A stretch of DNA of 64,000 nt from Thysanoteuthis rhombus (taxonomy: Eukaryota; Mollusca; Cephalopoda; Oegopsida; Thysanoteuthidae), in NCBI GenBank assembly GCA_963457665.1, contig OY735207.1, forward strand, positions 36,233,816 through 36,297,815, in the 5' to 3' direction. The notes below the pieces were generated by a model, which had not been told where the DNA came from, searched no databases, and was given only the letters and a program-made list of their open reading frames with translations. The translations under genes and the position numbers were made by a program. This document shows positions 1 through 64,000 of this stretch, piece by piece. Each line of letters begins with the position of its first letter. Position 1 is the first letter of the stretch.

Positions 1-504
1 ATATAGCATATTCAGAAAGTATTACAAAAGAATTAACTTGCATCACCAGAAGTATAATAACACTAGAAAATAGAACAGCTGATGGCATGTATATAACATC
101 TGGTCTCAGATATAATAGTTGAGCATGTAGCTATTGTCAACAATGGCTAAGTAATCCAAGTCAACCATATGTTACCAGGATTTACCAGCATAATGATTTG
201 GTGATTTTTTTAAAATACAATTATTCCAAAATAGTCAAGCTGAAACTTTTCTCTATCACACTTTACTCAATGGCACTGGAATTAGGATGACCAGAATGGT
301 GGACAATGCTGAAGTGAAAGGGTTGAGAATTCTGTTTTTAGTGATAAACATATAACAATACTTGAAAGGTTTGACCAATTACAATTTGAAATTTAAACAA
401 TAATCCCTATTTTTAATTGCCCAGCTGTTCCATCAATTGTGCATTTGCTTTGTGCTTACGTTCACAGCATATAAGAGCTAAGAATTCACAAATTTATAAG
501 GTCT

Positions 505-712
505 CATGTTGCAACAATGGCAGACAACCAATGGACATAATGACACACAACATCGATCCCAAGGCTGGCAGAATATGAGATGGCGAGAGGAACTGGACAG
601 GTTCAGAAAATATTGGCTCCGTGACGCCCACAATAGAGAGATGGGGTAAATCCTGGGGAAGGTCTTAGTCCAATGACAGACAGTAAAAGAATGATAATGA
701 TGATACTGGTTT
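505..712 (+). mobile_element. RTE-like LINE 3' tail, copy A
   Basis: This heavily 5'-truncated copy of the same RTE-like element is seen in longer form at 37740-39172. It reads broken WR[14 protein letters not shown] and ends with AGACAGTAAAAGAATGATAATGATGATA, a decayed (TGA)n-type tail. It lies antisense to the host gene, downstream of exon 16. Confidence 0.8.
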
Positions 713-1077
713 TCAAAGTAATCAGTAAATTCATAGCAGCAAGAATAAAAAAAGTTCAGATGATGATACAACTTTGGCTAACAAAAGATAAAGAACATGG
801 TAATATAACAGTGTCGTGGTGGGGGAGTTTCTGGTTTCAAATGTGTAACATTATAACATTGAGTATCTACTTTTTTGGTAAATTGAAGAGTTCATTGAAT
901 GTTCCAACAACAAATTACTAGAACTGTAAAACAATATAATTGAGTAAAAATTTGACGATAGGAACAAGCCTGGATGCTGCAGGGTTAAACTCCACTCTTA
1001 CTTCTATTCCGACTGGAGATGATTTCTGCAATTCCTGTATTATATATATATTAAATAAATTTGTAGATATGTAAAAC

Positions 1078-1330
1078 TTGTTAGTTCGGTTCAGTCAGTA
1101 AGAGAGCCAGCCACCAATCACTTGGTCATGTTTTCAAATCATGATCAGGAAATGCTAATTTTTATAAATGTATTGATTTATTTGAATGGAATAAGCCCTT
1201 GCATACTTACAATATAAATTTTTGTAGTTATGTAAGGCTTGGCAATTTAGCTCAGTCAGTTAGAGAGCAGCTTATCAAACACTAGGTCATTATTTCAAAT
1301 CATGGTAGGGAAATTTCAATTTTATATATC
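1078..1330 (+). repeat. Two direct copies of a decayed tRNA-derived SINE-like unit
   Basis: Units start at about 1078 and 1237. Both share a box-A-like TTAGTTCGGTTCAGTCAGTAAGAGAG or TTAGCTCAGTCAGTTAGAGAG string, then CACTTGGTCATG/CACTAGGTCATT, then TTTCAAATCATG as a degenerate B box, then an AT-rich tail. The spacing is about 159 bases. They look like old tRNA-headed SINEs, not functional tRNAs. Confidence 0.6.
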
Positions 1331-1461
1331 AGTTTGGTTTAACATGACAGCACAGACAAACAGTGAAGCGTTCATTACCTTAAATTTGAAGATTTTGGTT
1401 GTTGTCACAGTAAAAAAACAAAGTCAACTCCAGACTTGGACTGAAGTTTGACAAAACTTAC

Positions 1462-1579
1462 CAAATTGGAAATTGGAATAGGTTGGGCATACATGATAGC
1501 AGGCACTCATCACTCCTTCCATACAAAGGCCAAGACCCATAGCATAGAAAAGGCCGTATGGTTGAGGAATACCATAATG
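1462..1579 (-). CDS. SIDT: SIDT exon 16: TM4 with the SACYHVCP active-site motif
   Basis: This exon encodes residues 634-672 plus one base. It contains [20 protein letters not shown] followed by [17 protein letters not shown], among the most conserved stretches of the family. The Ser and His of SACYH belong to the membrane-embedded metal site seen in SIDT structures; the partner His/Asp residues of the last helices lie beyond the left edge. The donor is G|GTAAGT, phase 1, so at least one further exon follows below position 1. Confidence 0.96.
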
Positions 1580-4500
1580 CTGAAAAGAGATACAAAGATT
1601 CAGTAAATTAGGGTATTTTATAACTATTTGTAATGTTTTGAAAAATAAGCATCGGCATGAGTGCAGATATTTAAGGTTCTGATGTGTATAAGCCAGGTCA
1701 CTTAGCATTTTTTGTGTAGAAAATTTTATAAAGATCAGAAGTTATTTGGTGAAGTTTGGATCAAAATAGCTTTTGATAAGTTTGTGAAATTTTCCTAATT
1801 TTGTTTGATTTACTTTCAATGAATCAGTTTACAAAGTTTGGAACTGAAAAAAGACAAAGTGTTTTCCTAGAGAGACACACATTTTTTTTCAAAAAGAAAA
1901 ATCTTTTTCTGGGTACTACTGTTTGAAGTTTCCTGTTTTGTTCAAAATTAAGCATGTTTCTTTGACTCTTGACTTTTAACACCCTCAAATAACAAAAGAA
2001 ATTAGACTAGCGGATATCTAGAAAATAATTTTTGCTTCAATTTCTGAAATGAGGAATGACCATTACTAGACTTAAACCCAACAAAACAGGCAGAAAAAAA
2101 TTCATGTTCAGCTCATGTAAAAAACAGGGTTAGGCCAAACCAAAGTAAAAAAAAGTTGGTTAATGTGAAAAAGGTGTCAAAAGGGGGACTAAACTTGAAA
2201 AAGGGTGATAAAGTTAGATAAAAAGTGGGGTTAATTTCTCAACAGAGGAGAAGATTAAAATGTAAAAAGTTTAAAAGGAGAAGTACAATGCTAAAAGGGG
2301 AGGGCTTAATTTCATGAAAAAAGGGACTAATGTTAAAAAGAAGAGCTAATGTCAAAAATAGGGTAAATAGTTAAAAAAAAAAGGGGGCATTGCATAATTT
2401 TGGGATAAGTGGGGCTAATGTCAAAAAAAGAGGAGCCCCCCCCAAAAAAAGTGTGTGTGTGTGTGTGGGGGGGGTTAATGTTAAAAAGGGGGAAAACTTC
2501 CCACTCAGTTTTCACCAGTAAAAGAGAAAAAAGGTCATCCTTCAATTTTGACTCCTAAAAAGTGGGAGAAGTCCCCCATAGATTTTGAACACTTCAATGA
2601 TAAAACAAATTCACTATCCATTTGGACTGTAAGGGTTACCTCTCATGTCAACCACTAAAAGTGAAAGACAATTTACACCTTAATTTTGACCTATGAAAAT
2701 GAAAGAAAATTCCCTCTTCAAAATTCAACTTGATTCTAACTCCTGAAAATGGAGAAAAAGATTTCCCACTCAATTTTTACCTTTGAAAGTGAAAAAAAAG
2801 TTCCGATTTTGACATCTAAAAGTGAAAAATTAAAGCCCCCCCTGCGATTTCGTCACCCAAAATTGAAAAAAAAAAATCTACCCCTTGATTTTTACCATTA
2901 AAGTGTAAAAATATTCTTCCTTGTCCAAGTAAATCATTGTATAATAATTCTAAGAAATACCTTAAAATAATCAATGAAATTTTTTGAAATTGACCTAACA
3001 GTTTCTGACCTCTTTCTTAATGAGGATAGGAGATATCATTTTTATCAAACATGAATTACAGTTAAGCTGATCATTTTTCATGAAAACAATTTTCATTATA
3101 ACCAAAGTTTATCTCACGATTCTCTAATGACTTTGAACAGTGATGCTTACTATGAGGTTTTCTTTCAAAATCCTTTCAGTAAGCATGCCTTAACAGTAAA
3201 TTCAAGCAATGGCTTACCTCTGCCAACTGCTGTGCAAATACAATTCATACAAAAAACAACTGGCTGTGCATTATAAAGTTTTATGAACAACAAAAGAAAT
3301 ATACCTACCTGCTCAATGTTTCCAAATTTCTTTACAGTTTCTCTATGTAACAGATCTCTAAAAATATACAAAGAAATCCACAGATCAGCAAAACATTTCA
3401 TTTATAATAAATACTCAAGTTAATAATATAGTTTCATAGTGGTGCAGCTTAGCCAAATAATTGTGCATTTTGTGATAAAAACATAGAATTTGGTACACTT
3501 ATAGCCAAAGGCATTGAAGAGAAAATTGGATGTTGAGCCTTCAGAAATTTTCGAGCTATCACCTATTGCAACCATTTAAAATGCCAGCTGTTTCCAGATG
3601 AATGTGGTATTCTTATGTTATGATATTGAGGATATAATTAATTAAATTTTTTATCATAAATAGTTCTTGGGAATTGCCATATGGACAATACATGCATGTC
3701 ATCAAAAATTAAAGATGTGAGTCATGGCTGGCATGAAAATTGTATTTGCAATGAAGTTGTGTTGACTAGTCTGATATGGATGACCTCAGTGTCAAATCAT
3801 ATCTTTTTATGACACAGAATTAGAATTGGGAACTGTAGAATAACCCAGAAGCTTCCTTTATTCAGTACTCCCTTTCACAGTAATAGAGGCCAACAAAGTT
3901 CAAGCCAGTCAATGTATGATACAGCGAAAGAGCACATGCCTCAAGCATGTTGATCAATGTGGTTGCTGCCAACTTGAGTTTACACAAAAAACACACACAC
4001 ACTTGTCTTGGACTTTTTGTTCTCTTTATTCTAAGTCTTGGACACAATATTAATGACCAGCAAACTGTTCAAGCATGATACATAAAACTGGCTCCTCTAA
4101 TGAGAGAGATCCGACACTAATTATTCGCATTCAAGCCGACTCATCTTTCTTTGTACATGATATATCAATACATATATTAACACTAAGGGCCAAATGATTT
4201 TGTTGACTGTTAGGTATCTTTCAAAGTTCCGAATGCCTGTCAAAGATCATATTTTGGTAGTAGACCCTGAGACACTGCAACAGCTAACATCACAAGATCA
4301 GTATCAACGTTTTGAATCATGATCACCATTTCTTGCTGCATGGGCCACATGTAATAACATGCGACTATCTGTTTTACCCCCTGTGCGTGCATCGAGCAAT
4401 CAATGACAAATCTGGAAATGATGGCTTGCTGAGAACTTTTACATCACCTGTGACAACAAGCTGCTTATCCTCCCTCACAAACCATCTGAGAAGTACATCT

Positions 4501-7500
4501 GGGAGAAAGGTGAACAACTCAGTCTTATTGCTGTCAACTGCAAGAAAGTTTTACCAATTCCTGAGAATGGCTGTAGCACCCACCAAGCATCTGTGCCCCT
4601 TTTCAATGATATGCTCTTGTAGCAGCTTTCAAAGACTCAGGTGTGTAGCGGCCCCACACTAAATCAAGTATTAGGACTTGGAAAAGCTATCAGCATTTAT
4701 GTCTGGCTACAATGCACAAATGCTAATTTTCCATGCTTGCTAACTGAGAAATGAGAAATGAAGTCTAAGGAATAATTCCCACATATGGGACACTCACTCT
4801 AACTTCACGACTATTTATTAGAAAGAAATTGAATCAGTTTAAAAGTTTTAGCTGTGGACTATCAGAACGTACTACACCAAAAAGCCCGTCACACAAAGTA
4901 AGAAATGAAGTAACAGTGATTGGCCCAGATATGAGAATTATTCCTGTTGTTTTAAAGTCAGCAAATTGGAAATAACACATGTGCATTTAAGCCAGGTATA
5001 AATGCTCAGGGTCTACAGGCATTTGGAACAGGACAGTATTTTCAATACCTAGCAGTCCATGACATTGCTGCAAGCCTAGGCCCTTAGAAGAAGGCATGTG
5101 TACTTCCACCATTTCAGGCATTGATAGGCTATTACACACTTTTGGGGCTACTGGGAAAAGACTGTGTGGGCTGTATAGACTGTCTCTTCAGATCTTTCAC
5201 ATGCCGTTCTGAAACAATTTTCTGTCCCGGATGACATACTACAGGAGGTAATAGCCACAATTGAGAGGTTTATGATTCTGCTCTATGACTGAACAAGCAC
5301 ATTTACAGAAATAGACAAGGCAAGGAGGAAGCTTTTTCTGAAGAGACACAATGTGCAGTCAATACCTTCCACAAAGGCAGATCTAGAGGAGCACACTAAG
5401 AGAGCAGTGTATCAAGGAGGCCATGTGTGGGGTCAGATGTTAATGTCCACACCAGAACTACCTCTACTAATGGGGCTGGTCAAAGACATCTGAGGAGTAC
5501 CATGCACAAGACATCTTGCTTTTCTCTCTCTATGGTACACAAAATTATTAATTTTTTTGCCTCAAATATTCCATTTGAAAAAAATACTCAGACTGCAGCC
5601 ATATTTTCCTGAAGTTGAAGACGAAGAGTAAAGTCAGTGAATAAGAATATATATCAAAAAGGGTGGAGTCCTTGAAAAAAAAAAAAACATATTCAGGGGT
5701 GTGGCTCTGAAGTGGATGGAGAACAATTTCAAATTCCCCCCACAGGGTCCCCCCAAAGCTTTCTGCAATGTCTAACATGATACATAATACAGGTCTCAAG
5801 CTCCCAGGTTGGGAACCATTGCACTAACTGTACAATAGTTGAATCTGGGCGACCTTTTCAGTGCTCAATGTTTAATAAACCTCAGCTATGGCCCTGGGTC
5901 TACCTAACCATGGAGCATCATTCAGTAAGAAATCTCTAGTATGAAACTCTTGCCATGTTCAATCATTCACAGTATCTTCTTCAGAAACTTCAAAAATCTC
6001 TAGCTTTACATTTGAGTCACATATTTTCCTTTTTTAAAATGGCAAAAAAGCATATTTTCTTCAATCTTCAAAATGAGAATCAGTAAATAAAATTTGCTAA
6101 TTTTGACAAAATTTTTAAAAAGATGCATAATGATACAGTTCCATTCTCCCTATTCTCTGGACTTGTCTCCAACCAATTACCACTTTTTCAAGGCCTTAGC
6201 TGCTTATAAATGCCAGCAGGTGTTCACCAATTCAGACCAGGTTGAACATGCCTTCCAGCAATTCGTTGACTCCTGTGATCACAGTTTTTATTTTGATGGA
6301 ATAAATTCAATGCTGGATTGTTGGGAACAGTGCGTTGATTTTAATGGTACTTAATTTGACTAATAAAGTTGTGCTGGAATGGGATTATGAAGCCTTGAAG
6401 TTTGTGGTTCAAACTGACATATAAATTTGATTGTGTGATCAGAAAATACTATGGTTTATACAATTTTACTGACCTTCTCCAGACGAGGAGTAGGAACAAC
6501 ATGCCAAGCATGACATAGCCAATATTACTGAAGACATTATTGAATGCACTGAGAACTCCAAACGGCATGGCACACTTGAAGTTATAGTAGCAAGTGTCTT
6601 CATTCCCTGTCAGGTGAAGAACCTAAAAAATAGATAAAAACATGACAATGATCAGAAAAAAACAATTATTCAATATAAATAGCTTTTAAATTACTACACA
6701 ACAATGCAACACCTAGTATCATTCAGTTTATTTAGCATAATGATGGTAAGTTAGTAACAATAGAGAAGAGAACAAGACTGTTCATTTGTTATCTGTTATA
6801 TCTGTATATGTTACATCAACATGCTCAAAATTTAAAAAAAGGTAACAAAGAATAGTATATTATTTGTAAGTACTGATTTTATTTTCATGGTTATTGATGA
6901 ATTGATGCATTGAAATATACACTGTAGTCCCGTTATAACGTGGAAGTCGGGGTCCATAATTTTCTACCACATTATAAGTGAGTCCATGCTGTAATGAATT
7001 TTCCATTATAACAAACCTTATTCCATATCTCGACTCCAACCCAACTTCTTCAAAGCCAATCCTTATAATTCATACAAAAATTAAGATAAAACTATAGGTG
7101 TGGGGGTACAGAGGGGCTAGTCTGGCAGGAAGACAGAAATAAAAATAAAAACTTTTTGAATTGTGATACCTTACCAAGAGGTCACATTTTGTCAAATACT
7201 AGATACATATGTAGTGAGTGTCTGGAGCAGAAGTTTGACAATATCATAATAATTTTTTTAGCAACAGATGAAAGGGAAAGGTGTGATGAGTTTTATCTAT
7301 TGACTTCTGAAATGTTTTAGTCTAATTCATTTCCTTTTTGCAGTTGGTGTAACCTGATTCAGCAGTGGTTTTTCTATTTGAGTATTTAGACATTATTAGT
7401 GATTCTGCATTATATTGAACTGTTTTATTATGGGTCTACAGTATAGCTTAAAAGAAAACAAATACATGGATGTTTTTTTCAACAAGGTAACTTGAAGAAA

Positions 7501-9850
7501 ATAATCCATAAGACATGTATACCTTAAATTGGTGAGGCAAATTATTGGCAATAAATAACACGTTAGACAATCTTGTTTACCTCAGCAAGCAAGGTTCTGA
7601 ATGAATTTTGATGAAATTTAAGGAAGGCTGGACCATGCACTAGGAAAGAGGTATTCAAATTTAGGGGCATCACCAAGAATATTTTTTTAATTGAGATATA
7701 TTTTCCCCCTTTTTTTCCCATGTATTTATTTATATAATCATGTCTGTCCACACAGTATCTCCAAAAGTTCTCACTAAATTTCAATTAAATTTTGTGGGAA
7801 GGTGGGCCACAGGCTAAGTGAGAAGTAATTAAATTTTGGGCCGCATCCAGTAACTTTTTCAGTTACTACTCCCCTGTATTATAGTTATATGTCAATATAA
7901 GATCTCCAAAAGTTATCAATAAATTTCAATGAAACTGTGTGGAAACATGGGACATGGGCTAAGAAAGACGTGATTAAATTTTCGAGTGAATCCAGGGATT
8001 CGTTTTTGATCGTGAGATATCTTTTATTATTCTGTATGAACAGAGGTTAAAAATGAACAGTACGTAAAATTGCTACATCTAAATTTCAAGGGAGGTAACT
8101 CAATATTTGCACATATTTCCCCTTATAAAAAATATTTCATTTCATTCAGTTTTTAGTTAGTGTACAGAGTTGGTTGATGTGTGTGCTCTCTGAGTGCTTT
8201 TTAGTTAGATTCAAAGTGCTATTCCATTAATATCAACTCCCATTTAAAGTATTTAAAATCTTAGTTGTTTTTCATGTTTTGTTCAATCTGACCGTCTTCA
8301 GATGAATGTGTTCAATATAAGAACCTTGTGGTTGAGGTACCCCTACTTATCAGTCTGTTGTCATGATTTTTTTTCCTGATTCATAAGCTCCACTTTAGAA
8401 CTGAAAGCTCACCCACAAGAGGGAAAAAAAACAAACAGAAAAATCTTCACCCAAAGTGAGTACACTGGAGTGTTACCACTACTATAACAGAGCTTTTAGT
8501 GGAATTGAATGAGTCAGCAAAAAGAACCATGAAAATAAGGAAAACCCAACAGACAAAATTATAAGCAGAATAAAACTAAAACAAGACTTTACAATGGACA
8601 AAATCACTTGAAAAAATAACTGACTGAAATTTTGGAGAACGAAAAAGGTTTGGAGGATGGGAAAAAAAAATGATAAATAAAAACATTGAGCATCTTAGAC
8701 ATGAACTTACTTTTTGATAAGTAATCATCAGCTGAACAACAGGTAAGCCATAGAATATGACAATTGTCCATAAATTCCTGAAGGGAAAAAAATCAGTCTT
8801 ATTACAGAATGACTTTAAAACAATTCATCATTCAAAAGCACTTTTATCAAGATCTTTTCCCAGTCATTGACAAAAATGACTCAGAGACTTGAAATTATGA
8901 CATCTACAAATGCTATAATTTAATAATTCAAAATAATTAGTACTTTTTTTCAGAAAAGATAAATATGGAATAAAATAGAATGGATAAGTTTCAGAAGAAA
9001 GATAAGAATCTGTTAGGTTAATATGACAAGTGCCTCTTTTCTTGCCTTTAGACTTAAATCAAAGTATAGTATCTGTTCTTTTTTAATTCAGACTTTGGAA
9101 TTGAATTTAGAGACAATAAAACATTAAATTTGTTCACAAACTTCTTGAGAGTACCACTAATATTTCAAGAAAATTTACAGGTGCTTTTCATGTTTTTCAA
9201 GTAATATACACATAGAATATTGATCTTAGATAGGCAAATAAAAAAAAGTATGAAACCTCACCAATTATATACTTTTCCATACTTGGCCAGTTTTTTCCTT
9301 CCTTTCCTTGATAAGTCTGATACAAATAATGCAGTCTAGAGTGTTTAAAAACAAGAACAGAAAAAAGATAATTTGAGAATACAATATGAATACGTATGAA
9401 AAGAGATTCTTCAAAAGCGGTCAAAAACTTCCATCAACTTCTTTTACATTAGGCTGTTACAGATGAATTTTTTTTTAATCATAAAGATAATGCTAAAATG
9501 GAAAGATATACTAATGTGAATGCATTTTTTTTGTAGATTCAATGTAGGTACATATGAGAGGTTTTGGAGTCCTGAACAGCTATAGGGTCTACCAAATTAG
9601 TTTGACTAATTTTCAAGTACAAATTCAAATGAAGACATAATGCTGCTCAAGTTTCTAATGAGATGCAAGTTCAAGTCTCATTGGAAGTTATACTCCTTCA
9701 TTCATATTTCACACTAAGGTTAAGAGAGTATTTTACCAAGAAAGTTGTGTTGAATAGTAGTGAAAGGATCAAGAAAAGACCAGTTGAAAATTAACTAAGT
9801 CCAACATATATAAAAGAAAAAGATCTGAGATAGATAACGTAAGAAAACAC

Positions 9851-9882
<32 letters not shown>

Positions 9883-12800
9883 CCCCAAAAAAAATGAAAT
9901 TTAAAAAAACCTTTGTTCTAAAAACATCTTTCTCTTCTTCAGCATCATGCAGGAAATCAATGTCTTGAGTATCCAGAGAAGAATTTACTGATGAAGAATC
10001 ATCCGTGGTTGCACTTGGAGCATCCAAGAGGGGAGATGTAGGATCTGTATAAAGACAAGATAAAAATACCATTATAAAACCCCCTCAAAGATGAATCAAA
10101 GTTGTTTTAAGGTCATATTCAGCAGACCTTAATTATTCCTGGAATACTGGGTATTTTCACTTACTTGGTAAGGGAATCTACTTTTTGTCTATGAGCAGGT
10201 ATTTAGGTTTTAGGGATGTCTTTCAAATTCTGATTCTACTGCAGTCAATTTTCATCCATGATACCAAAGAGTGCTTTTTCTCTCTATTCTATGCTGGGGT
10301 AAAGCAAGAGCTCTCAACCCTTAGTACAGAAGTCATGTATTTCCTACAATTCCTAACCAGTTAAATTGAATATCACAGCATGATCCATGACCATTTTGTT
10401 AAAATACATTTCAGTGCCATGAATTGCCCATTGTTCAGTCAATTGATTTTGCAAAAAGCTATGAGACTAAAAATTATTTCTACTGAAATTTCATGCTGAC
10501 TAGCAGGATTATTTTAACAGAAATTGGCTAATCTTATTTTCCTTTGTTAAAACTAAATTGAATTATTGTTCCAAATTATCAGTAATCCTCTCTTTAATGA
10601 TTCTTCAGATGGTGTTCTTAATATGTGGGCTTGTATATTACAGGACACAATTTTGGCTGGATGTTTGTGAAATAGTTCACACTATTATATCTGATGAATA
10701 ATTCATTTTACCTCAATTGTTCCAATTGAATTGTTAATTGAATCATGCACTTTTCGTATATGTATAAGTTGTAAGTAAAGCAAATATTTAAAACACTTCA
10801 TGAAACCGATGATATTATGGTCATGATTTATTGAATAAGTAATTTAGAACTTTCATTCATGCAAATAATTACATAAACAAGTTGGATTAATCACTCAATA
10901 GACACCGTCACGTGACCAATGTCTTTTGGCAACAGGCCATGTTGAGGGTGACCGATTAAAAAACTTGGAAAAAGGGTTGATCAATGATTAAGTTACTTCT
11001 CTAGCATTTTGTTGGACAGTGATCACTAAAAAGTCTGCATTTTCAAAGAAGTATTAACTAGGGATCAATTAAGCATAAACTTATATTCATATATAAACTA
11101 GTATATTGAACTATCCATTAAAAACCTATTGGTTGGGGATTTTAGAAAAACAAAAACAAAAAAAAAAATTTTGTTCCAAGACATGATGAAAAAAACATTT
11201 ACTTTTTCAGCACCCTGACTCCATTAGAGTGGCGTATACACGCGATAATTTAAATAAATGAAAGTACTGATGGTTTATAATGATAATACAGTGAATTCTG
11301 GAGGTAGGGGAGAAAAAGAAACAATGAACTTGACTGCATTAAGGTCAAACTCCCTTGCTTCATTAAAATCTAAAGGGTAAACGGAATCCATTTCTCAACA
11401 CAATATTATTCCAAAACTATCCATCTCATTTCAATTCCTTTATTAGTAATACCTGTAAATAGGATTTGCAAACTGTTGCAAAACAAGTCAACCTGAGTTG
11501 AGCTTTAGGAGTGGGAAATGAATTCATCATCACTTTTAGTGTATGTCACGGTGTCACTGTTTTTCGTGTAGGATGTGAGTGGTTTTCAGTCATTGTCATC
11601 CATCATTGTTGTTACCTATGAAAATGAAGTCAAAACTCAATAGGAGGGGTTTGACAATAGAAAGAAAGAAAACTCTGTCTAATGGTTATTCTGCAACTAG
11701 CCTTGAAAGCAAGGAAACGAGCAAGAAAAAGTGTACTCAGCCTGATGACAGTTAATCCGCCACTGGCCTCGAATTTACCTTCATTGTAATTGTTGTTGCT
11801 TTTTATTGCAACTAAACAATCAAGATTAAGGTAAATAAGGTTGGTTCTTTGGGAAATGGTTTTCGTAGTGTTTTTCGTAAACTAAACTGAAAAATTGCCA
11901 ACTACTTTTTGGAAATCTTTTAAAATCAAACCAAAGAAAACAGTGGTCATTCAAATCAAAACAAACCAAAACGTATTTATTGAATGAACAATGATCCTCA
12001 CCCTCACAACGTCTCAATGACAATAGATTCCAACATGATTTCATCAAATTTTGGAGGGCTTTTCACCTACCCTCTTCAAATTCTATGCTGAACTTTTGAC
12101 ACCATAAATATTAACATCTGACTAATCACGATAGTAAAGTCCATTCTGTAGGAGTTCGACAATGATCATGGATGTATTTTAGTTCATTGCCAAAAGATGA
12201 AGACCTAATACTTTATTATAATGAGAAAACAAGTCATGATAAAAAAAAAATAGTTTTTTCTCACTGCACTTTGCAATGTTAATCCAAAGTTTTTCATAAA
12301 TTAGATAGATAAAAATACAAAAAGCGGCAAAAACACAAAACCTAAAATATATCTCTTATACAAGATATTGGCCATACATTCAATACCAAAGGTATATAAA
12401 GTGGCATGGTCTAGCCCTTTGTGGCTTTTATTTCAAGATCAAAGTGTAGTATTGCTTATTCCCATGTCAATGAAACATGACTTTAAATGCTATTATAATT
12501 GTATTTTAATTGTTTTCTTTATGAATTTGAATTGGATTTAATTTGAATTTTTTTTCAATAAACAAAAAAGAAACTAATGATGTATCATGGTTGTATTTTA
12601 ATGGTTGAATGTTTTTCCTGAATTTTATAAAGCTATTGAAACAATAACTTATATATGAAAACATCATTTAATTACAGAAATACAAAACAAGCAATAATGT
12701 ATTTTAGCACAAAATGTAATAATAATTTATGAGTAAAAAATGAGTCAAAAAAGAGTAATGAAGAGTTATAATAAGAAAAAAATGATTTAGTGAAATCAAA

Positions 12801-15800
12801 TTACTTGATGTGACATGAGTGGGGCAAATTCCCAAATTTGGAATGGGAATCCAAAGTCACAAGGTTTTCAGTGACAACAATCAATAAAATTCAAAACAAC
12901 TTTTGTTTTTGTCAATTGAAAGAGTATTTAAACTAAACAAGAATTCATGAAGGAAAACAATTGAAATACAATCATAAAAATGTTAAAATTGAAATCAAGA
13001 TGTTAATACTGTTAACAGATACTACACTTCAACCTTGATCTAAAAGCCGCAAAAGGCTGGACCACAGAACAAGCATGAATGGTCCATGTGTTCACCACAT
13101 TTATCAAACTTCTTTAGTAAATAAGCAGAAAGTTTGTTATGATCCATGTGTTTGTTAAAGCTGAAACTTGTTATATCAAGGTTTGTTATAGAAGAGTGCA
13201 TTGTATTTGTACCTCAAAAAACATGCTACCTGAAAAGATACAAAGACACTTATAGCTCTATAATTTTCTAAGAATAATACTAAACTGATTGTTATTTCTT
13301 ATCCACAATGTTCTATCTCTACGTGGAAAACCGCTAACAATAGCATTTCTTCATATTCTGTTGCAACTGGAGGCGGGAAATGGTGATTCATGGTGGGCAA
13401 TAAGAATTCGATTTTTCATGTGACCGTTCCCAAAATTTTGTAAAAATGGATTTGAATTCTCAAGTTTAGTATTTCATAAGATGTCAATATCTCATCTTTG
13501 TTAATTTGAACAGAAAATCTGTACAGAACACAATAATTAATAGTAATTCAATGATTAACAGGTACAATAAAGGAAATGTCTTTGTATATTTTGAAGTACA
13601 CAGAAAACTTGTCTATATAAGATTATAAAGTTTTGATTGTATTTAGTGTTCGTGCAAAAATTTACATAGTGCAATGGAAACCAAAAAAAAAGAAAAAAAT
13701 TAGGGCTTTAGTAGAAGTAGTTTTGAAATTTAGGGATGAATATATCCGGGGTGGGGGGGTTATGTTTAAAAAAAAAAAAAAGGAAAAACAGCTGAATCAG
13801 TCTATACTGAAAGTAGTCTATACTGTATGGAATCTAAACAAAAGATTGACCCTTGAACTGAGAACCATGCTATATACATAGCAGGGAATCATGTTCAACA
13901 TAACATGGAAAGATCACAAGACAGCACAATATATTAGAGGAAAGACAGGAGTCCAAGATAACGTAGAATCCATTAAAAATCTCAAATGGCAGACAACTGC
14001 TGGACAGAGATCACATGTGAAACTATGGACGACAAAAAATAAGATGGCATGATGAATTAAGAAAGTATTGGTTATGCGATACCTATGATATAGAGGTCAG
14101 GCAAATCTTGGTGAAGGTGTATATTATAGTATAATTGTAATTATACAGAAACTCTTATCTAAAATGATCTCCTGTTGTTAGACAGTTAATTTATGACTTA
14201 GCCAAGATAATATAAATAGAGTTTTTAAAAAATGGGGCTGCTGCAGGAATTGAACTTGCGACCAACACATCCATTTATTTATATATAACTGGCGTGTTTA
14301 AAAGAAACAAAATAGACAGAGAATTAATGAGATGAGAACTTGAAGTGGAGGCAGTTACTTTGACCTTTGCATCTCTGGTGACTATTTAGCTCAATGGTAA
14401 GAGCAACGCTATGTTGAAGCAGCTACCCTATCAGCTGCAGGTTCGATCCCTGCAACAGCCCCATTTTCTTTAATTGTTTATTCCATTTATGTTTTCTAGG
14501 CTAAGTGATATATTAACTGTGTAACGACAGATCATTTCAGATGAGAGTCTCTACAAAATTATACAATTATGAATACAAATATGCACAACAATTATGTTTC
14601 CATAGATGATATGTATCTGGAGTTTTTGGCTAAAAATTATCAGGGTAAAAATGCAAATTATACATGACAGAATATAGCAATATGAAGGAAAAAACAGGAC
14701 TCCAAGACATCATAGAATCCATTAGAAAACTCAAATGGCAATGGACTGATCGTGTTGCAAAAATGACAGACAACAGATGGACATCATGACTCATAACATT
14801 GATTCCTACAGATCACATGCACAACTGAGGCTTGCAGTATACAAGATGGAGAGATGACAGAAAAGAGTGGCGAATCCTGGGGAAGGTCGAGGTCCACTGA
14901 CGGACATTAAAAGACTGATGATGATTAATACAAACTTTGGTGTCATCATCGCGCGTCGTAAACAATTTCATATCAATCTAAGCACTTTTTTCAAATTAAA
15001 GTAAATTCATAAATATTAATTGATATAATATTTTCTGGCCTAGGATATTGAATGCATTGGAATATTTCACTATTTCGGCAGGGGAATTATATCTTATAAA
15101 CTGGCAAATACAGTGAATATCAAGCAACCAGGTCAAAATAATATCCAGAAGAGCATCAGAGCAAAAAAACAGTGTTATTCTTCAAAGTTTAACAAAATCC
15201 CAGAAGGGTCATAATTCAATACAGATCATTGATCATGCACTAATTGGAAACAAAACTTCTAAAATGAATACCAATGATAATATAACTTACTAATTTGAGA
15301 TCAAGATGGCTTTTACAACATTTCACTAACAGCCAAAACAGAAAAAAAATGTTTTTGTTTTCTACCATTCTGTAACTATTCCCTCAAGCTGCTCATTGTG
15401 ATCACTTCACGACAGGGTTTCTTATATAACAATAACCAGCTAATAACATTAATCAAAAGATATACAAATTGGAACAATTTACATTGATTGTTATAAATTT
15501 ACACTCATTGATATAAATTTACATTCATTGTTATAAATTCATTTTTATAAACAATTTTATAGTGTAGAAAATTTCTATGAAATTTATTGACACAGGTAAA
15601 TTTTTAGTTCATCTTAAATAAAGATTCAATAACAGTTTGATATCATTATCTGTGATTATAATGAACAGATTCCTCTGCACCTTAAGCGGAAAATCAAAAC
15701 AGCGCTGTGTCCAGAAAGAGATATCAAGATTCTTTGAGTCCTTTCTGAATATTCTGAGAAGCAATCTGCTTTCCAGAATGATAATAGGAGAGAAGGAAAG

Positions 15801-18800
15801 CAATAAATGCAAGTGATTGTCATAAAAGGGTTTAGAGGGTCATTTTGGGAACAAAAATGGAAGGCAAAAGTTGGCATACGAAAGAAAATCCAATTGAAGC
15901 AATAAGATATAAAACACTGCCCATATTCCATGAACATCAGCTTACCAACTATCTCAGACTAAATGATCAACACCTAATTCAAAAACTGCATTTGCAGGCA
16001 TGTATATTTCTATACACCAATACTTGACAGAGAGAAGGGAACATCCACTGGGAAAGTGGCCCTAAAAATGATGATAGACCCAGGTTATGGGCAAGAGACT
16101 TCTCAGCTCTAATCAATTAGAAAGAGAAAAATAAGAAAAATTATATCCCATAATTAAAGCCAAAGGGAAAGGTTACCATAAATTGACAACTCACCATCCA
16201 CTTGACCCGCACAGTATCTTTTTAATGGAAGAGCTAAAAGATAAACCAAGATTAAGCATTTTGTTCTGATTATGCACAGAAAAACAGTTGCTCAAGAGTC
16301 AACTCTTGAAACTTTTGGGATTCCAGGATCCCCATCTTTGGTTTTAGATAGATTTTTGTTTTGATTCTATGATTGGAGACCATCATTTCAACCCATGGCA
16401 TTACGGTATTACAAATCTATCGAAACCCATGGCTCTGCCAAGGATTGAACTAAGAATTTGTATGCAACAATCCTTAAAATGATAAACTGCAACAGTATTG
16501 ATACATGGTCAAATTGGGTAAAATGAAGGTAGGAGGATTGTATTATGCTAATCTACTAAGTGGAGAGGGAAGATTAGAATAACATAATCCTTCTATTATA
16601 TTTGATTGTTACAAATGAAATATTTTTTTTTTACATCGCAGACAATAATGCTAAAAGTGAAAGATTTACTAATAGAAGTGTTTTTTTCAAGATTCTATAT
16701 AAATAGAAATATAATTCATTATTTTTGGAGCCTGAACAGCAATGGAGTCTACCCAGAAAGTTAGACTAATATTCAAGCACTAATTCAAATTAGAATACAA
16801 TTTTGCCCAAGCTACTGATAAAATCAACAAAACATTTGGAGTCAACATTACTACCGTGCAAACTGTTCAGCATTGGTTCAATAGGTTTAGGTCAGGAAAT
16901 ATGGATACAAATAACAAACCTTGAAGGAGGCCTACAACCAACAAATAATGGTTCAAGCACTTTCTGAATACTTTTGGATTTCAACAACTATATCCCATCA
17001 TCCCAAGGTGATAAGAAAGGTTAAGAGTTGGAAAAATGGGTCCACATGAACAGAATGAAATACTCCATGACAGTGTCTAATCATACATCTCTCAGTTGGC
17101 TGTATCTATGTTTAGAGAATTGAGATACCAAGTTTTGTGGCATCCTCCAAATACATCTGACATTTTTCCCATCATCAAGCATTTTGAATTTCATATTCAT
17201 ACTAAAAAGTTCAATAATAAGGAAGCCATAATTTTACTAAATTTATGACTACTAAACTCAACATGAAGAGTTTTTAAAGAAATGGGATATCATCATTAGA
17301 ACATTGTTGGGGAAAATGTTATTACTTCAAATAGGTCACACTTTGATTGACTATTTACTGTTTTCTGTTGTTTATATCATCCTTCACCTTAAAATTCAAA
17401 AATGATATTTTATACGTAACAACCTAATATTATATAACAAAAGGTTTAGTGAATAAAAGCATTAATTTCTTGAGCTAGGTGGTTAGATGCCATTTTAATT
17501 TCACTGAACCCTGAGAAAACTAACCTTCATAAAAATGTAATTTTTGCTGATGGGTCTACTACTAAATAGTTGTATATTTACCCTCGTTGCCAATGATCAG
17601 TGTCCGAGCCAAATTTCACATGCTACCTGTGACTAAAATTATAGATTCGTTACATCAACAATTACCTCCCCTATGTCATAGCTATCAGTCCACACAGGTG
17701 TTTCATTTTAAAACAAAGGTTTATGGCATTTGATTGTGAAGGATTTGCTGAGGCATATGTTCTTTTGTGCACTTATTCAGCATGAAATTTCCTTTTCAAT
17801 GATGTATAATATGCCAATATTTGAGTAATTTTTTCCTCATTATTAGGGCACCACAGCAAAAATATGCCATTATGAAAAATGGTGCTAGAATTTTTTGCAA
17901 CTGATCTGGAATGTCTACTCAAGTTACTTTTAATCGCTGACAGTCCCTCTACCAATGTCCAATTGGTTTCATTGGTCAACAAGAAAACTTCCTAAAAGGC
18001 TCTATTACAGTGTCAGGACTAACTGAATTACGGAGAAAATAAACTGTTTTTCTTGGTTAATTTCATTCTTTCTGCTTCAAACTACCTGATGAGAAAAGTC
18101 TTCCATTCATGTTCTCACTGATTTTTTTTTGTTCAGCAAATACAATCAGGGGACATTCCTCCAACAATTTATATTGAATCAACTGGCCTGCCACATTCAA
18201 TGCCTACACTAAATGTATGCACATCCCTGCCTCTCGTCTTTTCTCCAGACTTTTTGGTCCAACTTACAATCTCTTGAATTCTGCTTTCCTTCCTTGATTC
18301 CCTTCATATCATTGAAACTCTACTTTTGATATTTTTCAGAAGGTGCGCATGGAAATTTGCACATCTGCAGTACTTAGTTACAATCAGAAGTGAAAAGAAG
18401 TCAATGAGAAGAAGAAGAGAAAAAGGAGACTAAAGATGTTATTGTTGTGTTACACTTACCATTAGCATCTCTGTTGATACTTCCATAGGAATGTTGTCCA
18501 CCTCCAGCTGGTTGTATCCCTACAAGATTTTGTTAACAATATAAGATTATACACATAGAAAATAAGTGTCATTATGATTATACTTTAGAGATACAGAAGT
18601 GGCTGTTGAGTAGTAAGCAATAAAAGACATTTTGCATGTTTAGTTGTTGATGGATAAACATTTGAAACACCAGATACTGCAAAAAAGGAAATTAAAGACA
18701 ATCGTTGCATTTAAAGAAAAAATCTTCAGTTTTTACGTACAGAACAACTAGTAAAGCTCTACATAGCGTACATGGGATGGGCCTAGGAAGAATCCAGCCT

Positions 18801-21800
18801 CTTGATGATAATTATAGTCACCTTGTAAATAGAACCCCTCCCCCCCAACTCCAAATTCTGTGTTTTTGGAAAATGATTTCTCAATGAAGCAAAGGGAAGT
18901 AACCAAAATACTTCAACGTCACAGTTTCATATAACAGATGGAAAGTGTACTTTCCTTACAAATAAAACCATCACTTCAAATTTCATGTTCCGGAAAAATG
19001 ATTTCTCAATTAGGTAAAGGGAAATAACCGAAATACTTCAAAGTTGTACTTTCATACAATGGATGAAAAGTAAGGTTTAAAAAAAAAAAAAAAAATGATT
19101 TTTCAATGAAGTAAAGAGAAGTCCAACTGGTTTGGTGGTATAGTTACATCATAAATAGACCCTCCCTCTCAAAAAAGTAAAGTAAAAGTTGCAAATCAGC
19201 CAGATTTGCTTTATTCTCCTAGTTAGAACATTTTAACAGTATAGTACTAACAAAACTGTCAATGAAATGCTGTTTTTTTTGTGTTATGGCAATGTACATA
19301 CAAGGTCTCTCAATGAAGAGACCAAACTTTTAGAGCAATGTGCCAATGAAACATCTTAGCTTGCCCTGACTGTAAGATTATGAGGCAGTATCCCTGCCCT
19401 TTTATATAAAGAAAAACTGTATCAATCTATTTTATTTACTTTTTCAACTACATGTGTGAGAGCAAACATGTTTCCAATGCGCTTGGCCTTTCTTTCCCTC
19501 CAAGTTTAAAAAAGGCTTTGAAAAATTCATAGGTTTGTAAGAAGTTCTGTTACAAATTAGGAAAAACTTTTTGAGAGACTTTCTTTCAATGTAGCAACAG
19601 GCCTACAGGGAGGATTGTCTGAGCTGTCACTAGTGGTACCAACATTTCATATTGGGAAGAATATCCACCAAAGTGGATGCTGAATCTGGATGAAATATCT
19701 TGTTGACTGAGGAAGATCACATTGAAAACATTGTTTGATGAGATACAAAAAAAAAAAAAAATCATTATTCAACTGTCCATGAAGTTTCCAAGGAGATAGG
19801 AATCTGTAGAAGTTAGTGCAACATGATTTCAAAAGAAAAACCGAATTGTGTTGCTGCAAAATCTGCTGACAGATGAATGAAATGCAACATGATGCATCAT
19901 CAGTCTTTCTTTTGAAATCATGTTGTAAAAATCTCTACAGATTCCTATCTCTTCAGAAACTTCATGGACAGTTAGGGGACAATTTCCATGAATCACTTCT
20001 AAAACCTTCATTGGGAATTTGAGAAAAAGAAAAGGCCAAGCACACTAGAGACACATTCACTTTTGCGCATGTGGTTCAAAAACTAAGCAATGTAAATTGA
20101 TGCAGTTTTTATACAAGGGGTCAAGGTCACTCCCACATAGCATATCAGTCTCATTGATGCACTGCTTCAAAAGTTTGGTATTTTTCATGGGCGGACCTCA
20201 AACAGATCCACTCACAAACAGAAATTGGATCATTGCAATATAGATAGATGATTCATTAATTTTATATTGTAGAGTTCTGTATATTGTATAAAGCTATTTT
20301 TTTCAAATTTGGAAAAAAAAAAATCAACAACATTAATAAACATCTGTTTCCACTATTGGTTTGCAAAATTAAATGTTTACTGCACTTAATGATCACTAAT
20401 AAATAATGATCAAAGACATGATACCATATTTTAGGATAAGAAACAAATAAAAGACACAAGATATAATGACACTCATTTGCATAATCCATTTGAGAAATTG
20501 ATTTTGAACTGAAAAAAAAATACTCCATTTATCAGCAATACTATTTAAGAGTTGTAAAATAAACAATTCTTCATGTCATATCTGGAGTTGAGGAGAAAGA
20601 ATGTGTGATAAAGGTTCAATACAGAATCAATGAATTAGATTTACAAAGTAGTCAAGAGAAATAAATTTAAGTCTGAAAATTCAATAGAACAATCGCCAGC
20701 ATTCACATGCCATTTTAAAAACAAGTAGAGATACACGGATTTTCCAGCAGTTGGTGTTCTAGCATCTCTTTTAATCTAGACAAAATTACAAGTGGACACT
20801 TGAATTTTCTTGAAACTCCCACAGTTATTTACTGAGTGATCACAAGGGAATGTTGTATATGGAGCAATCTCTTAATCGTTTATACTGCAGTGGTGATAAC
20901 TGCTGCATCAGTCTTCTAAAATTCCAAGCCTTATTTGCTTATAAACTTTAGTAATGGCTTCTAAACAAATTGCGAGTGTCAGTGAAGGTATAAAGCAAAA
21001 ACAGTAGTTCATATCAATGCAAGAAAAAGTAGAAGTATTGATTCAGGTTTTGGGACAAAAGCTGTATAAGATGTAGGATACAGGCTCATCAACTACATTC
21101 AATATGAGTATTTGTTCAATATACCTGTATTTGTTTAATTTATACTAATAAACTACATTGTTATATTAATGTGCTGCATTTAACCATTCAATTCATATAT
21201 AATATTTGTTTAATTCAAGTTTCTAACAGTCCTAATGCTTTGAAGATATGTGAGCATGCATAATTAGTTGGCAAAAAATGCATTATTGAATTATAATTGT
21301 GTGACCACTGATGGTCTGGCAAAATAGATGATTCAACACATTTCTGGAACAAAGGGTATTGCATTAAAGGTTCAAGCTATCTTCCAGAAATAACCAACCG
21401 TTTAACCTTTCTAATCTTGATGCATTTACAACAGTGAATTCAACAGACACAAAGCTTCAATAGTAATACAACAATGACACGTTTCACAGGAGTAGAGAAG
21501 CATGTGGAAGACCAACAAGCAGTTTCAATTTGATAAAAGTAACAAATTGAAATATAAGAGAAAGACATTCCTCATCATTTTAGAAGTAACCTATTTTTCA
21601 AACAAAATTATAAGAAGCATTCAAAGTAAACAAGATTAATAAGATTAAATGAACCATATAGGATGCTGTGTGCAAAATGTATTTTCATTTAGTGATTTAG
21701 ATAACACGTTTGGAAGATAGAATATAAAATTATTACAATGAAAATGATGGAAACTGTAAAAACAAAACAAAACAGTCCACTGATTTAAGACAGAATTTTG

Positions 21801-24800
21801 TGAATATAAATTGAACAGAGCAAAACAAATTATCACATACAAACATGAAAAAGGCTAATTCTACAGACATGCCAGAACTATCATGCAACTACAAGGATTA
21901 GTGAGGAAATGGCCAGAAACTCATAGTTACCAATTCTTTCATCCAAATCAGACTCTGAATGCACAAGCCCTTGAGTTCCCCATAATATTTTCTCTGGGAT
22001 AGGAGAGAGGAGGGGGTAAAAAAAATAGCATATAATAGTAGTATTCACAGTTAGGTAGGCATAAAGGTAAACAAAGGTTAATAAGTATGTTAAGTAAATA
22101 AAACCAGTAAAATAGGGATTAAACATCAGTATTTCCACTTGTTTTCGGAAATTCTGAGGAGAAGAAAAAAAAAAAGGGTCCAGAAAATAATCCACAAAAC
22201 ACAAGGTCTGTCTGGAAAGTATCCAGCAACTTAATATCAACAAAAAGAAAAAAAAAAATCCATCTAGGGCAGTGGTGCTTTAGTCCTCTTCAAAGTACTT
22301 CCCTTTGTACCTCACATACTTATTCTAGCATCCCATCCACTTTCCAAAACTGTCTGCAAAGTACTTTTTAGGGATCACCATCCGCATCTTTATTGCATTC
22401 TTCTCATCTTGTCCACTCCACCCTTTCAATGTTGGAAATCAAATCTGGACTTTGAGTGGGTTGGGCTGACAGACCTGGGTGATGCGAATATTTGCCAAAA
22501 TACTGTGGATAATGACTTGCTTGGTCATTGTGAATCTGGACGCTTAACAATACACTAGCTCATACAAGGGTATCTCATTGTTGACTGAGTAACCTCACAG
22601 AAGAGTTCCTGTTCGCACATGTGCTGAAATGTCCCTTCTGATTGGTTACCTATTTATATCAAGGCTACAATACTATTTCTTGAGATATTTAAAATGGCTG
22701 GATACTTTCTGTACAAAACTTGCATAAGGGAAAACAGTAAAATAATACCTCGAATGGTGCAGGTAATTTGTTCCAAAATGTCTGCACTGTTCAAGGTCTA
22801 ATAATAACTTTTTTTTTTCAGCTTAATTTGATTGGTTTGTATAGCAATACCTCAACTATACTACATCTAAACCCACACTAATCAAAACTGAACTATTCAA
22901 AGTATTGCTGTAGTTATTTTCTGTACAAAAAAGGTTTCTGTCTGTTTACCAGTTACTTTGTCACAAATGAAACCAAATGTCTTTGATTAAATATTTGGGT
23001 GACCCAGATTCCTACATTTTCTGGATTTCTGGACCAAACTTTTTGTCTATAATTAAAATATAGAAGAAACGTTAGAATGATATTGTATTGAACATTAATA
23101 CATTTCTAAAGCAGAGTCCGTTTGATCGTTTCCAATCCACTTGAAATTCTTAAAATATAAAATATGCGATGAAAAATAAACAAAGAAAAGTAAAGAACAA
23201 AACTGTTTATTATACACACAAATTGATTTACTGCAAAAACAGGATCTGTTTAATCAATTATAGTCAACTAACAGAGGCAGATCAAGGATTTTGAGCTGAC
23301 TGGATGTCCAATCTTTGTTTTTACTACAATTGACTAATTAGACAATGGTAACAGTGATTTTTTGTTTTCAATGTTGATTTATGATTACTTGGGTTTTTTC
23401 ATTTATAGAATTTCTTTATCAAGATATCAGAAAATTTTCTTCTTCTTGTGCTTTACCCAAGTTGGACCTGTGCCAGAAAAATCTTCATGTGTAGAGAATT
23501 AAATCATGCAAAGAAAATTGAAACAAAAAGTGATTGAGCAGCAAACTACTACACTGTCCGATATATTAAAAAATGACCAGTTAGAAAAATAGTCATTTTT
23601 CTAGAAATGGTCCAGTACTGTACTATTTAAGTTGAAGATTTTATTTCATCCTACTTAGTCACCCATCTTCTCTCCAACAGATTTCTATTTTTTGAAACAT
23701 GCAGACCACTTCCTTACAGATGAGAACTTCTCCAATAATGATCAAATTGAAGAAGCCTTCAATGAATTCACTAGTTCCTTGAAGGGAGAACTCTTTTAGG
23801 AATGGAATTGACAAGTTGCAGACAAGGAGAAATTCTGATGGAATGAATAATTTTGTTTTCTACGAAAATTTTAAAATTTATTTTGCTTGACCATTTGGAA
23901 CCGATTGATGTGATATCCTGAGAGAAATTATTTTGTCTTTGGAGTCGCTGATAAAAAATCTTTATATATCACACACACGCACAGAAAAAAAAATTGTCTC
24001 AGTCCAGAAGCCAAAAGAATAAAAATCCCAATCTTAAAGGATTAAGTAAATTAGCAATCTGATAATTCCTGATTTTATCTAAGGGTGAAAAACGTCACCA
24101 GAAATATAATGCGTTACACTTACCTCGTTCCTGTTCACTTAAACTTAAAAAGCCTTCATTTTTATCACTGAAAAAAAAAAAAGAAAAAAACTTTTCCAAT
24201 CGTAATTCTTTTCAAGTTAATAAGATATTAGTGGCATATTTTTATAAAGTTTGGAATGCTGGTTTATAAGATACTTCTAGCCTTATATAGATCAACTTAA
24301 TTGCATATATGTAACCTACTAGCAACTATTAACTACCAATACTATAATGGAGGTAAGTGCAACATATATATAAATATATAAATATATATATATATCGGTA
24401 TTTAATATATTGCTTTACCTCCTTCCTCTCTTTCTGTCTATTTTAGAGTGGTAGAAACCAATAATCTGTCAAAAAAGTGACATAGGCTTTGATATTACTA
24501 TACATGTATACATATATATATACATATTCTTCAGCATTCAACAGGTACAGTTTTCATCTGGTAGTCTTAAGCAGAACACTATAATCCAACAGCCTGTGAA
24601 AAAACTGAATGCAACATACCATGGGGTAGGTTGAGGAAAATATCAGCTGAAATACTTTATTGCAAACAAAGATGAAGACAGTAGTTTGAAAAATATATGG
24701 AAAGCATAGATATATTTGAAATGTTCTTTTTCTTGTTTTTTTTAATATAAAAATAAAGAATTAAAATGCTCTTACCATAAGTAATATATGAGGATTATCA

Positions 24801-27800
24801 CCCCAGCAATAATATACACCATAAAGAAAACGCCCACTGATGCAACAATTGCATAAGAGTATTTATCAACTGGAACGAAAAAAAAAAAAAAAAGAAATAG
24901 AGTTAAGTATGCAATGGAATATTAAAAAAAAATTCACCATCACAGTAAATAATTGATCAAATGTGGCATCAAAAATTGAAGTCACATTTAAAAAATTCCA
25001 TTGAAGATTAGATATGGTCAGAATAAATTCTATTCATGTAATCACCGGTGTTTTCCGCAGGAAAACATCTAAAATAAAGTAAAAACATCTCTAGATTCTG
25101 GAGGAAAAAAAAAACGAAAAAAAAACATTTTTTTCAAAGGAGCCTTGAGGAGTACTGATGCCATAACAATATGGCCAGGAGAGCTAGAATAGATGCTTTC
25201 AAATACAGACAAATTCAAAATATGATAGAACCCTTGGCCATCTTTGACGGCTATCTCTTCACAATTACTAAAATTCGCCAAATGTCAGTTTGTCGGTCCA
25301 TCCGTCTGTGTTACCATAATTTATGGATGGCCAGAGCTAGGGCCATCAAATTTTCTTTGGCTACTGATTGAACACAAGAACATGTTTTTTAGCATATTAG
25401 TTTTAGAAATATAAAAAAAGAATAGAGTAAGGTCAATCTTCACCTTCACCCCAATTACAATAATCTGATCTCCATCTATCTCTCTATATAATACTTGAAG
25501 TCGGATTTTGTTAACCTATATGTGACTTATAATCAACCGAACCAGGGCATTGTAGCCAGAGGTATTGAATTAAGGTACTCATACAATACATTAATTTAAA
25601 GAATGCAAAACAAAAGAAAAATCCTAGGTGATCAGCAATTGAATAATGATAGTGTGGTGTCTATGTTCAAACTCAACCCAATAATATTGATCTGATTCTC
25701 ATCTAATTATCTATACAATACTAAAAGTCTGGCTCCATTTATCTTCATGTGACCTCTAAGTAACTGATGCTGGGCATTATAACTAGAGGTACTAAATTAA
25801 GATTCCCCTAAAGACAAAAAGGAAACAGTTTTAATCTCTATTTAGGCCTTTGCAGGTGCTAGCCAAATATTTGCACGTTGGGTGGTTTTCCAGCTAGTAC
25901 TGTATATGCCAATATATATTAATTTTTTAAAAACAATGAAACTATTACATTGCATGCAATGTGGGGGGCCTACAGAAGCTTGATATGGACAGTTATGGGG
26001 CTTAGATGGATTGCAGTAGTAGTAAAGGTAATTCTCTAAATACTCTTGAAAACCATGTTTTATGATCTAGCATATACAGTATATATTTTCCTTTCTAGAT
26101 GTTCTGGCATAGATCTCAAACAAAAGGAGGACTCTCTGCTATAAAAGGAAAAAAATGCTAATAAAAATCCTAGCTGGACATCACTATTAATTTTTTTACC
26201 AATTTTTCCTTTATCGTTGCTTTTTCTCACAACTTTCCAAGTTGAATACCCACTGACCAAAACAAAGAATTTCAGAACAAAGAAGCCTAGGGCTAGATAA
26301 GACATAAATCTATAGTCTATTCAACAGACAGTATTCATCTAGGAAGTTGTGACAAAAAGCAACAATAAAATGGTGAATAGACTAGCCAAATTTATTTGCA
26401 AAAATACTTAATGACAGAGTTCAATTAATTCAAGTTGGACATTGCTATCATCTGTAATGCAAATGAAAGACTAAGTATAAAAAAAATGGGCTGATTTCTT
26501 TTTTCATGAGCCTATTTAAGATTTTGAAATCGGAGTTGCCCTCCATTAGTTCATATAAAATTGTCAAAATATAAGATTGTTATGAAAGTTTTGTCCGATG
26601 TTTGAATTATTTGGAAGCAAATATAGTTGTGATTAAAGATACAATCAATCATTAATATACTCTCATTCCCTTTTGATAGATTTATTCCATTTATCAACCA
26701 GATTTGTTAAATTTTTTTGATTTTGACCAGAAATAAGAAACCAACTGGTTTTTAACCTCTTTGGTTAACTGCTTCTTTAAATTATAATGAAAAGTCAGAT
26801 GGCAAATGTTGATATATTCAGTAAGTTGCCTAAGTATAAAGGCAGGATCCATTGCAATTATCAATACAGCAAGAACTGACAGGACTTCTATTACATCAAT
26901 CAATATGTATCTTAAATTACTTGAGAAGAAAAAAAAAAATCACTTCAGCAGTCACCGTAAACAATACCAGAAAAAAGACTGTGCACTGCTAAAATTATTT
27001 ACTCAAATGATCGAATCTCCATTCAACATTCCTTTACAAAATTGATTTTTTTTAAACATTCATTATGTTAAAATAGATCAGATAAAATAAAATTATCTAA
27101 TAGAGATGACTATTTTACGCATACATCACCAGTAGAAATGGTGCCAAATGAAGATTTTAAAGCTGGTGCTATGAATTTTAAAAAACGTTCAACTTCTTAT
27201 AAAATAAAAAGCATTAACTAATCAGTGCATATATATAATAATACATCCTGCCAAAAAATAGAAATTGATTGGTAAAGCAAAGAAAATCACTTTTGCAAGA
27301 AAACCAACAGCCATTTTGAATAAGAAAGAAAATAAACAATGGTAGTATAACAGAAACTAAAATGAAAATGTAAAATTTCCCTCCTCTAACCTTCAATCGA
27401 ATTTAATCAAATACAAATTCTTACCTGGAGTGGTTTTATTGATGAGAATAGTTAAGTTCTTGGATCTAATTTTACCACCTGGCATAACCTCTTCAATGCT
27501 AGAACATTCCATATTGTTTGGCATCAACACCAATACTACATAAAATGCATTTTCTGTTAGGAGCTTGCTGGAATTCTGCAAATAAAAAAAAAAGTATTCA
27601 AAGAGAATCCAATGCTAAAAAAGAAAAAAAAATCAAAATGTAGATCATAAGATACAAATTAAAAAATACTGTGAAATTAAAAAATGCAATAGAATTTTCA
27701 ATAATGTAATTAAAGTCAAAAAAAGTTTTTAAAGGATAAAAATATCAAAAATAGGCAATAGAAATTTAAAAATTGACAAAAACAAAAAGGCAAAAATAAA

Positions 27801-30800
27801 AAATAACAATAAAATTGAAAAATACAATAACATTAGAGAATACAATAATGTTTAAATAAATAAAAAGCCATTCTTGAATGCTTCATCTTCAAAGTAATGC
27901 AAAATGAACAGAATATTTTTACCTGGACAACAATGGCTGCTTCTTTGCTCATAGTTTGATAGAGACCATGGAAACGAATATTACGATCCATATCATATAC
28001 TGGGCACTAAAAATAGACAAAAAATTATTTAAATAATTGTTGATTTCATATACAAACTTATTTTTGTATCTGTAAGTTAATAACCATGTAATACTTGTTC
28101 TTACAAGTTCAATAAAAAAAATATATGAAAAATATACAGTGCATTAGATATGAAAACCTTGCAGAGTCCAATTGGAGAAGAGATTTGCCTATAAAATTTA
28201 CCATTTTAAGATTCCTAATATGCTGGCAGAATATCTATCTACTAATAAAAGGATTAATAGTAATAATTAATTAGATAGAAAAAAAGAAAGTCATACAAAC
28301 CCTTATATCTTGAATAGACATGGTAAGACAGTTAGTGTCTCCTGAATTGCCTGTAACAATCACAGACTCAACACCCGAAGGGAAAGAAAACATGTAATAT
28401 TTGGGCTCAGTGGGAGTCACTGTAACATGTTTTTTCTCACCCAATCTAGAAAAAAAAACAGAGAGTTAAAAAAAATGACATAGAAAGAACAAAAATTTTT
28501 TTTACAGAACAATTGAATTCTCTCTCTTTGGTTGTATATAATGCAATCTTTTGGTAAAATTAAATCTATTGTGTAGACCAGAAATTTTGTTTTTGTCAAT
28601 GGCATTAACAGCATTTAGCTTTAACTAATTTCATTCAAAAGAATTGCTTTCAATAGTAATATGATAGCTGTCATATCAGCATGCATTTTTTTAATCCCAG
28701 ATTGAGTATATTTTTATTCTATAATTATATCACTAAAAGAAAAAGAAAGGGCATATTATGCTTTTTTTTATCCTAAGAAAAGTAACAATGCAACTAAAAC
28801 GAACAAAACAAAACAGTTTATGGAGAAGACACTGAATGATCAAACATGTCAAAAGTGGTTTGCAAAGTTTCAGGCTCGTAATGCTCCATGGCTGGGTAGA
28901 CCAGTTGAGGTTAGTAGAAATCAAATTAAGACAACACTTAAGATTAATCAATTATATGTGATGCGTGACATACTCAAAATATCCAAATCAAGCAAAAGAA
29001 TTCATTTGTACCAGCTTGGTTACATTGATAGTTGCTTTGATGAGTGGCTGCCTCATAAGTTGAGCAAAAAAACTGAACAACTGAACCCTATTTGATTGCT
29101 CCATTTTTTTAGGTACTAATTATGATGGGCAATAAATGGATACTTACAACAATGTGGAGTGTACTAGATTGAGGGGAAAGCAAAATGAACAACCATGAAC
29201 TATACCAAAGGTCGTAATTGAAGGCAGCAATCAACAAAAAGCATTTAGAATTAGCTAAGAGAAAGGGTGAAATATTCTATTGGGATAATGTTAGGCCATG
29301 GTCCATTGGTGACTTAAAGAACATTATTATGACTTGGCTTGGAAGTTTTCACTTATTCACAAGATTTTGCATTATTTTATTAACAAATTCTGGTCTACAG
29401 AGAATTCTTTTTGAAAAAATTTCAAGACTGCAAAAGGCACCAAGAGCAGTTCTACAATTAGAAAGATAAAAAGTTCTGGGAGGATGGAATTATGAAGTTG
29501 CTATTACTTGAGAGATATCAGAAGATAGTGCAACAAAATGATAAATACGTCAATGAAGAAAGTTAAAATAAAAAATAAAAAGATCGTCTTATTTTTACTT
29601 AAATCAAACAAACCTTGAGGTCAACTCAATGAATTATCAAAGTGAAAAGAAAAAAAAAATGTTTCAATCATATTATGATAAGTATTTGACACATAGGAAA
29701 TGTAGAATAAGTTTTAGGTAAGATTAGAACTCGTATCCATTTTACCTGGGGAAGCTTGCTCATGTACAGCAACTGCTCTTCTGGTTGACCTACCAGCACT
29801 CTTATGGCTGACAGAAGATCAACCCTTAAACTCATCCTTCATTTTACCCTGGTGCTTCATTTCTTATAGTTTTTACATATATAGTAATACATGGTATCAT
29901 TAGTAGAAAATGAAATTGAAAAACTGGAGCCATCATTTTTTATATGCGCGTGTATTTATTTGTTTGTTTGTTTGTTTGCGTGTTCTAGTACTCCTGGCCA
30001 TACCCTTTTGTCTACAGACTTGAAAAATTGGCATCAGTACTCCATTAGACCCCTTCTAAAAAAGTTTGGTTTTTGGGGAAAAAAAGTATCTTTGACTTGG
30101 GCTTATTTCAACAGGTTTATAAATAAAATTTAGACTCTTCAGAATCTAGATATTTCTAGAGGTTTTTTTACTCTATTTTAGAGTTTTTTGAGTGGAAAAT
30201 GCAGAGATGCGATAAATAGAATCTATTCAGACCATATTTAATTTTCAATAGAATCTAAACAAATTTTAACGTTATGGTTGGAAAAATGAAGGATGGGTTT
30301 AAGGAACGGAGCTCTGGAGCACCCAATACATGCACATATAAAAAAGGATAGAAACCTTTGCTATCTTTTGAGGATTTGAGTCGAATTATACTTTTTGATA
30401 ATGATCCAAAATGAAATGAAGTTCGCCACTACAGTCACTGATTGAACGACCGAAAAATTCGTTAAAAAAAAAATTCAATCGAGAAATAAGATTAAATTCT
30501 ATTGATGGCATCACTGGCGTTTTCCACTAGATAACATCTTAAATAGATTAAGAGAACATCTAGAAACATAATTATTATCAATAAACTATACCTGTCAAAA
30601 TATGGCACCAAAAGAGTCAAGAAATCTTCTTTTAAAAAAAATAATTTTTTTTTAATCTGAAAGGATCTAGTGGAGTACTGATGCCATTTTTCAAGTCTGT
30701 AGACAAAATGGTATGGGCAGGAGAGCTGGAACATACAAATAAACTCATGCTCATATAAAAAGGGAAAAACCTTTTGCCACTTCTGCTGGCTATGGTTGTT

Positions 30801-33800
30801 CAATCATATACACAGAAGAATATGATGAAAATAATCAGAAATTTTGTCAAGGCTGATAGAAATTTTGCAATAGACTTGAGGGTGAATGGCATTGAAATAC
30901 TTCAAGAAACACCGGCTTATAAGGTGTATGTTTTAAAAAGGTATTTTTAATCTCAGCTCAGCTCAATTATCTACTCAATACAGTACATTTGAAAACTTCA
31001 TGAAAAATAAAAAATACACACCTCATTGGTCAATATTGTGAATTATCTTACACTTCATCATAATGAACCATCACACTTCGATTGTTTCGTCTTTATCATT
31101 TTTATGACCAAATTAAACAAACTAACACGGTAGTCCAATTTACTCCACTTGATGACTCAGTAAAATACTTCAGTTATCCATCTAGTGATTTTCTCCAATC
31201 CCTCATCTCTCAAATGAAAGTAATTCATCAAAATGGATAGATAAATAAATAAAAATAAAAATCCCTACCTTAGTTCAAAGTTTTTAATTAAGGATGTCTT
31301 TAAATAAAAGTCTGTAGAGTTCTCTGCCAAAGAGCTGACCTCAATCATGATATCTTGTTTGGGTTTTATGTCTTTTCTGTGGTTTTTGTCGACAGGGCAT
31401 AAAGTTCGGCTCACTTGATAAAATTCAAACCTGAGAGAAAAAAGTGTGTTAAACAAAATATTTATACAATATCAAACCCAATATTAAGAAGCAAACACAA
31501 TTCATATAAATGTCCGTTCAAGTGCAGGTTAACTTTGATCCTAGAAATGAAGTCCAGAACTTGATTGAAGTCCATACTAACTTATCTATTTGGTCATATG
31601 GAAGTAGTTACCAAATAATCTAAACTAAGTAAAAAAAAAATCTGTTTTAAGAAATCATTTTTATTTGAACTAAATATGAAGTGTTAGTCTATCAAGATTC
31701 AATGGGAAAAAGCTGGTCAGAGTGCAGGATAACCATTTTGTCACCAGCTGGAAAACTAGATAAGCAAAACTGCAATCAAATTCTTTCTTTTAAAGGAACT
31801 TTGTTTTGGGAATCTCTTTCAAAGTTTTTTCTCCTCTTAATCATCACAACCCACAACGGACTGGTTTAATTACTGTCACTATCCACAACAGACCAGTTTA
31901 ATCATTGTTGCTGGGTTCAGCTTATTCATGCATTCTGACATTCATGCGTATCCATCAATCCAGACTCCACTCAGCCCAAACTGTTCACAGTAGAAACTTG
32001 AAATTTTGTCAATATGTTTCAGCCAGTCCATTCTTAAGCCCTTTTCAGGAGTATAATCTCAAGAAAAAGAAAAAAAATCAAACCTTTTTTTCTTCAGGAA
32101 AAAATCAAGAAAAAAAGTTTTTCCTCTTTTCTTTGATTATACACATGATGACCACTAAAGAATGGAACATCCAAAACGTGTTGACAACAACAAGGATATG
32201 AAAAACAGATTCAATTGTCTAAATAAAATTTGGAATATCAATACTTATATAAAACACCTTCAAGTGAACATTTCTTTTTGCTTTGAAGAGAAATATTTAA
32301 ACAAGAAAAACTCCCTCTTCTGAGCAGACAATCTGAATAGAGTTATATCTTTCTTACATTTCTAATGAAGATTTAATAAGTAGACTTTTACATTAAAAAA
32401 AATATTTGGAATTTATTGGTAGAATACACAATATATTGATTAGACCTTATGTACAATACTGTACATAAGCTTGGGCATGGAACTGGAATTTAATCTTAAA
32501 ACTAAAGAGGATACAACCAAAAGTAATCTAAGTAATTAATAGAATAAAAGATCTCAGTTATGAAGAAAGATTTGCATCATTGGATTTAATAACTTTGTTA
32601 GAGAGAAAAAAGAGAGGGGATTTAATTGAGACATTCAAAAATAATTAATGGGATTTCTAAATATGGCACACCATTTTTTTAATATCTCTCCTTGAACTGG
32701 AAATCTATTGGCAAGACAGATTTCAAAAACTAAATCTTCTAAACGATTAGATTTTTTGTTCAAATAGAATAATATATTTTTGGAATAAGTTGCCTGTTCA
32801 AAATAGCACTAGTGTAAAGAGAACAGAGTTTTTAAAATAATATAAGCTTAGAAATTATGTAGAGAGCATAAGCTTGAAGACATTTTTTGGATCTGCCTGA
32901 TGGAATTTTCAAGAAAATCTTATCTGCATATTGTGTTAAATTGTGAATATTGTTCATATCTAAATAACAGTGTTTTTTTTTCTTTTTTTAAGATTGACGT
33001 GTAAATATTGTTCATAATTGGAGATTCAAAAAGAGACAGATCAGATAAATAAACAAAAAAGAAACAATGTTTGTCAAAATGAAGACTGTTTTATTTTCAT
33101 TATATAAATAAAATAAAATATTATGTAAGGTTTTATGAGGATATATCAAAAATTCCAAGTATGATACTATGATCCATTCAACTTAAACCCTTGTTCTCCT
33201 TATTGATAAATCATAAGAAATAACATTTTTGAGAGTCAAGATTTCAGAAGGTTCAGGACTCTCAGAATCCTGGATTGAGATGTGGAAAAATAAAATCATA
33301 TGTTTTCTCTTAAATGTTATGTTTATAAGCATTTTAAGCCAATTTTGAAATTCAAGTCACAAATCCAGAATAAGTGCTTATTCATTCATGTATTACAATA
33401 CCAGATATCAATGGCAAAACTAAAAGCATCATAAAAACAGGAAATTTAAAGAAAAGCTGAAATTGAAGATTTTAACAATGAGAATTGTCACAAAGAGTCA
33501 AAAATGGTAAAACAGGAAAACAAACTGACACTTCTAGTTGTAGTGAGAAGTACAGATATGAAGAATAGGATGTCATGGAAAACAATAGGTTAGCAATTTG
33601 CAAACCTCTCCCTCTACTTGTTGCAATATCCAATATAAATTTGGGTTATCAAGAGGAGTGCTGTCACTCTGAACCGAACCTGCTCAACTGAACTTAAAGC
33701 AGAATTACCTCCTCCACTGAAATAATCAACCAAAGAAGACGAGAAAGCACTTGTACAAAAACATTGAATGAAAGGCAGTGATTTTCTTTCAATTCAAGAC

Positions 33801-34566
33801 AGCCATTATTGTTTTCTTATCCTTCAGATTACAACAGTGTAAGACAGGGATGTCCGGCATAGCAGTTTGACAGACATCAACTACAAACATTACTAGGTAC
33901 AGACACAATATGGACATAGTGGAGTTGTTACACAAGCGGTAAGTTGTGCTGGACAAACCGACATTTATGCAAAATAAAATATTGTCAAATACCGTTATTA
34001 TTAATGGCATTGTGCAATACAAATTTTGAAAAATGATTCATGACATTACTTATCTACATTTATACAATATCATTGTCTATTTCATGTAAATATCAGTTTT
34101 TTCATGAATACATGCACACTTATACATTAAAAATTAAGGTGAATTTGTTTCCTTGTAGAATGGAATCAAGCCTCTTTGGGGAATAAGAGTGTGCATATAA
34201 CTGATAAACAGGTGTTCGCTCACCTTGAATTTCATGATACCAATGACAATACAAGCTCAAGATGCTTTTTCAATGGAATAATATGTAAGGAGGTTTAAGA
34301 TTCACGCCATCCAAAAACAAGAGCTTGAATTAACACTAGTTAGCAACCTTTTGGATCAAAATTATTTTATTATTAATTTCAACAAGCTTTTTCAATATCA
34401 AAAGCGTGAGGGTAAAAAATATCTAAAAATGTAGAAGAGATAGATGAATTCTTATTATATAAATATGGAAATATAGTAATCATGCATATACATGAACATG
34501 TATACAAATACCATGTGTGTGTTGTAAACATGGAGCAATCAAAATGCTAAAAGAATCCAAAGGATG

Positions 34567-34616
<50 letters not shown>

Positions 34617-34852
34617 GGCTGTTTATTATAATCACGGATAATGTTATCAAACGGTTATTGTTAACAAAATCAGTTGATACCTGATTTCATATAAATTTTT
34701 TGAAATGTAAAGTTATTTAAAATAATGGATATAATAATATAACAATGAATGTGAATTTTCCAATTTTCATATCTTTTGTTTAATGTTATCATCTGGTTGT
34801 TGTTATCTACAGGACCCAATCCTAAAATGTACTCAGTAAGCAGCTTCCTCTT

Positions 34853-34902
<50 letters not shown>

Positions 34903-35077
34903 CACACATATAGATAGATAGATAGATAGATAGATTGATAGATATACACATACAAACACTAATATATATGACTAAACCTTTTTTATATTTCTCTTTCATG
35001 ATTCATTCTTTTTTTGAACTATTGTATAGAAACTTGACTCTAAATAGTGACAACAGAAGCTTCTATAAATATTGAAA

Positions 35078-35152
<75 letters not shown>

Positions 35153-38100
35153 AGTTTGTTTTTTTTTATCACTACATATTCGGTAGACTACAGAGTAAAA
35201 AATAGTGTAGAAAAATTATTTAAAGATAAAGTGTCACCAAAACAATTTTTTTTACACCTGTTAAAAAATCACAAATCTGCCAATAATTTTATTTCACATG
35301 TAAATTACATTCAATGACATTGGTGACAAGGTTATACGATAGAACGTTTGGTGAGAGAGTAAATGAAATAAAGTATTCAGCAACTTGCTAGAAACAGTAT
35401 CTATAATAAGGCAGAACACATGATGACTCATTGGTTGAGTCATAGTCATAGTATGTACCAAAGATATTCTCTTTAGTTGCAGCTACTTCCATAGATTGCA
35501 TGTGTTGGTTGACCATCGTTCGAATGATGTCAGTAGCTGTACAAAGATTTGCATAGCAACCTGTGCATGAATATTTTCAAAGTGGGAGGGTCATTGTGTA
35601 GAAATAATCCCATTCCCTCATCTCTTCTTTGAAAATTAGTGCCATTGAGCCATTTTACCATAAGCACCAGAAGGAATACATTCTTATCAAGAAAAAACAA
35701 ACAAAAAAAAAAACACTGGTTACATAACTATTCTTAGATTTTCAAATATTTCTGTGACCCCCAATAAATCCAGACCCCCTCCTTGGAGAAGCTCTGGATT
35801 ACACCTCTTGAATTCTATAATTGGAGCTGCTTTCTTTCTAAAAGCTAATTCATTCGAAATCTCAAATATAAATACCTTATAATTATATTTATCATAGTTT
35901 GCTTCAACAGATCAATCTCAGCAAAGATATGGAGATCAACACTGAACCATAGCTGCTGAAAGTTTTCAAGGGAAGAGAATGAATGAAACATCAATAGATT
36001 GACTAAAACTTATCAAATCTTCTTATTCAGTTTAAACTGTACTGACAAACAGTGTGAAATTGCAGTCGAAAAAAAACAAAAAACAACAAAGGAAGAAACA
36101 AGTGTATCTCTGTGTAAAAACACAACAGCAAAATGTTTGTATAAGAACTAGGCCTTCTTTGCTGACCTCACACTTTGTTACATATTAAGCAATATGAAAA
36201 CACAATGTTTTACATTCTACTACATACTTCTAGGGATTGTAGCAGACAAATCCTCAAATAAATCTCATTACATTTACAAAAAAAATGTTAGGAGATAGCA
36301 TCTTGTGAGTGTGTACATACATATATAAACATATTTTTTAAAAGAGTATAATGGGGCAGTATTTCTTCATGCAAAACAACCTATTCTATTATCAATAGGA
36401 TATCTTTTAACATCAGCACGGGTGTTCTTATGTGTAAGTAGCATCCACATACACAGGTGACATTGTCAGCACATTGCGTTAGTTTCAGTTATTCATTTAC
36501 ACAGATTTAATGATATCTATGCTAGTTAAAAAAAGACAACACTTGTAATATAAATTTAAAATTGTAATGAGAAGTACTACCGATCACTCTTTGAATACAA
36601 CTATCACATTTTCTTGATAATGACCGATTATGGTCAAAAGATTTTGAACCACCAATTTTGGAATGGTTTTAAAAATCTTTGATCTCATTAATAAAAGGCT
36701 TGTACACAAACTAGAAAAATTAACCGAAAATATTATAGACAGAGTTCGTCTGTTACTTTAACAATGTATTTTTTACATTTTTTAGGTATTACTTTGAATT
36801 TAAATAATAACACCTATAAACCACATGGAAAAGAAAATTCTGTAATCATATATATTAACATAGGATCTAACCACCCAAAAACAAAAAAAGAAAATAGGCG
36901 AATATACAACTCCTCAAATGAAACAATATTCAATGATGTTAGAGATAAATATACTAAAGCCTTAAAGGACAGCAGTTTTACTGGAACTAGCTTTAGATAT
37001 GATGAAAAAGCAAAATCCAATAGAGTAAATCATAGCAACAACAAAAAAAGTAGGGATAGGAAAATCATCTGGTATACACTGCCATTCAACCTACAAGTAA
37101 AATCCAACATAAGGAAAACATTCCTCTAATTAATGGAAAAACATTTTCCCCTGGTAATCCACTGAGAAAAATATCTAATAAGAACAAACTGAAAATTAAC
37201 TATAGTTGTACAGATAATTTTGATAAGTTCATAACAAAACATAACAATAAAGTAATTAGGAATAATACTAATGGACAAAGCATAAATAAACCAGACTGCA
37301 ACTGAATGAAGAAAAAAAGGATGTCCTTAGCAAAACAAATATCTCAAATCGAATATTGGATACCAAGCTGGAATATCAACACAAGAGAAACCCTCAGCAG
37401 TGAAATATTACATAGGAATATCTAAAACCCTGTAAAATAAGATTAGCCAACCATATATCATCATTTACACATGAAAAATACAAAAACAGTGCATCACTGT
37501 CAATTTATTATTGGAGACTAACCGATAGCAACCTCGTACCAACAATAAAATGGAAAATATACAAACACACAAGTGCCAGAAAATTGAAATCCTATGTTAC
37601 CTATGCTTAAATAAAAAATTTGAAATCCTAACCTTTGCAAATAGAACAAAAAAACAAAAAGCAGAACTATTAGATAAAAAGAATGAAGTAGTGATAAAAT
37701 GCTGGTACTATTCAAAAACATAATTTAACACCAAACAGACGAAGAAAGGAAAGGCCCCTGGACCAGAAAACATCACCATCGATCTACTCAGAAAAGCGGA
37801 TAAGATCGTTACTAGGAAACTGGCCGTCCTTTTCAACTTGAGTATAAAACAGAGTAAAGTCCCAGATGATCGAAACACTGCAATCATAAAGCTTTTATTA
37901 AAAAAAAGGAAACCTGAAAGATCTCAACAACTACAGGCCTATAAGCCTACTCAATTGCATATACAAACTTTTCACAAAAATCATCACGAAACGAATCACA
38001 AAAACACTAGATGAAAACCAACCATGGGAGCAAGCTAGCTTTAGGAGAAGCTTCTCGACAATGGACCACCTGCATTCAATAAATCAGCTGAAAGAAAAAG

Positions 38101-40148
38101 CAGCAGAACATGAACTACCACTCATTGTAGCATTTATCAACTTCAAAAAGGCTTTTGACTTAGTGGAAATTCCTGAGGTTGTCAAGGCCTTCACTCTACA
38201 AGGTGTAGATCCAGTATATGTCTGAGTGCTGAAACATATACGATCACAGCAGCTCCTTTATCAGGCTCCAAAAAAAGATGAGACAAGGTGATACCAGCTC
38301 ACCCAAACTCTTCACACCTACCTCAAGATCATCTTCAGAAGACTAGACTGAGAGGTAAAGGAATCAGAATAGACAGCGAATATCTGAGCAACCTCAGATT
38401 TGCAGATGACATCGTCCTTCTGGCAGAGAATCTACACAACCTCCAACTAATGCTAGATGAACTAAATGAAGAGAGCAAAAAAGTCGGCCTATACATGAAC
38501 TTCAGCAAGACGAAGATCATGTGCAACAACCACATCTGAAATAAAAACACTAAGATCAAAATCAAGGACACAGAACAGGAGAAAGTAGACTACTACATCT
38601 ACCTAGGACAATGAATCTCCATGAGACCCTCAAAAGAAGAAATTAAGCAAAGAATCACCCTAAGATAGCAAGCCTTTGGCAGAACAAACTCAACCTTCAA
38701 AAATAAGAAGATCTCATTAATCCAGAAAAGAAGGGTATACAACCAATGCATCCTCCCAATAGTTACTTCTGGAGCTGAAACCTGGAACCTAACCAAGAGA
38801 CAGACCCGCATACTGAGAACCATGCAACGTGCACATGAAAGAATTATGCTCAACCTCACATGGAGAGATCACAAGACAGCACAATACATCCGGGAGAAGA
38901 TAGGAGTCAGGGACATCATAGAATCCATCAAAAAACTCAAATGGCAACGGGCTGGCCATGTTGCAGATAACCGATGGACATTGCAAATCACGACATGGAT
39001 CCCCAGAGCTCACATGCACAACTGAAGGCAACAAAGTATTAGATGGAGAGACGAACTGGACAAATTCAGAAAGTACTGGCTCCACAAGGCCTGCGATAGA
39101 GAAGTGTGGCGAATCCTAGAGAAGGTCTATGTCCAACGATAGACATTATACCAAAGACTAATAATGATGATGACATACCGGTAAATAAAAATTAGCCACC
39201 ATAGCTATCTTATTACCCTCATTATTACTGACAATAGTAGTAGCAGAATTACTGTTAACATTAACATTATTATTATTCTATACTTTCAACTTCTTTAAGA
39301 ACAACCCAATCACCTTTTCATAATTATCTTAGATATATAGAAACATACCAAACTTAGAATAATTAAACTAACAACAAAAGTCATGTAAAAATTAACTCCA
39401 ACACTGGGAAACAGATTCAAATAAGAATAAAATACTCTCAAAGAGGAAACATATCACAAAAAGTTGATATTTCAACAACATACTGATAGGGAAAATGCCT
39501 ACAGTATCTCCTGCTAATTTATGATTTATAATTACCAGCAAGCAAAGTATCCTGACAATATAAAACAAAAAAAACATAACAAGCAGTGACCAACAACTAA
39601 ACAAGGAAAGAAGTAAAGAAAAACAATAGATACATAAATTGAATAAAAGGAGGGTCCTACATCTTAGAAAAATAGATCCCCCCAAAACGTCCTAAATAGG
39701 GATCTAAAAGAAATCAAATCATTCGTTTGATGAAACCCAAACAGAGTTTAAACATAAATGTGTTTGTGTAGCAAATCGTTCATTCCAACATATTTCAAGC
39801 TATACTCAAACTCAACTTAATGTTCAATGTATCAAGTACTTTATGAAATAAACCCATCACACATTGGATATTGCATTATATCATACATCATATTCCTGAA
39901 GTGAGGTAACTCATCCATTGTAAGCTTATGCAATGCTCTTCCATAGGAATAGAGCACTCTAGTGGATGGGGAATTCATCCGTAAATAAATATATCACTTA
40001 AATTCAGCCTTACTGGCCGTCCAGTTCTGTAGCTCAGAGGTCTGAAGCTAAGGTTTCAATCCTGCCTCGTGGTACTGGATGGGATAATGGAAAGTTTATA
40101 GCCACACTAAAGAGAAGAGATACATCAAAACAGCTGTCTCTGGATGAC

Positions 40149-40229
<81 letters not shown>

Positions 40230-43200
40230 CACATATATATATATATATATATATGTATTACATTCAGTGCCACCCAAAAGTTAGGGGAATTTTCATTGTT
40301 GCATTACCATGTTATTGAGTTGACTAGATTGAACAGGAGACAATTTTTAGTGGTACCAGTACAGATGAGAAAAAGAACTATGTGCCAAAATACATGTTGT
40401 TGAATCATGGATATACTTTGTCTCATACCCTGACTGGAACAACAAGAATCATTCTCATTTCAAGAATTGTTCTGACTATTGAACTTATTCATTTTGTTGT
40501 TGGAACCTTCCTTCGGAGGCACTCGTGGTATCCCATCATTATTTTTTTATATTTACTCTTAGGTGCAGGCAATTCTCGATTAACATCATTTCATCAATTT
40601 TGTTATATTATACCAGCGTTTTAGAAATCTCTCATATTTTCACAAGAGTTACTTCCCTTGTATTGAGGGGAATCTTCAATCTATGAGAATAATTGAATTT
40701 TAGTTTCATGTCTAAATTACAGTCATTTAGAATATAAAAAGCTAAAATAGAAAAAAAAAAAAAATCAAACTCAAATTGTCACTGTACATCCATGTATTTT
40801 ATATATGCTACCATCTTGCCAGTGTGTCACACTTTCTAAATTCATAAAAGAGAAAAATAATAATATTGGTGATTATAGTCAATTTGACCATCTATGTAAT
40901 GGAATGGACTCTTTTTAAAGTTTTTTTTGTATTTTTACTTGGATTTATAACTCAGTTAGTACCTATAAAACTAGAAAATGCTGAGCAACATGAAGTTACA
41001 AGTGCAATAGCAAAATTACTTAAATACTGCCCATTGCTGTCACTTTTTGACAGCAACGGTGAACAACTAAAACTAGTAAAAATATTATTGGTGGAATTGC
41101 AAGTCGAATGATTTTTTTCTGAATAGGCATTGCAGTTGTATATGTAGGAAAAAAGGGTTATGTTGGATTTGGATGTTAAGTGATATCTTTTTTTTTTCAT
41201 TTTTATAACTTGCAATTGCAAAATTTGTACACTACAAAATTGAATTTCAAAACTTGTTGCCATAGAAATGCCCATGAGTATTTGGCTGGGGAAGAAGTGG
41301 GGTGAAGAAATTAGTGTAGAGAGTAAGACAATGAAGACTAAAGTTTCAAAATCTCTTCCCTTCACGAGCAGATTTATTAAAGAAATCTGGTAAATAAATA
41401 TACAAAATACAAATCTAACAAATAGACACTCTCTATTCAAAAATATACTTAAATATAAACATCAAAATGAGATCTAATGATTCACCTTCAGAAAACTATC
41501 AGGCAAGTTCTGTCAAGAGCAGTCAGGCTTTGAGTTATCTTATGAGTAATGTGCATGCATACAAATAGTATTGCTATATTTTGTTATCCTATATTAGGGA
41601 AATCTATATAAATGTGAATACTTACTGAAAATCCAAGTAAAAGGGGATGGTCCATGAAATGACCCCCTCTTGTTGCCGAACAACAAATATAACCGGGTAA
41701 TTATCCAAGGAACCATCACTTTTGGTTGATACTCGCAGTGCAGTTGTCTAAGGAAGAAAAAAAAGGGAAAAAAACTTGTTGAGTGCAAAGATTATAAGTC
41801 AGTATTTGAAGGTCTACAAAATAACTATTATTAACACTAGCACACCATATTCTGAAAGAAAGCAATCAAATTTAAAAAAATATTTTAAAATCTTTTACTG
41901 CATGAAAGTTATGTTAATTGAACTTGTGTCAAATTTAATCTATTTTCCTGCTAAGGATTACTATGGGATCAAATTATGTACTAATTACAGTGTAGAGCTC
42001 TGTGGTTCAGTAACTCCATGGTCTGGTATGGTTTGAATTTGCTATCTTTAGTTTGTGAATCTGCCATAAGGATTCTTCAATTCGGTCTTAACCTGTAGTT
42101 TGAAGCATAAATTTTTTTTTCCAAGTTTGAAGAAGAAAATAATTTAATGAACCAAAATCAGAATAGATTTAGACATTATAGGCCATGTCTAAGTCAACTG
42201 CAGGACCATTACGACTTTATTATAGATATTCTAGAGATATTAACAAATGCCAATGTTATCTATTTAGACTAGGGTTTGCTAATTATGGACAGCACCAATA
42301 CTGGAGAATAGCAAAATGGAAATTCTCTATACTGGTTTTTAGATCTTTTTTTTTTTTTTCTTCAGTAGGTGGCATTGATGGGACTTTCTGTGGATGTATG
42401 CTTTTCAAACATTTCAGTTCATCATATTATTCACTGATATCTTTCCCTACATGCTTTGAGACAAAACCTCATAAATATCAACGGAAGCATGGCATGTAAT
42501 TAGAGGTTTCGCCAGGATTTCCTCAAAAGGGGAGGGGAAGGAGCTAAATCATCTGGCACCCGAGGTGGGGTATGCAGGTATGGTATACTCCTAAAATAGG
42601 GGAAAAAATTCTCAATACTGAAGAAGATGAATGAAAAAGTATATGTTGGGGTTGTCATAGGTTGGGTTGTGAATCATTGGGGAAGATATAGAATAGAGCG
42701 GAGAGAAGGTATAGATATGGATTTCAAAGTTGGGGCCAGGGAAGGAGTAGGAAGCAATATGAAGGCAAGAGAGAACAAGACTAAAATGCAGGAGAAACAA
42801 GTTGCATCCCAAACACACATAGACTGTGGAGGAAAAATTGACAAATATTCAGTTTAAATTCTTACCACTGTCTAACTGTTGATTGATATTAAACATTTGT
42901 ATTGAGAGAAACAAAAAAGCGTCAAAAAGTGCTAAAAATGTTCAATCGTTCTTCCTCTTTTTCTAATGACTCATTTTTTAAAGTATGCATAACAGTTCAT
43001 TTAGTCTGTATAACAAAAGTGAGTGTCCTTTACAGTTTTCAAAGAAAAACAAATCCTTCTTTTGAAATGAACGGGTTGTTGCCATTGCATATTTTTCATT
43101 TTATGATTTTATTCAGGTCAAGGTGTAATTACGAAGGTGGTGATTGCAACACATATCTCTTTTTTTCTTTTTCTTTTTCATCAAATGTCTTTTTCAATAT

Positions 43201-46200
43201 TTTTAAAAATATTTGAGATGTTTTCAAAATATTCTTTTTTCAAGTGGATCTCCCCGTTTGGACATTTCTAGTTTATGGCTAAAGAATTAATGAGGAACAC
43301 TTAGAAAATCAGTATCGGTGTGTCAGCAACAATATTGCCTACCAATTTCCAAAACTGACATTTACCGGTATTTGAATACTGATTTTCAAACCCTAATTTA
43401 GACTTCAGTGAAGCGTTTGATATTGTGGATCATCACCTACTTCTAAGATAGTTAAAGGGACTTAGTATAACTGGGGAAATTGGAAAATGGATCCATGCAT
43501 TTCTAACTGATAGGAAACAAACCATTTAAGTGAAAGGTGTTCTCTCCTCTACCCAGCCAGTCACAAGTGGAGCACCCCAAGGATTAGTATTTGGACCTAT
43601 AATTTTCTGGTGATGATAGAAGGTATTAATGAAAACATTGAGTCTATAATGAAAATCTTTGCAGATGATACTAAACTTGTTTAGACCATAGCAAGTGCAG
43701 AAGATGGTATCAAACTGTATCTAGATAGATATAATTTATAAATAGGCCAACAATAACAAGTTCTTCAATCAAGTTAAATTTGTGCTTCTGTGGTATATTC
43801 AAAATCATCAGTTGGCAGAGGACATTAACTATAAAAGCAAAGACATTGAAGTGAAGAATCATATCAGAGACCTAGATGTGATAATGAGCTGATTTAACAT
43901 TCTCTGAACATATTGTTACAATGGTTAAAAAGCACTGAAGTCTTATGGGATGGATTCTCAGAACTTTGAAAAGTAAGTCTGCAACTCCCCTACTCTATAT
44001 AGAACACTGATTTTACTGAGGCTAAACTATAATACCCAGTTGGTTTATCCCTGAACCCAAGAACTAAGTAACAAGTACAAGGACATACAGAGAACTTCCA
44101 CTACATACATTCTGAAAGTAAAACATCTTGATTATAAGGAGAGGCCTAAGTCCCTGAACCATTATTCCATTCCACAAAATCATGAAAGGTACTCCATAAT
44201 CTAAGACTGGAAAAATTCCTGAAGACATGTCTCTAAATTTTACTGTGAACCAAGTCAAGATCTGGCTGAGTGATAAGCAAGGTAGAAATTGTCTTATACC
44301 CTCCTTGAAAAACCAAAGATACACTTGCAAAGGGACAAGTTTGAGAGAACATGGCGTGGCCATGCATGGTCTCGAACTTTTTGATGGATTACGACCGCGT
44401 ATCAAAACCATAACTTGTGTCAAAACACTGATTTAAACAAAAACTTGACAAGTTCTCAAACTCTTTATCCGATGAAGATGCAGTTCCAGATTATACAGCT
44501 GGAAGACAACTTGTCTCAAACAGCTCATTAGACTTTTTTTTTCAATCAAGAGGAGGTGTGAAAGCATGTCCATTGTTTATTTTTTTTTAACAGAACAAGA
44601 TGAGATAGAACAAGATGAAGAGAAATTACAATGATGATGATAATGATGATGAAATTAATAATCAAAAAATAAATAAATACATAAAAAAGTTTTTAAAAAA
44701 TAAAATAAAAGTAGCTGACACGGATTCTCCGAACTGGCAGGCTAAACAAACAAAGAATAGTTCAGGGTATGACAGTAAATCTCAAGAGCATACTCATTTG
44801 TAACAAACCAAGAAAATTAGAGATTCATAGGACATATATATCTAAGCAGTTATAGAAAGTACAAACCTCAAGATATACATATCCCAGGAGTATTGAAAGG
44901 GTTAATTGTTACCACCAGTGAACATGAAAACAGAGGTTAACAATTACGTGGCTGATGGCCAATCAATAGAACAGCTGTGCCACCAAAAATAAGGATTGAT
45001 AACAGCAGCTAATTTTATGTGATTGTGGGCGAAACCATCACCTTGCTCATAATTCAGCTAAAGATGCAAATGGCAACAAAGGTTTGAATAACCTGTATAA
45101 TTTGGTGAACTCTTCAGGTTCAATGCATTAATAGTAAAGATGGATGAATCTTTATATGACACTCAAAGAGTAAATAGACACTCTTAGTTTTATGAAAAAA
45201 AAAATTTTTTAAAGATTTATTGAAATTATTATACTTATTGTTTCCTATACTATTTTACCGTTTTCCTAATATCGATGTCTGGGTTTTTTTTAAAGTTATA
45301 TATATAGTTATCTCAAAAAATGTCTAGAAGAAAAAATTCCAAAGAAATATCAGTCTTTCAAAGAGGCAGGATTGTTGGTCAGTATGAATGTGGACTTTAT
45401 CAGGAGAAAATAGTTAAAAAATCTCGGAATACTCCTTTCTATTGTTAATATAGTTCTATTTGAAAAAAAGGGTAAAACATCAACTGAGCTTTGATCTGGT
45501 TGACCTGGACCTCAAGAAAGATGTCTTTGTACTGAATGGAGATCAGTTGAGAAAAATCTTCAAAAGTGACAGAGAAATTTCAAATTAGCCCAAGAACAGC
45601 AGAAATCCATCTTCATCAACTTGGTTATTATGATCGATCAACCAGAAGGAAGCCCCTCTTAACCACAACTAATACTAAGAAGAAGAATGAGAATAAAATC
45701 AGGATGAGCTATAAGCCCCGAGCTTTTAGGCAAAGCATAATTTTCCCAGATGAATCAAGATTCTCCAAAAAGGAGTAAGACAAGGTGATACCAGCTCACC
45801 CAAACTCTTTACAGCCTGCCTTGAGATGATCTTCCGGAACATGGATTGGGAAAATAGAGGAATCAAAATAGACAGCGAATACTTGAGCAACCTTAGATTT
45901 GCAGACGACATTGTCCTTTTCGTAGAGAACCTACACAACCTCCAACTAATGCTAGACGATCTAAACAAAGAAAGCAAAAAAGTCAGCCTACTCATGAACT
46001 TCAGTAAAACAAAAATCATGTGCAATAATCATATTGAGAATAAGAACATAACTGTCAAGATAGGAAATGCAAAACTCAGCAAGGTAGACCACTACATCTA
46101 CCTAGGACAACGAATCTCTTTGAGACCCTCAAAAGAGGAGGAAATCAAGTGAAGAATCACTTTAGGATGGCAAGCCTTCGGCAGAGCAAGCTCAACTTTC

Positions 46201-49200
46201 AAGAACTAGATGATCCCAATAATCCTAAAAAGAAGAGTATACAATCAATGCATTCTCCCAATAGTCACTTATGGAGCTGAAACATGGAACCTAACCAAGA
46301 GACAGGCCTGCAAACAGAGAAGTATGCAATGTGTGCTTGAGAGAATCATGCTCAACCTTACATGGAGAGAACACAAGACAGCACAGTATATAAGAAAACA
46401 GGTGTTTGTGACATCATAGAAACTATTAAAAAACTCTAATGGCAATGGGCAGGCTATGTTGCAAGAATGAAAGATAACCAATGGACATCACGTTTCACAA
46501 TATGGATCCCCAGAGATCACATAAGAAACCGGGGCTGACAGAACACAAGATTTAGAGATGAACTTGACAGATTCAGGAAATACTGGTTCCGCAATGCCCA
46601 TGATAGGGAATTGTAGCGAATCCTGGGGGAAGGTCTATGCCCAACAACGGACATTAAAAGACTGATGATGATGATGATGATGGAACAGGAGATTACCAAG
46701 TCAGGAGCTAGGTGTCATCAGATTACAACCGATGGTCAAACATGGTGGTTTGGGGAGCAATTGGATACACTGGATGATCAGATATGATTGAGTGTTTAGG
46801 CAGCATTAATCCAGAAAAGTACATTTCTATCCTTAATGAAGAAGTTATGCCAATATTCTCAAGTGGTAAAGTGGCAAAGAAAAACTGCTCACTCATGGAA
46901 GATGGAGCATCATGACACACTGCAAGAAAGACAAGGGAATGGGAAGACTAAAACTGCATTAAACAACTTCTTAAGCCAAGTCAGTCTCCTGACACAAATT
47001 CCATTGAACATGTACGGGCAATGTTAGATAAGAACTTGTATAAGAAACACGTTCAGATTTGCTGAATCTCTTACACCAAGAATGGTCTGAAATACCTCAA
47101 ACAACAATTTCAGAAATTATTAATTAAACATAAATATTGTTGTTAGTTATAAGCATCAGAAGCATGATACAAAAATTGGAAGATTGTTTTGGATATAGAA
47201 GGGCTTCAGAGAAAATTTACTAGAATTATAGAGGGTATGAACGGTTTAAGTGATGGGGGAAATAGGGGCTCACAACACTACTTGAATGCAGAATAAATGG
47301 AGATTTATTAGCAACTTTTAAATAATTATAATTATTATGGTAAAAACTTATTCATCCTATCTAATAAAACAAATAATCTAATAGTAAACCCCAATAAATT
47401 CATGGATTTTTTCAGCAAAAGAGTTGTGCACTATTGGAAAAAAATTGCCTGAATATGTGAAGAATGATAGTAGTATTAACAGCTTTAAAATTAGAATTAA
47501 CAAATTTCAAGAAAATGGCATAAAAGATGATTTAAATGGTCAGTATTTGAAACTCTCTGGGGAAATCTTCTCAACTTATCAAGTATACAGTATAGTAAGC
47601 CGATGTGTGATGAGGCGATATTACACTAGAACAAAATTTTTAATGTTGATGAGACGATATATTGTAATGAGGTGCCTATAGAGACATTATATATAAATAA
47701 AATAAATATGATATTCATATTTAAAAGAATCTTATTCTGTGTTGAAAGAGAATAAAATTACATCAATATTTCCTAAGCTTTCTTATGGTAGGATTTGTTT
47801 ATAAATAATTTTCAACTGCATGAAAGCTTCATAATCTTTACTCCTGTTGATGGACTTCTGAGATGGAATGGTTTTAAACCTGATCACTCTACTCTACATC
47901 AAACGAACACCAACATATGTTACATATACCAAGGAATAACCTAGAACATTGCCATGCATAGATATGCCAAGTTATTTGACATATATAGCAGTAACAGATT
48001 GATACCTATTGACAATCAATATATTCTGAGTGGTTGAGATTTCCATTAAGTCATGAATGGAATTTCTTCATAGCTGCTAACATCTCTGCACTTATATTCA
48101 TAATATTGTTTTGTCTGTTACCAAGAGCAACAGCTAGATTACAGAAACAGTTGGGCAAGTATGAAAATGATGAATGACAATTATTTAGTGAACAAAAAGT
48201 AAAAGAAGAATAGTCAATCATTATAGACATTCACATAGGATGCAAAAGCTTATTTGAGTAATATTTTCTAAACTCCTTTATCATCATTATCTAATTAGCA
48301 AATGGCATTCCTGGGAGTTCATTAATGGTGTCTCATTAGATCAGCACATTAACAATTGTTTTTGTACAATCCTTAAAAATATTAATGATACCTAAGTGAA
48401 ACTGCAGACAACAGGGAATTCCCAAAATTTTAATGCAATACGAAACACTGAAATTGCAAAATATTTTATTCATTTACTCAAATTATGCCAATGGCATTGA
48501 TCTTATCAGTTGTATTCAAGGTTGTCTAAAAAAATTTGACATAGAAATGATAAATAGGACAAATTCTAAACTAAGTTTTTCAACTATTGAAATTTAACTT
48601 GTCCTGGATTTTAACTTTTTCCAGTAACTTTTAAATAATAAAAAACAGTGGTCTCTGTTTCATGAACTAATACCTTAAATATGCACTGGTAAGCCAAAAC
48701 ATTATGACCTGCAACATGTGACATGAATGACAGCAACTCTTACAGCAACAGCACATGTCAGGGTTAGACATATATAAGCCAGCCTTGAATACTTCATTTC
48801 GATGTGTTGATTACCACAATTATGGGCCAAAAGAAAGAATTGAATGACCTTGATAAAGGCCAAATGATTATGGCCAGAAAACTATGTCAAAGCACTTCTG
48901 AAATGGCATAGCTTGTTGGTTGCTCCCATTCATTTATGATGAGAAACAATCAGCAAGTGCTTAAAGAAGGAGGAAAAAACACCTACTGCCCACAAGGACT
49001 TATTAATGTGAGAAATGAATGGAAGCTCCCCAGCCAAGTAGGGGGCCAACAGAAGGGCTATTGTGATACAAATAGTAGATAGCTTTAATCAAGATGAAGG
49101 AAGGGATGCATCACAACACAGTAGATCGATCCTTGTCGTATACAGTGTCACATGGCTACAAACCAGAGAACCCATGCTGACAAAATTTCATCGCCGCAGA

Positions 49201-52200
49201 TATCTTCAATGGATACACGACCACAGAACTGGACCTTGTATCAATGGAAGAGGGTCACCTGGTCTGATGAGTCTCACTTTCTCCTGGATAAAGTGGATAG
49301 TAGGGTACACATGCATTGCTATCCTGGAGAAGCGATAGCACCAGGATGCACTTTCGGAAAATATCAATTAGGTGAAGGCAATGTGATCGTTTGGGCAATG
49401 TTTTGCTCGGAAACACTATCATTCATGTTGGAGGTACATTGTCGCATAACACCTACCTTGACATCATTGAAAACCTGATATACTCCTCCATAGCAACAGT
49501 CTTTTCCATGTTCTTGAAACTATTCCTATAAAACTCAAGCAATGTGGCAGGGCACATTGTTCTGCAGGACAATACCACATTACACAATTTTAATAGTTTC
49601 AGAAACATGAAGAAAACTTCAGCATTGCTCTGACCTTGTCACAGTTAGTTTTGGCCCCTATCACAATGTCATATTTTCTGATCTCTCTGTTGACTTCCCA
49701 AATCTTGACAATGTAACAAACAGGGCTACATCGTCAACAAAGGCAAGGAACACTCTCTAGATTTTGCCATCTATGGTGAATGTATGTAAATCAGGTGCCA
49801 ACCAGGAGTCAATGGCATGGCAGGTGGAAGGTTTAAATACCACTCCATAATACTCAACAGAGAGGAGTTGTGAGTAGTAGCATGACCAATATCAACAGAG
49901 AATAGTCAACAAATAAACAAACAAAACCAGTAAAAGAAAAAAGAGAAACAGAGATCTGTGCTTATCCCACATATTCTGAACTTGAAGTAGTTTATCATGT
50001 TGAGGTAGGAGTCAAAAACTATTTGCCATAAATAAAGGTATCCTTGCTTGAATAAGAAACTACTGTTTTTCTGCCTCCTGAAGTGAATATTGCTCCTACC
50101 ACATGGCTATACTTCATTTCCCAACTAGTAGAACTATGTCATCTGTGGATTTGTCTACTGAACGATCTCTCATTTCTCTAATGTCAGGACCCTCTAGCCT
50201 GCAGGTTTGTCTACTGAAACTAACTCTTTCACCAGTGGGTTTGTCTATTAAATCAATTCTCTCTGGTCAAGTGAACAAACCCTTTTGTTCAAACTCTCTT
50301 GCTTTTGGGTTTGTCAAACTCTTTTGTCTCTACTGAACAAATTCTCCCCCGTGGGTTTATCTACAAAATGAATTGTTGCATTATAGGATTAGACCTACTA
50401 GCCAAACTCCTTTGTCAACTAGTTGTACTTTCAGGTCTCAATTAGTTTCTTTGGTATTTTGGCATAAATTTCCATCAGTGACATGTTTCCTAATTTCCTC
50501 TCCTGCCATGTTTCTGTCTTGATCTTCTGTAGAGTGTAATAGAGAAGGATCAACAAGATCAAGACGTTAACTATTGCATTCTGAGATCAGGGCTAAACAA
50601 TTGATGAGGTCAAAACTCCAGGCAGATAAATCGTTTCAAGGCTCTTGGGACACAATTAGAGAAATCAGAAACAAAGATAAACAGTTCATACTTGCTAACC
50701 TCAATGTGCGCAACTATCAGACGTCCCAGTTGCAGCAGTTGAAGGACCTGCTGTTAACATCTTGGCTTCAGATATCAGAGGAAACCTTTGAAGTTATCAG
50801 AGAACCCATGCCAGGTCTAATAAGAGCTATTTTATAAGAGCATGGAGGACCCACATCTAATTAGGCAGGTTGTCATGATATTTTTGCATGTCTGAGTATT
50901 ATATTCAGATTTCTCCTATATTTTGAGGAGTATCCAAAGCATTTTAGTTCAGATGTAGTCCAGGCTATTATTTTCTGATATAAAGCCAACTTTGTTTCCT
51001 TATTTTTGTTGTCTGCATTGTTAATAAAAATCATCAACAGACATCAAGTCTTGAAGTTATTTCAATGCATAAGATACTTTAAACACGTGAAAGCAATTCT
51101 CAAACACAACAAAAATTAGGCTTATACACAATTGTAACAAAATGAGAATTTTCCATTGTGGTGTTCAGTGGTTAGCAAGCTGGTCTCACAGATTATTGCA
51201 ACCACTGCGTATTGAGTTATGTGTTTGATCCTCACTGGGTGTCTTATATTCATGGACTGGTACCAAAACCAAGCTTAGCATTGTGATCAAGGAAGTTTCA
51301 ATGAAAATGGAGGAAAAAAATTTGACACTGTAACCCTCTTTGCAGTAAAGTTGAGCTTTCCTCTTTCTGATTGTATGTAGCTTGAAACTTGTAGATATCA
51401 GCTTCTAAAAACTGAGTTGACTTTCAGGTCTTATTCTCAACATATAAACAAGTGTTTCTTATCTAGCAACGGCATAAAACAGTCCCAGGCACTCATTGAC
51501 GACTCTTATGAATTTTTTTACAATTTCCTCAGTTCTTTTTACAGCATATCTTTTTTTTACCAAAACATAATATCAGCAGCAGCAAGGATGACAAAAATCT
51601 AAACTTTTTTTCTTTTTGAGGCATACTTTCCTCTCTGTAAGAGTCTCTATTGGTCAGATAGTCCCCATATTGTTTCTCAGCTGTTTCAAGTCAGATTACT
51701 TAAAACTTAGTAGAAAGATGTCCCTTGATAAGATGATTTTTACCTACAAAAAATCTACCACTTGGGATCATATGATTGGGCAATAATGGCATTTAAACTT
51801 TGTTTTAAAATCAATTTTCCCAGCTGTTTCAAGTCAGATTTACTTGAAACGTGACAGAAATGTGCTCCTTGATAATATGGTTCTTATCTAACACTATCTT
51901 CTCAGTCATGTGATGTGGCAATGACTTATGCAACTTATAGTGGACGCCTCATTGAACTTCCATTTTTTTTCCCTCTTCACTTTAAGATACAGACGACAGT
52001 CAAGTTATTTTCCATATTTGTTTAAAATTAAGACTATAAATAGTTGGCCAGAAAGTGGGGGTAGGATACTACTAACTACAGAGGAAGTTACTTATTATAA
52101 TCACTTAATGTTATCAGCTGGTCATTGTTATCAATCAGCTAGTCACAACACTTCAGAGTGATCACAATCACGGCTTCCTGCATGTTTCGCTTAATGTTAT

Positions 52201-54668
52201 CGACCAGTTATCTTAAAATGCCTTGTGATCACAATAAGTGGCTGTCTCTGTAGTTGATTAATCTAAAGAAGGGCCGACTTGCAACTCTGTCATCGATTTT
52301 GGTAATTTTCATTTTAGGACACTGGGCCAAGTCGTGTGGGGCATCACTTTAAAGTACGTAAATTTTAATTCAGAGTCATTCCTAATTTAATCATTTTACA
52401 TTAATTTTGGGAAAATTTATGCAGTCAATATTTTTTATAACTTGTCTAAATTTTGGATCTGCAATAAAATTTAATGAAACATAAACCCTCCACCTCACCC
52501 CTAGTTCGAACTACTGCAGCACAGGTGGGTGAGGACAGTGCACATTCAAGACACCTGAAATTAATTAGTTGCTTTGATTGCTCAGGTGCTCGAGGCATAT
52601 CTCTTTTGTGGCTTTAAGCCTATTCTTATATTATACGAAAGAAGTTAATTAGTATGCAGGAAAAAAAGCTACAAAAATAGATCCATTTCGCACTTTGACA
52701 GCAATATGTCCACGTGAGCTTAGACAACCTGGTCTAAACGACTTTTTTAATTTATTGCTAAAAAATATTGTCAGTGCAAAATAAGTTAAGCATGATTTTA
52801 AAGAAAGATCCATTGCTATGATTTTATGAAAAATACATTCATTAACTTACGACAAATAAATAAAATAGAAAAGTAACACAAAAGACGAGCGGAGAATGAT
52901 AAAACAACTTGGATTATTACTCTTTTCTTCTGCTTTCAAAATATAGATTAATAAAAACATTACTTCATTTCAAATTCAACTACTTTTGTCTGTTTGTTGT
53001 TGTTGTTTTTAAGATTCAAACAATCATTTTTGGTTTTCATAAGCGATTATTCACTATTCTTTTCCTTTCCTACTTTCATAAATTTTAAGATTTAAAAAGA
53101 AAAACTATCAATCAACAAACTTTTAAATAAAAATAACGTCCACATCCCAAGGTTTAAAATCCTAAAACAAATAGTTTGGTGTGTGTATGTGTGTGTTAGC
53201 TTAAAGTAGCGAGAAGCTTTGACCGGACTTGTAAATTCAAATTAAGTGGATTTTCCCCGGTGACTCAACCCTTGTGACGGCCAAAGAGAAACTAAATTTT
53301 TCACCCTGAACGAACATTGTTGACTAGTGAATAACATAAATCTGTGATAACTTTCAAGAAAACATACACATAAGGGGAGCTTGTTTCTGGTTTCTACTAG
53401 TTCTTCACACCTTTCACTGCGTAACCTGCAGATTAAAGTCTTATTTACTTACTACTAGGGAGACCGCTTTCGTTATAACCGGGATAATAATATCAAAATA
53501 AGTCTATTAATTATTCAAATCTGTATCCTTTGCTTAAATATTATCAATCAGTTATTGTTATCGAAAAGAGTTCCCCCACAAGTGATTACAATAAGCGTCT
53601 TCCACTGTATTTACTAAAAAAAAATTTTTAAATAAGTGTTTGTAGCAGCTCAGACTCTCCACGAGCCCAACAAATTATTCCTCTTTTTAATTAATTGTGG
53701 TCAATTGAGTAAGATCTCGTGCTCAGTCAATGGTGATCGAACGAAAAATGGGGGGAAAAAAGTGATTAGAATAACATGTACTGAAAATGTTTTCTTTCCA
53801 GTTAAATCGTAATGTTCGTAGATTTTTTTTAAGATCAAATATCGGATATTTACTTACTTTTTTTTTTTTTTTCATTAAGGAGATATCCAAAATCTTCTGC
53901 TCTTGGTGGTCCAAGACAAAAACATACTTGAATTCTCAAACTTACATGAATTTATACACTAAACTTTATGTAATTGAAAAAATAATGGCCTAGCTTTGAG
54001 GACCAATAGTAATTTGAAACAAGAGTTTGGTTTTAAAATGTTTGAAAATAAGGAAAATGATGAGTTTACGCTTTATCAACAAAACAAAGCTGGCCCCCCC
54101 CCAAACCCTAAGAAAACAAGGGATAACAATGGAATATGAACATAAATTCGTCTATTTATTTGCCTACCTCGTTCCATGATTCCTCGTATTGGTATACATA
54201 AACAATTTCGTGTGTCTTATTGACAGTTCCATGATATTCTTGGCCGAAACTTGCGTTCCTTCTATTTTTCAACTGAATCTCTTCAGTATTAGTGGGAATC
54301 CTCTTGAAAGATGTCCGAACTTGCGATTGTTTTGAACTTGGTCCAACTGGCTGGGGAGACAACAAAGACCCATATTTTTTATTCCAATCCGAAGAGGCAT
54401 CAGGAGAATTTCGTAGTTGTAATGGTGGTGATTCATAATTTCTATTTTGATTTTTGCTTGAAGTAAAATGATCTTTCACAGGATTAGAGAAGCCCCCGAC
54501 TTCTCTGTTATTGGTGGTCACTGATCGGGGTTCTGGTTCATGATGACGATAAAAAAAACGCCCGTTTCTCTCATTTCGGTTGTAACACCATCCGGATGAG
54601 TTCCAGAAACAGCAGAGGATAACCAACTGAATCCATATACGTCTATTCAATTGTAGGAAAAAACGCAT
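1462..54668 (-). CDS. SIDT: SID1 transmembrane family protein (SIDT1/SIDT2-like), split gene, 5' 16 exons, C-terminus off the left edge
   Basis: Sixteen exons on the minus strand join in frame (672 codons plus 1 base) with GT/AG borders throughout. Order from the start: signal peptide and polar segment (residues 1 to about 150), extracellular beta-rich domain (about 155-390), TM1 (about 391-420), cytosolic loop (about 421-540), then TM2, TM3 and TM4. Family signatures seen: [54 protein letters not shown] and SACYHVCP. The family (nematode SID-1, vertebrate SIDT1/SIDT2, CHUP-1) is known for dsRNA/nucleic-acid transport and cholesterol binding. Structures place a zinc site with putative hydrolase character in the membrane core; SACYHVCP would supply a Ser and a His of it. 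Vertebrate members have about 830 residues, so about 250-270 residues should lie beyond position 1. The family call is firm; whether it is SIDT1- or SIDT2-like, and its function here, cannot be decided. Confidence 0.96.
1580..3308. other. SIDT: SIDT intron between exons 15 and 16
   Basis: Apart from the minisatellite this intron holds AT-rich sequence with no recognisable element. Confidence 0.7.
2140..2920. repeat. Degenerate minisatellite, two unit types
   Basis: From about 2140 to 2540 there are repeated ~20-base units of the type GGGGCTAATGTTAAAAAG, including C8A7 and a (GT)n tract at 2451-2467. From about 2500 to 2920 the repeat turns into ~38-base units of the type CTCAATTTTGACCTCTGAAAGTGAAAAAAG. 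The units are diverged but rhythmically ordered. This is an intronic tandem array with no coding content. Confidence 0.75.
3309..3357 (-). CDS. SIDT: SIDT exon 15: short loop between TM3 and TM4
   Basis: This 49-base exon encodes the last base of Arg and [16 protein letters not shown], corresponding to the [20 protein letters not shown] region of vertebrate SIDT. It has little conservation itself but links exons 14 and 16 in perfect phase (2 in, 0 out). The donor is CAG|GTAGGT. Confidence 0.86.
3358..4309. other. SIDT: SIDT intron (exon 14-15 side), unassigned part
   Basis: AT-rich intronic sequence. A short (CA)n occurs near 3985-4000. I recognise nothing else. Confidence 0.6.
4310..5612 (+). 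pseudogene. Broken copy of a multicopy metazoan gene of unknown name (probably mobile)
   Basis: The plus strand carries, with stops and frameshifts, blocks I recognise from a family found in many copies in cnidarian and mollusc genomes. These are [22 protein letters not shown] near 5010-5085, then [10 protein letters not shown] (from an ALTGCDT motif), [10 protein letters not shown] near 5260-5290, and [20 protein letters not shown] near 5405-5465. I cannot name the family with certainty. Copy number and decay suggest dispersal by transposition. The part before about 5000 is more eroded and less certain. No function is proposed for this copy. Confidence 0.6.
6094..6400 (+). mobile_element. 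Mariner transposase C-terminal remnant
   Basis: The open stretch reads [21 protein letters not shown] followed by a polar C-terminus with [11 protein letters not shown]. This matches the mariner HPPYSPDLAPSDYHFF catalytic region (third Asp region) and the W-x-KCVDSNG end. The N-terminal two thirds are missing. It lies antisense to SIDT, in the exon 14-15 intron. Confidence 0.85.
6474..6622 (-). CDS. SIDT: SIDT exon 14: luminal loop and transmembrane helix 3
   Basis: This exon encodes about residues 568-616. It holds [19 protein letters not shown] with two conserved Cys, then [20 protein letters not shown]. Both align with SIDT2's VTGNQDICYYNFLCAHPLG and LSAFNNILSNLGYILLG. The acceptor is TTTTTTAG and the donor AG|GTCAGT, phase 2. 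Confidence 0.96.
6917..7443. mobile_element. Non-autonomous pogo/Tigger-like element (MITE)
   Basis: The left end is TACACTGTAGTCCCGTTATAACG; the right end, read inward on the other strand, is TATACTGTAGACCCATAATAA. This gives imperfect terminal inverted repeats with TA at both outer edges. The end resembles pogo/Tigger termini known from other animals (inference). The interior has no transposase. It lies in the exon 13-14 intron. Confidence 0.65.
7581..8015 (+). repeat. Tandem repeat, three ~150-bp units of a common invertebrate type
   Basis: Three diverged units begin near 7581, 7755 and 7898. Each has a core like ATCTCCAAAAGTT, then AAATTTCAATGAAA, then TGTGGGAAGGTGGGCCA, then GTGATTAAATTTTGGG and a TCCAG end. 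Spacing is about 174 and 145 bases. Similar units are widespread in marine invertebrate genomes and sometimes sit inside larger non-autonomous elements. Confidence 0.75.
8015..8710. other. SIDT: SIDT intron (exon 13-14), right of exon 13
   Basis: AT-rich intronic sequence in which I recognise no element. Confidence 0.55.
8711..8777 (-). CDS. SIDT: SIDT exon 13: transmembrane helix 2
   Basis: This 67-base exon encodes [20 protein letters not shown] plus QK, matching the family's [21 protein letters not shown]. It is a complete TM span. The acceptor is TTTTTTTCCCTTCAG and the donor AAA|GTAAGT, phase 0. It is too short to appear as an ORF. Confidence 0.95.
8778..9261. other. SIDT: SIDT intron between exons 12 and 13
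   Basis: Short AT-rich intron (484 bases) with no recognisable element. Confidence 0.7.
9262..9335 (-). CDS. SIDT: SIDT exon 12: basic amphipathic linker before TM2
   Basis: This exon encodes about residues 521-544. [23 protein letters not shown] corresponds to the family's [23 protein letters not shown]. A split Trp codon (TG|G) joins it to exon 13. The right frame is not the longest open frame here, so a simple ORF caller misses this exon. The acceptor is CACTCTAG and the donor TG|GTGAGG, phase 2. Confidence 0.92.
9440..9690 (+). mobile_element. Mariner 5' fragment, paralogue of the copy at 16607
   Basis: Shares with 16607-16830 the sequence order CTGTTACAGATGAA, then TAATGCTAAAATGGAAAGAT, then GGAGTCCTGAACAGC, then GTCTACC and TTCAAGTACAAATTCAAAT. 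In the longer copy this leads into the mariner N-terminal helix-turn-helix. The copy breaks off after about 250 bases. Confidence 0.65.
9847..9885. repeat. (CA)n microsatellite next to exon 11
   Basis: A CA tract interrupted once by an extra A, about 25 bases from the exon 11 donor site on the intron side. Confidence 0.9.
9911..10044 (-). CDS. SIDT: SIDT exon 11: cytosolic loop, acidic [10 protein letters not shown] segment and FRTK
   Basis: This exon encodes about residues 476-520. [17 protein letters not shown] and then [10 protein letters not shown] align with the vertebrate [27 protein letters not shown] loop. The donor is AAG|GTTTTT, a GT with a poor downstream consensus. It continues in frame into exon 12, so it is probably real, but it is the weakest 5' splice site of the gene. 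Confidence 0.9.
10045..10879. other. SIDT: SIDT intron 10, proximal part
   Basis: AT-rich sequence with no recognisable element between exon 11 and the dispersed repeat. Confidence 0.55.
10880..11240 (+). repeat. Dispersed repeat family, copy 1 (second copy at 61776)
   Basis: Shares with 61776-62125 the blocks TCACTCAATAGACACCGTCAC, CTTTTGGCAACAGGCCAT, GGTTGATCAATG, GTGATCACTAAAA, GGGATCAATTAAGCAT and, near the end, GACTCCATTAGAG. It has no coding potential. The order of blocks is the same in both copies, so this is one dispersed element type. Confidence 0.75.
11241..13018. other. SIDT: SIDT intron 10, unassigned 1.8 kb
   Basis: AT-rich sequence. I see no transposase, reverse transcriptase or ordered repeat. 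Confidence 0.5.
13020..13206. mobile_element. Possible small MITE with pogo-like ends
   Basis: The left end TACACTTCAACCTTGATCTAAAAG and the reverse complement of the right end, TACAATGCACTCTTCTATAACAA, form weak inverted ends. Internal TTGTTATATCAAGGTTTGTTATA recalls pogo-type termini. It is short and diverged. Confidence 0.4.
13855..14125 (+). mobile_element. RTE-like LINE 3' fragment, copy B
   Basis: Decayed C-terminal region of the RTE open reading frame: [19 protein letters not shown], then ESIKNLKWQ, then [11 protein letters not shown] with frame breaks. It is colinear with 38815-39120 of the longest copy. The tail is lost after about 14125. Confidence 0.8.
14226..14465. repeat. Inverted pair of tRNA-like SINE sequences
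   Basis: At 14385-14463 (plus) there is a tRNA-like unit: D arm AGCTCAATGGTAAGAGCA, an anticodon-like stem CAGCT/AGCTG, T arm GCAGGTTCGATCCCTGC, then CAGCCCCA. At 14229-14265 the minus strand carries a second T-arm-like end, GCAAGTTCAATTCCTGCAGC, followed by AGCCCCATTTTTT. The two outer ends are therefore inverted copies of AAAATGGGGCTGYTGCAGG. The 5' acceptor strand does not pair with the 3' end, so neither is a working tRNA gene. Confidence 0.7.
14685..14930 (+). mobile_element. RTE-like LINE 3' end, copy C
   Basis: Reads decayed [18 protein letters not shown], then a broken RWRD region, and ends ACGGACATTAAAAGACTGATGATGATTAATA. The 3' end matches copies A, D and E, so this is a genuine 3' terminus with a short (TGA)n tail. 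Confidence 0.85.
14931..16606. other. SIDT: SIDT intron 10, unassigned part with a short 20-bp tandem repeat
   Basis: AT-rich. The only ordered feature is three units of about 20 bases like ATTGTTATAAATTTACACTC at 15484-15545. Open frames near 15609-16027 overlap on both strands and show no family similarity. Confidence 0.55.
16607..17340 (+). mobile_element. Mariner transposon relic
   Basis: The plus strand reads, with stops, [20 protein letters not shown] and [10 protein letters not shown] (mariner paired-like domain, QRWF-x-RFRSGD), then RRPTTNK, then a KMGPHEQNE block (from WVPHEL). A late [10 protein letters not shown] block is possibly the transposase tail. It is too broken to be active. 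Confidence 0.8.
17341..18459. other. SIDT: SIDT intron 10, distal part
   Basis: AT-rich sequence up to the exon 10 donor. No element recognised. Confidence 0.5.
18460..18519 (-). CDS. SIDT: SIDT exon 10: cytosolic loop, symmetric 60-base exon
   Basis: This exon is phase 1 in and phase 1 out, encoding [20 protein letters not shown]. The SYGSI piece resembles the YGSF/SYGY motifs of the vertebrate SIDT cytosolic loop. The acceptor is TTGTAG and the donor G|GTAAGT. Like exon 9 it can be skipped without changing frame. Confidence 0.82.
18826..19125 (+). repeat. Tandem ~125-bp repeat, two units and a partial third
   Basis: GGAAAATGATTTCTCAAT recurs at about 18867 and 18992, with a truncated third near 19095. 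The units share AAGGGAAGTAACCAAAATACTTCAA and TTTCATATAACAGATGGAAAGT. An A-rich slip separates the second and third units. Confidence 0.75.
19300..19590. mobile_element. Possible mariner-type MITE
   Basis: The left end AAGGTCTCTCAATGAAGAGACC and the right end, reverse complement AAAGTCTCTCAAAAAGTTTTTCC, form short inverted ends of a kind seen on mariner-related elements. The interior is non-coding. Confidence 0.4.
19769..19976. repeat. ~70-bp inverted repeat (hairpin) made of two head-to-head mariner pieces
   Basis: The left arm 19771-19840 and the reverse complement of the right arm 19903-19974 share AACTGTCCATGAAGTTTC, AGATAGGAATCTGTAGA and AACATGATTTCAAAAGAAA, with a ~62-base loop. Each arm, read outward-in, encodes the same mariner helix-turn-helix piece ([13 protein letters not shown], then NMISKE), so the hairpin arose from two opposed transposon copies. 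It lies in the exon 9-10 intron and would be transcribed with SIDT. Confidence 0.85.
19980..21930. other. SIDT: SIDT intron between exons 9 and 10, distal part
   Basis: AT-rich. A faint pogo/Tigger-like start ([12 protein letters not shown], then [10 protein letters not shown]) appears near 20954-21070 but is too short and broken to call. Otherwise unassigned. Confidence 0.45.
21931..21993 (-). CDS. SIDT: SIDT exon 9: cytosolic loop, symmetric 63-base exon
   Basis: This exon is phase 1 in and phase 1 out, encoding [21 protein letters not shown]. The acceptor is CTATCCCAG after a pyrimidine tract and the donor G|GTAACT. The acidic/serine-rich composition resembles the variable cytosolic loop between TM1 and TM2 in the family. 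Its removal would not shift the frame, so it may be a cassette exon. Confidence 0.78.
22202..22722. mobile_element. Mariner-family deletion derivative (MITE) with clear terminal inverted repeats
   Basis: The left end CAAGGTCTGTCTGGAAAGTATCCAGC and the reverse complement of the right end, CAAGTTTTGTACAGAAAGTATCCAGC, agree over about 26 bases. The GTCTGTCTGGAAAGTATCC terminus is typical of one mariner lineage (recalled, not searched). The ~520-base interior has no open transposase, though the minus strand may carry eroded coding sequence. Confidence 0.75.
22723..23655. other. SIDT: SIDT intron between exons 8 and 9, middle part
   Basis: AT-rich intronic sequence with nothing recognised. Confidence 0.5.
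23656..23855 (+). mobile_element. Mariner transposase C-terminal fragment
   Basis: Reads [20 protein letters not shown] followed by [16 protein letters not shown], the mariner region after the third catalytic Asp (SP-x-DY-x-FKHLDHFL-x-D). It breaks into stops directly after. Confidence 0.8.
24124..24167 (-). CDS. SIDT: SIDT exon 8: start of the cytosolic loop (44-base exon)
   Basis: This very short exon (phase 2 in, phase 1 out) encodes [14 protein letters not shown]. It is preceded by an excellent T-rich tract and CAG, and followed by G|GTAAGT. It has no family motif because this loop is variable. The call rests on strong splice sites, an open frame and phase compatibility with exons 7 and 9. 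Confidence 0.82.
24360..24400. repeat. (TA)n microsatellite
   Basis: TA-rich tract with ATATA/AATATA interruptions. A second short (TA)n lies near 24510-24530. Both are in the 608-base intron between exons 7 and 8, which is otherwise plain. Confidence 0.8.
24776..24869 (-). CDS. SIDT: SIDT exon 7: transmembrane helix 1
   Basis: This exon encodes about residues 389-419. It starts VDKYSYA and continues as one uninterrupted hydrophobic stretch of some 24 residues ([19 protein letters not shown] and so on) ending IYYL. That is the first membrane span after the extracellular domain in all SIDT proteins. The acceptor is a long T tract with CCAG and the donor TG|GTAAGA, phase 2. Confidence 0.92.
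25038..25380 (-). repeat. Dispersed repeat family R2, copy 1
   Basis: Same orientation and block order as 30483-30830: CGGTGTTTTCCGCAGGAAAAC, AACATCTCTAGATTCTGGAG, AGGAGTACTGATGCCA, ATATGGCCAGGAGAGCTAGAA, then an AAACCTTTGCCA-like block. It has no coding capacity. The family is present three times in this gene's introns. Confidence 0.75.
25381..27424. other. SIDT: SIDT intron between exons 6 and 7, remainder
   Basis: AT-rich. CTGATCTCCATCTATCTCTC and CTGATTCTCATCTAATTATC (25460 and 25690) sit in two diverged direct copies of about 225 bases (25440-25600 and 25670-25800). Otherwise nothing is recognised. Confidence 0.5.
27425..27575 (-). CDS. SIDT: SIDT exon 6: end of the extracellular domain
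   Basis: This exon encodes residues 339-388 plus one base. It holds FYVVLVLMP, matching the family's FYVVVVVK strand, then a Cys (MECSS) and a membrane-proximal strand, [13 protein letters not shown]. Three N-glycosylation sequons are visible (NSS, NLT, NKT), consistent with a luminal or extracellular position. The acceptor is TTTGCAG and the donor G|GTAAGA, phase 1. Confidence 0.94.
27590..27870. repeat. A-rich degenerate tandem sequence
   Basis: Repeated phrases such as AAAATTGAAAAATACAATAA and AAATTAAAAAATGCAATAG fill most of the 347-base intron between exons 5 and 6. It is a loose ~20-base periodic low-complexity array. Confidence 0.55.
27923..28006 (-). CDS. SIDT: SIDT exon 5: CPVYD / GLYQTM segment
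   Basis: This 84-base exon is phase 0 at both ends and encodes residues 311-338. It carries [20 protein letters not shown] and KEAAIVVQ, nearly colinear with vertebrate SIDT (CPVYDLD...GMYQTMTKKAAITVQ). It is symmetric, but its loss would remove a conserved Cys and a core strand, so skipping is unlikely to be neutral. Confidence 0.95.
28301..28445 (-). CDS. SIDT: SIDT exon 4: second extracellular beta domain
   Basis: This exon encodes about residues 262-310. [15 protein letters not shown] matches the family's KY-x-F-PEGVDSVIV element. It is followed by a conserved Cys (TNCLTM) and SIQDIR, which leads directly into the next exon's CPVYD. The acceptor is CTAG and the donor AGG|GTTTGT, a less typical GT donor, phase 0. 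Confidence 0.94.
28800..29545 (+). mobile_element. Mariner transposon relic
   Basis: Blocks in order: [18 protein letters not shown] (cf. RTCQRWF-x-RFRSGD), [29 protein letters not shown] (cf. WVPHEL), YWDNVRPWS (cf. HHDNARPH, second catalytic Asp) and [11 protein letters not shown]. Frames shift several times and the final Asp region is unrecognisable, so it is inactive. It lies in the exon 3-4 intron, antisense to SIDT. Confidence 0.88.
29957..29979. repeat. (TTTG)n microsatellite
   Basis: About five TTTG units at the edge of the R2 repeat copy. Confidence 0.85.
29985..30240 (+). repeat. Dispersed repeat family R2, copy 2 (left arm of an inverted pair)
   Basis: TACCCTTTTGTCTACAGACT and GGCATCAGTACTCC are matched in the opposite orientation at 30657-30720. 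The outer parts (TTTCTAGAGG, then GTGGAAAATGC, then AATAGAATC) also match. The arms are about 240 bases separated by about 240 bases. Confidence 0.8.
30483..30830 (-). repeat. Dispersed repeat family R2, copy 3 (right arm of the inverted pair)
   Basis: Carries GGCGTTTTCCACTAGATAAC, AACATCTAGAAACATAATTA, GGAGTACTGATGCC and GTCTGTAGACAAAATGG. Same orientation as copy 1, opposite to copy 2. Confidence 0.8.
31269..31430 (-). CDS. SIDT: SIDT exon 3: extracellular domain, YQVSRTLCP segment
   Basis: This exon encodes about residues 208-261. It starts with one base that completes Gln, then [12 protein letters not shown], a hallmark of SIDT proteins with a conserved Cys. It continues through a polar strand region ([15 protein letters not shown]) holding an NST sequon and ends KNFELR. 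The acceptor is TTTTTTCTCTCAG and the donor AG|GTAGGG, phase 2. Confidence 0.95.
31431..32399. other. SIDT: SIDT intron between exons 2 and 3, first kilobase
   Basis: AT-rich sequence. Open frames at 31681-31869 and 31905-32201 show no family resemblance. Confidence 0.5.
32400..33060 (+). mobile_element. CR1-like non-LTR retrotransposon, 3' end of the reverse transcriptase ORF
   Basis: Broken frames give [10 protein letters not shown]-x-[41 protein letters not shown] and [19 protein letters not shown]. This is the order found at the C-terminus of CR1-like ORF2 (LIRP-LEYC-x-AW, LSYEERL, RR-x-RGDLIE-x-FK, NWNSLP-x-x-V). About 220 codons remain, with stops. It lies antisense to SIDT. Confidence 0.85.
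33061..34560. other. SIDT: SIDT intron between exons 2 and 3, unassigned part
   Basis: AT-rich intronic sequence in which I recognise no element. Confidence 0.5.
34571..34612. repeat. (TA)n microsatellite
   Basis: About 21 TA units directly abutting the left end of a MITE copy. Confidence 0.95.
34611..34855. mobile_element. MITE family M1, copy 1 (inserted in TA repeats)
   Basis: The left end is ACAGAGGCTGTTTATTATAATCAC; the right end inverted is CAAGAGGAAGCTGCTTACTG. Internal ATAATGTTATCA and GGTTATTGTTA motifs recur. Copies 2 and 3 lie at 52076 and 53454. (TA)n tracts touch both ends. Confidence 0.7.
34856..34945. repeat. (TA)n followed by (TAGA)n
   Basis: A TA tract at 34856-34900, a short mixed segment, then about eight TAGA units to 34945. 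Confidence 0.95.
35079..35150. repeat. Long perfect (TA)n
   Basis: About 36 uninterrupted TA units, which produce spurious YIYIYI open frames on both strands. Confidence 0.97.
35160..36740. other. SIDT: SIDT intron between exons 2 and 3, unassigned 1.6 kb
   Basis: AT-rich intronic sequence with no recognised element. Confidence 0.5.
36764..37725 (+). mobile_element. Penelope-like element remnant with GIY-YIG endonuclease region
   Basis: The open part reads [20 protein letters not shown], then [19 protein letters not shown] and [19 protein letters not shown]-type text. Downstream, with stops, come [50 protein letters not shown] and [11 protein letters not shown]. This is the order I know from Penelope-like retroelement C-termini, where a CPL-x-G/C...Y-A...YIG block is the start of the GIY-YIG nuclease. 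The reverse transcriptase proper is missing upstream. It ends where an RTE copy begins. Confidence 0.75.
37728..39175 (+). mobile_element. RTE-like LINE, longest copy (D), 5'-truncated
   Basis: Translates, across several frameshifts and stops, to the RT fingers and palm. Blocks are [26 protein letters not shown]-type text, [14 protein letters not shown] (RT box A), a DETR-x-YQ remnant of RQGDTSSP, and [18 protein letters not shown] (catalytic FADD box). Then come [52 protein letters not shown] and [14 protein letters not shown]. It ends CAACGATAGACATTATACCAAAGACTAATAATGATGATG. The endonuclease domain and N-terminus are absent, and it is inactive. It has the same orientation as all other RTE copies here. 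Confidence 0.92.
39180..40018. other. SIDT: SIDT intron between exons 2 and 3, unassigned part
   Basis: AT-rich intronic sequence with no recognised element. Confidence 0.5.
40018..40095 (+). repeat. tRNA-derived SINE-like head
   Basis: The box A-like TGTAGCTCAGAGGTCTGA and B box-like AGGTTTCAATCCTGCC are spaced as in a tRNA promoter. The rest does not fold as a tRNA. Confidence 0.5.
40153..40256. repeat. Compound (TA)n / (CATA)n microsatellite
   Basis: A TA tract, then about six CATA units, then TA again. Confidence 0.95.
40257..41625. other. SIDT: SIDT intron between exons 2 and 3, exon-2-proximal part
   Basis: AT-rich. The overlapping open frames at 40866-41111 (plus) and 40952-41440 (minus) have no family resemblance. 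I treat them as chance. Confidence 0.5.
41626..41747 (-). CDS. SIDT: SIDT exon 2: first extracellular beta domain
   Basis: This exon encodes residues 168-207 plus two bases (phase 0 in, phase 2 out). It contains the motif [19 protein letters not shown], which matches the VVRQ-x-x-x-V-x-SW/F-x-(I/V)P signature near the start of the SIDT extracellular domain. The acceptor is a polypyrimidine tract followed by TTAG, and the donor is CA|GTAAGT. It is flanked by the two longest introns of the gene, 12.4 kb on the exon 1 side and 10.2 kb on the exon 3 side. Confidence 0.94.
41748..43390. other. SIDT: SIDT intron 1, exon-2-proximal part
   Basis: AT-rich. A very weak tRNA-like pair (TGTGGTTCAGTAACT near 41999 and GGTTTGAATTTGC near 42029) is the only hint of an element. 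Confidence 0.45.
43395..44560 (+). mobile_element. CR1/jockey-like non-LTR retrotransposon relic (RT and C-terminus)
   Basis: Broken blocks in order: [16 protein letters not shown] (RT box A, DFSKAFD-x-VDH), [29 protein letters not shown] (box B, SG-x-PQGSVLGP) and a frameshifted FADDTKL-like box near 43655. Then come [18 protein letters not shown] and [20 protein letters not shown] (cf. SLREHSF-x-VHGARLFNCLP). The catalytic frame is disrupted. It lies antisense to SIDT in intron 1. Confidence 0.87.
45310..45775 (+). mobile_element. Tc1-like transposase, N-terminal half (split element, left part)
   Basis: Starts [20 protein letters not shown] followed by [15 protein letters not shown], the Tc1 first helix-turn-helix. 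Later come [20 protein letters not shown] and [13 protein letters not shown], the DESRFS box containing a catalytic Asp. The coding text stops at 45775, where RTE sequence begins, and resumes at about 46685. Confidence 0.85.
45776..46682 (+). mobile_element. RTE-like LINE copy E, inserted inside the Tc1 element
   Basis: Begins within the RT at [20 protein letters not shown] and continues [31 protein letters not shown] and [17 protein letters not shown]. It goes on [19 protein letters not shown] and [13 protein letters not shown], with few frame breaks. It ends AACGGACATTAAAAGACTGATGATGATGATGATGATGG, a clean (TGA)n tail. This is the best-preserved copy here, so it is probably the youngest. Confidence 0.92.
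46683..47135 (+). mobile_element. Tc1-like transposase, C-terminal half (split element, right part)
   Basis: With frameshifts: [39 protein letters not shown] and HTARKTREW (second Asp region), then [19 protein letters not shown] (third catalytic residue region, SPDLNPIEH). The order continues exactly from the block at 45740-45775, so both halves are one element interrupted by the LINE. Confidence 0.87.
47165..47695 (+). mobile_element. CR1/jockey-like LINE 3' fragment
   Basis: Blocks [37 protein letters not shown] and [13 protein letters not shown] match the C-terminal end of CR1-like ORF2 (FFS-x-RV-x-NWN-LP-x-x-VV, S-NSFK-x-x-LDK). Confidence 0.75.
47700..48680. other. SIDT: SIDT intron 1, unassigned kilobase
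   Basis: AT-rich. Nothing recognised. Confidence 0.5.
48682..49640 (+). mobile_element. Second Tc1-like transposon relic
   Basis: A terminal-repeat-like ACTGGTAAGCCAAAACATTATGACC at 48685 is followed by [30 protein letters not shown] and [18 protein letters not shown] (first Asp). Then come [29 protein letters not shown], and after frameshifts an LQDNTTLHN-like trace of the second Asp box. It belongs to a different Tc1 lineage from the 45310 element. Confidence 0.87.
49640..49895 (-). mobile_element. Reverse transcriptase fragment, minus strand
   Basis: The minus strand reads [30 protein letters not shown] (catalytic F/Y-x-DD box) and, after a frameshift, VIGAKLTV (cf. GAKLN). This looks like a non-LTR RT palm. 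It is too short to place in a clade. It is one of few elements in the sense direction of SIDT. Confidence 0.6.
50120..50400 (+). repeat. Degenerate minisatellite with a GTGGGTTTGTCTACTGAA-type unit
   Basis: GTGGATTTGTCTACTGAAC, GCAGGTTTGTCTACTGAAA, GTGGGTTTGTCTATTAAAT and GTGGGTTTATCTACAAAAT recur every 50 to 120 bases with CTCTCTC spacers. The open frame through it is a by-product. Confidence 0.65.
50574..50837 (+). other. Unrecognised open frame, 87 codons
   Basis: A lysine/glutamine-rich, helix-prone open frame ([20 protein letters not shown] and so on) with no family I recognise. It has no start context or splice evidence. It could be a fragment of a transposon gag-like protein or chance. 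Confidence 0.25.
51155..51250 (+). repeat. tRNA-derived SINE-like head
   Basis: The box A-like GTTCAGTGGTTAGCAAGCTGG and a later GTGTTTGATCCTCACTGGG (B box-like) are spaced like a tRNA with a long variable region. Not a functional tRNA. Confidence 0.5.
51660..51935 (+). repeat. Tandem repeat, two ~145-bp units
   Basis: CAGCTGTTTCAAGTCAGATT recurs at 51680 and 51822, followed in both by TACTT-AAAC, CTTGATAA-ATG and TCTTATC/TTTTACC. The layout resembles the array at 63318 (CAGCCGTATCATGTTGGATT), so both may belong to one repeat superfamily. Confidence 0.75.
52076..52253. mobile_element. MITE family M1, copy 2
   Basis: The left end ACAGAGGAAGTTACTTATTATAATCAC and the inverted right end CTACAGAGACAGCCACTTATTGTGATCAC form about 27-base imperfect terminal inverted repeats. 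TTAATGTTATCAGCTGG is repeated in inverted form inside. Confidence 0.8.
52254..53453. other. SIDT: SIDT intron 1, unassigned part
   Basis: AT-rich. A short (GT)n lies at 53178-53196. Nothing else recognised. Confidence 0.5.
53454..53610. mobile_element. MITE family M1, copy 3
   Basis: The left end CTAGGGAGACCGCTTTCGTTATAACC and the inverted right end TACAGTGGAAGACGCTTATTGTAATCAC, with internal AATAATATCA and ATTATCAATCAGTTATTG motifs. It is shorter than copies 1 and 2. It lies about 560 bases from exon 1. Confidence 0.75.
53611..54167. other. SIDT: SIDT intron 1, exon-1-proximal part
   Basis: AT-rich, with homopolymer runs. No element recognised. Confidence 0.55.
54168..54668 (-). CDS. SIDT: SIDT exon 1: signal peptide and polar N-terminal segment
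   Basis: This exon encodes residues 1-167. The ATG has a G at -3 and two As before it, an acceptable Kozak context. Residues 1-28 look like a signal peptide: basic RR, then hydrophobic [10 protein letters not shown], then small residues SSG. Residues 30 to about 130 are rich in N, S, R and P with no recognisable fold. Sequons NAS and NKT lie near residues 140-152. The end, [14 protein letters not shown], enters the first beta domain. The donor is GAG|GTAGGC, phase 0, and joining to exon 2 creates an N-E-T sequon at the junction. I found no 5' UTR intron or clear core promoter upstream. Conservation is weak until the last 25 residues, so the call depends on splice continuity with exon 2. Confidence 0.85.
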
Positions 54669-57600
54669 TTCCCCTATATCAGGCTGTTTACACTTCCACT
54701 TGGGTGGATAGCATCAAGACGGCATCAGGAAGGCAGACGACATCGAGCTATAATAACAGCAAACACGCCAATTGTCGGGAGAATACGCAGTTATCGTTCT
54801 TCGTAAAATTGAGTTATCGTTCTTGTACATATTATAAGATAAAAAGAATTTATTGTAGTGTGAAGACAATTATGTGGTTTATATAAAAGAGCACATATCA
54901 AATGAGCATATTCACTCAATATTTCAGCCATAGACACCTGCATTAGCGGTTGTTTATGAAACATAGTAATTCTTTTCAAACTGATTTACATTTGCTGATA
55001 GCACAACATAATCCGGTAATCTATTCCATAATACTACCACTCTGTTGCTAAAAAAAGAATTTTCTGATATCTAATCTTACTCCTATTTACTTCCTTCCAC
55101 CGTATAAACATGGCCTCTAAGTCCCTTGTACTTTCTTTTGGTAAAAAAAAAAAAAAAAATGTGTAAGGATCTTAAGAATTCACATTTTTTTTTACATAAA
55201 CAATCTTGTGCATAAATGGAAATTTTGCAAAGAGTGAAATAAAGATATCAACTTTATCTTTATCAGCAACTTTGTAACTTTTAAGTGGAAGAGTCCATTG
55301 TTAGGGACGGAAAAACAAAAAAATCATTACATAGGTAGATTCAATAAATTGGAAACGATGACATCAAGATTAAAAGGCAGCCTTTAAGTGAGAGAAAATG
55401 AAATCAGAAAAATGTTTATATGCAGGTCTTTTGGTGAACATTTCCATTTGCAACTTGCGAAAAATGAGCATTCTAATTGGTATTTTTAGATTGAACTGTT
55501 TTCAGCACAAGACTATTTTCATAGAATACCAAGAGAAGAACAAACGGGAGATTGGCACACTAAATGTTGCTCTTTAGTAAAGTACTCTTAATACATTCCA
55601 ACAGAAACCATCAGTGTAATGATCTCTAGAGTAATGACTTGTTTAGTTTTAGTTAAAATTGATTCAAAAATGATTAAATACTAGCTTTTCATACTAAACC
55701 TTAAATCTAGCCACATATGAAGTGCATCACTCCTGTCGATGAAAGCTCAAACTTCTAGTAACCATTGCTTACTTTAGCCCAAGCCCACAGTAGATTACTT
55801 TCTTCCTTTCTCTCAACTTTCACGTCTCATTTCTCCCTATTTCAGGAAATGCACGTGGCATAAAACCTCCATGTGTTTTCTGTAATTTGAATAGTCTTTC
55901 TATCATGTGTTTTTCCGCATCGAGAATGCCCTACCTACACACACAGTTTGTTTTCAGAGACAATAAATTCGGGCACGTCACATTACTTCACAACTTGACC
56001 ACTGGCATAACACTGATAATCTTGTCTCCATAATTATTCCTTGGTCTTCAAAATAATAAGTCTGATGGATTCAAATATTTCGGTGATTTTCTGATACTGC
56101 ACTTGAATTTTTTGAATATTCCATTCTTTGACTTGAAAAACTGATTTTCAAATATTTTCTTGTTAAATTCAACATATTTGTTCGTTGTCGTTCATTGGAG
56201 AATGCTCGACCAATTTCTCTTTTCAAAAAAAATGAAAACGAAATTCAAAGTTATAGTAGAAGGGAGGTAACTTTACTTCTTCATTCCAAAACAGTGAAAT
56301 AACTTCAATATAAACATGTCTTATGTAAATGAACTAAAAAGTTTATTGTAAACACACACACACACACACACACGCACGCACGCACGCACGCACACACACA
56401 ATTCTCAACATTTGATGACCCAATAATAATGCTCATATAATTGGCGACACCGCCTTATGAAATGACCCTTCAACATCCAATTACTATTGGAAAAATAATA
56501 GAAATTTCAATGTCTGCTTGCTTATGTATAATTTTCACAGACATTACAAGAAGAGATATTGACTTTTTTGCTGTTTATGTATGATCTACAAACAAATAAT
56601 AATTTTTTTTTAAATAAATTGCCACTAGTTGTTCATGTAACCCATGATACATGGACAGGATTTATTTAACAAATATATCAGAACTTCCATTCTTCTATTG
56701 ATTGCGTATATAGTGACAGGTTTGTTACTGATTGGTAAAGCCAAATTCGTATCAATGTTCTGGCATGAGTGTTTAGGTGTCATCTGATTTGGCATAAGCT
56801 CATATGGTAACTCATATTTTGGTGTTGAGAAAAAAAAGTTGTAAATTTTATTGAAAAAAATATTTCTGTTGTTGCAAATAGAACTAGAAGTTGAAAAAAT
56901 GAAAAGAAAGTTTTTATCAAAATTTACTTTCATATTTCAATTTGTTTGGAGTAAATTAAACAATAAACTGAATATTCAAGAATTGCTCATGATTTGATTA
57001 AAAACAAAAACTTATTTACTTTTTATTGATATTCGATCGATTTTTTATTTTACCAAAAAACAAAACAGGTATAAATTTCGAGAAATCTTACATTGAATAA
57101 AAACATTTTGACACTCAATTGTTATTGACAATATACTCTTTAGTTCATTTACATGAGACATGTTCATATTGAAGTTATTTCACTGTTAATAGATTTTTTT
57201 TCCTTAATAACATCTTCATTGCTGAATGAGTTTAAAAACATACAAACTATATTATTCCATTATTACAAAAATATTTGGTTATCGAGAGAGGAAACTGTAT
57301 GTAAAAGCTGTAAAATAAATATAATGATTTTAATTTTTGTAATGAACTAAAAAATCGATAGAATACTTGTGGAATTTGAAGGGAAATTAAGGTTTATTTA
57401 ATAAAATTTGAATCAATTTAAATAGAAATACAATGTCATCAAAATTTAACCTGTATCCTGAAGACTGCAATTCACTTTTCTCATAGGCCTATCCTAACTG
57501 CAGAGGCATGTGGTTTATGCTAGATATTAATCTAAACTCCTGAATTCAACCTTTGAGTAAGTATATGAATTATATTTAGTATAAAATAGTAAGTAAACAA

Positions 57601-58130
57601 AAGGATTATAAATAATAATTGAAAAAAAAAAAACACAAAAATTAAATCCGATAAAAAATACAGTAAACAGTGTACAGCTAAGCCAACCTAGGTATAAACT
57701 TACTATCTCTGTATTGCAAAAGAAAAAATGTAGACTCTAAGTATCAAGAGGATCTACTTGTCACTAAGCAACCTACAGAATATCTTGGTAGGTTAAGTGA
57801 AAGAGCTGAGACCTTAATTCTATGTTCATTCTTTTTTTTGTTATAATTGAGATTGGAATGCATCCTTGAGGCTAGAGCATTCCCAACACTGAGGAATACG
57901 GTGAATGAATGTCAATATTTGTTACTTGAGTGATTTTCAGCAATATTAACTGGCCTCTGTCAAGGTTGACTATGAGGGTAACAGATTTTTGCTGCCACTA
58001 CCTAGGCAGATAAGGTAATGGGATAGTAGTTTGTTCAAGTATCAACTTATTCTCTTCTCTGTCAACCATCATGGCTTGCCAGTGACAAGAAATTGTATTA
58101 GAATACCTGACAATGGGACAAAGTATAGGG
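54669..58130. other. Region upstream of SIDT
   Basis: The 5' UTR and promoter of SIDT should lie just above 54668. I see no convincing TATA box, initiator or CpG-rich segment. The rest is AT-rich with a CA/CG microsatellite at 56351-56400. Open frames in it are short and unrelated to known families. Confidence 0.5.
56351..56400. repeat. (CA)n with a (CGCA)n core
   Basis: ACACACA flanks on both sides of about five CGCA units, a compound microsatellite. Confidence 0.95.
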
Positions 58131-58134
58131 AGAG

Positions 58135-58242
58135 AGTTAGATTCATACCTTTCCCAATAGCATTAGTGCAAAGTGAACATGAAGGGAAGCCTGGTTAACA
58201 GTATCAGCTGCTCTTACCAACTGAGCTACAAGAACTCTATGG
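58135..58242 (-). repeat. tRNA-derived SINE-like head
   Basis: The minus strand reads TTGTAGCTCAGTTGGTAAGAGC (excellent D arm/box A) and later GGGAAAGGTATGAATCTAAC (degenerate B box), about 60 bases apart. The tRNA cloverleaf cannot be completed. Confidence 0.6.
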
Positions 58243-59600
58243 TTAGCTTGTGATCAAATCTAACCTTTAAATGTTCATTTTGGATAGACACTGTTTATTC
58301 ATTTCTGTAAATTGATAGATTGACACCTGAGTGAAGTTATAATAAGAAGTAACAAAAATTAGAATGAAAGAAAATACAAGTAAAAAATGAGTAATAATGG
58401 TGAACTTAAACTCAGCTCAAAAACAATTTGAAGGTGTTTTACAATGTGATCATTGAATTTTTGTAATTATTACTTAATTTACTACATTTATCATTTTCGA
58501 TTCTGTTAATATTATTTTTATTATAACTTGTGATATCATTTGTTCATGAATCATTTATTGATAACATGATGATTGACAGAGAAAAAAGCAGGTGAGTGAA
58601 CACTGGGGCAAACTATTCTCCTATAACTACCTTAGTGTATATGTAGTAATTACTGTGTCAGTGATAATCTCCAACAAGTGAAGTGGAGTAATTATAATAA
58701 TAATGATGATAGTCCTGAGTAGAAATAAGATCTTAGTCGTCACTAGAGATGATATCCCCCACGCATGGGTGAGTTACCGCCAGATCTATGACTTCAAAAA
58801 GAGGTTGAAGGAAAAGCTGGAAGTTGTTGGTCTTCCATGATGCCTATGTTAGAAATAGAAGTTCTGTACATTATGTTTGAATATAGACACAGAGATTAAG
58901 CAGAGAGTTCATTATTGAAATGAAAACAGATGAAAATGTTCTGATAAACTGTAAATGTACATTTAATGAATCAACAAATTAGACATTAATAAACAATACA
59001 ATCAATGCTAAAAAGTAAGACATATAAACATTGAGACATCATTTTTGTTGCAGGCCTGATAGGAGAAATGGAGTTATAAAGGAAGATATTATCTAGGCTA
59101 GATTACATGAAGTGTAATTTAGTTGCTAGATGAGAGAGAAAGAAGATGTAATATACTGTCATTGTCACAAATTTATGAGACAAAGATATGGAAATGTATT
59201 ACTTCTCAAATGCTTGGTTACTTCAAAGACCAGAGTAATTATGGAAAAATGGAGAATTTCTGAGACAATAGGACCACCATGTTTATGATCATCAAGTAAA
59301 CTTGTGAATTGCTCTCAAAGCCAATAAATACAAATGGCAGAAAAATATATTTGTGGCTCGAGCAAATGAAATACAATCATAACTATTATGTAGAAACATG
59401 TTGCCAATTCATCCCCATGGGATGGGGATGGGATACACTTTAGGCTAGAGGGTGCTCATGATATAGTAGCTTGCGGTACGAAAGATATCACAACATCCGT
59501 GTGAAAGCAGTAAGGTTTGCAACAGTAATGTATCATAATAAAACGGTGAATAACTGGTGAAAGAAAGGTAGGTAAATGATCTACAGAAAGATTGAGACAA
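58243..59600. other. Intergenic, unassigned
   Basis: AT-rich sequence before the 100-bp satellite. No element recognised. Confidence 0.5.
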
Positions 59601-59972
59601 GTGAGTGATAGTTAATAGAAATTAATGTTTTTATAGACAGGAGCTAAATGAAATGACATCATGAACTATGAGGTGAGTTTCTGAGACAATTCCGGAGTAA
59701 GTGAGCAATGCTTAAGAGAAGTTTATGTTTTAATAGACAGAAGCTGAATGAAGTGACAGCATGAATCATGTAGAGAGTTTCTAAGGCAATACGGGGGCAA
59801 GTGAGCAATGGTTAACAGAAGTTTATGTTTTCATGGACAGGATCTAAATAAGGTGAAATCATGAACTATGTGGCGAGTTTCAGAGATAATATGGGGGCAA
59901 GTGAGCGAGGGTTAATGGGAGTTTGTTTTTATAGACAGGAGCTAAATGAAGTGACATCATGAACTACGTGAA
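59601..59972 (+). repeat. Tandem satellite, exactly 100-bp unit, 3.7 copies
   Basis: Units start with GTGAGYRAKRGTTAA at 59601, 59701, 59801 and 59901, so the period is exactly 100 bases. Each contains AGACAGGAGCTAAATGAA, ATCATGAACTATG, GAGTTTCTGAGACAAT and GGGGGCAA. The fourth unit ends early, near 59972. Units differ at perhaps 15-20% of sites by eye. Confidence 0.93.
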
Positions 59973-59974
59973 TA

Positions 59975-60516
59975 GCATTAAAGTTTTGTATCGAAACCTA
60001 TATTCTTATTCATATCTATTTTCATGTTTAATTTTGATTAAAGATAAACGAGTCCTGACAACTGCAAAAAGTTCTTACACCCATCATCAAATTTGTCAGT
60101 GGCCAACATGATATCTTATCATTGATATTTCAACCTTTCATTATTATTTCAAACATTGATCAAAACTCACCTGCATCAATTATTTATATTACCCATTTAT
60201 ATTGTCTGTATTCTGCAATTAAAAAAAACACTATATATATGTATTTATGTATGTTTCCTGTACTACATGAACTTTTACATTATATGTTTATTTATAATAA
60301 AATTCTATTTTTCTTATAAAATTTATATTGTTTTTCTATTCTATTTCAATTTAATTTTTCATAAGATTCCTATTTTAAGTGAACATTGTTCGGAATAAAA
60401 GGAGCAAAATTTTAGGTTTTCTCTAGAATGTGGGGGTTATGAATGGATAAATGAGCACCAGAACCTCCTAAAATGAATGAAAATACAGTTTCTTTTAGTG
60501 TAACATGGTTATTCAA
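59975..60516. other. Intergenic, unassigned
   Basis: AT-rich. Overlapping short open frames at 60122-60398 are low-complexity and unlikely to be coding. Confidence 0.5.
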
Positions 60517-61078
60517 CAGTAGTACATGGCATTTTGTACCACCAGTATGCTCTGAGGTAAGGATGCACAAAAACACAAAAATATTTTAGTGTCTGTAAAG
60601 AGCTATGGACAGGAAAAGTCTTTTTGGTACAATGTAAGGAAGGTAAAGTAGAATAAAGTAAATCTGTGTGTTTGCCATTTTAAACAGCATTTTTTTCAAA
60701 GTTGTTCACCTTATTCTCATATAGTATACATAAACATTTTCTGACAGGTCATCGTCTGATGCGAGTGTCAGCCAAAAGAAGCTTTCAAGGACTTATCTTA
60801 AAAAATAAATTTGAAACTTATCTCAGACCTCTTTCATATTTTACTATGTATCTGCTAATAATGGGAATTTAAAAATTTTGTACCCCTACAAGACTTTTCT
60901 TTAATTCTCTTGTTTCTTTTTATTTGCTTCTAGCAAGCTGTGAAACTTCTCAATTTACAATCTGCACCACTATTCCTACACTGTACCAAAACGGCTTTTA
61001 AAGACACTGAAATATTTTTGCATTTTGTGAATCTGTTGTTCAGAGCACACCCATAATACAAAGTACCATACACTACTG
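60517..61078. mobile_element. Foldback element with ~135-bp inverted arms
   Basis: The left arm (60517-60650) CAGTAGTACATGGCATTTTG, then ATGCTCTGAGG, then AATATTTTAGTGTCTGTAAA, then TTTTTGGTACAATGTAAGGA is matched in inverted order by the right arm (about 60945-61078): CTACACTGTACCAAAACG, AAAGACACTGAAATATTTTT, CAGAGCACACC, ACCATACACTACTG. The ~295-base middle is unrelated. This layout is typical of foldback or long-TIR MITEs. Confidence 0.85.
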
Positions 61079-61775
61079 ATATTTAGAGCAAAAACGTTAA
61101 AATTTGTATTTCGGTGAAAAAAAAATTGAAATTGTTTTAAGGGAAGTAACTCTTACAGCATAACGGTTGGGACTTCTGATAGTTTTTTTTTTGTCAAACT
61201 CCCGTGCAAATCAGAGATTGGTATTAACTACCGTAACAGCAATAACAAAACCAAAAACAATCTTTACCTAATTCAGCAGAGTAAACTCTCACTGTTTTTC
61301 AGGGCTGTCATATTGAACCAAACCTTTACATAAATTTAGCATTTCCATAATGTGTTTTGAAATCACAGCCAATTGATCGGTAGGCAGTTCTCTTATCAAC
61401 TGAGCCAATCTGATAAGTCTTACATATCCATAGAAATTTATGTTACAAATGTGCAAGTGTTTATTTCATTCTGATAAATATATTTAAACTAAAAATTTTT
61501 TTTTCACTACCCTATACAGTAAAATATCGCAGTTCTCATCTCCTAGTAGAAGTTGAGTTTATTTTCTAATTCATTTGTTATTCACAGATCAAATATATCC
61601 TGCGATGAGAAACTCTCCCCTCCCTTTCTTCAAGTATTTTGATAGGCATTTTTTTTTCCAATTAAGATATTTCTCCCTTCTACAATGAGTGGAATTTACT
61701 TTGATTTTTTTTTTAACATTATACTTTCATCCTATTGAAATACTGCACTAGGTCAATAATATTACCAGGTCTGGT
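61079..61775. other. Intergenic, with a weak tRNA-like head on the minus strand
   Basis: At 61360-61430 the minus strand reads TTGGCTCAGTTGATAAGAGAA (box A) and GGCTGTGATTTCAAAAC (poor B box). Otherwise AT-rich. Confidence 0.45.
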
Positions 61776-62125
61776 TAGTCACTCAATAGAAACCGTCACA
61801 TGGCCAACATCTTTTGGCAGCATGCCATTTTGGGGTGGATCAATTAAAAAATTGGAAAAAAGGGATGATCAATGTATAAATTATGTCTCTCACCTTTTGG
61901 TGGGTGGTGATCACTAAAATAATCCAAATTTTCAAAAAACAAGCGTGAATGCTGCAAGACACAAACTAAGAGACCAATTTAGCATGAACTTACATTGCAA
62001 ATGGAAGCCCCGCCAAAAAATTACTCAGGGAAAGAATTTAAAAAAGAATGTTATTTCTATGAGAAGTAATTTTAGAAAATTTCGACCCTCTAGCTCCATT
62101 GGTACAGCCTGTACATGAGATACAT
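61776..62125 (+). repeat. Dispersed repeat family, copy 2 (first copy at 10880)
   Basis: The block order is identical to 10880-11240: TCACTCAATAGAAACCGTCAC, CTTTTGGCAGCATGCCATTT, GGATGATCAATG, GTGATCACTAAAA, GAGACCAATTTAGCATGAAC and TAGCTCCATTGGTACAG. Same strand in both places. Confidence 0.75.
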
Positions 62126-63317
62126 GCATACATATATAGCCAGCCAGCTAGCCCAACTTTAAAACTGAAGAAACCTACATTGATAGTTTTAGTTAAATCT
62201 ATATTATAATTTGCGAGCAGTCAATCTGTTTTAGACATAACAAACAGGAAGGAGGTGAAGCCAACACAAATATAAAATAGCTATTTTGTTATGTGTGTGT
62301 ATGTGCATTTATTTGCTAGCTGCTGGTGATATATAAACTACTACTGCTACTACTATTGCTGATGCATTAATTTCAATTTTTTACCCAAAATGAATGCAAG
62401 AATTTTAGATTACAATACTTTGTGTTAACCTTTCAAATTACTGTTTATACATACTGACATAGACACTGCTTTAGGTTACTGTTAAAGCAACAGGCATTCA
62501 TATTGATGATTTGTTTATTATCTAATGTATGAGAAGACTGGTTATACAAGAAATCTGTTGGTGTATTGATTACGTATGTGTCTTGTATTAAAAACCATCA
62601 ACTAAAACTAAGACCAAAACCGTCAAAATGGCCAAAACTATAAAACCTGACAAATGAATTTCAGAATGAATAAATGAAAGAGTGGAAAAAGAAAGAGTGT
62701 TTCTGTGACACCATGTTGTATCAACTCTCATTTCATAGTTCTCTGTATTCTCTTTTTCGAAAACATTGAATTTCTATGAAAAATATTATTTTTATATGTC
62801 AAGTATATGTACATGTACATATGTATTTTTTGTTCATTGAAAATTACCTTGCTACTAATAATGTCATTGAAATAGTTAATATAATAGAATCACTAAACAA
62901 TATTAAAATTTATAGGAACTATTAATAGAGGAGTTGAAATAAGACATAGTTTGGGAATAATATTGGATGGAGGAATGTATTCTGTTTTGTTTACCTTTTA
63001 GATTTTAATGAAGCAAGGGAGTTTGGACTTAACACAGCCAAATTTGTTAATTCCAAATTCAATCAAAGTTGTGATTACAGCTTCAAGTTGTTATTTGCTT
63101 ACAAAAGGTTCTATGACTTTTCTTTTATCTATTCTGCTAAAAGGCTGCCATTGGATTAGTACTAAGGGAGATAACTCCCCAGCAAAATCAGTTTAGTGTC
63201 TTCAAGTCCTTCTAAATGTTTCAAATCAATAGAATAGGTTTAAAATAAGTTTTTTTAGATGCATCCACACATCTCTATTAGACACTTTTCAGTTAGTCAT
63301 CCCTTAGTATGTTATAT
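62126..63317. other. Intergenic, unassigned
   Basis: AT-rich, with short (TACTAC)-type triplets near 62340. Nothing recognised. Confidence 0.5.
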
Positions 63318-63800
63318 ATCAAATTTTCCCAGCCGTATCATGTTGGATTGACATAAAACTTGGTCAAGGCTTCTGGCAGGACCATCCTCATCTTCCTGCT
63401 TCTACTACCACAACAAATAATGCTAGATATTATTTTCTCAGCCATATCATGTTGTATTGATATGAAACTTGGTCCAGAATTTTGGGTGAATAACTTCATC
63501 TTCTCCCTCCATCCTGTTACAACTACCATAACTTATAATGCTAAATATCAATTTTTTCAACCGTATCATGTTGTATTGATATGAAACTTGAACCAGTCCT
63601 TCCGGTGGATCACCCTTATTTTCCTCTTCCTCCTGCTTCTCCTCCTCCTACTACTACTACTACCACCACAGCTAGTAGTACTAAATATCAATTTTCACAG
63701 ACGCATCATATTGGATTGATATGAAACTTGGTCCAGACCTTCAAGTGAACCATCCTCATTTTTCTCTTCTTCCTCTTCTTCCTTCTAATGCTACTACTAC
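63318..63800 (+). repeat. Tandem repeat, four ~107-139-bp units with polypyrimidine spacers
   Basis: CAGCCGTATCATGTTGGATT and close variants occur near 63330, 63440, 63560 and 63700. Each is followed by GATATGAAACTTGGTCCAGA, an A/T box, then CCTCATTTTCCTCTTCCTCC and ACTACTACTACC-type spacers. Period changes come from expansion of the pyrimidine and CTA parts. The adjoining 63801-64000 is GT/GA-rich with no unit structure. Confidence 0.9.
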
Positions 63801-64000
63801 TTCATATAGAATCCCTTTGAAATATGAACGTAAGGGTAGTAGAGGCATCATTGAACTTGAGGTTCTTATTTTGCAATAACTGTGCTTTTAAGTTGAAGTA
63901 GTAGTAAGCATAGATGTAGAAGTGAGAATAGGAGGATGATGAAGGGGATGTTATGATGTAATGATGGAAGTGATGTTTTGGACTATGGTTCCTTTGTCAT

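Follow-up and report, generated by a model that had tools for sequence, protein, structure and literature searches.

Exon architecture of a SIDT gene in the squid genome

The window, a stretch of 64,000 nucleotides from the squid Thysanoteuthis rhombus (G000:C10:36233816-36297815, in a genome of 2.73 Gb and 514 contigs), carries on its minus strand the first 16 exons of a SIDT gene, which in our spliced model comprises 24 exons over 74,979 bp and encodes 923 amino acids followed by TAA. The region analyzed (164 kb) took in the window and its flanks, 60 kb on the lower side and 40 kb on the upper. The A of the ATG lies at window position 54668 and the stop at genomic C10:36213505; all 23 introns have GT-AG borders, and the translation is free of internal stops. 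Exons 1 to 16 run from 54668 to 1462, the last base of exon 16, and sum to 2017 nt (672 codons and one further nucleotide). An initial annotation had proposed 16 in-frame exons and 672 codons with these same ends, giving neither strand nor inner exons, and the rebuilt model reproduces those ends and that length. The 3′ exons, which it had expected in an adjacent contig, were found on the same contig: all eight (exons 17 to 24) lie on C10 below the window.

A tblastn search with human SIDT2 as bait, which served for leads only, gave a collinear series of minus-strand matches amid many chance ones, and exon borders were set from splice sites and the frames read around likely exons. Exons 15 and 19 were placed by homology, splice sites, and phase, whereas for exons 8, 9, and 10 the choice relied on phase and splice sites without homology. 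A plus-strand location of the gene was ruled out, as PF13965 matches are all on the minus strand; two frames of plus-strand positions 1-14998, with stops read as X, gave no Pfam match.

Exon 1 (54168-54668) holds the ATG, a start that looks signal-peptide-like by eye, an N-terminal extension that is polar and about 100 residues long, and the beginning of the luminal domain. It gave no Pfam match on its own and sits within a 185-aa open reading frame (ORF), the longest in the window; 1 of 60 block shuffles equalled or exceeded that length, so ORF length is only suggestive as an argument for this exon. The luminal domain continues through exon 2 (41626-41747; identity to SIDT1 at 18 of 40 residues), exon 3 (31269-31430; tblastn E 7e-5), exon 4 (28301-28445; E 1e-5), for which a weak donor was picked to keep the frame, and exon 5 (27923-28006; E 6e-9), and ends in exon 6 (27425-27575), which is covered by the phmmer alignment to SIDT1. 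Exon 7 (24776-24869) encodes TM1, the strongest hydrophobic stretch of the protein (residues 396-414).

The cytosolic loop between TM1 and TM2 is assigned to exon 8 (24124-24167), exon 9 (21931-21993, 63 nt, uncertain), exon 10 (18460-18519, with a weak acceptor), exon 11 (9911-10044, an acidic stretch with a weak donor), and exon 12 (9262-9335, 74 nt, a basic stretch before TM2), the last two resting on tblastn leads and the phmmer alignment. TM2 lies in exon 13 (8711-8777, 67 nt; E 1.7e-4), and loop 2-3 with two conserved cysteines, followed by TM3, in exon 14 (6474-6622; E 1e-16). Exon 15 (3309-3357, 49 nt), also covered by the phmmer alignment, was the best of three candidates judged by homology, splice sites, and phase, and exon 16 (1462-1579; E 3e-13) contains TM4 by alignment. 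All of these are on the minus strand. Exons 12, 13, and 15 had been described as escaping detection as ORFs; they are indeed short, but exon 13 lies inside an 82-aa stop-to-stop frame (8576-8824, minus).

The exons below the window, likewise on the minus strand of C10, are exon 17 (36232029-36231893), exon 18 (36230289-36230187), exon 19 (36227510-36227437), exon 20 (36225027-36224981), exon 21 (36222710-36222605), exon 22 (36218419-36218309), exon 23 (36216035-36215922), and exon 24 (36213567-36213505). The window therefore holds 672 of the 923 codons, without TM5 to TM11 (by alignment) and without the two C-terminal zinc-site histidines, H887 and H891. The window's functional core is plausibly this SIDT gene, though present there in that partial form: upstream of it (54700-64000) none of the six frames gave a Pfam match at E ≤ 0.1, and nine intron stretches tested matched transposon families or nothing.

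Family membership and copy number

The spliced protein almost certainly belongs to the SID-1/SIDT family, as the initial annotation had recognized. On the 672 in-window codons PF13965 (SID-1_RNA_chan) scores 361 bits, its curated cut-off being 28.7. The independent test of the model, free of the SIDT2 bait, was a phmmer search of the spliced protein against PDB, in which residues 136-923 aligned with residues 43-827 of human SIDT1 (774 bits, E ~1e-231), the alignment reaching the last residue of both proteins. Human SIDT2 followed with 702 bits, split into two stretches, and nematode SID-1 with 112 bits over residues 571-923 only. Identity is 45.6% over 802 columns to human SIDT1 and 44.3% over 788 columns to human SIDT2. 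These alignments place the predicted squid protein nearer to SIDT1/2 than to the SID-1 of nematodes. Matches to 8k1b_A (153 bits, residues 141-364) and 8k11_A (143 bits, residues 135-364) identify a predicted beta-rich luminal domain homologous to that of SIDT1/2. Residues 1-133 were unaligned with any PDB chain among the phmmer matches listed. Two further profiles, PF06847 and PF07497, matched the in-window protein at E < 0.1 but fell below their own cut-offs and were dismissed.

A genome search with PF13965 gave six matches, all on the minus strand of C10: two lie inside the window and the other four a short way below. A second search used the last 356 residues of the protein and gave 12 matches, of which 10 fell at the SIDT locus and the other two had E values of 0.2 and 0.3. 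No second SIDT copy was found by either search among the best candidates scored, and the gene is apparently single copy; since only the best candidates were scored, a highly divergent second gene could escape.

The genome also encodes mollusc-type hemocyanin (52 matches to PF14830). The best match of one unit is 6r83, and another scores 835.5 bits with 4yd9_C, a squid protein, versus 715.6 bits with 1js8_A, an octopus protein, which points to a cephalopod, probably a decapodiform squid; an octopus, considered at first, was rejected on this ground. On another contig (G000:C25:56607734-56625492), nine tandem PF14830 units with the same score and a 464-aa open frame each are spaced 2174-2184 bp apart, and the 324 bp matched in each show 100% identity across the nine. 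Over 1.9 kb compared without gaps, the first unit matches the next seven at 86.5-87.8%, a value lowered either by indels or by real difference. This is either a recent tandem array or an assembly artefact.

Support for individual exons

The tblastn search of the 164 kb gave 16 matches at E ≤ 0.5, every one of them on the minus strand. Modelled exons are overlapped by 15 of these matches, which fall in 15 different exons among the 24. The sole off-model match lies at window-relative 77488-77339 (E 0.24). Each of 51 shuffled or reversed control baits gave some match at E < 10, the best at 0.012, and 12 of the 16 real matches are better than this. Taken singly, the matches in exons 20, 11, and 12 (E 0.04-0.32) fall short of significance. 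Nine of the 24 exons (1, 2, 6, 7, 8, 9, 10, 15, and 19) were unmatched at E ≤ 0.5 and are supported by context and the later alignment. Agreement of phase is not independent evidence for exons 8, 9, 15, and 19, because they were picked partly for phase, nor for exon 4, because its end was picked to keep the frame. Donor scores are poor for exon 4 (-0.1) and exon 11 (-1.4).

The TM1-TM2 loop deserves separate consideration. A strict first scan for loop exons gave no usable chain; a looser one between 24777 and 18520 gave several phase-compatible segments, of which 24167-24124 (exon 8) and 21993-21931 (exon 9) were retained. Splice sites are strongest in exon 8 (score 16.3), the sole open segment of 40-220 nt scoring ≥16 on the 75 kb of the gene strand, and 64 kb of the opposite strand contain none of this class. 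Exon 9 (score 7.3) is doubtful, because three segments of its class occur in the same 64 kb of the opposite strand. Residues identical to human SIDT1 number 0 of 14 in exon 8, 3 of 20 in exon 9, and 4 of 19 in exon 10. When the loop was searched alone with TM1 and TM2, SIDT1 was still matched (77 bits). Skipping exon 9 or exon 10 leaves the frame intact, and exon 9 is a symmetric 63-nt cassette that could be skipped in frame. It is the least certain of the 16 in-window exons, possibly a site of alternative splicing or else a false exon.

Introns, surroundings, and integrity of the gene

Long introns split the gene, the first two being 12.4 kb and 10.2 kb. Nine intron stretches were tested; four matched transposon families (one below cut-off) and five matched nothing. 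Reverse-transcriptase fragments (PF00078) lie antisense to SIDT on the plus strand in intron 2 (37724-39022) and in intron 1 (45754-46149, 49.6 bits). The two places share a nearly identical run of about 48 residues, as if from one element family. In intron 3, positions 28706-29466 (plus strand) gave a weak match to the Mos1 transposase HTH (16.7 bits, below cut-off). The single Rfam match in the window is a tRNA-like element in intron 10 (RF00005, 14380-14461, plus strand, 34.7 bits), possibly a tRNA-derived SINE. Upstream of the gene, 59598-59970 and 63385-63801 are occupied by tandem arrays whose units measure about 100, 119, and 140 bp.

Very long introns carrying transposon fragments might be expected of a decaying copy, and a pseudogene was considered on this ground. 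All 24 exons, however, can be spliced and read through in frame, the cysteines and zinc-site residues are kept, and genome searches found no second copy as a possible parent among the best candidates scored, so that decay is hardly credible. The squid SIDT is very probably an intact gene.

Predicted topology and conserved sites

With a simple hydropathy cut-off, nine stretches exceed the threshold, versus 11 TMs in the family; the whole membrane domain aligns with that of SIDT1/2. The zinc site of SIDT2 consists of S564, H568, D579, H796, and H800, as given in PMC10272179, and the corresponding predicted zinc-site residues in squid, S658, H662, D673, H887, and H891, are all present. Ser658 and His662 lie in exon 16, the codon of Asp673 is split across exons 16 and 17 with its first base in the former, and both histidines of the C-terminal part lie in exon 23. 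Cysteines C578, C584, C664, and C878 are kept as well and match the loop disulfide cysteines of SIDT2 described in the same paper.

Exon 10, itself placed by splice sites and phase, carries YGSI, a motif of the YxxPhi sorting type, at residue 467 in the TM1-TM2 loop, aligned with YGTI in SIDT1 and YGSF in SIDT2. In a paper on another protein (PMC10402054), three YxxPhi motifs between TM1 and TM2 are stated to take SIDT2 to lysosomes, and SIDT2 Y359GSF to bind AP-1 and AP-2.

Proposed function

The features above are most readily explained if the gene is a single-copy, apparently intact cephalopod orthologue of SIDT1/SIDT2 with a role like that of the human proteins, a reading to which we assign a probability of roughly 0.85. 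By analogy with human SIDT1/2, YGSI may be bound by adaptor complexes, and the protein would then be carried to endolysosomes or the cell surface; the intramembrane zinc site would act as a slow zinc-dependent lipid hydrolase; and the protein may share in nucleic-acid uptake or trafficking, where a part as endocytic receptor or helper is likelier than one as an open channel for RNA. An endolysosomal role in lipid hydrolysis and nucleic-acid handling is, on the strength of the human proteins, somewhat favored. How the family works is disputed in the literature between channel, transporter, and endocytic receptor (PMC11194109 and PMC12056583). The movement of dsRNA or nucleic acids and the binding of cholesterol, both cited at the outset, describe the family and would hold for the squid protein only by extension.

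Does the squid possess a true SID-1-type importer of dsRNA, and with it systemic RNAi as in C. elegans? The Pfam name and the family are common to SID-1 and the squid protein, and the membrane domains of the two are related, but the alignment with nematode SID-1 is limited to membrane residues 571-923 and scores 112 bits, versus 774 for SIDT1, and we regard such an importer as distinctly unlikely. Membership of the family does not by itself entail transport, since CHUP-1, a nematode member, is reported in PMC5714486 not to transport dsRNA. A protein handling chiefly cholesterol or other lipids, like CHUP, with no nucleic-acid role, would agree with the intact zinc-hydrolase site, with six matches to the loose CRAC pattern, and with the resemblance to SID1 claimed for CHUP1 (cholesterol uptake protein 1) in PMC10769365. 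CRAC patterns arise by chance, however, and PMC11194109 implicates the two mammalian relatives in the uptake of nucleic acids, so that a role confined to lipids is possible but not the expected one.

A more specialized role can be imagined from the long polar N-terminal luminal extension, the remodelled cytosolic loop, and the possibly skippable exon of 21 codons, in which the single squid SIDT would be a dedicated nucleic-acid receptor letting squid cells take up extracellular RNA; this we hold to be very improbable. Under the preferred reading as a SIDT1/SIDT2 orthologue, and if its function is like that of SIDT1/2, the gene is a candidate for testing uptake of extracellular RNA, or silencing by delivered dsRNA, in cephalopods. 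The model given here is complete and testable, and it covers the one SIDT gene that turned up in this squid genome, a locus whose long introns would lead annotation based on ORFs to fragment it.

Comparison with known SID-1 family proteins

Cephalopod or mollusc SIDT is undescribed in the titles and abstract beginnings among the matches listed from one open-access library. Within the family, C. elegans CHUP-1 belongs with the squid protein by the literature (PMC5714486), no chain of that name being among the phmmer matches listed from PDB. C. elegans SID-1 (PDB 8xbs, 9l8m, and 8hip) has the membrane domain in common with the squid protein, and PMC11194109 reports an H3-S-D site there as well, but it is much more distant (112 bits), and its luminal domain was left unaligned by phmmer. 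Human SIDT1 and SIDT2 (PDB 8jul, 7y63, and others) share the luminal and membrane domains, the zinc site, the loop cysteines, and a YxxPhi motif in the TM1-TM2 loop. The squid protein differs from the human ones in three points: homology to SIDT1 starts at squid residue 136 and SIDT1 residue 43, leaving 93 extra residues in squid; the squid TM1-TM2 loop is divergent; and one gene was found in squid, compared to two in human. The squid SIDT gene is an ordinary, expected orthologue of a well-studied family and not a new kind of gene; what is new here is the complete gene model, together with its divergent N terminus and loop.
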